NCBI GenBank assembly: GCA_031213475.1
Contig: JARUPZ010000035.1
Span: forward strand, 733,336 to 797,335
Reading direction: 5' to 3'
Origin: Nereocystis luetkeana
Taxonomy: Eukaryota; Sar; Phaeophyceae; Laminariales; Laminariaceae
DNA: 64,000 bases
Part shown: positions 1 through 64,000 of the stretch, in pieces
How the letters are laid out: every line of letters begins with the position of its first letter
How positions within the stretch are numbered: position 1 is the stretch's first letter
Notes under the pieces: generated by a model
What the model saw: the letters and a program-made list of their open reading frames with translations, nothing else
The model's database searches: none
What the model was told of the DNA's origin: nothing
Translations under genes and position numbers: made by a program

Positions 1-319
1 AGAACACACGCGCTTTTCTTCCGCCGGCTTCAGATGCGGCCGGTTCCCGAGCGCGCGGCACGCTGTCACAGCCGTGCCCCGGAGAGGTTCGCGGAGAGGT
101 GTCTGTCTGTTTCGCGCAGACGAGGCCACCATCCGCTACCACGTTAACGTCGGGAGCAGAATTACCTCCTAGCAGCTGTTCAACCTCTCCCATTTGGCAC
201 TGAGGCTCGGCTTCGTATCCGCCTGACCCCGTCGCCGCCGCCCTCGAAGCTACCGCTGCCGCCATTGCTGCCGGTACTGCTGCTGCCTCCGCCGCTGGTG
301 GTGACGGTGGTCCTGCTGG

Positions 320-353
<34 letters not shown>

Positions 354-721
354 GCCGCCGCGCGTTTATCCAGGGGCTCTCCGTCCTCCCGACCCGCGCG
401 ACGTTTCTCCGATGCACTACCCACGCCTAAGAAGAGGCAACGGTTGTGCTCCCTCCAGGCGCTTACGACACCGCTCTTGGCGGCGGCTAACCGCTCGCGA
501 AGCTCGTGCTTGCGGCGGCGGTTTTCATCTCGGCGGCGCTCGGTGAGGCGACCGAGGGCACCGTGGTGGCGGGCGGAGACCAGGCGGAGCTGTTCCTCGT
601 TCGAGCGCTCTAGCGACCTTTGCAATCTGTCGTGCTTATCCCGCTGAACTTCCTCCGCTTGCGCTTGTTTCTGCCGGAGGGATACTTTCTCAAGGCTGTC
701 GTGCCCTAACCTTGCCTTAAC
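1..721 (-). CDS. Coiled-coil protein, 3'-most visible exon (runs off the left edge)
   Basis: Reading right to left, the frame is open from an acceptor near 722 to the window edge. The first ~90 codons form a long charged helix (LRQKQAQAEEVQRDKHDRLQ, then RSLERSNEEQLRLVSARHHG and ERRRDENRRRKHELRERLAA). A poly-Ala run encoded by GCA/GCG repeats, a Pro/Ala-rich part and a polar region follow. There is no enzyme motif. It joins the exon at 1364-2098 in phase 0. The function is unknown; a structural or cytoskeletal role is a guess. Confidence 0.6.
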
Positions 722-1363
722 CTATTGGCATAGCAGGCGTTTTCGGGAGGTGTTTGGCAGGAAAGTTTAGGGGTTTCCATTTACCATGTAAGAGTGAGGG
801 AGGAATCATGATTAAAGGATAGCATCACACTCTCTTGAAGGGTTGATTGAGAGCGTGGGGAGGACGTATGTTTTCCTTCGCCTTACTTACTTTTTTCGGA
901 GCTGCTGAAAGCATTGCAAGTAGAGAGTGAGTTTGAAAGCATTCGAGGAAATTCGACCAGCAGTGGAGACGCTGATCCTCTTCGCGATGAAAATCAAAGT
1001 ATGTTGCGCGATCAAAACCAAAACATGTGCCGTGGGGGGGGGGGGGGGGGGACCTGCGGCCACTTGTCCGAAAGGTTGCTGGGCTTTAAACCTCATGTAA
1101 GATGAGTTGCGAACTGACAGTCAAGAGCAAAGCCCCAAACTACAATCGACCCGTCTAGGTCAGCGCTGAGGCGAAACCGGGTGTTGCGGACTGGTTCTCA
1201 GAAATCTTGACCGTGACTTCCGTACCTTTGGACAAGTTGCATTGTCGACATAACCCATGAACAATCGACGGCTTTGTATTTTAACTATTCGACCTACATA
1301 AGCACATGATTATTAAAGGGCGACCACGCTCAAGGTTCCAATCGGGAAACGTTCAACACAAAC

Positions 1364-2098
1364 CTCCGCCTCCAGCCTGATCTGAGCCCCCACTTCCTCG
1401 ATCAATCGCATGACTCTCGTCGCTTCCCGAAGGTGTCGACCGCCGTCCGCGTGTGCTACTGCGAGATGCCTCCCCAACTCGTCCTGGAGATCGACCATCT
1501 CCTTCTTTCGCGCGTGATGCGTCACCCCCGCCACCACCCCCACCCCCGCCCCCGCCCCCGGTACTAGAATCGGCGCGAGAATCGGTACCGGTATTGGTAC
1601 CGGTAATGGTGTCACTGCCGCGGCTACAGCTACTGCCACAAACGGTGGTGGTGATTGCCGCGAAAACGAAGTTCCTCTCCCTTCATTCCCCCGTTCTTGT
1701 TCTCGTTCTTGTCGCTGCGCTTGCTCTTGCGCTTGGTTTTGGTTTAGCTTAGACTCTTCGTTTTGTCCTCGGGGTTGTTGTAATTCTGTTGACTTTTTTT
1801 CTTTGGTGTCGTCCGATTGTTTTTTTCCTTTCACATGATGCTCCAGTCTGGAGGAAGGCGTCGAAGCGGGGGCCGTCAGAAGCTCCACCGATTGTACCGG
1901 CGCAGACGATCCCGGCGTTGTCACCGACGCGCTGCGGCCACCGTTGCTTCCGCCGCCCTCGGCCCGGTCGAGCTTACCCAGCTGCATTTCGTGTTCTTGC
2001 CGGAGGTTAGAGGATCGCTGGTCGCATGCCCCCCTCAGTCGGTCTACTCTCTGCTTGAGATCCGCCTCGAGCGCTTCCTCCACAGCTTTTTGGTCTCG
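1364..2098 (-). CDS. Coiled-coil protein, internal exon
   Basis: The acceptor (TTTAAAACAG on the minus strand) is at 2100-2099 and the donor at GAG|GTTTGT, giving 245 codons in phase 0 to 0. It begins with a heptad-like helix (RDQKAVEEALEADLKQRVDR). A disordered Gln/Glu/Arg repeat region and a low-complexity Val/Pro segment follow, then a second helix (TRVMRLIEEVGAQIRLEAE). It fits the exon on each side in frame. No family was recognised. Confidence 0.6.
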
Positions 2099-2745
2099 CT
2101 GTTTTAAAAAGTTGAAGGAATGTCGATGTTGGTTTATATTGACGATGGGCTGCTCGTTGTGTATATATTCAACATGTACATGATGCAAGTTTTTTATGGA
2201 GTGTAAAATTCGATTATCTGACAAGAAGCGCAACGACTAATTGTAGTACTAAGAAATGTAACCCTTTCGAGGCCAGTCTCTAGCCTCCTCCAACCCTTGC
2301 GTTAACCCGAACGACATAAAACATGTGGCGCACGCACTCTAACGCATTTGAAGTATCCCCGATTTATTTTTACCAGTTGCGGTAAGTACTTACGATAGAG
2401 CCTCATGCTACTGAGCATTGACTTACAATTGGATTTGCGCAGTAGCATTTGGGACTTCGGAGGGAAAACTTGACTATATAACAAATTACGATTACGACAT
2501 CGGCTACGTGAAGCAACGCGGGCTATCAGACTACGAAATGGCGTTTTCTATTCTGGACTTCCATGTAAGAGGGGGAGTTGTATATTGCGACACGCGCGCA
2601 CATAGCATGGGCCAACATGTGTTACGAATACACACTCAAAACTCATGTGAAGACCGATACATGGACCCCGAACGGGCTAGCTAGCACGTTCCTCCCCTCT
2701 GCGACTACGTCCCCAAGCAATGACACCTTTAGGAAAGATTTTGGA

Positions 2746-3065
2746 GCAGTACCGTTGGACTGCTGTTACAGTACCGTCCAACTGTTACAGTATCGTTTCA
2801 CTGTTTACAGTGCCGTTCAACTGATACAGTACCGTTCAACTGTTCCGTAACCATTTAACTGTTTACAGCACCGTTCAACTGTTACGGTATCGTTCAAACT
2901 GTTCACAGTACCGATCAACTACTATTGCAGTACCGTTCGACTGATATAGTACCGTTCAACTGTTTCAATACCGTTTAACTGCTACAATATCGGTCAACTG
3001 TTCACAGTATCGTTCAACGGTATCGTTCAAACTGTTCCGATGTTCCAGTACCGTTCAACTACTAT
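2746..3065. repeat. Minisatellite, ~20-24 bp unit
   Basis: About 14 imperfect copies of CAGTACCGTTCAACTGTT follow one another. It lies in the intron between the coiled-coil exons at 2098 and 3075. Confidence 0.85.
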
Positions 3066-3074
3066 TATTCGCAC

Positions 3075-3233
3075 CTGCAATTTCAGAGTCTCGAGGTGCC
3101 CCGCTGTCCGGGCTTCGACGGCGTGAGCTTCCCACAGAACGCTCTCGAGGTTGTCTAGTCGGTCCATCGAACACTGCGCTAGCCCGTAGTCGGACTTTTC
3201 CGCAAGCGCCTGGCGGAGAGCTTCGGTTTCTTC
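3075..3233 (-). CDS. Coiled-coil protein, internal exon
   Basis: It is 53 codons, phase 0 to 0, ending at CAG|GTGCGA. It encodes EETEALRQALAEKSDYGLAQ, CSMDRLDNLESVLWEAHAVE and ARTAGHLETLKLQ, a near-continuous amphipathic helix that runs into RDQKAVEEAL of the next exon. The acceptor lacks a clear pyrimidine tract, so the start is less certain. Confidence 0.55.
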
Positions 3234-3284
3234 CTGGACGTTCCGGTGGCACGTGTATACATATTACGTACAATAGGAACGAGT

Positions 3285-3425
3285 CTCTTACGGTGGACGC
3301 CGTACGGGAGGAATTTTAGGGAGCGTCGTACGGGGAATACCGTACGGGAGGGTGGGGAGTGTGTCGTACGGTGAATGCCATGCGGGAAGCTAGGGAGGAG
3401 GCCGTATGGTAAATACCGTACGATG
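3285..3425. repeat. Degenerate CCGTACGG repeat cluster
   Basis: Six or so copies of a CGTACGGGAGG / CGTACGGTGAAT pattern spaced 20-30 bp apart. No coding potential. Confidence 0.55.
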
Positions 3426-3517
3426 ACTATTTTACACGCGGCCGCGCCCTTTTTCCTACCTAAAGAGTAAACGAGTACGAGTATTACTACTGTACTGTAT
3501 CGATATTTAGTAGATAC

Positions 3518-3633
3518 TGGGGGACCGTGGTAAATAGAACCAAATATTGATATTTATAATAAAAGTAGGGAAATAGATACCTCGTAGGTTTTTGTGTGTA
3601 CTGCAGGTCCTCTTCACTATGACCCCCCGTAAT
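3518..3633. repeat. MITE-B copy 1
   Basis: A ~105-115 bp element with inverted ends GGGGGACCGTGGTAAATAGA and CTTCACTATGACCCCCCGTA around an AT-rich centre containing CAAATATTG. Confidence 0.7.
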
Positions 3634-3759
3634 AATTGTTTGAGGGTTCCCTTGTTGCGATTATTTCAGAGAAGAACCATCAGCGCTGACAAGTCGACCA
3701 AACGTCGGCGGTGGGCCAGCTTAGGCCTTACAACACATAGCGACCGAGTACGCACATAC

Positions 3760-3927
3760 CTGAATCTTAACCACGGCCTCGTCGGACGTGAGTTTCTTTG
3801 ATGGCGTCAAGCACTTCTTCTTCTTCGGCAGCGGTGTGGTTACATTCGAGGGGGGGTGGGAAGACCTTCGCCAACGGTATCGGCCGCCGCTAGCTTTGTC
3901 TGCTCCCGATCGTGCTGCCAACTCAGA
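3760..3927 (-). CDS. Coiled-coil protein, probable upstream exon
   Basis: The donor CAG|GTATGT is good and joins in phase 0, reading SDEAVVKIQ-EETEALRQAL. The 5' end is unclear, because several AGs lie at 3928-3934. An alternative frame (DREQTKLAAADTVGEGLP) is open for most of the block. Moderate support. Confidence 0.4.
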
Positions 3928-5160
3928 CTCACCTGGTACATATGATTAACACACACACATTGGAAGTGTCTCTTACAGCGTCATCTGTATATTACAAAAA
4001 CACGCCACGCTGTGAATTTTCCTGAAGAAATGCTCGATATCTACGAGTATAAGCTTGTAGGGCTTTCGCAAGAAAGTACTCGCCCACCTCAAACAATGGG
4101 CCGTCGTACAAGTACGAAATCCACCAATGGATTTGTTTTCATAAAGTCACACGTTTTCAAGTACGCCAGCTGTGCGTTCGGCCGATTGAGTGGCTTTGAT
4201 ACTAAACTTTGAGCGCGCTTTCTGCAGAAGAAGCATGGTTAAAGGTTTTGCAGATGGTCGGTGTGCCGGTTGTTCTCACTTGCAGCAGTAGCACATCAAC
4301 TATCAGTATGTCGAGTTCTGCGGGTAAAGCCTTGCTGCGCGATATAATCATGACCACTAATTTACTGCATGCTTTTTGATGGTGGCAAGTTATTATGTTG
4401 TTCCTCGAACCGTAGTAAGACCCTACCTGTACGTAGTGGGTCAGGATATACAGTAGGTTCGCACCGCACTTTGAAATGCCTTTTTTTTTTCGCTGTTCGT
4501 GTACTCTGTATCCTCCCGGGGCATACAAGCACAGCAGCATGCAGAACTCATGCACCTCGTCGGGCGACTGCTATTTGTTCCGACAAAATCGGCGAGACGA
4601 GCATCCGCGGTTGGACTATTCTCTGTATCTGCCTCTCGGCAACTGTATGGATCCACTGTCGCTCTTCGAGCACTGCATTTCATACCTATTAATACAACTA
4701 TTTACTACTGTAATAACTTCTGCTTTTCGTTCCTCGTATGCGAATAGTACAACGAGCAAGAGACGAGAAGAGAGGTGTATACTCGCACGTACGTGTACAG
4801 CCCGTACTCGTGCACGTTGTTCTTACTAATAATATTAATACTACTACAGCAGTATACGCGTACCGGTCTGTAGTCGGTCGCAGTTACGTACAGAAAAACC
4901 TAGGATTGGTCAAGCATGTCTTCTGTGGCCGTTGACATCGCTGCTATATATGATACCCCGCGATAGACAAGCCGCTGCCATCATACTACTGGTACACACA
5001 TACATACGCTGTACCGTACGTGGTAGCAATTAGCGTCGGTCTCAATCACACCACAACGCACGCACATCCGTTTGTACAAGGAGGTGTAATGAGCCGATTT
5101 GCTACGTACGTGCGAACGAACGACGAGTATGGTACAAAGCTCGCCTTTGTGCAGGATAAC

Positions 5161-5227
5161 TTTTTCTCTCAAAGCAATCAGCTCGCGCTCGGCATCTTGC
5201 GGGCAGAGGCAGGAACTGGCGACCCAG
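5161..5227 (-). CDS. Possible further upstream exon of the coiled-coil gene
   Basis: On the minus strand a strong acceptor (CCCCCTCTCTCAG) precedes a short block encoding CPQDAERELIALREK, ending at AAA|GTTATC in phase 0. It would splice in frame to 3927. The donor is non-optimal and no first exon was found. Confidence 0.3.
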
Positions 5228-5259
5228 CTGAGAGAGGGGGGAGAAGGTTGCATCGCCAT

Positions 5260-8200
5260 CTACGATATCTGCCCTCCGAGCGAGTCAAAGCGGGAAACGA
5301 AGCTTCGTTCCTTTGCGAGCACACAAAGATATCTACTCGTCGTACGTACTGCTGTAGTATTAATAGTGCGACCTGGTACGGGATACGCGGAAGATACCAA
5401 CGAGCAGAACCAGGAGAGACAAAAAGACAACAACAACAACAAAACAACCGCAAAGATCCGGCGGGAAAATATTCGCGGGTTTCCATGAACGAACGCAAGA
5501 AAGTTGCCGCCGACACACGCATACATACGACTCGTCTTCGTACGCGCAGCCTATAACATAGTCTACAGTAAGTAGTGATACTTCCTATTAATAGCAAGTC
5601 GAAGCGGGAAACGCGAACACCTATCTGCATCTATCTATCTGCACAGCCAACACCACACGTACACGACATTTTGCCGCGCCTACGAAGAAGCCTGTGACTG
5701 CTGCTGTACGATGATCTCATATTATGATGTATGATATGTATGTGCGTTGTGTCTCCTTCTTTCTATCTAAAATCTACGAGTATCTACGTATGATATCGAG
5801 ATGCGCCGGCCGGTCCAGCGACCAGCATACGAACCATCAAGCAGGTTGAGGTGTATATGCCGCTGTATGTACGAGTACGAGTCGTGCAGTGTAAAAAAAA
5901 TGCGTTGCCGTGCTGCTCCACAGTGTACGCATATTTTTAGGCAACGTGGTGTGAAAAGGAGGGGCACAGAAGATGGTGGTGGTGATGGTGTGGCGGTCGA
6001 GGGCATAATACGTACCAGGTACCAGGTAGTGGTGCACACACGGACGGGCCGAAATATTATTTCCGTTCTTTCTTCCAGATAACCCAGAGAAAACTGGAGA
6101 AATGGCTACGTCTGCCGGATCTATAAGGAAAGAAACCCTCAGCAACCGACCGAAACCAGCGGCCGGTCTTCGAAGCGAGTATGGTACACCATCTGATATC
6201 TACAGCTGCTGCTACTACAGCAGTGGGCGCCCGAAGTCAAGAAACAACAGTTATGTTGAGAAAAATCGGCGCAGGTCAACACGAACAATGAAAACATTGG
6301 GTTGAACAATACCGTGCAACAACAACAACTGCTGTAGTATGGCAAACTCTAAATCCTAAACAAAAGAGTTAGAAAAAAGGTCGGAAAAAGAAAGACACAA
6401 TTTGATTTAATCCTGGACACCAAATTGACGTTTCTTATCGCCGGACGTCCACCGTTTTGTAATAAAGCACATACCAGGTACTATACGGACCTCACGTGTA
6501 TGTATCAGTATATATATATAAACGCCTTTCTTTGTGAGCCCTTGGACTGACATAAAAATTCTCTACGGCTCATTCATGACGGTCTTCAACAACTTGGGGG
6601 TGCAATTGGGTCGGGCCGGGTCATGAGGTCTTCAAAATCTCACGCGGTAACCCGACTCCGAGGTTGGACACGACCCGTGGACAGCCCTGCTACGTAAAAA
6701 ACTGGTACTGTTAGTGGGTGAGCTCGCGTAAATCCCACACTACCCGGGAGAGATGATTCTCCCGGATGGCTATCTCCACCGCACCTGCCCCTCTCGGGGG
6801 TCAGGTCGGGTCAACGTGCCCAAGCGCCAGTAGCAACAGCAGCCTGTGCTGATGTTGCAACGGGAGCTATAATAATACGTAGGTTAATTTGACACACGAC
6901 ACGAAATTGGAACGTGGAAGTGTGGTGAGCTTAAGCTTTATTTTTACCAATCCGCCGGAGGATAAACAAAAAAAAGGTACTTTTGTGCTTGTAGTGCGTT
7001 TCCCAGTGTTGCTGTTTCTGTTGGACGGTCGTACGACGACTTGTTTTTTTTACATTATTTTTGCTAAATGTATGAGAAACTATTTTTGGGCTCCAGGAAC
7101 TCAGTTCTTAGGCCAAAACTACACGTGTCACTCCGCGGGACAGTCAAAAACACCAGCATAGATAGACCCTGCAGGATGCTCCCCGGAGTTTTTATAGAGT
7201 TTTCTTGGGCAGTCTTGCTCCAGCGTCCTATTAATAGTTTGGTTTTGGCGCAGGCAATCAGTTTCTTCCGGCGGGTCGCAGGATATGACTGTCAGAAACT
7301 CGGGCCAGGAATAAACAATGGGCCTTCGAAGATTTTGGGGTGAAAAAATATCATGTATATCCTCAGAACCGGCAACATTGACGGACGAACGGTCAAACCA
7401 CAGCTCTAGAGAAACGGAAAACTTCCCAAAAAAGCTCTCGGGCTACAAAAGGGGAGCATTCTGAATACTCCGCTCGTACCCGTGTTTTTGACCATCCTTC
7501 GGAGTAAATCGTAGGTTTTCGACAAAACAAAAAAACAAAACAGTAGTTCTCACACCCCCTGGAAAAAACATTTTCGGGGCTAGCACGAACATACATCAGG
7601 TACATCTGGTAGTAGGTAGATAGATATATACATGACGTGTGCGAGGTCCCAATTCATAGGAAGCATATGCCAGGTGCCAAGTACTACCTGGTACTGACTG
7701 GTACCTGGCATGAGGGTGCCAAAAACAGACGAACGAAAAAACATGACGATCCACTTCCGAGCAGAAACTGTAGCTTTTTTATTTCCCTGCTGGATTTATG
7801 AACATTCTATATCCTCCCCCTCTCCCCCCCCCCCCTCCGAGCCAAAGAAATCTGGCCCTGCACCTCGGTCCCTCGATCAACTGACTTCTAATAACAGCCC
7901 AGCCTAAATGCAAAGCAAAACACATGAAAACCCCACAGTCGCAGCAGCGACGGTGGCAGCGGCGGCGGCGGCGGCAGCAGCATCAAGTACTTTTCGTTCC
8001 ACTGGGACACGTCAAGCAAAACGTTACAACCCCCCGCTGCATCCCCCCTCCCGGAGCCAAAGAAATCTGCCCTGTACCTCGGTCCCTTGTTCAACTGGCT
8101 CTAATAACAACCCAGCCCAAATGCAAAAGAAAAACATGAAAACCCAGAAGTGATGACCCGGCGTGCCTCTCCGGTGCGTACAGTTACAGCCCCATCAACC

Positions 8201-9650
8201 CCTCCACCATCGTGTGGGTTATCTATACATACTTGGCAGCAGCATCATCCAATAAACTATACGCATACACCCAAAACGCTCACGCTCCTGCCTAAAATAT
8301 ATCACTACAAAACGGCCGGCGCGAAAGTCGTCGTTTACCTACAAGAGGGGAGTTGTACGTACAACACATGAGGTGGGGGGGGGGGAGTGCAAACTCGCGA
8401 CATGTCCTAACACGCAGGAACCCAAAAGCGCGGGAATCCAAAACCGCCTCCGTCTCGCCCGTAAGTCCTTGACAACGCAAACACCCAGCTATCGATCTCG
8501 GAACTCCTAAAATCTTCACTACCGCTCGCTATGGCAGCAAAAATAAAATTAAGATGGTCCAGCTCCGACCAGAAGGTATCGGGGGGAGAGGGCGGAGGGA
8601 GGGAGGGGGGGGAGGAAGGGGTCAACCGAACCGAAACAAGAACGATACAGCAAAAAATCCGACCACTCCGAGGAGTAACCGCCGTTTCGACGAAAATGCC
8701 CATCACATTCTTCGTAAACCCGACCCAGGAACGGAGATTAACACAATAAACAACGTTTTGTCGCCATATTACTCGAAAAATTCGTCCGCATATCATCCCA
8801 ATGAAATAACTTTGGTTATGGCAAAAGTCATGCATGGCACGCAGTTAGGCAAGGTGGTTGTAACGAACTCCACCCCGACGATCAATCACTAACAACGACC
8901 CTGGTTAAGTACAAAATCGACAACTCTCCCCCCCCCCCTTCACCAAGTTTCCCTCCTCCCCCTCGCCCCTTCTTCCCTCCCTCTCTCCCCCCCCGTCCCT
9001 CCTGATCTCCTTCCCTCTCCCCACCCCCCCCCCCCCCCGCCCCACCTCTCTTTGTTTCTCCCCGTCCCTTGCTTCAACGAAATAAAGCGTGCGAAAAAAC
9101 TCAACAATCCTCACATTTTCTCACGTTTTTCATCCGCAGGCAGCATACAGACACGGGTCACAGGGCAAAATATAGGAGAACAATAAAAAAACTAAACGCT
9201 TCGCTCTTCTCCAGTTTTCCCAATTGCCTCCCCATACAGCCCCCCCCCCCCCCCCCTTCCCCCCCCGCGTGTAACCTACGCTCGCCAGTTCAATCGAGTG
9301 AAACCTTACCAGCAGGTATAATACCGCTAGATTTTTTAATACAAAAAATAAAATCAAAAACGAAAAGCGAAAAGGAGAGATGGGCGTCGGTGGCTCCAAG
9401 ACATTTCGGTCTGCAGTCTGGATCTCGCCCGAGAATGAGCAAGAGAAAAAAGCAGAAGAAGAAGAAGAAGAAGAAGAAAAAAAAAGAGAAAAAAAACGCC
9501 CAAGAAGAAAACAAGAAAACAAGAAAAAGAAAAGAAGAACAAGAGAAGAAGAAGCAAACGTTAAGAAAAAGGACGTGAGGAGAAGAAAACTACGGGATCC
9601 GCCGGAATTCTTCATGCCGTTGGGGGGCGAGGCGGGGGTGCAATCGCAAG
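5260..9650. other. Gene-poor stretch
   Basis: Short ORFs lie on both strands without splice-consistent protein character. The stretch holds GTACCAGGTAC-type motifs (6012, 6472, 7680-7710), purine/pyrimidine runs (8580-9060), and poly-C runs near 9026 and 9240. Segment 6885-6990 resembles 41125-41205 (GACACACGACAC ... GTGGTGAGCTTAA), a short dispersed repeat. Confidence 0.55.
7828..8148 (+). repeat. Direct duplication of ~105 bp
   Basis: GAGCCAAAGAAATCTGGCCC ... AACACATGAAAACCC (7838-7932) and GAGCCAAAGAAATCTGCCCT ... AAACATGAAAACCC (8056-8147) are direct repeats with few differences, separated by a GGC-repeat spacer. Confidence 0.75.
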
Positions 9651-9659
9651 TCCGGCTTT

Positions 9660-9728
9660 TCAGGCAGCGTCCTCAGCTGGTTGGTCCTCCGCCGCCGCTT
9701 GCTCCGAGTCCGCGTCGGCGTCCGAACC
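9660..9728 (-). CDS. Acidic terminal exon, possibly of the plastid-targeted gene at 14.0-14.4 kb
   Basis: On the minus strand the sequence after a GTGTAG acceptor reads GSDADADSEQAAAEDQPAED AA and stops. It is phase 0, like the donor at 14030, and the Ala/Asp/Glu composition continues that of the upstream exon. The two would give a 145-residue protein with a 4.3-kb intron. The acceptor is weak and the link is inference. Confidence 0.35.
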   Translation of the reverse strand, partial: GSDADADSEQAAAEDQPAEDAA

Positions 9729-10041
9729 CTACACGGCGGGAGGGTGGGCGGGTGGGTAGATGGGTAGGTGAGTGGGGGGGTGGGCGATGAAGTAAAAGAC
9801 ACAACACGGGAGGAGGGATCATCCGACAATGCTCGGGCCCCTCTACATCGATGCCGCTGCCGCTGCCGCAGCCTGAACTAATGGGCATGCTGCTACAGAC
9901 AGTAGCTACCGCTCCTGTAGAGACGATACACCCGCGCCCGCCTACCCCTTTGCAAGGCTTCCGGGAACGCACGCAAACCACACCGAGAACACACAACGTC
10001 GAGTACACTCCTGAGGGACGAAATATTGGGGACCGCGGCCG

Positions 10042-10080
<39 letters not shown>

Positions 10081-10200
10081 CCGCCAGGAACCAACACATG
10101 CGATCCCGGTGAGAAGCGCCTGAAGTGGTGTGGAAATCCACTGCGATTCACGGGAAATACGTCGCAAAACGGGCAGTCCCGCTTTTCGCCCACCACTTGA

Positions 10201-10289
10201 CCCTTTTAGAACTGCAGTCCCGTTTCGGGGACAATCCAGTCAAATTCTAAGTAGTTTGCCCCCACAACGGGACTGCGGTCCTAAGAGGG
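10201..10289. repeat. MITE-A copy 1
   Basis: A ~90-bp palindromic element. The left end CCTTTTAGAACTGCAGTCCC and right end GGGACTGCGGTCCTAAGAGG are inverted copies, each continuing into a GGGGACAA/TTTGCCCC block with a short AT-rich centre. It has no coding capacity. Confidence 0.8.
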
Positions 10290-10729
10290 CTAGCCAACAC
10301 CCTTGTAATAGCACGCAAGGTAATACCACGCTTGGCGCAAATACGTATAACGACTGCTTGGTGTTCTTGCTACTATCTAATAAACGGCCCTTATACTTCC
10401 ACACCCTGCGATGATTATTCCAGCCGGTTTTCTCGAAAACAAGGGGGGCACACGGCCACGAAAAAATAGCAAACGGGGGGCACGCGCAACGACAATTGGG
10501 GGGTTTTGGCATATCGCTCGGCGTTTTGAGTGTACTCTCCCCTTTTTTGTCGAGACACACAATTTGGAAACCCGTCGGAGGCGGTGCGTTTTCCTGCGCG
10601 TTGTATTATACGGTATGCAACACTACCACTGAAATAGTCGCGCAGTACGTATCCCATATTGGGGTGTTTGTTCTCCAGCAGCTGTGCTGCCGGGAGAATG
10701 GATGAGTGCCAAAAAAGTCGACTCATTTC

Positions 10730-10782
10730 ACCCCTTTAGTACTGCAGTCCCGATTTGGGGACAAAACACTCAAAAACCAAGT
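10730..10782. repeat. MITE-A copy 2 (left half only)
   Basis: It holds the left inverted repeat (CTTTAGTACTGCAGTCCCGA), the GGGGACAA block and the CACTCAAA centre. The right half is missing. Confidence 0.7.
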
Positions 10783-11689
10783 GCATATGAGTAGGGGCGA
10801 GTAGACGCGCGGTTCCTTCTAAAAGGGAGAGAGAAAGGAGAAGGAGCTCCGCCGTAGAATAAAAAATATGTAATTATTGGCATCAAGCAACGAGATATAT
10901 ATGTGATACCTGGTACCAGGGTATGTCACACGAGCCAAGCTTGATACCTTAGGTCCTATCTCTATTGTTTGCGGGCGAGCGGCTAAACACCATTCAGATA
11001 CTTGATTGGCATCACGTCGGCGGCTGACGTTAGCCTTCTTTAGAAACTATACTTCGAAGTATCGGGGTATCGCTGGAGTTACGTACCAGGTACGTACCTG
11101 GTAGACTACAGCAGTAGTAGCGGTCTTAATCGTACATGGTACGTTTCGATATCACGTCGGCCACCGTACCCAACGTCAAACCCCCGTCCGTGCCTTCGGT
11201 ATGTACATCGAGCCTTTGTCGCAAGGATGGAGTGCTCGTGTACAGGAGAATATTATATTTATGACAGCAGTTGACCCCCCGTGTTAACGCCATTTTACAA
11301 TAGCACCCCTCACATTTCGGGGACAAATTCGGTGAATGCCTGCGTATATACTTGGACTCAGACTCCACTAAAAGGGTCACGCAAGGTTCCTTGACGAACT
11401 AATTGCAGTACGTACTGCTGTACTCGTAATTCGAAGAACGGCAACACGCCAAGTTTACTCCATCGTGATTCTAAAGAGGGCGTAATAAAAAGGGCTATGA
11501 GCGCCGTGCAGCTCTCCCCCAATGATGCGCATTCGTACTTACGACTGCCGCAAAAGATCATCCTACTTTATACCATGCCGGACCCGGATATCATACACCT
11601 CAGGTAGAGCCTAATAATACCGTTGCTGCTGTACTTCTCCACGTATTTGTTTTTTTTCATTTACCGTCTCCTTGGTTCTTTGTCTTACT

Positions 11690-12105
11690 CTGTTCACAAG
11701 CAGTGGTGTTTTTTGTTATTTCTTCTTTTTTCCAGCTCGTTCTTTTTCAAGTGTTGGCCACCTCGCCTGCGGGGGGGGGGGCACGACAGATTGTTTCTCT
11801 TAGATTTTGCTTTCATTTTTCTTCTTTTTCTTTTTCGATTTGTCTACCTTGTTTTTGTTTTCTCTTTGATTGTTTCTTTTCGTTTCACTATTTCATAGAT
11901 TGCGTATGTCGTGCCTGTCGTATCTAGTATGATGACATGGCTTTGCATTGCCCACTGCAGTTCACACTGCACACGTGGCAACGTAGTATCTCTGTGGCGT
12001 AGCTTTGTGACCACAGAACTTGTATCTCTTCTAGGATTGAAGAATCGGCACGGACACTGGTTGTGCTGGATGTCGACGGGTAGAAAGAACGGTTTAATGT
12101 GAAGA
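11690..12105 (-). repeat. Repeat C, copy 2 (inverted)
   Basis: Reading minus, it begins TTCACATTAAACCGTTCTTT and carries the same landmarks as copy 1: a GTCGACATCCAGCACAACCA segment, a purine-rich region and a poly-C/poly-G run next to GCAGGCGAGGTGGCCA. Confidence 0.7.
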
Positions 12106-12146
12106 ACACACACACGTATTCCAGCTGACCTGGTACCTATACCTAT

Positions 12147-12489
12147 TTTTTTTTTTTTTTTTTTTTTTCCATCCCATTCATTATCTTCGCACATCTTCTT
12201 CTCTCTCTCCTTCCAACTCGTAACTCAGATCCGGGGTCACATAGCAGGCTCTTCTCCCCCCTTCCCGCTACGGTACGTGCCTTCATTTTTATCGCGAGAA
12301 GATTTCAGCCTTTTCTTCCCTCGTCGACTCGCATCGAATTGTGCCTACCCACGCTGCAAGGCGCTCTCAACAATTGAATCCCTTTTTTATTTTGCAAATA
12401 AAGTCAAAGTCCGATCCTCCTAGGGCTCGAACCCAGGACTCAAACAAGTAGAATTCGAGGTTAACCACTTGAACCACCGGGGCGATCGG
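12147..12489 (-). repeat. SINE-2 copy, inverted
   Basis: On the minus strand it has the head GGTGGTTCAAGTGGTTAACC, GGGTTCGAGCCCTAGGAGGA, the same body, and a poly-A end (the T run at 12147-12168). The first and last bases of the head can pair (CCGATC/GATCGG), as a tRNA acceptor stem would. Confidence 0.78.
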
Positions 12490-14030
12490 CATATAGTAAC
12501 CCTCTGCTGTGGTATAGATACTACACTGCTACCTGACACTCTTGTACCAGGTACGGCAGTTCTCCCGGTATAAGGTAAAATACCGTGCCAGGAACGTACC
12601 AGGTATGATATGGCATACTACCAGGTACCGTGGGACATGTCTATGATGACGGCATGTAATTTTACTCATAGGTACGTAACCCTTCGAGGATCATCTCGTA
12701 TAGGTGCACGTAGTATAGCTGCCAAGGCAATGGCCGGGGAGTCGGTCTTGCGAATTGACCGTCTCAAACAGCAGCGTGCGCGCGTGAGCTGTGAACACCT
12801 TATAACAACAGCACTAGTACAGCAAAGCAACAAAGTGAGAGTGCGAGCAAGCTAATTCTGCTTCGTGTGTGTGTGGCTCGGCCATCTGGCTGTAAAAAAT
12901 AGTCCTTTGTTTCCGACACTTTCTCCCATCTGCCTGATCAAGCCCTACATCAGCAGTAGTAGATGCAAATGCAAAGCTAACTGCTGCGTGCGTCCAAGCG
13001 TCTATCCAATATCCACGTTTTGGGGTCAGATCACTTGAAAGTACAGAGTATAATGTTCCCCGTATACAATTACAGAGTAGTGGCCCCCTTTTAAAGTGCC
13101 GTTAAATAAGCGCCAGCAAACAATATCGGCAGTATAGCGGCAACCGGCACTATTCCGCAAACTGCCACGACTCTTATTACCAATGTTAACAGTAGTAACC
13201 CCATCTGGCCAAGCGATTTCACAGGCACTCACTCGTATACAGGGGAGCCGACACTACTATTACACTCAACCGGCACTATATACGAAGGGCCTTTGAACGT
13301 GCTTGTTAATACGCGCTTTATACTGGTGTACTTCTGTCTGCTGTAGACCTTTTTTGTAGCAGCAGTGGAAGAGCACGTAAGGGATCACGCTTCTTGCGGA
13401 GGAACGGGGGTACAGAAGGTGAACTATACTATTAATACCGGTATTTAATACCACACTTGCTGTACGAAGTAGGCCCATACGCACCTACGGGTACATATAT
13501 AACAGCAGTTTTGTTGACTGCTATGATACGAGTATGAGCTACGTACACCATACTTACTTGTAGGAACGCTACGGTGAGGAGAAAACGCACCAAATTGAAT
13601 GTCTCAGCTGAGTTACTCCGCTGCAGCACACTGCGAACACACTCGCTACAGACTGCTGTTGTGTATGTACACTGCTGCTGCAACACTGCATACTGCTGCT
13701 GGCGCACACGACTGCACAACAATGGCCGCCTGGTTGATGTTTACATATATATCTACTTGAAAATAATGTGCTGGTACAACGACCATTTCAGATTTTTAAA
13801 GAGTACCGGTACCAAGGTACTGCTGTAAAGTCAAGCGGTAGTTGTGATTCCAGATTTTTAAACCAAACACATGTAAATCGAGAGACCACCGCGGCAAGCA
13901 AGCAAGCACAGACGTTGAGTACAACAACCCCCCCTCCTCCCCCCCCGAGCACCACAGGACACATGCTACGGCATGCCAGCCCTCTGCCTACAACGAAACA
14001 CACATTTCGCGCATACTTTTTAGGTTTTAC

Positions 14031-14399
14031 CTCCGAATCAGGAGCAGCAGCAGCAGCAGTCTCTCCCTCGCTCGACGAATCCGCTTCGGCAGGCTCGGCC
14101 TTAGCGCCGTCCCCCCCCGAGCCGAAGCCCTTGAGCTGGTTGAGCATGTTCATTAGGTTGTCCATCAAGCTAGAGTCTGCGAACGCGGCCCTGGCCTTGA
14201 TCTTGTCCTCCTCTGGGGTGTTCTCCCCCATCGCCCCAGCCTGGAGAGGCTTCACGCCCTGAGAGCATGTTGAACCGCGCCCGCCAGCACTCGCGAGGTG
14301 CCCGCGGACCAGCGGAGCCGGAACGAAACCCTCGACGTCGCGAGCGGCCAGCAGCGCCACCGCGGCGAACAGTTGAAGCGGAATGGTCTTGTACATCAT
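14031..14399 (-). CDS. Plastid-targeted small protein, first exon
   Basis: It starts MMYKTIPLQLFAAVALLAAR DVEGFVPAP: a signal peptide followed by a Phe at the expected cleavage site. This is the bipartite presequence with the 'ASAFAP'-like motif of complex plastids. The mature part is short and charged, with an amphipathic Met/Leu helix (DSSLMDNLMNMLNQLKGFGS) and an Ala/Glu/Ser-rich tail. The exon is 123 codons and ends in phase 0 at GAG|GTAAAA. I do not recognise the mature protein. Its start faces the plus-strand gene at 14771, 371 bp away, so they may share a promoter. Confidence 0.6.
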
Positions 14400-14770
14400 G
14401 GTTGTGCTTGGTGGGAGAATTGACTAGCGATTTCGAGGAGGGTCGGTCGATGGGTCGGCGAACACGAGAAGAAAAAACACCAGCAGAACAACAGCAAAAC
14501 GAGAACAAAAGGTTTTTGAACTCGAGGATCTCGCGGATCCATTTTCTTGGGTTTCAACTTCAAAGAGGCTATACTATTCGAGGTAGTAGGGGGGAGCACG
14601 ACTTTTTTTTCCACGGTTTCATTTCGTGGAAAAGCGAAAAATACGACGAAAAAGCGAAAAAGCGCCTGAGATTTGAGAGAGGCAACCAATGCTTTCACCG
14701 ATCTCAGAGGGCTGTGTGTAGCAGCACCCCGGCCTCGTTCTTACTTGCGTGTGGTTGAGTACCACGAACG

Positions 14771-15307
14771 ATGACGCTAGGCTCACCAGCCCCGAGCGCG
14801 AGCACGATCGTGTCGACGACATCCACGAGAAAGAAGAAGCGGACGATCGTCGTCGTACGGCGGCCTCGCGACCCGAAAGGCGACGATGACCGTCTCCGCC
14901 CGTCAATCTCAAAGCAACATGACAACAGCGGCGACGATGACGACGATGACTATGCACCGCCCGCCTCGCCGAGGAAGAAAAAGACAGTGTTCGTCGCGCG
15001 ACGACCCCGACCAAGCGAGGGAAAGCTCTTCGAGCATGCCGGGGCTACTCCGTCGCATGGGAGTCTTCCGGGGCGAGGAGACCATCGCCTCGGAAGAGGG
15101 GAGGAAGGAGGAGGAGGAGGAGGAGGAGGAGGAGGAGGAGGAGGAGGAGGAGGAGGAGGAGGAGGAGGAGGAGGAGGAGGAGGAGGAGGAGGAGGGAAAG
15201 GCGGTGAATGTCTGTTGTCGACAACACCGCAAGGGAAGTTGGAGTGGCACCCCGACGGCCGAGTGCTCGAGAAAAGCGTGCTCGGGACGGCTGCTGCGTT
15301 CGAAGAG
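14771..15307 (+). CDS. Asp/Lys/Arg-rich protein of unknown function (first exon)
   Basis: The ORF is open from ATG 14771 and has a good donor at GAAGAG|GTGCGC (phase 0). The peptide holds two copies of a basic unit, RKKKRTIVVVRRPR and RKKKTVFVARRPRP, separated by an acidic run (DNSGDDDDDDYAPP). A poly-Gly run encoded by an uninterrupted GGA microsatellite (15107-15195) follows, then LEWHPDGRVLEKSVLGTAAA. No domain was recognised. A downstream exon could begin at 15728, but that region is repeat-like. Without splicing the ORF would stop at 15334. Confidence 0.45.
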
Positions 15308-15924
15308 GTGCGCCGGGGGGCATACTCTGTATGAGTAAAATGAGTACGCACCTGGTCATTTCTACCTATCTATACGTACGTCTGATGTGACTTAATAATA
15401 TGTATTCGTAGACAGGTTTGACGTGACTACTCCCGCGTGTGAGCGGCGCAAGTCTTACTACTGCTGTATGAAATACGTACGTGTATGATACCTCGATACC
15501 TGTTACGTAAGGCCGAGCTTTTGGATACCTGCGTTACTGCTGTTTGCGCCCCTACGAAGTTTGCGTTGGAATTCCAATGAAAATGTACCTGGTACTTTTT
15601 GTGTGCATACCACTCTGTCCCAAAATATAAGTATGTTTTGTATATTAATACTAAATTAGAAATATTATTTATATTTTGGGACAAAGTGGTATCTGATACT
15701 GACATTGCCGCTAATGTCGGAGATCCGCAGGCCTTAACGGCAAGCGGAGTATACGAGTACTCGTATGGGATCCGCCAACAACAACCACCACTTACCGAGC
15801 GAGGCTCGAAACCTTGATGTGACATCAACCTTGGGCAACCTCGACCTGAGGCAGAATCTATACGACGCAGCAGGGTTTATTTACTGCTGCAGTGTGGCGC
15901 TCGTCGTTGTGAGCACGATTTAGT

Positions 15925-16017
15925 AACCATTTTAGGACTGCAGTCCCGTTTTGGGGACAATCCACTCAATTTCGAAGCAGTTTGTCCCCGAAACAGGACT
16001 GCAGTCCTAAAAGGGTT
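15925..16017. repeat. MITE-A copy 3 (best preserved)
   Basis: The left arm TTTTAGGACTGCAGTCCCGT and right arm GGACTGCAGTCCTAAAAGGG are near-perfect inverted repeats of about 35 bp around an ACTCAATTT centre. Confidence 0.85.
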
Positions 16018-16513
16018 ATAGCCTCTTTGGGCCGACCGTCTGCGAGCAGCGTAGGCGACCGGCAGTACGGGTAGGGCCATGTTGCGTCCGTGCCGTGCGT
16101 ACGACTCCTTGCGGTGTAATTCGGAGAACAATTTGTATTGCCACCCCCCAACCACACAGCAGTGGCGGTTGCTGCATGTTGTCAATTTTCCTCTCTGTGA
16201 AGTCAGTCCCCCAAGAGGATTGAATTCAACATCCTTCTGACTGGTACATATATACGCATCATCCCCCCGAGGAGTGATGCCTGGCGTTTTCATTTATTTG
16301 TTTCTAGTTGGGCCTATTCGTACACTGTGCACATACGTGCGCACACATCGGCATTTGTTTTTGCTTCAACCTGGGCTTGACACCCCGCCCCCTGTACCTT
16401 GTACACCCTAAACGTTGCGCGCGTGCTTGCTTTGTCGGAGCAGTACATGGTGACCCTTGCAGTGACAAGGAAGCCACGTCCTTGTAGCCCACGTTCTCCC
16501 ATGTTTCAGGTTG

Positions 16514-16624
16514 TATTACGGGGGACCTATAGTGTAAATAGGCCCTACGATATACACAAAAACCTATATATTTCCCTATTTTACTAGCAACATTTGGTCC
16601 TATTTACTATGGTCCCCCGTAATA
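16514..16624. repeat. MITE-B copy 2
   Basis: The ends are TATTACGGGGGACCTATAGT and CTATGGTCCCCCGTAATA. The interior AAAACCTATATATTTCCCTA is shared with other copies. Confidence 0.85.
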
Positions 16625-16684
16625 GTACAGTGCGAAGCTTCAGACGTATATACCGCAATACGATGCTCCCCACACACCGGTACA

Positions 16685-16790
16685 GTCCCTGGTAACGACG
16701 ACGCCAAATGTGAAGGTGTTACCTACTGAGCTATGGGGGTAAAAGATCGATCGATTACCGAGCCCAGGGTACCCCTTATAACATCTGGTC
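16685..16790 (-). repeat. SINE-1 copy, inverted and truncated
   Basis: It contains the minus-strand head ATAGCTCAGTAGGTAACACC (ends at ~16732) and the flanking GGGTACCCTGGGCTCGGTAA, but little of the body. Confidence 0.6.
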
Positions 16791-16821
16791 GTAAATATCA
16801 AGGAACTTCAGATGACAGTAA

Positions 16822-16910
16822 AATTCTTCTTTCGGGAAAGTTATTAGTGATCCATGTTGAAGATCATGCTGCACATTGTCGGATGACAAAAGAAATAACA
16901 ATAAAATAAC
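16822..16910 (+). repeat. AAT-tailed repeat D, copy 1
   Basis: It contains TCTTTCGGGAAAGTTATTAG and ATCATGCTGCACATTGTCGG, then an A/AAT-rich tail. Other copies are listed separately. Confidence 0.65.
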
Positions 16911-17164
16911 CAAATGTGCCTTTTTTTTACGAACAGACTGGTAGATACCTGGTATGTAGTAAATCCTTTTGGAGCGTGAGAGGCGAAAAAAAAAAGGTAA
17001 CGAGACTACAATACATATACCGAAGTATTTTTGGTGGGTGAGATGGAGGGATGTTGGTTGTAGTAGTCTTCATGAGCGTCACAACAGTTTTGATTTGTCG
17101 TATGATACTGCCGCGCTTTTGTTCTGCAGAGTTCTTCACTTTCTGTTCCTTAGTCTTTTTTTCG

Positions 17165-17347
17165 AACAACACTACACATTGTCGGATGGCAAGAATAATA
17201 ATAGTAATAACAATAATAATCACAGAAGGGAGGTGGGCTTGGTGCGTGGGTTTCCTTTTGTTTCCGAGGGTTTCTTCTTTCGGGAAAGTTATGAGTGATC
17301 AATGTTGAAGATCATGCTGCACATTGTCGGATGGCAAGAGGAATAAT

Positions 17348-17393
<46 letters not shown>

Positions 17394-17460
17394 GTAATGA
17401 TAATAATAGTAATAATAGTAATATGACGTAATAATAATAATAATTATAATAGTAATATAT
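17165..17460 (+). repeat. AAT-tailed repeat D, two tandem copies with long AAT tract
   Basis: A short copy (CTACACATTGTCGGATGGCA plus AAT units, 17168-17222) is followed by a longer one (GAAGGGAGGTGGGCTTGGTG ... GCACATTGTCGGATGGCAAG) and an imperfect (AAT)n tract at 17342-17455. Confidence 0.7.
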
Positions 17461-18028
17461 ATATACATGACGATGGCACCTAATGGCCACACGACGTACA
17501 GCGCGGGCTGCTTGTTTTCGCCAAGTGTTCCGAATGAAAATGAAAGGACTTTACAGCAGTACATAGTTGCACGACTCGGTGGCCGCAGCACGGGGCAGAT
17601 ACTCGCCATACGTACGAATGCTTATGCTGTCTGTGCCGTTGCAATGCACCAAACAGAGGAACGGCTTACTGTAGGAAGAACCCCCCGCTCCTGTTTGGCT
17701 TGGCCGCAATACGACGCGTACTACGTACGGTAGGGGACTTTAGCTCCATTTCTTCTGAGGCATTTGTTTCTAAGGCTCCTCTCTCAAGGAGCTCTATATC
17801 TCACCCAAGCTGACAAAACGTAAACCAAGATGAGAACAACCCCATGGATTGGTTTTACAGCGAAAAATATTGTAGAACGTTAATGGCATTCCAGCGACTC
17901 GTAGTGGGTATAATTAGTTCCTCGGCTCCCTCAAGAACCACGTCCGTCAGATTTTTTTTTGCCAAAAAGTGCTACTCGTACCTGTGTATCGTGCCACGGG
18001 TCATACCTGAGTCCCAAAAATAATTTAT

Positions 18029-18134
18029 GTTACGGAGGACCGTAGTAACCAGGACCCATCATATAAACAAACACCTAGATGTTCCGGCATTTTTCCTGGG
18101 CGTATTTGGTCCTGCTTACTAGCTTCCCCCGTAA
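18029..18134. repeat. MITE-B copy 3 (diverged)
   Basis: The ends TTACGGAGGACCGTAGTAAC and TAGCTTCCCCCGTAAT flank an interior with AAACACCTAGAT. It lies about 100 bp upstream of the proposed start of the fusion gene. Confidence 0.65.
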
Positions 18135-18231
18135 TATACCAGATATCACTGTTATAATAGGTGTTCATCCTTAGTGAGTACCTGGTACTACTGTACCGTA
18201 CGTACCGCTGTACGATTTCAATGCGCTGCAG

Positions 18232-18431
18232 ATGGACGCGCAGCTGGGTTGGGCGAAGCGCCCGGGAGACGACGAAATGGGCGCGCTCGAAGAGGGAGAA
18301 TCAGTGCGCTCGTGGCAGAGCCAGAAGAGCAAGCAGAGCACTATTCATAGTCGCAGTTTGAGGAGCGGCGGGGGGCGTCAAACCGGAGACAACAGCCTAG
18401 ACAGCCGACAACACAGCAGAGGGGATGCAAG
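18232..18431 (+). CDS. Fusion gene exon 1 (putative start)
   Basis: This exon runs from ATG 18232 to a GTGCGG donor and ends in phase 2, which matches exon 2. It encodes a hydrophilic Ser/Gln/Arg-rich segment (MDAQLGWAKRPGDDEMGALE...) with no recognised domain. An AG stands directly before the ATG, so it could instead be an internal exon. The frame is open back to a stop near 18175. Confidence 0.45.
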
Positions 18432-20506
18432 GTGCGGATCGTGCGCCGCGCTGTAGGGGCCATAGTACTACAGAAGGAGTTTGTAAAAGAAGGGCGTTCG
18501 CAGCGCACCTACTACATACGTACCAGGTGGTAGACACTAGTACGGACCCATTGAGGACGGTTGGCAGCGAGGGCGTTGTTAGAGCGCTTTGTACAATGAA
18601 TGCACAATTCGTATGATACACTGTAACGGAAAATGAAAAATGGTGGTCAAACGCAAAAAGGCTTATAAGAGCACCTTCAGTACTCTGTTACCAGGAAACT
18701 TCATGATCGCTATTTTTTTCCACTTGTCATCTGCCAATGCGTAACTCTTGTTCCAATCATACAATCCACATACAAAAAGGGATTCCAGAATCCGATGACT
18801 TCAACCACTGCAGAGTATCGATAGACTAAGACCAAGCATGCTGGTGCACAGAAAACTGACCATCTAATAACACCAAACAGCTTACGCCTAAGGAATATCC
18901 CGGTAACCGCACAGAGTGCCATATCACGACCGTTCCACAACCTTTGTACGGCTACGTACGTACCTCAAACCATTCCAGAAGCGCGTACTCCTACGAGTAT
19001 TTTCGTGCGCGCAAATCACCCGCCGACCGACCTACCCCCCGGCATACAGCCGCCCAGGAACATCATCGGGAGAAACAACGGACTCGCAGAGAGAGATGGA
19101 GCGGTATTTTCGCCGCCTTGCTGGGGCTGAGGAAACTTCTACCCGGAACAGGGCGGCAAGCGTTCGCAAGGTGGGTGGGTAGGTGGGTGGGTGGGTGCAC
19201 ACGAAATTAATCCGCCCTTCCCGCGACGACGATGAAACCGATAATCACGTGTAACCCCCTTGTGGACTGCACGCCCGTTGGAGGGAGGAAACGCTTGGAC
19301 TCAGAGTCAGATTCAGGTTTCTGTACGGTGCAGCACTCGAAAGGTTTTAGAGCCGGGAGAAAACTGCGGGGTTCGAGGTGCAACAAGCAGTCATTGGTGA
19401 CGAAGTTTGAATAAGAGTATACCTGGTACGGTACGGTACGGTACAGTAGTACCCACGTGCGAGAGTTGTTGGTGCCGGCATCCTCTTTTGCATCGAAGCC
19501 CAAACCGCCCGCCCGGCATCAACGAAATTGCTGGCGAGAGTTCTACGCGCGCACGATAACTCGAATAAGTGCGATCAACTCGCAAAAGTGCTTCAGTATA
19601 GATACGCCAACCCACCCACCCACACCATAAGAGATGAAAAAGAAACCCGCAGGTATTTTCAGGGTCTGGAGTGTTCTACCCGCGCGTGCTGTCGCGTGAT
19701 GGTGGTAATCGAATACGTAAAACGCGCGAAAAGCGGCAGCGGCCGTTAGATGTGCCGCCCTGGGTGTATGCACAATCCGACGTGAGCCGCGAGGAGGGGA
19801 AAAAAAATGCTGAATCCACTCTTCTCGCGATAAACTTGACAGCATGCATCGTAGTGGGGAGGGGGGGGGAGTGCCCGCCATGTGACCATACTAAAGGATC
19901 TGAGTTACGAAAGGGAGGGAGCTGGGGGGAAGTACGTAGGGCAAAACAATAGATGGGACGACACAAAAAAAACACTCAAGAAGATACCCCGCTTTCCTCT
20001 GTCAATATACTCACCTGTCGATGCTACACTACTGGGCGAGGGCCGGAGCAGGAGGCGAAGCTGATCGAGCACATAGGGCTAACGGAGAGGCTGACTATGT
20101 GCCGGGAGGGAAACGCCATGCGGCAGTGGGAACGTCGGCAGCGCGACTGGCACCGCGTGAGAGAACATATGGCCACCAAGATCGGGAAGGTGAGCTATTG
20201 TATATATCAGGCAGATATCCCCTACCTTTAATGAGGCAAGCACCTGCCAGGTTGAAGTGCCGCCGAACGTCTCCGCGCACAACACGTGGTATCTTCGGTA
20301 GGAGGTTTTTTTCTCTCGGCCACAATAGGCCCTGCGTAGCAGTAGTAGTACTACTATTAATACCACTCCTACTACTGCTACTACTACCACTACTACTGCT
20401 ACTGCTACTGCTACTATTACCTCCACTACTGCTGCTACTGCTGCTACTGCTGCTACTGCTACTACTGCTACTACTGCTAGTACTACTGCTACTGCTACTA
20501 CTACCA

Positions 20507-20552
<46 letters not shown>

Positions 20553-23500
20553 CTCTACTACTACTACTACTATTAATACTACTACTGCTACTATTAATAG
20601 AATGTATCGTTACATTTTTTAATCTCTGTGGCGGTGATAGATACCGGTAGCCCTCAAAGTCGGCAATCCTGGCTGTCACTAGCAGAGAGGCCAGCAACGG
20701 GGAACGTGCCACGTGCTTGTGTTCCAAAGGGGAGCAGTTTACTCGACAACTTGTTCCGAAGGTTGCGCACGGCGGAAACGAACACACCAGACAAACGCGG
20801 ATGTTGTGCTTCCGGCCGCGATGAAGTCGAACCAGAGAACCCTACGCGTCTCCACGTCATAGAGTATTGGCAGGGGCGTTTTCTTGTTTTCGCGGGTCTC
20901 ACCTGATAGCGAGACATTTGTTATGTTTGGCGACGACGGAGGGCACCGCGGTTCCCAAAGCACCGGCCGTCGGAAAACGAGGCAGCTCGAGCCGCTCTGT
21001 TCGTCTTGCCGCGGCCTCGATCAAGAGCCCGGCCGCTACAGTAGTAGCTCCACGCATGTTTGGGCACCGCCCCAAAATCTTTGCAGAAAGCTTTGACAAC
21101 GAGCCAAACCGTTACTGGGCTGTTGGCAGCACACCGTAGGTAAGTAAAATTGGTGACTAGATGGCGAGAACATAGTACTCCAAACAAAATATACTGTGTA
21201 GAACCCTAAGGGGATGGTACAAATGTTTTTTGGGTCCATCATGGGTTTAGATTTCTACGGCTCCCCTTAGTAGTCTCTCGTGTATCAAAGTCTACAAGGT
21301 TTCGCACGGCCTTCACCGCCCCCCCCCCCCCCCTCTCCCTAGAAGCGAACAGCCTACATAAGGGCTTTGCGGTGCGGTGCGATGTGCGTACGCCCTATTG
21401 CCTGACTCTCCAGGCGCCGGACGATCTGGTGATGTCGACGGGCGACGAATTCCGCGAGAGAAGCGAAGAGTACCAGCTTATCCAGAGCGCAATCCCGTCC
21501 CACGACAAGTACAGCAGCGACGGGTGAGTGAGCTCTCTCTTTTGCTAAGAAAATTGGTGGAGTATATGCATCTTTTTAGTTGAGGACTCTTGTGTGTGCA
21601 TGCACGTATAGAAGAAAAGTGAGGTGCGTATGTATAAGAGCAGAACTCTCGTCAAGGTACCAAACTGGGTGCTTTTCTTGCTCTTATGGTAGGGGTTTCT
21701 TGCACACCTCTCTGTCCCTATTTGTAAGGGCCGTTTTATACTAGCATTACACCGTAAAGGGTCTTTCCTTTCGAGGCAAACACGCGTGGTCTGCTCTTAG
21801 TCGAACGCGGGGAGAATGGAGAGTGACATGCAACGTGATGCACTTCCGGCGTCCATTGTCAAAGGGGGTAAATACTGAGGTTGAGACCTCGAGCGAAAAG
21901 ATCAAGCCCCCCCCCCCCAGCCCATCTTATGTTATGCTCTGGCGAAAGCGAAGAGGCAGTTTTTTTCTTGTGCCCCTTCGGCAATGTTCTCTCCGCTTTC
22001 GCCCATCCGCCTAACGGTGGCGTCTTTCTCTCTAGCACCTCCAGTCGGGATGCAAGAACTGGCTGTTGCGGACGCCTTGTTTTCAATCTGTACGGTATAG
22101 GCCCGCGCTTATGGAGAAACAACCCATTATAATAAGAACGCTAGGCTCAGTTTTCGGGGGATGCCTTAAGATGTTTGGGTCGAACAAATCGTGCTCAGCG
22201 GCGGGCGTCAGACTAAACCCTACACATTAGCCTATTACGGTCAAGGTTGCCCAAGGTTAATGCCAGATTAAGGTTTCAAGCCTTCCTCATACCAGGTTTT
22301 TCCTTGTCGGCTTGCCTATTCTGCATTGCCGTCTCTGAGCCTTATGTTCCTGAGCTTGAATGCTCGATCAAACGACCACCCGCTGGGTGTGATCTCTCTC
22401 AGTTCGTGGTCCGAACCCTCTTTACAGTACTATCTCCCTGTCCCGCCTTAAGCAAAGCCGGGCTCCATGGTCCGCCTTCTGAAAAGTCGGGGGCTCGTGC
22501 GGCTCAACTCCTCCCTTTTGAGATAATGATACACGTTGAGGTTCTTCCTCTGTGAAGAGAGGGCAGAGGTGGCACCGAAGTGTCTGTGAAGCTCACGTGT
22601 GAAGAAGAAGGAAGGAGATGGTTTAAAAACTAGCGCCGATGTGGCCATTATGAAAGAAGATTGATCTCAGAGATCAGGAGAAGAAAAGAAGGGAAGCGTG
22701 GAGAGGAAAAGAGAGAAGTGATCGAAGGGAGCGTGGCCATCACTTGACCATCTCGGGAAGACACACACACTACGGATAGACGCATTCTGTGGGCTGTTGA
22801 ACTGGCCGATGGTTCGTCCTATGACAACATTCCTTGATATTTATGGTGGCAAGCTAGATACCCTGCATTGTTGTCAACGTCCCGATCAAGGCAAGTTGAG
22901 CAAGTAATATGCCGAACAGCGAAGAGGGACTACTGCATTTATAGTCTCGCCGCATACTGCATTTACCGGAATATCCTAGCAAAGATGCTGGTGTACTTGT
23001 GTCCGTGCGTAGTGACTGCACATAAAATATATACGTGTGGATATCAACGTCCATATGCTAACACGCCCCCTTGATGGAAGTCAGTATCTAGAGTAGCGCT
23101 TAGGGTATAGAAACATTATACTCAGAAAATCAAAATGCAAAATGGTACAACATCTTCAGTCCTGCGCGATGGTAGCGGCAAAATACGGAGAAAACGTAAA
23201 CACAAATGTTGCAACATACGCTGGTCCGTGTAAGAAACCGTTGCAATATGGATGATTCATGTCACAATCGCCAATCGTGGTTGTGCATGACCACTATGTC
23301 ATATCATACGAAGGAAAAGCAGAGAAAATCATCTGCTGTATTTGCAACGCGCCTCCTCAATTGAATGCTACAACTTTAAGCAGTGTATGAAACAAAACTG
23401 GTGGCATAACCACAACCGAGCAACAGCATCCAACCCTACCCCGTCGCGTCTCTCACCCCGCGCGCTGCCTTCACCATTTATCAGGTTCTGGGTTATGTCG

Positions 23501-24980
23501 CTGCGGGGATACGGAGGACGCACGTGCAGCGTCGGAAATATTTTCAGCGGCCTCTATTGCGCGATAGAAGATAAGATACCGCCACCCCGCGCGGTCCGCA
23601 AGCCGACCGGCCGCCCCGCAGACGCGACTCGCAAGCGCACCTGGCGCGACAGCGAGGCGCTCGCCCTTCGCAGGAGGCAGCTCGCTCCAGCTCTGAGGGG
23701 CCTCCGGCCGCGGAAGCTGCAAGCCGAGGAAACTTCCGGTAAGCATCCTTCTATTGCGGCGACCACGGGAGAAGGGAAGAAAGTTCGGAAGGAGGAGGCA
23801 GGGGAAGTTTACGAATCCGTCGTAGACGCGTGCGGCGTTAGGGGCACGTAGCACATTTAGGCCGAACCGTTTCTGACGGATGGGGGCTTCTCAACTGAGG
23901 AACTACCCAGTAAGGCATGCCGTATAAGGGGCATGCATATGGTTGGAATGCCAGTTGTGACTCACTGGAGTATCTTGAATCCGGCATGAATGAACCATAT
24001 CATAAATATGGGGGCGGGGGGTGGGTTGTTCGTTTGCATGCCTGGGCCCTGAGGGTTAATTCATCGGGGTGCATTTGTATTGTTTCTCTCTAAATCAGTT
24101 TCTGGATGAGGTACATAGAGCCCCTCAAGTACGTAGCCGCAGGAACGCAGCGGGTAGTGATAGATGACCAACAAACTCCTTTATTCTTCTTCTTCTACCA
24201 GAGCTGCTCGTGCGAGGGCAGGATCTGCTGGAGTGGGCCGAGGTGTCGAGCAGAGAGTACTTCCAGCTACGGCGTGCTCAGGAAGCCGAGGTGCGTTTGT
24301 TTCTGGTTCGGTCTCCTCCGCCAACCAACTTCGTTTGACGTTCTTCCTCTTTCTCTCTTGGCCTGGCCACGGGAGCTTTGAGTGCGGGACACGAAAAATG
24401 ACCTTGTAGGTAGTCGGGGAGGCGATGAGCGGATGCATTCGGCTTTGAGGTTTGAGCACCAGGTAGTTTGCTGCGGAGGGGAGTTGCTCCTGAGGAGGCT
24501 TCTGCTACAGGCGTGCAACCCTGACAACCATGAGATAATGAGGATAATCTCACATTAGCTCATTTTCCTGAAATCTAGCCCCGTGGTCACAAAACAGGCT
24601 ACGACAAAAGCGTTTCAAACGGAAGAAAAAAATAGGCACAAAAAAAGTAGCGTGTACCACAGTAGTACCGGTACGCAAGGCAACGGTACCAACGAGCAGT
24701 GGTATACCTGTGGTATACCATCCCGTATCACTTGGAACCAAAATATACTAGGAACGTACCCATGGTATATACGTACACGGGAAAAACAAAAAAGGAACGA
24801 ACCTCGTGGCTCTTTATTCCCGCCGGTCCTACCGGCCCAGCGCCACACGGTGTCTACGAATAGAGGCCGCTTTCTACGGGCGTGAAACAGTGGGAAACGC
24901 TGGCAATACGACCCATGAAGCGCATCCGCGTGTGCTGTCCATTTATAGAACGCACTACTGTACTTGTGCGGTGTGGTGAG

Positions 24981-25034
<54 letters not shown>

Positions 25035-28000
25035 CTTTTGGCGTCTGGCACGACCTTCCATGGCAGAGTTGCATGACATCGCCTCACGTGAAAAGTCCGG
25101 ACACCTCACGCAGGACCTACCACTACTGTAAGTTGGATACTAAACGTTGATCTCCTGACTACAATGGTTGATTGCAAGGGGTCGTACGGCACAGGCGCAG
25201 CACGATCGTAGCGTTCGTACCTGCTGGGGGCTCACACTGCTGTGCCTTTGGACGGTTGATGAACTAAACGTATACTTTTTTCCGGTCGATGTTCGTGGGG
25301 CCTCCCAAAGGGGGGTTAACGTCGACAACTCTTATTTCACGCCGTATTCCAGCTTACGGTACGCGCGTAGGTGTACTGACTGACTTGCTCACATACACTA
25401 TACCTGGTATGTATTTTTCCTTTCGCTAGACGTTCTGCGTACATATCGTTTTTTGGGATGTATAGACTTCAAATGTTTTCAACTGCTGGTAATCGGCCTT
25501 TCGTTTTTTTTTCTTCCAGCTGCACGAAAACGTCATCGGATTTGTTTTTACTGTGCGTCACCCCCACCCCACGTCTGAATGCCTCCGATGAGAAACCTCG
25601 TACGAAAACCTACAGAAGCAGTTGACCTCCACAACACTCTTATACGTTGTATAAGTGCCTCATTGAAGCGAAGTTAGGTGTGCTGTGCTGCCGAGTCTTG
25701 TGGAAGCCGCCATGACCGTCGTCCGCGCTAACGTTTTATTGACTTGCTGGCCGCCACCACCGAATAGGCCGAACTTGCCGCCGGATCCAGGGAGATAAAC
25801 AAGCCGGCGGGGGTTGGGATGGGGAAGCAGACGGAAGCTGGCGATGACGATATCGATGCGGGGGCGGATGGTTCCCGTCAACGGCGACCGCTGTCGCGTG
25901 AGGGACCTGCAGTGGAGGTATCATATTACGTTCACACCGCAGACTTGTTCTATAGCACTGTCTGGCTGTCCTCGCGCTACATGTGCCGTACAGGACAAAA
26001 GTGTACGCAGCTTGATGTCGAGCGACGGGGGGTTTGCTAATTTGAAGGCGCCATAATAAAATGAGGGGCCCCCTTCGAGCCGTGTCAGAAGCGTCCAACG
26101 CATGATATATACACACGCTGTCCGCCAAAACGCACACAAGTTGACCACAACCACAAATAGCCTTATGCGCGAGTTTTTGTGACGAGGGGCTATGTATAGT
26201 TATCAGAACCCACGACGGACCCAAACCATAGGTATTGACGCGTGGTTACACACCATGGTTGATTCTGATTACGAATGCGTTCCCGCATCATGGCAACAGC
26301 TACACGATTCTAAAACTAATAGTAGCTATACCACTGCCGCGCTTGCCTGTTGGCCAAACTTTAGACCGTCGCAAGAAGCCCGGTGGTGGCGTGGTGTGTT
26401 AAGAAGAGACCCGAGCACGTAACGTAAGCGAAGCAGTACATAGTGGTCGACGGTAGCTCGGGGTTAACTGCTGGAGTACGTTTGAGTTGATCCATGTTCA
26501 CGGGGTTTTCTGACGCGGTTGTTTTTCTGCGCTATCTAGTGTCGCGGCTGCTTGTCCTCTGATCTCGACGATCGTCAGCAAAGCAGTCGCGCGACGAATT
26601 CGTAACGCGGTGCAGCTTCGATCCTTCCCCGCGGCGCTCACCAGAGAAAAATCCTCCCTTCCTGAAACTTAGTTACCCCGACCGAGCGCTTCAGAACTGG
26701 AACGTATCATGCCCTCCAACCGCACGCGCTAACCGGACCGTTGGTGTCACTCAAAGCACATGAAATCGCCCACCCACCCACCCACCCACCTCACTTCCCA
26801 AGTTAGCCGGCCACGTTCCAAGTCGCCTTTTCAGGTTTTCCGCTGATTCTAGCGTTCTTCTCCCCGTTCTTGTTTGCTACCACTCTGTCCAGAATTACAA
26901 GGACATTTTTATTAAATACTGATATACAAACGGTTCTAATACTTAGGGACATAGATGTATCTACAGGTACAAAGGTTATCTACCCCAAATGTTGACAAAA
27001 GTTGCGCTGTTCTTTTTTTCAATGTGACGCGTGTGTGCTTGTGCCTGTTTTTTTTTGCGGCCCTTCTCTCTCTCCCCTCGCTTTTTCTTTTGTTGTACAC
27101 GTAGGTTATCTCTCCCAAAACGTTGCTGATTGAATGCGACGCGGGCTCAGAAACGCTCGAGCGGGCGACGGTAACGCTACGCAACTCGGGCTCCACCGTG
27201 CTGTTCTTCTCCTGGTCGAGGGTACCCAGGGGAGAAACTATTGTCAGCGCTAACGGCGCCTCGAAAGACCGAGGTGCCGGCAGCAAATCCGGCAGCGGTT
27301 TCAGGGGTGCTTGTTCTGCTTTAGATGAAGGGGGTAGGGTGGTGGAGGGTGGGGGTGGGGGTACGCGGCATGCACTCGGGGACGCGAGCAGCAAGGTTGC
27401 CGCGACTCGGCACGCGACACTACAGGACCCGGGCGGTCGTTTCTTCTGCTATCAGGTGGGTTGCTGTACACAGCAGTATTCTTGATGTGATGAGGCAGTT
27501 GGCGGCGTCGGTTACGGGACGGAGTCAACTTGTTGGCCTGGCGCTAGAATTCCGTTCGTCGTACGGAAATTTCCATGTAGTGGCTTTCAGAGGGGAGCTT
27601 TACCAGCAGTATTTCGACACTATGGCTGAGGGTGACTGTGTGCAAGACGTATGAAACCATCGCTAACCCTAAGGCAATCAGACCCCATCATTCGGCTGGT
27701 TTAGTCCGTTGGTCTCGTACACAGTCAGTTTGTGCCAACCATAGTGAAGTAAGGGGCCAACTCAACTGGACGTTCACGAAGGTCAAAACCACAGACCGGT
27801 CGGGGGCGACGAGGTCGCCTACTTTTGTGAAGTAAATTAGCTCAGTTAGGGTCTGAGGGTCACACAATCCAAGCAGCAGCTGTGTAGCCAGCCGGCGGCA
27901 CTGTTCTAGCAAAGGCCTCATAGATTTGTCCGCTTGGTCGCTATTGACTTGCCCACATATATAATATATTGGAACGAAAAGTCCTCCATCCCGCGAAACG

Positions 28001-31000
28001 CCACCCTACGACTAATCCCGGAAATTCCTTCGTCGCTTAAAACGTTTGAGAATCCAGAGAAAAAAATCGACTGCGAAAAACAAACACGCTTGCAGCATGT
28101 GGTCACTCCTTTCGAAGTTGGGGGGATGAGACCAATTTGGTGTCCGAGCTATGATAAGATGCAAAGGAGGTTGAACGGCACGAGGGGGGCGCAGCATTAC
28201 TTTCTCGTGCTGCTACGCGCTTTCTAGCTCACACCAACACTATAGTACGATGTACTCGTAGGCGGTTGCTTAAGATCAAACTTGTCATCTTGTTTTGGTC
28301 GAGATCACTAAATGTTGACCAAAAAGTGTTGTTAACCTCTTTAGGACTGCAGCCCCTTTTGGGGGGACAACTACTTAAAATTTGAGTGGTTTGTCCCCAA
28401 AACGGGACTGCAGTTCTAAAACGGTCATTGACCTCGGTCTGTCTTAAACGGTTCCTTCTCCTCCCCCCCCCCCCCCCCTCTCTAAACAAAGACGAAAGGA
28501 ACCCTCTTGCCGGGTGAGACAGCGACGACATCGTTCTCCTTCAAGAGCGTTGAGTCGGGCGTTTTCAGCGACCGCTGGCGACTTGAGACTGCCCCACCGG
28601 CGCCGTTCGTCTTCACGGCACCGCCACTACCAACCCCCGCTGCACATCACGGGGAGTCGCCGCTTTTTACAGACAGCGATCATCCCGGTCACCCAGCACT
28701 CGATCGCCGTCTCACACCCGGTGTTCCCGTGTCGAACGCCTTCCCTGGAGGAAATGGCAGCGGCGGCGCCAATCATGGGGTTACCAGAGGAGATACCGCC
28801 GGCGTGGGTCTCTTGGTGGGGGCAACGGCGGGCCCCGGTGCTTCTAGAAGTAGAAACCAGGACGAAGAGAGGGGCGGCGACGGTGGTGGTGGTGGTGGTG
28901 GTGGTGGTGGTGGAACAATAATCGACGATAGGGGAGAAGAAGAGGCTTCGACAGGAGGCAGTGCGGAGGTGGGCTTGCGGGGGGTGGCGGTGGCGCTGGA
29001 CACAAGGGAGCACGCGAGGAATAGGCTGTCGGAGGGGATCGGCAGGGGGATTTTCGTGAAAAAAGTGGAGGAGATTGTGAGAGAGGTGGTGCGAGGCGTC
29101 CGGACACCGATTCGAGAGAAAGAGGTACGCACTGCTGCAGCTACAGCTTGCGTTTTTTTTACGCTGTGAAACGCCGTGTGACAGTCGACCAGACGCCCTC
29201 ACAGGAACTGCTGACGTTGTGTTTGGGATGTGTGTTCCGTAGGAGACGTATGGTTCCACTAAATCCGAAATGGTTGCCACAGCTCGCGGAAGCCTTGCGG
29301 CATACCTGGTGGCAGCCGCTCTAAGAAAACCATGAGACGGTGAACAGAGGATATTTTGACTAAGAGCATCGTTTGGATGACTGCCCTGCCTCAAGTAAAA
29401 AAATAACCTAGCTTTGAGAGGATGGCGGAGAAGGGTTCGGAAAGTTAAAATTTTCGTGAAAATTGACTTTAACGTTTAAACGGTACCAGGTGCATGACTA
29501 CGCGCTAGTTACGGTCTGGTCTGCCAGGATTCACCGATGCTTGTTAGCAGTCTTGGTGATCCAGAACGGCGTCGACATAACGATGTAACTATCAAGACTG
29601 TTGTTTGATTTGCTTGTGGTAGGACGTGTTCCAACCCTCCAACAAACTGAGCCTGTAATTGAAAAAAACGAAACAAGTGGATACCCCCTCAACACCACCG
29701 CCGACTTTCATTTGTCTTTATTTGTCTTCCCAGATACGACGTCGACAGCGGAAGGCGTTCCTCGCGACGAACTCAGAGCGTGGCTTGTACTTCACGCCTC
29801 GACTTTACGACGGCTTCATGTCGCTCTTGCAGAAGGCTAAGGCAACCGCCCTCGCCGCCAAAGCAGGCTACTACGACGGCAACGAGAGCAATGAGGGTGA
29901 GGGGAACGATAAGACGACAGCGACAGAGATCGGGGTAGATGGTGGAAGGCGATCGAACGAGACGAATAGCGCCGCCGCCGCCGCCCCAAACATGAAACCG
30001 ACACAGAACATGAAACATAAGAATGAGGAGGACCTTGAGGACGGAAGTGGTGACGGCGAGCGCTCGTCGTGCTCCACGCACCCGGCAAGCGATCGATCGC
30101 TCGGTGGCAACGGCGACGAAGATGACGACGACGACACCCGACGAACCGGAAGCGACACCAGCAACATTTCACACGGGGGATACCGGAGCGATAAATTAGG
30201 ACAAGCAAGGGGAGACGGGAAAAGTGCGGTGGATGGCGACGCCACTTTCCAAGCGGGGAGCAGCAGCCACGCACCTGAAGAAAGGGTCCTTGAAGAGTCA
30301 AGGCCGGGAGGAGATTTAGAAGCGCGGCAGGAAGCAGGAGGTTATGGGGCACGGTCGACGACGGAAGGGCTTGGGGATAACAACAACAACAACGACGAGG
30401 ACGAAAGAGAGTCGACTGAGCGTCTTAGGACCCTCAGGGATATGCTGCAGAGGCTCGACTGCGAGGAGTGGGACGGGGCGGTAGACACTGTACTGAACGT
30501 CATCGAGGATCTAAGCTCCTGGGTCCCACCGCCTGCCTCTCCCGACGAGTCTCCGCTGGCCCAAAACCACCAAAACGGTGCAGGTCCTGGACTAGACGAG
30601 AGCAGCCTTAGCCTAGGGGTGGATGCGCTCCTTCGGAGCGACGATGGCGTGGACAATCATGAGGCGAGCGGTCGCGACGGTGGATCGGGAGAAGAAGACG
30701 ACCCGGAACGAGAGGGCGAGGATGACGATGAAGACGAGGAGGAAGAGGAAGGGGAGGAAGAGGAGGAAGGGGGTACGGACACGGACGCAGAGAGCAAAGG
30801 AGAGGGCGAAGACGAGGACGACGACGACAACTACTACGGCGAAAAAGAAGAGGAGGAGGAGGAGGAGGAGGAGGAGAAGAGACACCCTCTACTTCGCGAG
30901 CAGAAGGCACTGCGGGCGCAGTGGCGTCGGCTGGTGTTGGACGCCCAGCTCGAGCCCGAGACGGACTGCCGTGCGTTCATGCGCGAGGAGGTTGGCGTTA

Positions 31001-32265
31001 TGATGGACGGCATCATCGATGCGATGGAAGCAGTGCGACGAGAAACTGGGAAGGCGGTGGGCGGGGAAGGAACACCTCGAGGAAATATTTTGGGGTACGA
31101 CGAGGTAAGATTTTTTATGTATAGGAACTCGATATGTGTTCTTCGGCGCCTCGAAAAGCGCGGCAGGTCTATTGGTTTGCCTTGCATTTTCCTGTAAATA
31201 ACGCGCAGGTCCACAATGTTGTGCCACAGGACCGATAGTATCCATGCACATGGCAGAGAAATATGCCCTTAGTTGGCAAATCATTCCAGCACGCTCCCGT
31301 GAGTTACGAAAAGGAGGTTGGCTGGACAAGTAGGCCAAAGAAATGGATGAGATGGAACAAAAAAAGTGGACCGAAAAGTTGGACATGCTCAGGTGAGGAT
31401 GACAACTCATGCATACTTCGTTTGGTACGGATATCTACATATAATATGTTAACACGGTTGACGACCGACACACCCTCACACAATTTTCCACAGGATTCGA
31501 TTAAGACGTGGGCAGCAGCCTGTCCGGTTGATTTTTCTGCAGACGACGAGGGTGGGCCCCAGGCACGAGCGGCAGCGGCAGTAAAGGCTGGAAACCCCCA
31601 GTCCGGCTTCCTGGCGCTTGCATACGGCGCAGTCTCGTCCACGGTCGCTGCTACCGCTGAGAAATTCGAAGACAAAGTTTTGGCCGACGAGGCCGAACGC
31701 AAGGCCGCTGCCGCGTCGGCACGCCGCACCACGGTGCTAGAGGGCCCGGACTGTCTCGGCAGTGGCGGCTGTGACGACGGGGGGTGTACCCCTGCTCCTT
31801 CGCTTTCTAGATTGACCGCGTTGAGATACGAAGACATCGAGGGCAGGCGCCTTATTCTGCACGCCGACCTGTGTGGCAGAGCGAAGGGGGACGCTAGCAG
31901 CAGCACCACCACCGGGGGAGGCGGCGACGGGCAACAGCTGTTCTCGGAAGCGGTGCAGGTGGTCGTAGAGCAGGTGCGAGAGATGCTGTCGGCCAACCCC
32001 GCAGTGGTGGCGATCGTTTCAGAGTTGGCACCTTCGGTGACGACTGCTGTCACTGTCACTGCCACTGCCACGTCGGACGAGGCCCCGCCTCCATCCCCTC
32101 TGGGGTTGCTTCTGCCAGAAATGGGACCCTCGCCGCCGTCGCACACCGGCACAGAGGTGGCCGCGTCCTCCCTGCGCGCCACCGCTGCCACCGTATCAAC
32201 CCTTCTTGGCATGGAAGTAGACTTCTATGACAGCGTACCCGATCTGGCAGTGGCGCTGGAACAGT

Positions 32266-32305
<40 letters not shown>

Positions 32306-35300
32306 CAGTTGGGCGGCGTCTTTTGGGGCGAGAGTTATGATGGTCGAGAGGCTAGGCGCACCGGGTGTTGTGCCGGCTCCACCGGCAGAGGAGCCCGTCC
32401 TGAGCGACGACGAGGAGGAGCGACTGCCAGACTTTGGGTGGGGTGGGGAAGGTATAATTACCGAAGACATGGATTCAGATTATATTTGTTGATAATTGTT
32501 TGGGGGGTAGTCGTACGTGTTAAAAAATGACTGCTATTTCGAGGGAACATAGTAACCAGTTGTGGATTATAACAATAGAGGCATGCATTTTTTTTTGTGC
32601 TCCTATGCACGTGGGTTTATTATTTGTGTGGCACCCCGTAACAGCTGAACGCTTTTTTCAATCGTCATCGCTCGAGATCCTCGTTAGTCGTTGCAAGGTG
32701 TGGCACTACAAAAGCAAGTGTCGGGGGGCACAGGCAGTGATTTGGAAATCTGATTATAGGAGTGGATCGGCTGCGCGAGTGTTAGCCTGTGACACTGCAG
32801 CACGCTCAAATTATGACGCTACATATATAGAAGAAAGGTGTCTGGAAGTTTTGGCTAGATAAACTCACATTCCGACGGCATTGCATAACAAGCCGTGCCC
32901 TGCCTCTCAAAACAACGACCACCGCAAGACATGATGAACGATGCGTTCATCCGATGCATCGCGTCGATAGGACAACGGAACCTCGCGCGCTCCACGAACC
33001 CATTTTATTGCGCCGTCCCCCACACTCATACCTTGTACACAAAACGCCGCTGACTGCGACCTGTTCCGTCTTTCCAGAGGCCGAAGCGGCCGCGGATCAT
33101 ATCAAGGAGGTGGAGGCGGCGCGCCTGGCGATCGACGGCCCCGGAGAGGGAGACCTTGGCGCCATGCTCGCGGGAGTGGTGGACGTTGTGGTGTTGGATG
33201 CACCCCGGATGCTGTACGAGCCGCGAAGAGGGCTGCCGTGGGGCCCAACGCCGACGACAGGCCTCACGGTCGCTGGAACCGGTGAAACAACCGACCTTTC
33301 GTGTTCGATACCCGGGGAATTAGATTTTCGTGGTGATAGGCAGGGGTTGTCGTTGTTATTATTGTTTTCACAGTAACTCATCGACAAAATCTAGTCTGTG
33401 GTCACAGGACAGGTTCAAAACCTGACACAGGGTTGTATGAAGCCATTTTCGTTCTGGCTTGGCAGAGTGGTGACGAAGATCGTGACAATGCTCTTGGTGC
33501 AGGTGCTATCCTCCGTTTACCCAGCAGTAGTGTTTTGGCCATGGGATTTGCAGGCTGAAGGCGTTAGGGATTTTGCTGGGAGATTTTACCAAGTGCGGTA
33601 AATAAATACCTGGTATGTGATCGTCGACTGACCCCGCCCTTTGCTGATGCTCCGCGCAAACCTGGAACGTTTAGCTCGGGTTGATAAACAGATGTGAGGT
33701 CAGCGACCTTTCGTACCCCACACCCACAGAACTCTGGCAATGCGTGACGCCCTTCCATGTCACAAAAAGCGCACCGAGTACCCTCCCCGACCTCCTCTCT
33801 AAACGCACGCTTACACCTGCTACGTGCTTCTCTCATTCATCCATGCAAGGTCTCCACGGAGACCTCACTGCTATGGCATACCTCGCCGAGTCTCCAGACA
33901 GACCGCTGCTAGCGATCGTTGGTGGCGGCAGGCTGGAGCCGAGAATAAAGCTTATCGATGGCCTCCTGGACCTTGTCGACAACCTAGCAATCGGCGGGGG
34001 CTTGGCCGCCACCTTCATAGCGGCCGCAGATGTTGGCGGCCATATCAGCGTCGATTGTGGCACGATCGGCGATGGTGGCGGCGGTGGAGAGCGGAGGAAG
34101 CTCCGACGGGGTCCGGGTGGGGTGGGGCGGCCTCGCGACCCCCCCGACGTGCTGGAGGCGGCGAGAAGGTTGTTGGTCAAGGCTCGAAAGCGGGGGGTAG
34201 AGGTGAGATTTGCTACTTGGGTTGGGCTGGAAGAGGTCCAACAGAGACGGTAGCGATTGGTTGGCCCCGTAATGTATTTCAACGCCGTTCCCTGCCCTCG
34301 TTTGTTTGACGAAAAAAAAACCCGGCAGCGTCGAGAATACTGTGATGGTGCTGCTGTGCGGTGCAGCCATAAGCTTGATCATGTGCAACATACTTATACC
34401 CCGCACGCCGCCCCCGTTGTATGCCAATCGGCAGTGTATACAACCCGCCGCGGCGTTGCGATCAAACTGTGGTATCCTCTCTGTGTGATATTCCGCAATG
34501 TTAAACCCAACACGTTCGATCGGTTTAACTTTCATTAAACCCCACAGTTCGGACAGGCGGGCGGGCTTTTCCAAGGGGGAAAGCCGTCCGTGTAGCGCTT
34601 GTGTACATTTGCTGTCGGCATGCAACTTTCCCGGTGTATGTTTGACTGTTGGGTCGTGTGACTGTAAAGCGATTGCCCATCCTGTCAACAAGTAGGATGC
34701 ATTTGCGTTGAGCCGCTTCAAGATTATAATCCTACGGTCACGCATGCTGTTGGATGTGGCTTGCATCGAGCGTATACAAGATTTCTCAGCCTCAAGGTGA
34801 CGAGTGATGCTGGGGTGTATCTTGCATAGAGAATAAACAAGCTTTCTCAGTCTTAAAAATGCTGACCACGAGCACTATTGGGTATATAGAGATACGTACT
34901 TGTTTTCCCATCGATCTTGGACGTAAATTTTGCATCGAGTATAACGTGCACAAGATTCTCAGTCTCCTAAAGGCTGGCCACGAATGGCTGACGCACATAC
35001 ACAAAACCTGCAGGTCATTCTCCCGTCCGACTTCGTGGTCGGTGACCTCGAGGTAGACGAACACGGTCCCCTACCCGGGCAAGCCCTACCCGGCGACGAC
35101 GATGAGGAGAACGAAGCCGGCCAAGAAGAGGGTGAAGTCGTTGCCGTCGACAGCCATAGCAATAAACGCAGCAGCGTTCAAGAGATCGCTTCGGCGGATG
35201 GTAAGCCGCCTGGCACTGCTGGCGGTGGCAGCGGTGGCGGCGGCGATGCTGTATCATCAAATACCGGTGGTGGCGGTGGCGGCGGCAGCAACGAGGCGGG

Positions 35301-36635
35301 AGCGCAAGATGTCGAGCCGGAAGACCCTGCGATGGGCTTTGAGTACGACGGAGAGGTGATCAAACATTGTGCAGAATTAAGCGTCTCGCCGAAACTCTTT
35401 GGCCAATGTGCCGAGGTTTAAGTGTAAGGGTTTGTAGTACTGCCGTACCTAGCTGACGAGCACACACCGGGGGAGGGAGTGGGGGGGGGGGGGGGGGTCG
35501 TGTAGGAAGTGTGTGACGTCGAATGTATTTCTGGGTAATTTGTTTGTTCGAGTTTGTTCTTCTCGAGGGCTAAGCGTCGCCGTTCATGCCCTTCAGAGGC
35601 AAGGGTGGTGCTACTCGTGCACGCGAATGCACCGTAAACAATCAAGCTATGCACACGCATGCAGCATGCCGGGGATACCATCGCCAGACGGGTTGTTTCA
35701 CTTGTCCCTCTTGCAACAGCTACACCCCGTACCTCGCGACCGACTTCCGATGGCAGTCTTCTCCCTTTGCTAACTTTCGCATACTTAAAAAACAAGAAAA
35801 AAAACGGAAAAGACATTCAGCTGGGAGATCGAAAAATTCCTCGAATCATTTATATATAATCATGTACGAATATATTATATGGGGGGATACAGTACTCAGA
35901 CCCAAACACCCCTCTGGGAATGCACGTTTAGACATCCCTCTGAAGACGAAGCGGCCCTTCTGTTTCCGCCCAGATTGGTTATCCTTTATATATATATAGG
36001 GGGATATGCCGTTTTTGAGTCCATCTTGGGTTCCGCTTACTATATTAGCCCCTCCCGTAACAGCGAGAGGTCAGCGAGACACCTTTAAAGTAGTTGCGTT
36101 TCCGTCGCTTCCCGTTCTCTGCTCACCCCCGCGCTTCCCTTAAAAAAACTTCCGTCCCCCTCCCTAAGTGCGCGACTGGTCAACGACCTGCAGTCACCGC
36201 GAGGAAAAAAAAACGCGCAACTTGTTTTTTGCCCGCCTCACCCCCCTGATTCAGCTGCCCGGTAACGCCTTTGCCCGTCATCGCCGTCGTCTTCTTCTTT
36301 CGTCTCCGCCTACAGACTATGGACGCTACTCTTAAGGACGGTGTCCCTAAGGGTTTCCACGCCATGGATGTTGGGCCACAGACCGCCGCTGCTCTCAGGG
36401 TAAGCAAGCACCGTGCGGCCGGAGTATACATATACAGCAAGCCATACTAGCAAGCCGTGTACTTTTTGCCGCAGGGTAATCCTCACGCTTTTATGGGTAC
36501 CCCTCGCTTTGCAGCCGCAAGCAGTACGTATCACCCGTTTTTCGCGGTAACTCCACACTACTACGTACACCTGCCCCGCGTTTTAGTCGCATACCAGGTA
36601 GGTCCTGTACGTACGTTTCCAGTAGAACAATAAAT

Positions 36636-36678
<43 letters not shown>

Positions 36679-39600
36679 GCAGCAGCACAACAAGCAGAAG
36701 AGCAGTAAGTGGCAGCGATTCTCTGACCGTGGTCTACCTCTTAAAAAGCAATCGGGTCGCCCCAAGGCCATGATATGGTATGGGGGGGTGTACCCCTCTC
36801 CCCTCTTCACAATCCCATGGTGATGCTTGTGGCGGAACATATACCTGGTATGCACAAAATATTACCAGGGACGTACGTAAGACGAAGCAAGTAAATTGGT
36901 TGATTATTAATAGACACTCCCCGAGAGTGGCCCTGGGCGGCTGAAAAAAAATGTGCCCAACATGGCGCAAAAGTGCCCCCCTACGTACACCCTCCGACGT
37001 ACACGTACACAGGAAAGGGGGGTAAGATAAAGCAATAGGTTTCTGTGCAATATGCGGAAAAGACGTATCGAGCGCCCAAAGATTGGAGGTGTCTCTACTA
37101 CTAGGAGTATAGGAACGGCGGTGCTCCATCTCGAGAGGGATGCGTGGTTAATGGTCAAATGATAAAGGAAAGCAACAATTGAGCATGCCCCGCCGCTCCC
37201 CCCCCCCGTCCCGGCATTGTAGGGGTGCGAGGGTGTATGGTCATACGACTACGGCCATGCATGAGATCGAGTACACCCCCCCTCCCCACCCCACCGTAGA
37301 TTGGTCTGGTCGTCTGACACTAGATTCTACGGCTACACCAGATTTCTAGAATTAAGAAAGTTCATCCGGAGCTGTCATTCGATGCAAGAAAGCGCACCTC
37401 ACAAGTGGTTCTCAGTAAAATTACCTTTTTTGTGCGAGTCGCTGAACACCTCACAGAGCGCTTCGCGCTTGGCGCAAGCAGAGTCTGTCTGGTCGGTGAA
37501 AACCTGACGTGAGGTCCGTCCCGGCATTGCAAGGATACGAGGGTTTATGGTCATACGACGACGGCCATGCACGAGATCGAGTACATCTCTCCCCCCCCGC
37601 CGCTGCCGCCGCCGTCGCGCGCATCTTTTCGGCCTCGTTTCCCCGTTCCTCCCACCAACCACCGCTTTTGCTCCATCAGGGTGCCGTTGGGCGTGCCCGC
37701 TCTATCCTTTGGCACGGAATGCTCGGCGTGGCAGAGTGCTCGGCGTTCCAGCTTGGAACGAGGGAGGTTCTGGAAGCTGCGACGTCGGCGCACGACAGCG
37801 ACGACGCGCGCGAGGCGGGGACGTCGCCGGTCGTAATACTATGCGGAAGGTAAAGGAGAAAACGGAGAAAATCATCACTCTCCCCTATTTTTTTGTCGAG
37901 GGATCCAAAAGATTTCACACAATAAACGAGTTGTTGTGTAAACAGGCAGGGTCTGTGCGTATGTTTATATTGACATACCCAACCCAGGAAAACACACGTG
38001 TGCTACGAGTACACAGATCACGCAGGTTTTTACGGCTCCCACCCGGCAGCATGAGCTAGGCCATACAGATCATACAGTCAGAAGCATATCCGGGCTGAAA
38101 GATCTAGATCATGAACTGCTGTGGGGATGATTTGTAGATGATCTGTCCGAGCTGTGCGAGCTGTGGAAACTTTGATCTACGTACGGTTAGGGCGGTGTGG
38201 TAATTTTCGTACTCATAGCATCGCGGGCGATCGTCCGTCCGAATGTGTAATATATACTCGTACCTTTGCGTACGTATTTTGCCGGTATTCGGTATTTGCT
38301 GCGTGTTCTCGGTGTTTGCTGTGTGCATTCGGTATTTTACCGGTATTCGGTACTTGCTTTTCGTATTCGGTATTTGCTGTGTATCGTAATGGAATTTTGT
38401 GCTGTTTTATGTGGTGGTGCTACTGTACTAAGTGCGTCTGGCGTTCTTGTTTGGCTCCTCACTATTACGGGGGACCATAGTTAATAGGACTAAATATTGT
38501 TAGTAAAAATGGTCAAATATATACCTGGTACGGTTTTATGTATACCATAGGTCCTATGAACTATGCCCCCCCGTAATAATAGATGCCGACGACGAAAACG
38601 CGGTCTGTATTCGCCACGCCCCTTGATAACTTGCACATTTTCTATTTTTCTTTTCCCTTCATTATTTTGTTTTCCTTCCATCCCATTTATTTTCTTCACA
38701 CCCCTTTTTTTTTCTCCCCCTCCTCAGTACGGTACGTACGTGCCTTTCATTTTTTGCCGCGAGAAGGGTTCGGCACTTTCTGCTCTCGTCGACTTGCGTC
38801 TAATTGTGCTGTCCTCTTCCCTTTAACCTCCCTTTGAGAACTACAAACTGCACCCACGGTTTTTTGGTGGCAAAGGCACTTGGGATTGGTGTGGGGTCAT
38901 TGTTTTTGGCAGCAGCTAATTCACCCTTTCAGTACTGCAGTCCCGTTACGGGGACAAACCGCTCAACTTCCACGTAATTTGTCCGCAAGATGGGTCTGCG
39001 GTACTAAAAGGGTCGATTGTGGCACGCCTCGGGCAGATGATCGATTCACACTTCCTTCATCATCTATACTGTACAAGTTTCAGCGCGGACGAGAGTCCTG
39101 GTCTGTGTGATCCACTGCATGTAGCTTATGTTGCCAGAATGGAAGCCGAATATCCTGCTTTTATGATCTGTTGATGGAACGTGTTTCGTGGAGGACATAT
39201 TTTGGGGAAGGTTCGTAGAACGGTCATCGCACACGTACCCATGGAAGCTACGCAAGGAGTGGTATCAACATCTGAGAATCTTTCCGGGGACCGAGAGAAC
39301 TCGGCATAACTCGGCTTAATAACCCGAGCCCCCTTGAAGTCGACGTGGGGCTTGTTTCACCGTCGTAACCTCACTCGATCTCTGTCTTCTCCACGCCGCT
39401 ACTCCCAACGTGGAGGACTCTCTCCGTGCCCTAAAATAGAAGAAAGGAAACGCTCAACCTTCGGTAGCTAGTCGAAGCAAACCACATCACTGGGGACCTT
39501 TGTGACCCTACGAAAGTAGGGAGGATATAGTTTCCTGGGTCGGATCTTCTGTGATTACTAAGATACAGACCCAGAACAACATATCATAAGCGACGGGTTT

Positions 39601-42600
39601 AGGACCTACGCAGATGATCTGCTGAAGGTAGTGTAGATATATCGTGATCTTTCAGCCCAACGTGGGTTTTTTTGTATCATGTTTTTACGTGTCAAAGTAC
39701 TCTGGCACCTGATACGTCCCAATTGGAGCAACACAAATACCGTGAAAAAACAAAGAAAGAAAAATGCTCCACAGTCACGTCTCCATAACTCGGCGCTGAC
39801 TTACGTAGGGACAAGGGATTGTGCTGCTTGTCTATCATAAGCACGAGGTCCAGTGTCCAACAGCCAATCGCCCCCGGATTGCGCTTTTGTTGCAGTAGGT
39901 AGATATTCACGACAATCACACTTCTCCCTACGTCAGCGCCGACTTGATATGGAGAAGGGATTATAGCGTATATTGTACCTGGTATACTGGTATCTAACAG
40001 AAATTCGTACCACGACCTGCTGTTATATATGCATAATACACCTCTCTGTCTCCCGTGGGCGCGCGCTTCTGTGCATGTTTTTTCTCCGCTTCGACGTGAC
40101 ACGCCCCTTCTTGGGAACCGCATTGCGCATTGTACGATATGACTACTGTGTATTACTACGGAGGGCCATAGTAAATAGGACCTATGCCACACACAAAAAA
40201 CTCTTTAGATACCTATTTTTACTGACAATATTTGCTCCTATTCACTATGACCCCCCGCGTACAGGTCCCTAGGAGAGTGGGCCAGCCTCTTGGTGGAGGC
40301 AGAGGACGATGCGCCGCCCCTGGGCTCCGGGTCGGGGGTTTCTCACGTAAGCTACTCGTCGATAGAGCCGACGGTCTTGATTGCTAAGCTGTAACTACTG
40401 TAGCCCGTTGTATGACCTAGAGTGTGTGTGCGCGCGTGTGTGTGTCTTCCCTAAAACCTCCGGCGGATGGGAAGAAATGAAGCGCATTGACCCATTTAGG
40501 ACTGCAGCTTCAATTTTGGGAACACACCACTCAAATTATAAGTAGTTTCTCCCCCAAGTCGGGACTGCGGTCCTGAAAGGGTCAAGCTCGCCACGCTTCC
40601 GCGTATAAAAGCATCACACCAAGGTTGCATGAAAAAGGATGTAAGAGTTTTGGTGATTGTTTCGATCTCACAGCTTGAGGTGGTTGTAGCAATCTTTTGC
40701 TTCTTAAAAAAAATGTAAACGTATGCTTCGTGTGCCAATTTTTAATTCTGTTGCGCGGGTACCTCAAGTGGTATTTCACACGAAGCGTTTGTTCATGCAC
40801 GGTTGCCCCTCGCAGCGGACGTATGGCGGGGTGTTACCCTGTGCTTACATACGGCGTATCCCCTTGTCACGCAGGCGGGACGCATGTGACGTACGCACAT
40901 CGTGAAAAGGTAAAACGTGAGACCCCACGTGGCTAATTTTTATCGCCGAACGCGAAGGTGTGTGTGTACTGACTGGGTACTATCGACACGACACGACATT
41001 TATTCATGCGTTTCCCGTCAATGTGAAGAACAGGCCACGACTACGAGTATAGTTTTTTCCCCCTTGGGCCCTGCCCCTAAAAGTGGAATTGGGTTCCGCT
41101 GATGTGTTGTGTACTACAACCGAGTTGAATTGACACACGACACCCATTTTTGGGGAAACGTGGTGAGCTTAACTTTTTCTGGCCAAAAGACAAAAAAAGG
41201 TATATCTAACGATTTGGCGTTTGAGCCATTTATGGATACGCTCCGTAGTGCGCTCGGGAAGGGTTCCTGCCCTATCTCTGGCTGGCCAGCGCCTGATTGT
41301 ACCTATCGTTGGCTGGACGGTTCAAGGTACACCTCTTTATGCAAACTCAAGTCGGGCTTCACCTATTCTTGGCTCCAATTGTACCTGTAAATGTCTCAAC
41401 CTGCACCTACTGAGGGCCTCTTTTCCCAAGTAAGAAAACCTATCCTCGCTAAATCCCAGTTTCTCAGTGGGTTCTTACTGAGTGTGCGGTACGCTGTATA
41501 ACAATAAAGCAGTACACCCCCCCCCCGCAAAAGGGTATTTCACCAATTTTTCGTGTGATTTTTTTTCTACTGCTCGGGTCGCCTGGCCCCGACGGCGCCG
41601 TGTCCGTAATTCAGTTTTATTTTTGCCTCAATAGGGTTCGTCTGTTCGGCTGTCAATTAAGCTATCTATAAGCATAGTTGGAACCAAAAATAGGTGAATC
41701 CCAACTTGAATAGGCACAGAGAGGTGTACCTTGAACCGTCCAGCCAATAATAAGCACGGTCGGGCGCTGGCCAATCGGAGGGAGGGCCAGGAAGTCATTT
41801 CCCGGGTGCAATATGCATTGTACCTATAAATGGTTCAAAATAAATAGGCATACCTTTTATTGTCTGTCACACCCTTTTTTTTTAGGGGTTTTTGCCAAAA
41901 TCAGGTATAACTGGCCACTTTTACGCCAAAATCAGTTCCATGCTGAAAACAAGTACAAAACACACTCCAGGAGCTCTGCTATTGGCCAGGCTGAAATCGT
42001 AATTGATTTTGGTTCGAAAAGGCCAAGGTATACCTGATTTTTTCTACTCTGTCTAGCTTTCAACCGATTTCGGCCAACTTTGAACCAATCAGAGAGGCCA
42101 TACGTACACTTTTTTTTCTCTCCGTATGCGTCTGCCCTCCTTCGGTTGAAATTCTCCTTTAGAACCGCAGTCCCGTTTTGGGGACAAACTACTCGGAATT
42201 TGAATGGTTTGTCCCCAAAAACGGGACTGCGGTTCTAAAAGGGAGTAACGTATAAACTCTGTGCTCGTACGTCGTACGTAAAAGTACGTATGTATACCTG
42301 GTACATGCATACCTGGTATATGCGTACGTTGGTTTCACTTTTTCTTCTTTGCGGTGTGCGATGTGATTCAGATAGATAGTTGTTGTGATGTGTACTCTGT
42401 TGTCTTCTATTGTCACGGCAGTTTATACAGCACCATGGGTCGCACGGCATTTCCTCTGCACCACCCCGCGTCGAGGTGGTCTCAGGTTTTGTACGGGGAT
42501 ATGATTTCGTGCCGAGCAGGCTGCTCCGCGAGGATGGTCTAGAAGATTCAAAGCTGTCAACGGGGGCGGGGCGCCAGAATAAATACTCTTGGCGCTCCCA

Positions 42601-43771
42601 CCGGCGAGGCGAAACAAACGAAGCCTATTAGTATTGACTCTCTGCAGGCCCAAGAGGAGCCCGTGGTACCTGCACCCTACAGGAAAGAAAACAGTTCAGA
42701 TTTTGGAGGCCATGTGGCACGCTTAATGACCCAAGTGCATTTTTTTAGCCTGATTTTCATGGACATAACAACCGCTCGTGGCGCGTGTTTTTTTCTTGGT
42801 TTTAGATGTACCTGATTTTGGCTCAAACGGATGAGGTATACCTGATTTTGGCATTTGCCCTTTTTTTAGCGCATGCGCAGGGGGATTCAAAAATCAGAAA
42901 ACCCCCCCGAAAAACCAACAGTTTTCTTCAACTTCTCATGCGCGTTGACGCCATCTCGTACGTGCCATCCACAACATTTTATCTTCGGAGCCTGTCCCAC
43001 CGAGAAACCTACCCATCATGCATCGTCTCGGACCCGGGGTCAAGTGGGCTCGCGATCACACCGTCAAGCGTTTCGCACGAACCCATCACGCTCTCTTCGT
43101 CTGGCTCATCAATCAATCAATGTGATTAGAGATCAGATGCAGGTTGAGATACAGCAGAGTATCCCTTGCTTGGTTTGCCTGTTGAGCAGGTACTCATTGT
43201 TACTCGCGTAAATATATTGCCAACGAGAGAATGGCAGAAGAAGAAGAAGAAGAGCAGCTTTAGTCCTTTTAGAGCACGATGCTACTAAGACTGAGGACTA
43301 GAGGTTCGCTTTCCTCGCCCCAGAAACTCCTGGTTTCCATCTAAGATCTGCCTTTCAAGTCCATACAACACTTACTTACAGTAGTTAGTAGCCCCTTTAC
43401 TGCCGCCGTGCGCAGAAACGCGTGTTTACGTCAAATTCTTTGTAATATATATATATATGTTGCCAAAACGGAAGCTCGGCACTAAACGGTCTACTGCAAC
43501 TCGATTACCACCCTGGCTCGGCCATTGGACAATGTTGTTGTTGATGTTGTTTTTCCTCACGTAATTGATACGACCACAGGTCTGTACGGACCCTGGGCTT
43601 TGCACGAGAGTGCTGGAGGGGAGAGCTGTGCCGGGGCTGTCGCAAATCAGCGAGCGGGATCCGCCGCCAGGAGACGTGGATCTCGGGAAGGCAAGAAGAG
43701 AGCGAACGAACGGGTCTTTCCTTGTCTGTTGCCACAGTTGTTACAGCACTTACTTACTTGTCAATAGTTAG
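18232..43771 (+). CDS. MYCBPAP-pseudoPGK fusion protein, 17 predicted exons
   Basis: Predicted join: 18232-18431, 19050-19170, 20052-20189, 21414-21523, 23548-23738, 24202-24290, 27105-27455, 28492-29124, 29734-31104, 31494-32451, 33078-33281, 33850-34202, 35014-35355, 36316-36399, 37680-37849, 40265-40346, 43580-43771. All introns are GT-AG, every junction keeps phase, and the sum is 5589 nt (1862 aa). Residues ~108-1068 resemble the MYCBP-associated protein family: the EFRERSEEYQ segment, an ASH-like beta-sandwich (ATVTLRNSGSTVLFFSW), then LLPGET...FSFKS...GVFSDRW. Residues ~1175-1830 follow the whole PGK fold in order, with catalytic residues lost. MYCBPAP orthologues sit in the ciliary central apparatus of green algae and animals (family knowledge). 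A flagellar role here is inference. The start codon, exons 1-2, a possible extra exon at 25795-25917 and the exon 9/10 junction are the weakest parts. Introns hold MITEs, simple repeats and tandem repeats. Confidence 0.8.
19050..19170 (+). CDS. Fusion gene exon 2
   Basis: The acceptor is CATACAG and the donor is AAG|GTGGGT. It enters in phase 2 and leaves in phase 0, as its neighbours require. It encodes a charged stretch with QREMERYFRRLAGAEE, which looks helical. No domain was recognised. Support comes from phase and splice sites only. Confidence 0.45.
19745..19985 (+). repeat. SINE-2 body fragment (headless)
   Basis: It shares CTTCTCGCGATAAA, the GGATCTGAGTTAC block and the GATGGGACGACACAAAAAAA end with the SINE-2 body, but no tRNA-like head. 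It lies in intron 2 of the fusion gene. Confidence 0.6.
20052..20189 (+). CDS. Fusion gene exon 3, start of MYCBPAP-like region
   Basis: The exon is 46 codons, phase 0 to 0, with acceptor GGAGCAG and donor AAG|GTGAGC. It encodes an amphipathic helix (IGLTERLTMCREGNAMRQWE and RRQRDWHRVREHMATKIGK). This resembles the Trp/Arg-rich helix before the conserved 'LMxxxxEFR' segment of MYCBPAP proteins. Confidence 0.7.
20338..20612. repeat. ACT/CTG trinucleotide tract in intron 3
   Basis: A 270-bp mix of ACT, ACC and GCT triplets (CTACTACTGCTACTACTACC-type). It gives long poly-Leu, poly-Ser and poly-Val ORFs in several frames, none of them real. Confidence 0.9.
21414..21523 (+). CDS. Fusion gene exon 4, MYCBPAP signature helix
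   Basis: The acceptor is CTCTCCAG and the donor GTGAGT. It encodes APDDLVMSTGDEFRERSEEY followed by QLIQSAIPSHDKYSSDG. The pattern of a short loop, 'LVM.T.DEFR', then a Glu-rich helix ending near 'IP' is the clearest N-terminal resemblance to MYCBPAP. It joins exon 3 in phase 0 to read IGK-APDDL. Confidence 0.8.
23548..23738 (+). CDS. Fusion gene exon 5
   Basis: The acceptor TATTTTCAG and donor GTAAGC enclose 191 nt, entering in phase 2 and leaving in phase 1. The product includes WRDSEALALRRRQLAPALRG, reminiscent of the 'Trp...Arg-Arg...leu' helix in the middle of MYCBPAP. The rest is basic and Pro-rich. GC content is higher than in flanking introns, as expected for coding sequence. Confidence 0.6.
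24202..24290 (+). CDS. Fusion gene exon 6
   Basis: A pyrimidine-rich acceptor (CTTCTTCTACCAG) precedes 89 nt ending at donor GAG|GTGCGT. Entering in phase 1 gives ELLVRGQDLLEWAEVSSREY then FQLRRAQEAE. A 'GQ..L.W' pattern occurs before the beta-sandwich in MYCBPAP proteins (family recollection). Confidence 0.65.
24984..25031. repeat. (CA)n microsatellite
   Basis: An uninterrupted CA dinucleotide run of about 24 units in intron 6 of the fusion gene. Confidence 0.95.
25795..25917 (+). CDS. Possible extra in-frame exon between exons 6 and 7
   Basis: This is an open block in phase 0 to 0, so it can be included or skipped without shifting the frame. It would encode INKPAGVGMGKQTEAGDDDI followed by an acidic and basic tail, and end at GAG|GTATCA. 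The acceptor is weak (GGGAG). No family match was seen. It could be an alternative exon or chance. Confidence 0.3.
27105..27455 (+). CDS. Fusion gene exon 7, ASH-like beta-sandwich
   Basis: The acceptor CACGTAG and donor CAG|GTGGGT enclose 117 codons in phase 0 to 0. It encodes VISPKTLLIECDAGSETLER and then ATVTLRNSGSTVLFFSWSRV. This is the 'novel-strand, N.G.T.....W' pattern of ASH/MSP-like domains and specifically of MYCBPAP. A low-complexity Gly-rich loop follows, and the exon ends with RFFCYQ, which leads directly into exon 8. Confidence 0.88.
28334..28426. repeat. MITE-A copy 4, in intron 7 of the fusion gene
   Basis: It has the same arms and centre as copy 3, with changes in the left arm (CAGCCCCTTTTGGGGGGACA). 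It lies between exon 7 and exon 8. Confidence 0.8.
28492..29124 (+). CDS. Fusion gene exon 8, MYCBPAP core motif
   Basis: It opens in phase 0 with TKGTLLPGETATTSFSFKSV and then ESGVFSDRWRLET. The run 'LLPGE....F.FKS...G.F...W.L' is the most diagnostic MYCBPAP motif in the window. The rest is Pro/Gly-rich, includes a GGT-repeat-encoded poly-Gly run (28878-28916), and ends with a helix (FVKKVEEIVREVVRGVRTPI) before donor GAG|GTACGC. Confidence 0.88.
29734..31104 (+). CDS. Fusion gene exon 9, MYCBPAP C-terminal part with acidic linker
   Basis: The acceptor TTGTCTTCCCAG precedes 457 codons ending at DE|GTAAGA. It starts with IRRRQRKAFLATNSERGLYF TPRLYDGF; MYCBPAP proteins carry a similar helix after the sandwich. 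Later helices (LRTLRDMLQRLDCEEWDGAV; HPLLREQKALRAQWRRLVLD) also fit. Between them, residues ~925-995 are almost entirely Glu/Asp. That stretch is probably a flexible linker. Poly-Ala and poly-Asn runs mark low-complexity insertions. Confidence 0.85.
31290..31392 (+). other. Ambiguous exon-like block before the PGK-like domain
   Basis: A good donor (CTCAG|GTGAGG) ends this block. One frame reads AKEMDEMEQKKWTEKLDMLR, a convincing helix, but it ends in phase 2, which fits no downstream acceptor into the PGK frame. The other frame starts at CCAG|CAC in phase 0 and ends in phase 1. That fits an acceptor at 31542 (TTTTTCTGCAG), but its peptide looks less natural. Direct splicing 31104 to 31494 also works. 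Transcript data must decide. Confidence 0.35.
31494..32451 (+). CDS. Fusion gene exon 10, PGK-like N-domain
   Basis: The reading frame is open from 31239 to 32494. I place the acceptor at TTTTCCACAG (31493), phase 0, and the donor at GGTATAAT, phase 1. LTALRYEDIEGRRLILHADL aligns with the PGK opening '(L)..D..GKRVL.R.D.N'. SLRATAATVSTLLGMEVDFY aligns with 'SL.P....L..LLG..V.F'. ARVMMVERLG aligns with 'G.V...ENLRF'. Substrate residues are changed: Asn of 'DxN' is Cys, SHLGRP is SELAPS, and Arg of ENLR is Gly. A poly-Gly run (~32262-32307) lies in a loop. Confidence 0.82.
33078..33281 (+). CDS. Fusion gene exon 11, PGK-like
   Basis: The acceptor is GTCTTTCCAG, entering and leaving in phase 1. 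LGAMLAGVVDVVVLDAPRML corresponds to the PGK segment 'LA...D.YVNDAFG.AHR'. TPTTGLTVAG corresponds to '.AHAS..G'. The conserved Asp-Ala of 'NDAFGTAHR' is present, but the 'FGTAHR' block is not. The donor is ACCG|GTGAAA. Confidence 0.8.
33850..34202 (+). CDS. Fusion gene exon 12, PGK-like hinge and C-domain start
   Basis: It enters in phase 1 and ends in phase 0 at GAG|GTGAGA. SPDRPLLAIVGGGRLEPRIK and LIDGLLDLVDNLAIGGGLAA follow the PGK 'NP.RP.LAI.GG.KV.DKI..I..L...VD...IGGG.A.TF' block nearly position by position. This is the strongest single PGK match in the gene. The nucleotide-binding Lys of 'GGAKV' is Arg. A disordered Gly/Arg/Pro insert follows before ARRLLVKARKRGVE. Confidence 0.9.
34760..34992 (+). 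repeat. Three diverged tandem units in intron 12
   Basis: TTGCATCGAGCGTATACAAG, TTGCATAGAGAATAAACAAG and TTGCATCGAGTATAACGTGC each lead into TCTCAGTCT...AAGGCTGACCACGA-like sequence. The last unit ends just before exon 13. Confidence 0.6.
35014..35355 (+). CDS. Fusion gene exon 13, PGK-like
   Basis: The acceptor is ACCTGCAG, phase 0. The join KRGVE-VILPSDFVVGDLEV reproduces the PGK 'G(V/K)..LP.D.V.AD' strand across the intron, which supports both splice sites. A long Gly/Ser/Glu-rich insertion follows, where normal PGKs have a short loop. The exon ends at GAG|GTGATC in phase 0. Confidence 0.88.
36316..36399 (+). CDS. Fusion gene exon 14, PGK 'GLDIGP' segment
   Basis: This 28-codon exon lies between CGCCTACAG and AGG|GTAAGC. 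It reads TMDATLKDGVPKGFHAMDVG then PQTAAALR. It matches the PGK segment '(I)P.G..GLDIGP.(S/T)'. The basic residue usual after GP is Gln here. Confidence 0.88.
36637..36680. repeat. (ACA)n microsatellite
   Basis: Fourteen or so ACA/CAA triplets followed by CAGCAG in intron 14. Confidence 0.9.
37680..37849 (+). CDS. Fusion gene exon 15, PGK 'WNGP.G.FE' segment
   Basis: The acceptor CTCCATCAG is phase 0 and the donor GGAAG|GTAAAG phase 2. It reads GAVGRARSILWHGMLGVAEC then SAFQLGTREVLEAA and VVILCG. This matches 'A.T..WNGP.GVFE...F..GT..(I/L)..A......IIGGGD'. Asn, Pro and Phe of the nucleotide-site motif are His, Met and Ala, so ATP handling should be impaired. Confidence 0.9.
38463..38577. repeat. 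MITE-B copy 4, in intron 15
   Basis: The ends are TATTACGGGGGACCATAGTT and AACTATGCCCCCCCGTAATA. It has an internal TACCTGGTA motif. Confidence 0.85.
38625..38830 (-). repeat. SINE-2 body fragment, inverted
   Basis: On the minus strand it contains the CGCGGCAAAAAATGAAAGGC and GAAGAAAATAAATGGGATGG blocks of SINE-2, truncated at the head side. It lies in intron 15. Confidence 0.55.
38923..39013. repeat. MITE-A copy 5, in intron 15
   Basis: The arms CCCTTTCAGTACTGCAGTCC and GGGTCTGCGGTACTAAAAGG flank a CTCAACTT centre. Confidence 0.8.
40153..40258. repeat. MITE-B copy 5, abutting the exon 16 acceptor
   Basis: The left end is TACGGAGGGCCATAGTAAAT and the right end TATTCACTATGACCCCCCGC. The right end lies 6 bp before the AG of the exon 16 splice acceptor. 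Confidence 0.85.
40265..40346 (+). CDS. Fusion gene exon 16, PGK C-terminal segment
   Basis: The acceptor is GCGTACAG, entering in phase 2 and leaving in phase 0 at CAC|GTAAGC. It reads SLGEWASLLVEAEDDAPPLG SGSGVSH, where PGKs have 'D(S/T).A.........SHI(S/T)'. Its 5' end directly follows a MITE-like repeat (40153-40258), so the repeat supplies part of the acceptor context. Confidence 0.75.
40487..40584. repeat. MITE-A copy 6, in intron 16
   Basis: The ends read TTGACCCATTTAGGACTGCA and CTGCGGTCCTGAAAGGGTCA. The complementarity extends to TTGACCC/GGGTCAA, which suggests the full element is about 98 bp. Confidence 0.8.
41259..41800. repeat. Second inverted repeat, ~125-bp arms, in intron 16
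   Basis: TGGCTGGACGGTTCAAGGTA at 41310 is inverted at ~41735-41755. The similarity covers about 125 bp on each side (41259-41385 and 41672-41800), with a ~285-bp loop. Confidence 0.65.
42154..42244. repeat. MITE-A copy 7, in intron 16
   Basis: The arms CTCCTTTAGAACCGCAGTCC and GGACTGCGGTTCTAAAAGGG are almost perfectly complementary, including compensating changes (GAACCGC/GCGGTTC). Confidence 0.85.
43580..43771 (+). CDS. Fusion gene exon 17, PGK C-terminal tail and stop
   Basis: The acceptor is ACGACCACAG, phase 0. VCTDPGLCTRVLEGRAVPGL aligns without gaps to PGK 'xSTGGGA.LE.LEGK.LPG(V/L)'. The Gly-rich phosphate loop STGGGA has become CTDPGL. The frame continues to a stop at 43769-43771 after a Ser/Cys/Tyr-rich tail unlike PGK. 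The tail may be real, or another intron may start within it. Confidence 0.78.
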   Translation, partial: VCTDPGLCTRVLEGRAVPGLSQISERDPPPGDVDLGKARRERTNGSFLVCCHSCYSTYLLVNS

Positions 43772-44449
43772 CTGTCGTCGTAATTTTTGCTGCGGGGTCT
43801 CATTTTCGCGACGTGTGTGAAGTTGCACTACGAATATTATCGGCCTAGTTTTGATTTCTTCGTGACCGCCAGGATGGACACGTGGAGGCCCTTGCTTTCG
43901 GATAATTCGCATGACTTTGACATATAACAACATTTTCGCCTGATTGAGAGCGTAGTATCTGATTGAGAGCGAGATTGCGCGATACGCTGTAGTAGCCGGA
44001 CTACCGCTGAGAGGTGGAGCTTGCTGTGTAGCTTGAATTGAAGGGCTAGCCCGTAGTTTCAAGCCGCTACCCTGGTCATCGTGTGGGAGTCTCTCGTTGT
44101 GGAGCTACAGCCGGGAGCAGAAGCTACAGTAGAGCCCACCGCCCGAGGCGAAACAGTTTGAGGCAGGAATAGCCAATCTGGGGAAATCTAGCAACTTGTC
44201 TAGCTCCTAGCTGCAGCATCTGATGACGATGACACGCATATGCTCGCGACGCTGCTGACGAGACCTTCAATTTGCGCCGCTTCTTGGAATAGCCCGTCCC
44301 CTACTTACCAAGAAATGGCAAGAGGCGTCTGGACCCGAAATTTCAATTTATTTGGCTCTCGCTCTCAATCAGATACTTCGCTCTCAATCAGGCGAATATG
44401 TTGTTATATCGGTATTTATTTCACTACAACAGTTGTTTTTTGTATTATT

Positions 44450-44800
44450 AAGGGGGACCCCCGGTGGTTCAAGTGGTTAACCTCGAATTCTACTTGTGTT
44501 TGAGTCCTAGGTTCGAGCCCCAGGTGGGTCGGACTTTTGATTTCATTTGCAAAAATCAAAATCAAAAGGATTCAATTAATTGTTGAGAGCGCCTTGCAGC
44601 GTGGGTAGGCACAATTCGATGCGAGTCGACGAGGGAAGAAAATATGCTGAAATCTTCTCGCGATAAAAATGAAGGCACGTACCGTAGCGGGAAGGGGGGA
44701 GAAGAGCCTGCTATGTGACCCCGGATCTGAGTTACCAGTTGGAAGGAGAGAGAGAAGAAGATGGGCGAAGATAATAAATGGGATGAGCAAAAAAAATAAC
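44450..44800 (+). repeat. SINE-2 copy with tRNA-like head
   Basis: The head GGTGGTTCAAGTGGTTAACC (A-box) and GGTTCGAGCCCCAGGTGG (B-box) resembles a Leu/Ser-type tRNA. A ~260-bp body follows (GTTGAGAGCGCCTTGCAGCG ... CGCGATAAAAATGAAGGCAC) and an A-rich end. The same unit occurs inverted at 12147-12489. Confidence 0.75.
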
Positions 44801-44814
44801 ATACTCGTATATAT

Positions 44815-45245
44815 ATAGTGTGTTATTCACATTAAACCGTTCTTTCTACCCGTCGACATCCAGCACAACCAGTGTCCGTGCCGATTCTTCAATCCTAGAA
44901 GAGATATCTTCTGTGGTCACAAAGCTACGCCACAGAGATACTACGTTGCCACGCACCAGGTATGCAGTAAGCACAGCAGTGGGCAACGCAATGCCATGTC
45001 ATCATACTAGATACGACAGACACGACATACACATTCTATGAAATAAAGAAACGAAAGGAAACAATCAAGCAAAGAGAAAACAAAAATGAAGAAGACAAAT
45101 CGAGAGAGAAACAAAAAAAAAATGGAAGCAAAAATAGAAGAAATAATCTGTCGTGCCCCCCCCCCCGCAGGCGAGGTGGCCAACCCTTGAAAAAGAACGA
45201 GCTGGAAAAAAAAGAAAAAAATTCAAAAACACCACTCCTTGTAAA
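44815..45245 (+). repeat. Repeat C, copy 1
   Basis: A ~430-bp unit starting TTCACATTAAACCGTTCTTT and ending near AAAACACCACTCCTTGTAAA. It is closely similar to the inverted unit at 11690-12105 and stands next to a SINE-2 copy in the same order there. Non-coding. Confidence 0.7.
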
Positions 45246-45338
45246 CAGAGTAAATAGGACCAACGTTGCACACAAATCCTGCATATTTCCCTATTTTTAC
45301 TAACAATATTTGGTCCTTAACTATGGTCCCCCGTAATA
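45246..45338. repeat. MITE-B copy 6 (left end missing)
   Basis: It starts inside the left arm (AGTAAATAGGACCAACGTTG) right after the composite element at 44.8-45.2 kb, and ends with ACTATGGTCCCCCGTAATAA. Confidence 0.7.
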
Positions 45339-45499
45339 ATAGTATCTGCGTTTATATTCATGTAATCTGATCTTCCTTGCTGTTCGTCAGTTTTGTTTGT
45401 ATATCACACCAAGCTTGCCAGCATGAGGTTTTGGGGGAAATTTCGATCTCACAGCTTAGATATTTGTTTCCCTCTAATACATGCCAGGTGGATACACTA

Positions 45500-45790
45500 C
45501 AGAGTATCCGCAGATACAGCGTAGATAGGAGGAAGTAGACATAGAAGGCAGATATACCTTGTGCATACTCGTAGGTTTCCTTTGTTTCCGGAGATTTCTT
45601 CTTTCAGGAATGTTTTGAGTTATCAACGTTCAAGCTCATGCTGCATGCACACTGTCGGGTGGGAAGCATAATAATAATAATAATAATAATAATAGTAACA
45701 ATAATAATAATAATAACAATGATAATAACAATGATGATGATAATAATAATAATTATAAAAATAATAATAATAATAATAATAATAATAGTG

Positions 45791-45834
<44 letters not shown>

Positions 45835-45840
45835 AATAAT
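45500..45840 (+). repeat. AAT-tailed repeat D, copy with long AAT tract
   Basis: GTAGATAGGAGGAAGTAGAC, TTCTTTCAGGAATGTTTTGA and CTCATGCTGCATGCACACTG are followed by ~170 bp of AAT/ATA units. Confidence 0.7.
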
Positions 45841-45845
45841 ACTAT

Positions 45846-45954
45846 TATTACGGGGGACCATAGTTAATAGGACCTATGGTATACATAAAAACCTATATAT
45901 TTAACTATTTTTACTAACAATATTTGGTCCTATTAACTATGGTCCCCCGTAATA
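45846..45954. repeat. MITE-B copy 7 inside an AAT microsatellite
   Basis: The ends TTATTACGGGGGACCATAGT and ACTATGGTCCCCCGTAATAA are perfect inverted repeats over about 27 bp. It sits between AAT/ATA repeats on both sides. Confidence 0.88.
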
Positions 45955-46354
45955 ATAATAATACTAATATGTCATGCGTTTGACGTTACCTCGCATGTCC
46001 CAAGCGGTCGATATTTCGATAGACTGACGAAACAGCAGATACTTCCCAAGGGCAAAGTGGGACCACCACCACACTAACGCCGGCGAACCAACCCAGAATC
46101 GTGCACCATACGCGCAATGTACAGGATACATACCCACTATTAATACTACTCTGTACAAAATTCTGGGTTGAACTGGATGGAAACGAAACAGCGAAGGATG
46201 CCCTTTCTTTACAAAAGTTACGGGTGGGCAAACTCCCCCATCCCTTGGCACAAGACCTCAGTTCAACCTTAGACTTGACGCACGTTGACGAAACGTGTTG
46301 TCACGATACTCGTGGTGTTTTATTCCGCGCCACAACTGCTTCAATACAAGGACG

Positions 46355-46356
<2 letters not shown>

Positions 46357-46389
<33 letters not shown>
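46357..46389. repeat. (TC)n microsatellite
   Basis: An uninterrupted CT dinucleotide run. Confidence 0.9.
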
Positions 46390-46391
<2 letters not shown>

Positions 46392-46626
46392 CCTTGCGTT
46401 TGACAGAGGTAGGTGCAGACTGTACCCATTTCATAGCCCACTACTACGTATAGATAGGCGGAATTGTAGGGGGCGTTCAGAATTTTCTCAGCATTATAGT
46501 ATTAATAGGAAGACTGAACGTGGCTCACTCTCTCGTCTACAATACAGTGGCACGCACGTGTCAGAAGAAAAAAAATGGGTCCCTCCCAAAACTCGTTAAA
46601 AAATCCAGCTGACTTTGATGAACTTC

Positions 46627-46715
46627 TAGGATGGAAGAATCGGCACGGACACTGGTTGTGCTGGATGTCGACGGGTAGAAAGAACGGTTTAATGTGAAGA
46701 ACACACACACACACA
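46627..46715 (-). repeat. Repeat C end fragment with CA tail
   Basis: Only the terminal ~80 bp of repeat C is present (GATGTCGACGGGTAGAAAGA ... TTAATGTGAAGAA), followed by a CA microsatellite. This suggests the element's end carries a (CA)n tail. Confidence 0.6.
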
Positions 46716-46770
46716 CACGTAGAAACGTCATCGAGCTTTGTTACGCCACTAGCAACATTTTTACGACTAC

Positions 46771-46887
46771 TGCGGGGGAACAGAGCAATTAAGACCAAGT
46801 ATGATTATTAATAGTCAAAATGTCGGAATATATACCGGTAGTTTTTTATGTGTATGATGGGTCCTGATCACTACGGTCGCCCGAAAT
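46771..46887. repeat. MITE-B copy 8 (diverged)
   Basis: The ends TGCGGGGGAACAGAGCAATT and TCACTACGGTCGCCCGAAAT keep size, AT-rich core and end pattern, with several mutations. Confidence 0.55.
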
Positions 46888-46979
46888 AGAACTCTAGTAC
46901 GAGCACTCGTAGGATGCTCTCGGTGACGCCTCGGAGGTAGGTGCGTACGCAGGGTTCGGCAAATAAATACAGAGAAATA

Positions 46980-47180
46980 GAAATGTGACTTTCGGGCAAA
47001 GCGATTTCGTGTTGAGACTTCGGCATGTGACTTCGAGATGTGACTTTATTTTTTTTGTCGTTGTGACTCCGGAATGTGAACTTCAAAACGTGAATCCGAG
47101 ATGCAATATGGAGACGTGACTATGTACACAGGTGCAGTAACGCTTGAATTCCGGCTTCGAAGCGTGACCTCAGAAGCGTG
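46980..47180. repeat. Degenerate minisatellite, TGTGACTTCGg unit
   Basis: About ten diverged copies of ATGTGACTTCGGa / ACGTGACT, 15-20 bp apart, next to MITE-B copy 9. Confidence 0.6.
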
Positions 47181-47210
47181 GCTTGAAAATCTGCAATACC
47201 ACTATTATGT

Positions 47211-47317
47211 ATTACGGGGGACCATAATTAATAGGACCTATGGTATACATAAAAACCTTTATACTTGAACATTTTTACTAACAATATTTGGTCCTATTAA
47301 CTATGGCCCCCCGTAAG
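47211..47317. repeat. MITE-B copy 9
   Basis: The ends are TATTACGGGGGACCATAATT and TTAACTATGGCCCCCCGTAA. The interior is nearly identical to copy 7. Confidence 0.85.
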
Positions 47318-48325
47318 AGTATGGTATGGTGCCCGGTAGCAATCAGAACCAGACATGCATGGTGTGTGTGAAAATACTGCAGGGGGATATCCCTATTTTT
47401 TGGGAATCACCGTTGGTACTGACTACTATGCGGCCCACCGCAATAAATGTTCCCGCGAAAAGCAGGTGCTTCGAAGACGTCCCTTCCAAGAGGGCGAGGG
47501 CGACGAGGAGGAAGGAAGCGAAGAGAGCGACGCAGACTCCGCCAGTGCTTAGCACCGCTACTACTACGCGCGGACAGCTTGTCGAGGCCTAAACGTAGAA
47601 ATATGTAAAAAAAAAGGATAGCGTAGAGCTGGGTTGGATGCTGAGATTATTGTAAGTGTGTACCACGGAAGTTTTGTTGAGGACACAAAAAGTAATGACG
47701 TAAGTGATGAGAACCTATAGAGTCGGGGGGGACACCAAGTGGGTGCGAGGGGCAACGGGGAGCGAGGCGCAATGTGCCCCGGGGTGCTGCATGTTTGCCT
47801 CCGGCATTCGTTAGAGGGGGCACTGTATGCCATGAGCCAAACACTACTGCTCTGTCTGCGCTATCTCTCTCAGCCATTTTCTTTCGATGACGACGGGTTT
47901 CCCCTTTCGGGATCCGTGCATGCGAGAACCGCAAACGTTGCAGGGATACGCGCCGTATGTACAATGCTATCCGGCTTACGAACGAGCGCACAACTGACGG
48001 GCAAGCGATGTAAAACGACTGGCTTGCCGGTGGTGTCTATTAACAGGAAGAGCCGCAATAGGGCGGCCACGGCAAAACGCCTCCTCTGTTTACGTGAACA
48101 CGATTCTCCAGCATATACGAAATATATACAGTAACAGTCTCTCTGTAGTGTCGGTTGAGTAGCGCCGGTAGCTCTATTGTAGTACCTGTGAACTCGCTTG
48201 ACACAGACGGGATTACCCAGTGTGGTGGTGTGCGTAGTATTGCCGGTTGCTGCTATAATAGTGCCGGCATTGGTTGGCGCATGCCGACACTTTAGAGGGA
48301 ACATTGCTCAACACATTGCCGGTAT

Positions 48326-48405
48326 AATTATTATTTCTCTTGCCATCCGACAATGTGAAGCATGATCTTCAACATGGATCACTCATAACTTTCCCGACAG
48401 AAGAA
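48326..48405 (-). repeat. AAT-tailed repeat D, inverted fragment
   Basis: On the minus strand it reads AAGTTATGAGTGATCCATGT, the GCATGATCTTC block and CATTGTCGGATGGCAAGAGA, then a short AAT tail. Confidence 0.65.
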
Positions 48406-48520
48406 TATATAGTAGCTTGCCATATCAGTTTAGCGCGCTTCTTTCCGGACATGTACGTGCCAACCCAACGGTGTGAGTGCACTATAATACTAGACGGTAT
48501 CCTTACACATTCGAAATGCT

Positions 48521-48790
48521 ACATGGGATTACCCTGGGCTGGGTGGTCGATCGATCTTTTACCGGTATAGCTCAGTAGGTATCACCTTCTCATTTGACGT
48601 CGTCGAGGACACGGGTTCGACCCTCACTTCAAACGTTTCTTTTATAAAAACGCTTGCGCGTGCGTCCCTAAAAACACATATCTCCCTGATTCCCCAGGAA
48701 TTGAAACGAAGCGGGTTGGTCAGCGTACGGCCGCACACGGTACCGACGCCCCAAAAACCGTTCAGAGGGGGGGGGGAGTGTTACAACGAT
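48521..48790 (+). repeat. SINE-1 copy with tRNA-like promoter
   Basis: It begins GGGATTACCCTGGGCTGGGT. Then come TATAGCTCAGTAGGTATCAC (A-box-like) and ACGGGTTCGACCCTCAC (B-box/T-arm-like), spaced as in a tRNA, and a ~190-bp unrelated body. The ends do not form a tRNA acceptor stem, so it is a tRNA-derived SINE, not a tRNA gene. The same ~270-bp unit is present inverted at 60838-61120. Confidence 0.75.
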
Positions 48791-48880
48791 TACCATGGGC
48801 TAGGCAATCGATCGATATTTTACCCCTGTAGCTCACAGAAGGTAACACTTTGACAGAATCATGAACACGACTATTCATAG
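48791..48880 (+). repeat. Truncated second SINE-1 copy in tandem
   Basis: It starts directly after the first copy with GATTACCATGGGCTAGGCAA and the TTTTACCCCTGTAGCTCACA head, then loses similarity after the A-box region. Confidence 0.55.
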
Positions 48881-51349
48881 ACGCTTGCACCCCCAGCCAC
48901 CGCTGAACAAGGAGCCCCTTGGTGAGCGGGCTCACTCCTACGAGCATACCTGGTACTATTCATTTGGTCTTCCCCTCCCCGGGTATACACTTTTCATCAC
49001 CCCGCGCACAGCCTAGTGACAGAGCCCGCCATTTGACGAATCTATGCAACAGACAGCATCGATTTTCTCATCAACTCCGCTGCTAAAGGTGCAGCTCGAC
49101 TTCACCGGGGGTGCACTCATGCCATGCGTGGCTGCAGTTGTAACTATAAAAGCCGGCGTCCCCGGGGGCTTGGTAGGCGGTTCGCGTGCCTGCTAAGGTC
49201 AATTTCGTGGGTTCAAGTCTCACCGAGTGCATACTCGTACAGTAGGGACTTTTCGTGCAAACTCGTACAGTAGGGACTTTTCCTTGCATACAAAATGAAA
49301 AGCGGAAAGCGCGAGAGCGTGAGTCTGCAGCCTTCGGTGAAAATCAACGAGCATTGGGGATGCTGAACCCTACGATGCGCGATAAAAAATGAAGGCACGG
49401 CGTACCGGGCGGGAGAAGGGACAACACCTGCGACCACGGCTTATCCAGAAGATCGCTGAGGGTAAAACCTCCTACGGGTTAAGTTGGGAAGTGGCGGTGA
49501 TGGTCAACAGAAAAAAAAACCCTCGCACCCCCACAACGCCGGGACGGAGCACGTCGGCTTTTCGCTGGCCAGGCAGACATTGCTTGCACCCAGCGTGAAG
49601 CGTCGTGAGGTGTTCGGCGAGTCCCGAGATGAAAACTGGGCTACTGTAGTACTGACTGTGATACCTTTGCCTCTTTTATTCCAACACCGTGCCTCGAATT
49701 CCACGTCAACCTTCCCACCCAGTGAGATGATAAAGATGTATTCTGAACACCACACTGTCGGGCGCTAAACACACGGCTTCATCATTATGCACGGCCACCA
49801 AACACCTGGTTTGTCTCATGCCTGAAGGAAGGCCGCATGTGTGTAGACCTTGGCCCAGCTTGAAAAAAAAGGTGGTGTCAAGCTCTGGACGAATATACGA
49901 CGAGTAGTTTTTAGTCACTGACATGAAGCGGAAATACAAGGACCTTTTAGGCGTTTTCAGTAGGGCCCGAGTGTAGAGGTAAGGGAATGGAAGGCAGGAA
50001 CTAGCTAGGAAGGCAGCTTCTCTTTGCTCAGGAGACTTCTTGTATGGCAGCAGCCCTCTTTGTGATGAGAGACGGAAGGGAACAGTTGAGAGTGAGCGAT
50101 TCGGCAGGGGCTGGCATCAAGCCCATTCCGCTCTTCTTCTATTGCCCGCCCGCTAGACGGGTAAAGGCACGTGTCCGAGGAACTTTCCTCCGGCGCTCGT
50201 CTACATCTCTCCTATTGGTTATCCCAACCATTGTACTAAAATGAAAAGTCCAGAGCCCCGGGGATACCCTTCGGGTGTTTACAGGACTTTGATACTACGG
50301 CTACCCCACGAACATTCTACAACCACGTACTACTAATAGTCTACGTCACACATTACTATGAAGACAAAATGGTTCTTACGTTTCCGTCCAAGGTGAAATT
50401 TAATGCTTGACTGTAAACAGTACCTCAAGAATCCTAACCCTATAACCCCGACTGCCTGGGAAAGTTCTCGGAATAAGGGTGAATCGAGGATTAAGTACAA
50501 AACTACCAACCATTTTGCCGAAACTGCATCAAGTGCTGTAAGTGGTGAACACCACCCCCACACTGCTTGGAGGGTGTTGTGCCGTGCCGATGGAGATTGA
50601 CGTCGTCAATTGATCGGTAAAAGGGTATGCAGCGACGCCTGCTCAGAACGTCGGTGTCCCTCGACCCAGTTGCGGGTATACAGTAGAGTAACGTATCACA
50701 CGGGTGATAATAAGGTAACACACACCCCTCGGACGAATCCCAAAGCTGGCTTTCTCGACAAACCGGGAAAGGAGAGTGCCAAAAACGCCGAACGACGTAC
50801 TTTTGGAAGTTGTCTCGGACGAAATCTTCCTCAACAAAGCTGCCATGCTTGGTTGGGTGCGCCCTCCCTGGATTTTGATCAAATAGGCTCCAAAATTCAT
50901 GCCAGGGGGTGCGCTTTCTTCTCGCCCCGTGTGATACGCGGTAGGTGGTAGCCTAAACAACGCCGAAAACCCTGAGAGACGTCCCAGGGCATACGTGCAT
51001 GCGTGTGTACGCGCACCTCCTCCTGCTGGAAGCGTAGGTACACTTCACGGCGGGGGGGCAAGTGTGAAAATTAAAATTTGCACGCGTTCGTTTCGATGTG
51101 GTCGTTCACCAAAAACATATTTCACACCGCCAGGTACTGCTGTATATACGTACATACTTTGCGCCATGATGCGGAGGGATTTGGATGGGTAGGGGCGGCG
51201 GAGAGAGCATGCTTCCCATCCATGCTCGTATCCTAGTTCGTGATGATGGTCGCAGACGGGCTCCAATAATTCCGTAGGGAAAACGTCCCTCAGGATAAAT
51301 CTCTGCCGGTACCGGTGTGAAGTATGGGAGCTGGGGGGGGGGGGGGGGG

Positions 51350-51936
51350 TAGCGGTCGGGGGGGGGGGGGGGGGGAGGGGAGCGAGGGGGGCAGGGCGGG
51401 GGAGGAGGGATTGGTAGGGAGAAGCTGCGAATGATCATAAGGATCAGCTGCCTCTACCTCCGAGGCGCGCAAGCGCCAACACTACGCTCGCCCGAAATAT
51501 GTGTCCTTGAACGAACGGAGTCACAAGCTTGCCACGTTAGCAGTGGAAAGCTTTATGCTTCTCGGGGTAGAGGGCAGTAAGTTCATCGGCCAACTGGCAG
51601 CTATTAATAGTGTCGTGGGGGGGAGGGATGGTGGGTCGATGGGAAGGAAAGGATTGGTGAAGGAACGCCTACTCCAAATCGTCTCGGTGACTACACAGGT
51701 CGCCATTTCCTGGTCGATGAACTTACTGCCCTCTACCCCGAGACGCACAAAGCTTTCCACTGCTAAAGTGGCAAGTTTGTGACTCCGTTCGTCAAAGGAC
51801 ACATATCTCGGACGAACGTAGTGTTGGCGCTTGCGCGCCTCGGAGGTAGAGGCAGCTGATCTATCGTGATCATTTGCAGCTTCTCCCTACCAATCCCTCC
51901 CCCCCCGCCCCGCCCCCCTCGCCCCCCCGACCGCTA
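51350..51936. repeat. Foldback (large inverted repeat) element
   Basis: The left arm 51350-51597 and right arm 51711-51936 are inverted copies (for example ACTTACTGCCCTCTACCCCG pairs with CGGGGTAGAGGGCAGTAAGT). They are separated by a ~113-bp spacer. Both arms include the same GC-rich poly-G/poly-C outer part. The transcript would fold into a ~230-bp hairpin. Translations of the two arms mirror each other and are not genes. Confidence 0.85.
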
Positions 51937-52139
51937 CATAGGGTATCGCGATTTAGACTCCTGCTTAGGGGTCGTCAGGAATCGAGAAGGAACAGGGGGG
52001 GAGGGGGGGGGGATGGCAGACCCAAACCGATGGCGTGGGGGTGGAACTTGGATGCGGCTTAGGATTTAAGAACTAAAGTAACGACTACGTACATAATATT
52101 ATTATTATGCTTGCCAATATTATTGAGATGTAGGAGGCA

Positions 52140-52412
52140 GCAATGACAAAACACATAGGGTATCGTAGATAAACATAAAGGAAAGTAGACATAGAACGTA
52201 GATAGACCTTTTGTGCATAGGTTTCCTTTGTATCCGGGGATTTCTTCCTTCAGGAATGTTTTGAGTGATCAACGTTGAAGCTCATGCTGCACATCGTCGA
52301 ATGGCAAACATAATAATAATTACTGTTATAAATAGTCGTTTAAAAATTTTAGAACAACACTACACATTGTCAGATGGCAAGCATAATAATAATAATCACA
52401 ATAATAATAATG
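52140..52412 (+). repeat. AAT-tailed repeat D, two tandem copies
   Basis: A long copy (GTAGATAAACATAAAGGAAA ... CACATCGTCGAATGGCAAAC plus AAT) is followed by a short copy (CACTACACATTGTCAGATGG plus AAT). The order is the same as at 17.2 kb but reversed in length. Confidence 0.65.
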
Positions 52413-52425
52413 GCAAGGAAGGGGG

Positions 52426-52618
52426 TAGTGAAGGAACGCCTGCTCCAAATCGTCTCGGTGACCACTCAGGCCGCCATTTCGAGGAGGGTGTCGAGGTTCA
52501 AGCTTCAGCTTAGGGACCGCCAAGAAGGAAGAAGGAACAGGGGAGGGAAGGACGACAGACCCACACCGATGGCGTGGGGATGGAGCTTGGACGCAGCTTA
52601 GGATTTAAGGATTGAACG
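52426..52618 (+). repeat. Uninterrupted copy of sequence flanking the foldback
   Basis: GTGAAGGAACGCCTGCTCCA through GCCATTTCG repeats 51657-51710. CCGATGGCGTGGGGATGGAG through GCTTAGGATTTAAG repeats 52027-52072. The two halves are joined here but separated by the right foldback arm at 51.7-51.9 kb. Confidence 0.65.
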
Positions 52619-52675
52619 TAATGAGAAGGAAGGAGCAAATACAGCAACTATAGTAGACAAGCCGAAAGTTGGCAC

Positions 52676-52806
52676 GGAAGGGAGGTAGACTTGGTGCATG
52701 GGTTTTCTTTTGTTCCGAGGTTTTCTTCTTTCGGGAAAGTTATGAGTGATCCATGTTGAAGATCATGCTGCACATTGTTCGATGGCAAAATAAATAATAA
52801 TAATAC
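52676..52806 (+). repeat. AAT-tailed repeat D, copy near 52.7 kb
   Basis: GAAGGGAGGTAGACTTGGTG, TCTTTCGGGAAAGTTATGAG and GCACATTGTTCGATGGCAAA, then AATAAT units. Confidence 0.7.
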
Positions 52807-53776
52807 CGTATTGAATTGGGTATATGGGACGGGTGTGGTATAGCACCGGCTGCGGGAGGGAGTGGCACTTCGCACAAAAAAAGTGAATGGAGTCTGTTCC
52901 AGAACGTGTGATCTGATGTATCGGCTGCCCCGCAGGATGCTGGGTACATCCAAATACGAAAAAGGCATCTATATACCAGTATGTACGAGTACAGCATCGT
53001 ATATAACAGTCAGTACGCAGAGACACAGCAACAACAGTACTGTAGTACTGCTGTAGTATATCACAGGCACGCATGCACACATGCGAGCGCGACACACAGA
53101 AAATATGAGTACATGCGACTCAAATATATACCAGGTATAAAATAAATGGGAAATAGAGCGAGCGGCTGTGAAAATATCCAGTTGGTTGTCCGTTCGTCCC
53201 CGTAATTAGGTGCTCTACCGGTATGTAAGCGGTGCGTATCTTTTATCTGGCGTCTTTATATTAATACTACAACAACAAGTAGGTACGAGTAACGAAGCAT
53301 TAATTTTCATGAGAACGAGGAGACTCTACTGCTGCCACCCTAGACTTGACCGTCCCTCTTGCTGAGGCAGGCCCCTCGAGCCTCCCGAGCTTCCCGCTAC
53401 CACGTACTGCTGTGCTTGGCATGCTTTCTATTTTACGTACATAGACGGGCGCTTCTACATAACAACATGCTCCGACGACGACTATACTGCTGTTCGTACC
53501 GGCCTGGATTTTCTGCGAGGTTCTCTGCTTGAACCGCAGATCTGAGATCGGCGGTTTCACTTCTTTACTTCTGAAAACACGATTTATGTCGGTAAATGCT
53601 GTCGGTAAACCGACGGTCGAAATCCCTTCTTTTTAAAGATTCGCTTCGTCATGTTGTCGTGTCGGGGTTGTCATCGCGCCACCCAACCTCACCCCACTCT
53701 GTTTTCTCCTGTCCTCCCAGCCGAAAACATACCCCAACCTCTTTTTCTTTTCTCTACACCCCAAGCCCAACCCAAG

Positions 53777-53838
53777 ATGAAGTCCGCCGTGATCGCCATC
53801 GCATGCGCCGCCGGCGCCCAGGCCTTCGTGGCCCCTAG
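53777..53838 (+). CDS. LHCF: LHCF exon 1 (signal peptide)
   Basis: It encodes almost exactly the ER signal peptide plus the AFVAP cleavage motif, and ends with the first two bases of a Ser codon. A pyrimidine-rich leader (53690-53770) precedes it, typical of a highly expressed gene's 5' UTR. Confidence 0.92.
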
Positions 53839-56800
53839 GTAAGCCTGCGTCTGGTTGTTCTGGGTTGACCCAATAGTTTGGGGTGTGTCTGTCGTCTCGT
53901 GTCCTTCTTGCGATAACTGAGTGTAGAACAGCAACGAAAGATACCGAGAACTCAAATCAAGAGCGTTCATGATGAAGCGAATCCTACCCCGTCCGCGAAA
54001 TCGATTCAGCGCGCTAGGGACGACTCGCGAGCACCTCTGTCGCTCGCTGGAGCGAAGCGACGGAGACCGCTCTCTCGACGGCCGCGCTTGGCTCGTTTCG
54101 GTCCCTGATCAGTTCTTGAGGTAGCGATCTTTTCCCACTAAACGTCAACACCCTTGAGATACGCCGCATGTGAACCTTGGTTGCCTTCCCCTCTCGATAG
54201 CTCGCGCGCTTCCGCGTGTGATCGCGCTTCTCGCGTATCATGCCAGTGACTACAAACGTCTCTCGACCGCGCCACTGCTCTTATATGCGATTGACCCTGT
54301 GCACGTTGTCTCTGTTCGGCACTGGGCCGTAGCCCTCGCCGCTCCACGGCCTATCTGTAGTTTCATGTTACACGAGAGTAGTAGGCAGGGACCTGATGCG
54401 AGAGGCTGGAATCCATTATTTTTTCGTTCGAACCAGCGCGTATACTTGGCTCGAATAGTTTTACCATCCATGGGTACTACTCGGACCCTTTTCTGTAGCG
54501 CGCGGTTGGTTGTGAAACGATGGCGAATGCTCCTCGGACACGCCACGCGCGTGTCTACTCGGCCTACGGCTTCGCGGTCGCAGGATCGCAGAGCGCCAAG
54601 GACTCGCATACATCCAGACGCCTCTGGATCCATGAGTTGAGCCACGTCGTCCACATCCGGAGAGTTTTTTTTTGTACTTTTTGGTTGTGTCGCCCGCCCA
54701 TCTTTTTTTCGATGCTCCGCTGCTGCTGCTGCTGCTGCTGTTTCACTTTCAAGCTCGCGCGTGCCGCTCGCCACGCTCGCCACCACCAGAAAGGCAGCCG
54801 ACACCTATTCAACAGAAGCAGTAGGCTTGATAGACTGCCCACGTTGTGTGTGCTTCCGTGCGCGGCCTTGATGTGGCGTTCCGGTGTATGAACGGAATAC
54901 AGCAGCGATGTCGAAATAAGGTGGCTCTTTGGAATATTGCCGCCATCCTTTTTTTTCTCTTATGTGTCCCCTCTCGGCCGAACGAAGCCCAACAAGGTCG
55001 GTCCGTGTTACTCCCCGTACGAATTCTCGTCACATACTCGTAGCTCGCTCGCGTGAGTCAATGCCAACCGATCGGTGTATCAACAGCTTGCCTTCGCGCA
55101 CGAGTTTTTTTCTCTCACTCCGCGCTCACAGGCCGTAGCTCGCTCGTTCGCCCGAGGGATTTTACAGCAGCATGCATTATTTTTTACTATAGACTTGTCG
55201 GTTGCTGAAAAAAGTATCACGCCATATCTTGCTTCCTCTATCGCCTCAACTTGCGTCGGCTTTATCCCATCCATGCCAAGTGAGTAAGTATGAGGCCATA
55301 CACACAACACGTGTCGTATAAATATGATAAAACACCATCAGCAGCAGTATCGCATACCCGACGTACAGCAGCAGTGCCACTCCCCTCACCAGCTCTGTTA
55401 CTAGCAGCAGCAGCAGCAGCTTAGCTGTTGATAGCCCAGCGCGATTGTAGGTGGGCGCTGCGTGTTTCACGAGCAACCACAAAACATCGGCATTTTTTTT
55501 TTCGCCATCGTTTGTGCAAGCAAAATGAAACCTCCCAACCACAACCTGTACGAGCATGAAGGTTCTCTGCTGCTGCTGCTGTTTATCATGCAGCAGCACT
55601 GAACGGCTGCTGCTGCTGCTGCTACTACTGCTGCTGTTCCATGCTGTGTACGATGCCACGAATAGGGCGCAGCGAGGGGTATAGAGCGCCCTCGTGCAAT
55701 CAAACTGGGACTTCGCTGCTGCTGTACTGCTGTTGCTGTGGAATCTCGTTTTTTTTTCACTGCTTGCTGCTGCTGTTCGCAAAAAATACGTTGTTGTGGA
55801 GCTGGAGGTCATGCACGCATTCAACTGAGTATCATATGTAGCGCAACGATAGGTATCTTAGCACTGCGAGACTCGTTCGCCTCGTGAACTGTTGTTCCCT
55901 CGTGATTAATTTACCAGTGGTCTATTTACCACAGGTGTTCTGCTGTTCTGCGTACACCTTCTCATTCAATACCAGGTTATACATAAAGCAGTAGCTGTAC
56001 GTATCGTAATACCTCTGTACCTGGTACTGGGTACTCGTATGTACCAGGTATGAAATACATATACAGCAGTAGTACACTATTCATACGATTAATACCCGGC
56101 CGTGATTCTGTGCTCGGTGTGCTCGGGTGTACCACGATCCATTCGCACATGATAACATTTCATTGTCTTCTCTCTTGCACGTAACGGTCAGTATGCGTAC
56201 GACATGTACCGATTATTAACAAGGACGCCGAACCGTTTTTATTACTTGCCCTTTGGATTCCACCCACTCGACCGATCGTACTGTAAATCCTATTGGTATT
56301 AATTACGCCCCCCGCCTACCCCCCTTTTTGCAGCGCGTTCAACGGCGCCGCCCTCTCGACCCCGGCGAAGTCCTCCTCCGCGATGAAGATGTCCTTCGAG
56401 TCCGAGATCGGCGCCCAGGCTCCCCTCGGCTTCTGGGACCCGCTCGGCCTCCTCGCCGACGCCGACCAGGAGAGGTTCGAGCGCCTCCGGTACGTGGAGG
56501 TGAAGCACGGCCGCATTGCGATGCTCGCCATCGCGGGGCACCTGACCCAGCAGAACACCCGCCTGCCCGGTATGCTCTCGAACTCGGCGAACCTCTCGTT
56601 CGCTGACATGCCCAACGGTGTGGCGGCTCTTTCCAAGATCCCCCCGGCGGGCCTCGCCCAGATCTTCGGGTTCATCGGCTTCCTCGAGCTGGCGGTCATG
56701 AAGAACGTTGAGGGCTCCTTCCCTGGAGACTTTACCATCGGCGGCAACCCCTTCGCTTCCTCGTGGGACTCCATGTCCTCGGAGACGCAGGCCTCCAAGC

Positions 56801-56928
56801 GCGCGATCGAGCTCAACAACGGCCGCGCCGCGCAGATGGGTATCCTGGGAATGATGGTGCACGAGGAGCTCTCCAACCAGCCCTACATCATCAACGACCT
56901 CCTCGGCGCGTCGTACTCCTTTAACTAA
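53777..56928 (+). CDS. LHCF: Fucoxanthin-chlorophyll a/c light-harvesting protein
   Basis: Join 53777-53838 and 56334-56928 (657 nt, 218 aa). Exon 1 encodes MKSAVIAIACAAGAQAFVAP, a signal peptide with the AxAF cleavage motif for complex plastids. The intron has GTAAGC and TTTTTGCAG borders and an AG|C serine junction. The mature protein has the three LHC helices: LRYVEVKHGRIAMLAIAGHL (ExxHxR pigment and salt-bridge site), IFGFIGFLELAV, and KRAIELNNGRAAQMGILGMM (ExxNxR). Its length is normal for the family. It binds chlorophyll a/c and fucoxanthin in the thylakoid membrane. ATG 53777 was chosen because an in-frame upstream ATG (53651) would bury the signal peptide. The coding sequence is GC-rich compared with its intron. 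Confidence 0.96.
53839..56333 (+). other. 2.5-kb intron of the LHCF gene
   Basis: The intron is bounded by GTAAGC and TTTTTGCAG. It holds CAG/CTG triplet runs (about 54718-54742, 55402-55423 and 55568-55636), several GTACCAGGTA-type motifs near 56020-56050, and no convincing coding sequence on either strand. Confidence 0.85.
56334..56928 (+). CDS. LHCF: LHCF exon 2 (transit peptide and mature LHC protein)
   Basis: It begins with the last base of the split Ser codon and encodes SAFNGAALSTPAKSSSAMKM, the transit peptide, and then all three membrane helices without interruption. It ends DLLGASYSFN and TAA. Confidence 0.95.
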
Positions 56929-58157
56929 AGCCCTGCTTTTTTTTAGCGCTGCACGGGGAGTGACGGGGGGGGGGGGAGTTAAAAGAAATCGTAGCAGCGT
57001 CCATTCCAGCGCGCATCGCTACCGATTGTCGGGGTAATATCAGGGGAGAAAAGTTATTTTCTCTTCTCTTGTTTTTTCCCGGCTTCATCGGCCTTGTGTG
57101 TGGGAGTGTTTGAGGGTGTTGCATGTTTCTTTCGTTACGTGCATGTGCTTTTGTTTCCTTTTTTTGGGCATATGATCGCGGTGTTTTAATTTTTACGTGT
57201 TTTGAGCAGCAAGCTTGGGGGCGTAGCCATGACCTTTTTTTCGTTTCCTTGCGTCGTCCCCCTCCTCCCCCCCCGCCAACGCCTTCCTTGCAATGCCCGA
57301 CCTGACCCGAGTGGGGGTGCGTGTGGGGTGTAGGGGGGAGGGGGGGGTCGGGGCAGCAATCGAACCAAGAGGGGTTATCCTTTTCACGCGGTAGATGTCG
57401 AGAGGGGGTTTTGCGCCGTTCCTGGCAGCAATATTCTTTCGGTTGTAGTTAGTTTTTCTTCCTTGTTAGTTACTGTGGGGCGTATGGGGCGGTATCTCGG
57501 AGCGCTTCGAATTTTGGCAGATTGATCGATCGATGATAGAGTAGAGGGGACGGGGGATGGAAGCAACGCGTCGCGAATGCTGATTGGTTGGTTGGTTGTC
57601 TGTTAGATTTTTTTTATGTTGCGTTTCGTGGGGGGTTTTCCTTGCGTGCCCCGCGTGTGTTGAGCATATACTTTTGTGGTGTGAGGCTTTCCGTCTTGTT
57701 TGAGTCTGCAGTACCGGCCGGTGCTGTTATCAGGAGGGAGATGGATGGAACGGTATGGTGTCAGTTTTTTCTTGGATGAGGGGGAGGAGGAGGAAGCCTA
57801 CTTTTTTTTTCTTGTGTGTGCTCCACAAATCGAGAGGGGAGAGAGTGAGGTGCAGGTTTACTTCGTTGTTGTTGGTGTTTTGTTGATCTTTTGGTCCAAG
57901 GGAGTGCCACGCAACGAAATAATGAGAAACCCGTTTTCCCAGATTTGTTTTCTACATGAAACGTCCACATGTTTTAATTTCGTGTTGCGCGCCGTGCACG
58001 CGTTGTTCCAGTCGTCTGCTTTTAAGTTCGACGGCTGATGATCGATCGTGTTTCTTCCATGAACACAATCACATTATGAATGAATGTTTTCAATGCTGTC
58101 CTCGTTTTATATCACGAGTGTCTTATCTGGTACGTACAGAAAGAACGGTTTGCCGTG

Positions 58158-58188
<31 letters not shown>

Positions 58189-59300
58189 CACACACACATA
58201 CACATAAGTTATCAGGTATATATTGACATCATGCGCTTAGAAGTAGATTTCTAGTAGCACACTTGTTTTTTTATCAGATGCCACCTCCTTTTGTACTTGA
58301 AATATAGTGAGCCATTTTCCTTTTCTCCTTTTATTTTGGTAAGCGAGGACACTGGATAGGCATCAAAACAATGCAACTCCTACCATATCTACGCTGTACC
58401 TTTTCTATGCTTGTGCCAGGTAGGTACACATTCATTTGTGCTGATCAGATGTGATTTGGTGTGTGTGTGTGGTAGCGGTGAGTAGTGTTAGCAATCGTGG
58501 TGGTGGGGCCAATCGGCGACAACAAACATTCAACATTGCACACGCCATCCCACAGATAATCGATTATCACTTGCTTCCGATGATTTGATATTTCAGGATC
58601 AGGGTATAGATAGATACACATTCTTCTTGACGAGCTTCATGTCTAGGTACGAACTCGACGACATGATGTTGTCGGGGTGAAAACCATACAATTTGCAATA
58701 AAATCCACGTCAACCCTTTTAGGGCTGGCTGCACGTCAGTCCCATGATGGGGACAAACTGGCCAGAATTTGAGTGGTTTGTGCCCAAAACGGAGCTGCAG
58801 TCCTAAAAGGGTTGAGTGCGCATACATGTCTCCTGTACACAGATCCTGCACATCATATATATCACATCTTATAGATTCTGTCAGCAGGATGGGGTCTATG
58901 TAAGTAACTGATTTACAGATCTGATGATGTTGATCTATAGAACGTGATAATACACGTATGTATAGCATGTTTATGTGCAACACATTTTCAACTATTTACA
59001 GCACGTCACAACAACAGCAGTTCATACCCCTGGTCAATACTATTAATACTGTGTGCCATGGCGTGGTAGACACATCATGACATCATGCCATTGACATGAA
59101 AAACGATCGCCATGCACCAGTATTGCCCCCCCCCCCCCCCCCCCGCCCCCTTTCAAATGACCAATCGCAAAGTAAGCAAAAAGAAAAAGAACAAAAGAGT
59201 ACGCCCCCTCGCTCCTCTCTCCAAGGACTTCCTTTTCCTTCCTCTCTGAGCGTGAATGGAAGTTGCAATTGTTCACATCACAGCATAATAATACGCTACT
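56929..59300. other. LHCF 3' flank and intergenic DNA without genes
   Basis: The T- and G-rich sequence after the LHCF stop is probably 3' UTR. The rest holds an A/CA run (58158-58205), a MITE-A copy (58711-58815) and a poly-C run (59127-59144). Short ORFs show no protein character. Confidence 0.6.
58711..58815. repeat. MITE-A copy 8
   Basis: The ends CAACCCTTTTAGGGCTGGCT and GAGCTGCAGTCCTAAAAGGG flank a GGGGACAAAC...GTTTGTGCCC inner stem. Confidence 0.75.
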
Positions 59301-59309
59301 ATACAGTAT

Positions 59310-60082
59310 GAGGACGATCGCCCCGCTTAGACTGAAAGTGCGAATGCTGAAGGTCGAGGTGATCGAGACCCAGCTGTACGGGTGTGTGTGACGTGGACCC
59401 TCAGAGCGGAAGACTTTGCCAAGAAAAGCTTCGAACGGCTCACCACCAAATCCTCTTGCGAGTCATTCATTGATTGGCTTCCAGCGCCGACTTTTCGTAC
59501 TGACCACGCCACCCTCTGATACGCGGAGGCCCTCAAGATGACACTTTGCGAGAGCATCGAAACGACCATCCGTGAACGGTGACTTTGTATTGCGGGGGGC
59601 GTGGAACGGCAAAGCAAGGAGCGGTTACCCAGTCGGGTAAAACTCGGGACGATGGCTGGCGGGGAGAACCCGAGACCTGGCGGACTTGGCTATATATCCA
59701 TAGTCGAAGACCTTTGGGAGTTCCGATCCACCGAACGATCAACGGAATACACCCCCTTGGTGTTCGGAGTTGAGACCGCGCTGTGGTCTGCCGCGGCAAA
59801 AAAACGGGGAAGAGGTACCGGAGGGTCCTTGAAGCAGCCGAACGTTTCATGGCGAGGTGGCACGAGGATGAGGCACAGCTGAGTAGGCAGCGCCGCGCAT
59901 CCACCGTGGGTGGTGCCCAAGGGAATTGAGGGAGGGGGGGTAGCAGGAGGAGTGGAAGGAAACCCGACCAAGGGAATAGAGGGAGGGGGGGCGACAGGAG
60001 GAGGAGTAGAAGGGAAACCGCGGTGGACGAAAGTATGAAGGAGACGGCAGATAGGGTAGCAAGGTACCAGACCGACTAGTAA
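59310..60082 (+). pseudogene. Decayed non-LTR retrotransposon (LINE) 3' end
   Basis: Translated pieces recall the C-terminal tail of LINE reverse transcriptases: LKVRMLKVEVIETQLYG, then VTWTLRAEDFAK and SIETTIRERRLCIAGGVERQ, KERLPSRVKLGTMAGGENPR and YTPLVFGVETALWSAAAKK. They lie in different frames with stops. A 2-base shift near 59386 separates 'YGC' from 'VTWTL'. The block ends with MKETADRVARYQTD and a stop at 60078-60080. Polymerase catalytic motifs are not in the window, so it is a 5'-truncated, inactive copy. Confidence 0.65.
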
Positions 60083-60334
60083 GTAGAACATGTGTCTATA
60101 TCCTACTCGTGCCGCCAACTAGTGCAGCTGGTTCGAACGTGGTCTTCCTTTGTCTTCCTTTTTGTTTTGCGCTTGATCCGCCGTGATTGTCTCATCATTA
60201 CTTTATCTATCCTTCTTCTTGTCCTTACGAAAGGAGTCTTGTGGCGTGGGTGGATGGCGAGCCTGCCTCACTTCTTTCATCTTGTCTGACGCATCCTCGC
60301 CGGGGGTGGGGCATGGGTGACGAACGCAGGACAG

Positions 60335-60382
60335 AGAAAAACGGCAGACAGGGTAGCAAGGTGCCAGACCGACTAGTAGGGA
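60335..60382 (+). repeat. Second copy of the LINE C-terminal end
   Basis: The KTADRVARCQTD-stop segment repeats the end of the remnant at 60041-60080 with few changes. The flanking sequence also resembles it. This is either a tandem duplication or a second 5'-truncated insertion. Confidence 0.5.
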
Positions 60383-60837
60383 GAACCTGGCTATGCTACT
60401 CGTACCTGGAGGGTACTTGGTGCTTCGGTTTGCCTGTTATTACCCTTGGTTCTTACACCTGTGTTGCACTGCCCACAAAACACAAAATAAAGTCCCGACA
60501 ACAAAGCCAAAAAGGAAGTACGCCGTCTGCCGCCGTTGTTTTCCTGAGGACATTTCGTTTTCCTGCTCTAGCTCCGATCGTTTCCATCGAGCCAAAAATT
60601 GGCAGACCGGATATGAGGTCCTTGGTGCACTCCCGTGAGTGTGCCAAAGCGACAGCACTTTACGTGTCCTCCTTGGGGGCGGACCTTGTCGCTGAAGGTT
60701 GAAAATGTGGTTCCAGGCGCTTGAATTTTGGCTTCTTGTACTGTAGCCAAGTATTTTTTTTCTGCTGTAGAACGCGAAGGAGGAACGTACTACCACAGCA
60801 CCAGTCAAATGTGAGGGATAAAAAGACGGAATCGTTT

Positions 60838-61120
60838 ACCCAGCCCAGGGTAATCCATGTAACACTCCCCCCCCTCTGAACGGCGGGATCTTTGGGGACT
60901 CGGCACCGTGTACGGGCGTACGCTGATCTACCCGTTTCGCTTCAAATGTCTGGGAAACCAGGGAGACATGTTGATTGGGACCGCACGCGCAAGCGTTTCT
61001 ATAAAAGAAACGGTCGGAGTGAGATTCGAACCCGTGTCCTCGACGACGTCAAATGTGAAGGTGTTACCTACTGAGCTATAGGGGTAAAAGATTGACCGAT
61101 CACCCAGCCCAGGGTAATCC
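60838..61120 (-). repeat. SINE-1 copy, inverted
   Basis: Read on the minus strand it shows TATAGCTCAGTAGGTAACAC, then ACGGGTTCGAATCTCACTCC, then the same body as the 48.5-kb copy (CGTTTCTTTTATAGAAACGC-like segment and the Gly/Cys-rich end near 60870). GGATTACCCTGGGCT bounds it. Confidence 0.75.
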
Positions 61121-62074
61121 TTATGACATATGTTGCAGCTCGTAAGCTCAGACAATCGACGCAGCCGAGGGCGGCCCCAACACTATATGCAGGTGTGGCG
61201 CTGTCTCCCTAGGTAACGCATTGCTAACATTTTCTTAATAGAAGGTGGGAGTGGGGATTATTGTCACCGATAAAATGCCTACATCAATATTTTCGGAAAT
61301 GGTCTGTTTACCTCAATAGGGGAGGGGGCGGCGGTCGTGTCGTGTGTAGAGCACTATGACGCGAGTATTGATACAAGCGGTCTTCGAGGGCCAGACCGTA
61401 GGCCGGTCCCTGAAACGGGCCGTGTCATTGAATATTCCTTACGAGTATGATGTTTATGTTACACCTCTGGCCGATAATATTGTCTACCTGGAACTTGTTT
61501 AATTTCGTATCAGAGTCCGAGATTAGCATGTTTTTTTATCAGAGGTAGTAGATCTAGACCGTGTGGTGGAATCTGACTGTTTCCTTTGCAGTGTGTACAT
61601 CAACCGCTTGGTTAGACATACGTAGCTCGAGATAGGGACGAGGGGCTCCAGAACAGAAATAGAGCCTACCACTCTGGCCGGTACTGTAATCCCCGTTTCG
61701 GCTCTGGTTTGAATATGTATCGGGTAATTATGCTCTCGGTCAGACGGTACGTATGTTGTACGAGTGCAACACTCACGGAATCCATCGTGTATCAAGCAGT
61801 GTGAACCACAAGTTAGTGTTAATGTGCTGACACATCACCCGTCGCCATGTCGCGCTGAAACAATTGCCCCGTGTGCTGCGCTAAAGCGGCTGAATGTTCC
61901 GTGCGCTCTTCGAATCCCAACGACCAACGGTAGTACAGCTCTCTGGCTGTGGTACGCAGTACAGTGCTCTCAAGTACATATGTAGAACCCCAATAAGATG
62001 AGGCAATACACATATGTAGCACCATAATAAGCTGAGGCAATACGGAACTGGCCCAACTACTGCTATGTTGCAGA

Positions 62075-62171
62075 TTGACCCTTTTACTGGTGCACTGTAC
62101 AGGAACGTAAATCTGAGTCTAATGCCAAGTGTTTTCTCCCCATAACGGGAGTGCTGTCCTAAACGGCTTAA
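62075..62171. repeat. MITE-A copy 9 (decayed)
   Basis: It begins TTGACCCTTTTACTGGTGCA and ends CGGGAGTGCTGTCCTAAACG. The inner arms are mutated. Recognisable by ends and size only. Confidence 0.5.
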
Positions 62172-63604
62172 CTCGCTGATTATCTGATGATGCTTCAGCT
62201 CTCACTTAGTGGAGGGAATCATTGTAGCGTTTGCCTCGCCCTGGTGACGTTTTCGCCAGAAGGGGCGAGAGGTCCCTCTATTAGAGACTCGGTTACGCCC
62301 AAATAGGGGATACGGGCATACCATCACACGATCCCCCCCCCCCCCAAAAAACGAACAACGGCAGCAGGTTTTGATTCAATCTCAATCACGCAATGGTTTC
62401 CCTCAAACGATCCCGATCTAACTCAACAAGGTTTGACTCAAACAAGCAATGGTTTCACCCAACGACCCCAAAACAAAAAGAACGCACATATCACCACCGC
62501 CGTCGCCACCGCGAGTGCCGCGAGCGAAGAGTCATTCCACACCCAAAAACGTAAAAGCGAGGTCGAAATTATCCCCACACAGCTCCGTCCGGAGCCGTGC
62601 GCGGCTCAGGCCGCCGGCGGTTGTCGATGCATAACGCCTTTTTTATTGCCTCTCAATCCTTTTGCTCCTCATTTTCTTCCTCCGCGCCCCCGCCCGCCCG
62701 CCTCCTCCTCCTCCTCCTCCTCCTCATGCTGCTCCTCCTCATGCTGCTCCTCCTGCTGCTCCTTTTCCGCCTTTCCTTCTCCTCCTCCTCCTCTTTCTCT
62801 TCTCCCTTCTCCTCCTCCCCTTCTTTCTCGTCCTTCCACATTCGATTCCATTAGCAGCATCTTCACTACTATCACTATCATAAGCAGCATCGGCAGCATT
62901 AAGAGCATGATAGCATCAGCAGCAATCGTAGAAGCAGAAGCAGCAGTAATAACACCAGTCTCTTTGAGCAATAGCAGCAGCATTCATTGTCGTCAGTTAG
63001 TCAGGGCATCAGTATCAGCAAGCACCACCACCACCACCAGCACCAGCATCAACAGCACCAGCACCAAAACCCTCCGTACCCCCCCCCCCCCCTCTCTCTC
63101 TTGTTTTTCTCCAGCACATTTTCCAGGAGGACACGCCGAAAAACCTCTCTTCAAACGTCTGTCAATACACGCCTCCCCCCACCCGCCTCCCCCACCCGCC
63201 GGGGAAAAAAACAAACGAAAGCAAAAAACGGTACATCAGCAATACTGCAGGGGACGCAAACTCCACTTCACTCCATTGTTATACCAGGTACCTGGTATAG
63301 TATAGCGTTGTTGCCTACACAACACATCCCTCCACGAACCCCCCCCCACCCCCTTCCTCCCCCGTCGGACTCCCCCCCTCGCGGACCCCCCCCCCCCCCC
63401 CCCCCGCTCTCCGTACAGTCCTAGAAAGAGAAGCAGCAGCAGCAGAGCTGTGATAAATCACTTTTTTCGGGCGCGTCAAGACTTCTTTCGGTTTTATTAT
63501 GCTGGTTTTAATTTAGAGGGGCGCTCAGTCATGGGATCAAACCGCCATCTTCCATATGCGAGTACGTACGTACGTATACGAGCATATTTGCGCAAGACGT
63601 GTAC

Positions 63605-63689
63605 CCTGTCGCGCTTGTTCGTCCGCCACCATGATGGAGGCGTAGTCGTTGCCCACGGCCCACGTCCTGGCGAGGTCGTCCGTATCCAT
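63605..63689 (-). CDS. Possible first exon of a minus-strand gene
   Basis: From ATG 63689 (minus) the block reads MDTDDLARTWAVGNDYASIM VADEQARQG and reaches a GTACAC donor in phase 1. It looks protein-like compared with its surroundings, and no frame-compatible second exon was found to the left. Function unknown; low confidence. Confidence 0.25.
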
Positions 63690-63928
63690 CCACACGTCCA
63701 CAGCCAGGCCAGTGGGAAAAATTTAAGTTTATACGCGATGCCGAGAGCGGTGGTGCGGTGGTACAAGATGGTGTGATACGATAAGATAAGATACGATACG
63801 ATACGATGATATACGATACTTGTTGTTGTTGTTGTTCTCACATTAACTCACAATTCAATGCAGTCCGTGGTCGCAGGACAGGCTCCAATAACTCTGGAGT
63901 GGAAGAAATACCTCAAGTAAAAACAGAG

Positions 63929-63930
<2 letters not shown>

Positions 63931-63961
<31 letters not shown>
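63931..63961. repeat. Poly-A run
   Basis: An uninterrupted run of about 31 A at the right end. It could be the tail of a retroposed element whose body (63855-63930) also resembles 33390-33420. Confidence 0.5.
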
Positions 63962-63962
<1 letters not shown>

Positions 63963-64000
63963 AGGCATACGCACTCCACCACTGCGGACACCAGGGAAGC

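Follow-up and report, generated by a model that had tools for sequence, protein, structure and literature searches.

The window analyzed here is a stretch of 64,000 nucleotides of the brown alga Nereocystis luetkeana (G000:C35:733336-797335, in an assembly of 465 Mb). An initial annotation had read in it one gene in which a MYCBPAP-type flagellar protein is followed by a phosphoglycerate kinase (PGK). Reading frames and splice sites give 13 exons on the forward strand, from 20052 to 37849, which join into a chain of 1685 codons without a stop. The 12 introns between exons 1 and 13 are all GT-AG, and the junction phases are compatible at 12 of 12. Because phase was considered when the exon ends were picked by hand, this agreement is in part built in and is not independent at every junction. 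The model, together with the features discussed alongside it, is as follows.

20052..20189, forward strand: exon 1, where the MYCBPAP match begins; weak acceptor
21414..21523, forward strand: exon 2, MYCBPAP
23485..23738, forward strand: exon 3, MYCBPAP (GFWVMSLRG...); found by reading, the joined-chain Pfam match covering profile positions 3-168
24202..24290, forward strand: exon 4, MYCBPAP; found by reading
27105..27455, forward strand: exon 5, MYCBPAP beta-sandwich region
28492..29124, forward strand: exon 6, MYCBPAP (LLPGET...FSFKS...GVFSDRW)
29734..31104, forward strand: exon 7, C-terminal part of MYCBPAP, with a long acidic low-complexity insert
31105..31493, forward strand: junction between MYCBPAP and PGK (intron 7); G+C 0.452, coding score like that of an intron
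31494..32451, forward strand: exon 8, linker and then the presumed start of the PGK N-terminal domain, LRYEDIEGRRLILHADLCGR; large inserts, weak N-domain homology
33078..33281, forward strand: exon 9, end of the PGK N-terminal region; the PGK profile match starts at position 126
33850..34202, forward strand: exon 10, PGK (LAIVGGGRLEPRI...); 6.8e-9 at the exon level
35014..35355, forward strand: exon 11, PGK (VILPSDFVVGD) and a glycine-rich insert; 3' end picked to keep phase
36316..36399, forward strand: exon 12, PGK (GVPKGFHAMDVGPQT)
37680..37849, forward strand: exon 13, PGK (LWHGMLGVAE); ends in phase 2
39078..39120, forward strand: weak candidate for a missing exon, the top of an enumeration
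43580..43771, forward strand: last PGK-like exon, CTDPGLCTRVLEGRAVPGL to the stop TAG; unjoined to exon 13

Searched against Pfam, the joined 13-exon chain matches MYCBPAP (PF14646) at 120.8 bits (E 9.6e-35, four stretches; curated cut-off 24.5 bits) and, after it, PGK (PF00162) at 102.2 bits (E 4.1e-29, two stretches; curated cut-off 27 bits), and no further family above cut-off. Both domains thus stand in one stop-free spliced reading frame of the predicted chain, in the order and on the strand that had been proposed. The MYCBPAP match owes much to exons 3 and 4: before they were added, separate pieces matched at 3.6e-11 and 8.8e-18. Both exons were found by reading within 21.5-27.1 kb, where a Pfam scan of all three forward frames gave no match. 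At exon 11 a better-looking donor near 35200, which would break the frame, was passed over. An exon at 20841-21140 was discarded, its likely donor leaving an in-frame TAG and its neighbors joining in phase 0 without it. The 1862-aa product named in the initial annotation came without exon coordinates, so no equivalent chain could be rebuilt.

The ends of the model are less secure than its middle. The gene had been thought to start at 18232, where an ATG opens a reading frame with a likely donor in phase 2 (manual count). Exon 1, the first with homology, has a weak acceptor and begins in phase 0, and this ATG was rejected as the gene start because the end phase of its frame is incompatible with exon 1. 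At the other end, the PGK C-terminal motif VLEGRAVPGL lies near 43.6 kb behind a phase-0 acceptor, and the pattern LEG[KR]..PG occurs once in the six frames of the window and never in 50 base shuffles. The exon at 43580-43771 has no Pfam match when searched alone. The phases do not match across this last gap, with exon 13 closing in phase 2 and the 43580 exon opening in phase 0. One exon or more must therefore be missing between them, and the statement that all junctions are in phase holds for the 12 from 20052 to 37849 and breaks down at this last step. Enumeration of the interval between these two exons yielded no convincing link. Part of the DNA around 39078-39120 has an 81% match on another contig and may therefore be a repeat, and the candidate was not accepted as a secure exon.

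Whether the locus holds one gene or two turns on the junction between exons 7 and 8. The MYCBPAP-PGK fusion could be an artifact of two same-strand neighbors, with the MYCBPAP gene finishing near 31.2 kb and a degenerate PGK-like gene or decaying copy beginning just after it. The unspliced frame of exon 7 does reach a stop at 31195-31197, the frame of exon 8 is open upstream from 31239 with an ATG at 31263, and the PGK 3' end is incomplete, all of which would suit two genes. Against this, the junction from 31104 to 31494 is in phase and joins a strong, consensus-like donor (GAG|gtaaga) to a strong acceptor (ttttccacag|GAT). A codon-usage score was trained on the exons of the chain versus its introns, with intron 7 excluded, and each exon was scored after training without it. 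All 13 exons come out positive, between 0.15 and 0.59 bits per codon, and the two stretches that separate genes would have to use look intronic: the read-through past exon 7 scores -0.47 bits per codon and 31263-31493 scores -0.49, compared with a median of -0.39 and a 95th percentile of -0.09 for 89 overlapping open intronic stretches of 231 nt. The G+C content points the same way: it is 0.45 for 31105-31493, compared with 0.63 across the exons and 0.50 across the introns. The first methionine of exon 8 is residue 164, downstream of residue 110, where the PGK-like sequence starts. From the scores and the position of this methionine, a separate PGK-like gene would need a start in intron-like sequence or an unseen upstream exon. 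The six PGK-like exons 8-13 also remain open and score as coding, and the same pair of domains occurs within one protein of Tetrahymena (PMC7729029). We regard two adjacent genes as unlikely. The sequence makes it likely that MYCBPAP and PGK belong to one gene, which would give a single transcript.

The PGK half is clearly homologous to PGK across profile positions 126-265 and in the WNG region, and exons 10-13 align with solved PGK structures (best 3.6e-22). In comparison with canonical PGK (PF00162) it has large inserts and changed motifs. The five landmarks that had been quoted for it (GGGRLEPRI, VILPSDFVVGD, MDVGPQT, LWHGMLGVAE and VLEGRAVPGL) are present in the order given; to call them the complete order of PGK landmarks was too generous, as all five come from the C-terminal part. 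Against a PGK profile built from two sequences, exons 8-9 reach no more than 3.1-3.2 bits (E about 6), in weak collinear pieces, and 3 of 2000 shuffles of exons 8-9 score above exon 8 (3.2 bits). The N-terminal PGK domain is, at best, barely recognizable. In an exon-level PGK search of the whole genome, exon 10 is the one exon of the window that passes (6.8e-9), next to 23 matches at four other loci with canonical motifs:

G000:C2, 1.58 Mb: canonical PGK locus
G000:C3, 11.73 Mb: canonical PGK locus
G000:C27, 8.08 Mb: canonical PGK locus
G000:C35, 3.15 Mb: canonical PGK locus, on the contig of the window

Three of these four loci were aligned with the PGK of the window, which is 30, 26 and 25% identical to them. 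H(L/A)GRP, NDAFG(T/A)AHR(A/S)H, GG(A/S)KVS(S/T)K, WNGP and STGGGASLELLEGK are each found at 4/4 loci, DLN and GGGD at 3/4 and LLENVRF at 2/4, a motif left uncounted being one whose exon was unread at that locus. The module in the window departs from them: DLN is DLC, HLGRP is RLGAP, NDAFG.AHRAH is LDAPRMLYEPRR, GG(A/S)KVSSK is GGGRLEPR, WNGP is WHGM, GGGD is ILCG, STGGGASLELLEG is CTDPGLCTRVLEG, the counterpart of STGGGASLELLEGK reads CTDPGLCTRVLEGR and LLENVRF is absent. In PGK enzymes the residues that are changed here bind substrates. Most of the catalytic motifs are altered, and the module lacks the conserved substrate- and nucleotide-binding motifs by which a PGK enzyme is recognized.

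Local ATP supply in the flagellum by an active fusion enzyme, as has been suggested for other flagellar glycolytic enzymes, would be in keeping with the clear PGK fold sequence over profile positions 126-265 and with the features that are kept, such as the glutamate of GV.E (here GVFE) and the GGG..(A/F)TF region. With most substrate and nucleotide motifs changed or absent, and canonical PGK exons at four other loci, we consider this extremely improbable. The PGK part is probably a PGK by descent and not an enzyme. It appears to have been kept for something rather than to be decaying, since exons 8-13 are open and their coding scores positive. The presence of enolase in the C1b arm of the central apparatus is an analogy that supports a shared theme and not local ATP production, given the loss of most catalytic motifs. 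The link between glycolytic enzymes and the central apparatus most likely survives here only as ancestry, a former enzyme being used as a part.

The MYCBPAP half suggests where such a part would be placed. An exon-level search of the whole assembly, in which one candidate was scored, lists one MYCBPAP match, and it overlaps exon 6. The N-terminal exons match Chlamydomonas FAP147 (7n61) at E 1.2e-4. Their match to the MYCBP-associated protein of 9ijj (E 0.028) ranks under a chance-looking HIV Rev chain (E 0.018) and so is not significant alone; exons 5-6 match the same 9ijj protein at E 0.0027. A single scan of viral contigs with the MYCBPAP part found 0 relatives. FAP147, the MYCBPAP of Chlamydomonas, forms the rachis of C2a, a stationary arm, and passes through the wall of the C2 microtubule (PMC9113940). 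In the mouse C2a, MYCBPAP, CCDC108 and CFAP70 are mutually dependent and MYCBPAP is needed for C2a; a recent tomography study, according to the same source, places these three proteins differently in mouse sperm (PMC13345628). With FAP147/MYCBPAP located in the C2a arm, a central-apparatus setting fits the fusion (PMC9113940, PMC13345628). FAP147 and mouse MYCBPAP resemble the protein of the window as members of the MYCBPAP family. Unlike it, neither FAP147 (976 aa) nor the 932-aa protein of 9ijj gave a PGK match, and C2a can thus do without a PGK module.

The initial annotation knew of no described protein joining these two families. In fact a 2020 review presents Tetrahymena TTHERM_00856750, under the name MYCBP-PGK, as a PGK of several domains that includes a part related to MYCBPAP (PMC7729029). 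The fusion has therefore been described once before, in a ciliate and, as far as the available part of that paper goes, without a proposed flagellar role; the alga is a further case. In both proteins MYCBPAP-related and PGK sequence occur together, the comparison being by description only. The ciliate protein differs in that its authors propose for it a nuclear role during conjugation, for example in macronuclear development, and not a place in C2a (PMC7729029). By extension, the algal protein might act in the nucleus or in gene regulation during the sexual cycle. The timing of TTHERM_00856750 expression during conjugation would favor such a role (PMC7729029), and the presence of MYCBPAP homologs in the C2a arm of both Chlamydomonas and mouse speaks against it (PMC9113940, PMC13345628). 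We think it highly unlikely. A link of a MYCBPAP-PGK fusion to the central apparatus was not found among the listings and passages searched in the open-access literature.

Our preferred reading, which we hold with moderate confidence, is that one gene encodes the sole detected MYCBPAP/FAP147 homolog with a PGK-derived module at its C-terminus, and that the product is a C2a protein in which the PGK is noncatalytic. Within the flagellar central apparatus, the MYCBPAP half would build the C2a arm with partners of the CFAP65 and CFAP70 types. The PGK module would no longer transfer phosphate and may extend that arm as a structural or binding element, possibly one that senses a ligand. The proposal of a one-gene fusion in the central apparatus thus stands as the best reading, with FAP147/MYCBPAP in C2a behind it (PMC9113940, PMC13345628); the ends of the model are unsupported. 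This would extend the domain combination from a ciliate to probably a second major lineage and tie it to a protein with a structurally known place in the flagellum.

A precedent for a PGK derivative in the axoneme is the PGKL of Trypanosoma brucei (Tb927.11.2380), which is derived from PGK, predicted to be inactive and axonemal (PMC7729029). The module of the window is like PGKL in its PGK descent and predicted inactivity, PGKL itself being flagellar. PGKL is unlike it in having the PGK on the N-terminal side and a cyclic-nucleotide-binding domain, and the accessible portion of PMC7729029 reports no MYCBPAP part. With the algal protein there would be two cases in which an inactive glycolytic enzyme serves as building material of the axoneme. 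We also raise, more tentatively and with less than even confidence, an older origin, in which MYCBPAP-PGK was a component of C2a at least as early as the ciliate-stramenopile ancestor and the PGK pseudoenzyme a standing structural or sensing part. The fused state would then be ancestral in that group, and green algae and animals would differ from it in having FAP147/MYCBPAP free of PGK. Should the fusion go back to common descent, an extra PGK-shaped density is expected in the C2a of ciliates and stramenopiles, lacking in Chlamydomonas and mouse. If this older origin holds, then together with trypanosome PGKL it would mean that axonemes incorporated a dead PGK on more than one occasion.

The window also contains repeats and two further reading frames:

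10200-10292, 15926-16018, 28335-28427, 38923-39015, 42153-42245, 58722-58814 and 62078-62170: seven copies of a dispersed 93-nt repeat, 62-100% of the reference
11709-12375 and 44578-45228: several pairs of long inverted-repeat arms
13788-14423, reverse strand: reading frame beginning MYKTIPLQLFAAVALLAARDVEGFVPAP
56287-56928, forward strand: long light-harvesting reading frame of the fucoxanthin-chlorophyll type, a chlorophyll-binding protein over 56377-56925, in line with an alga whose light harvesting is of this type

Three copies of the 93-nt repeat (28335, 38923 and 42153) lie within introns of the fusion gene model. The inverted-repeat arms are 81-100% complementary, stand about 32-33 kb apart and flank the gene; they may be a single mobile element present twice, in opposite orientations. 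The reverse-strand frame has no Pfam family over 13791-14399, and we take its start, MYKTIPLQLFAAVALLAARDVEGFVPAP, to resemble the plastid-targeting presequences of algae with complex plastids. The light-harvesting frame matches PF00504 at 6.3e-37, and its best PDB match is FCP17 of 9ygv (3.5e-111), followed by FCPI-12 (8.6e-63).
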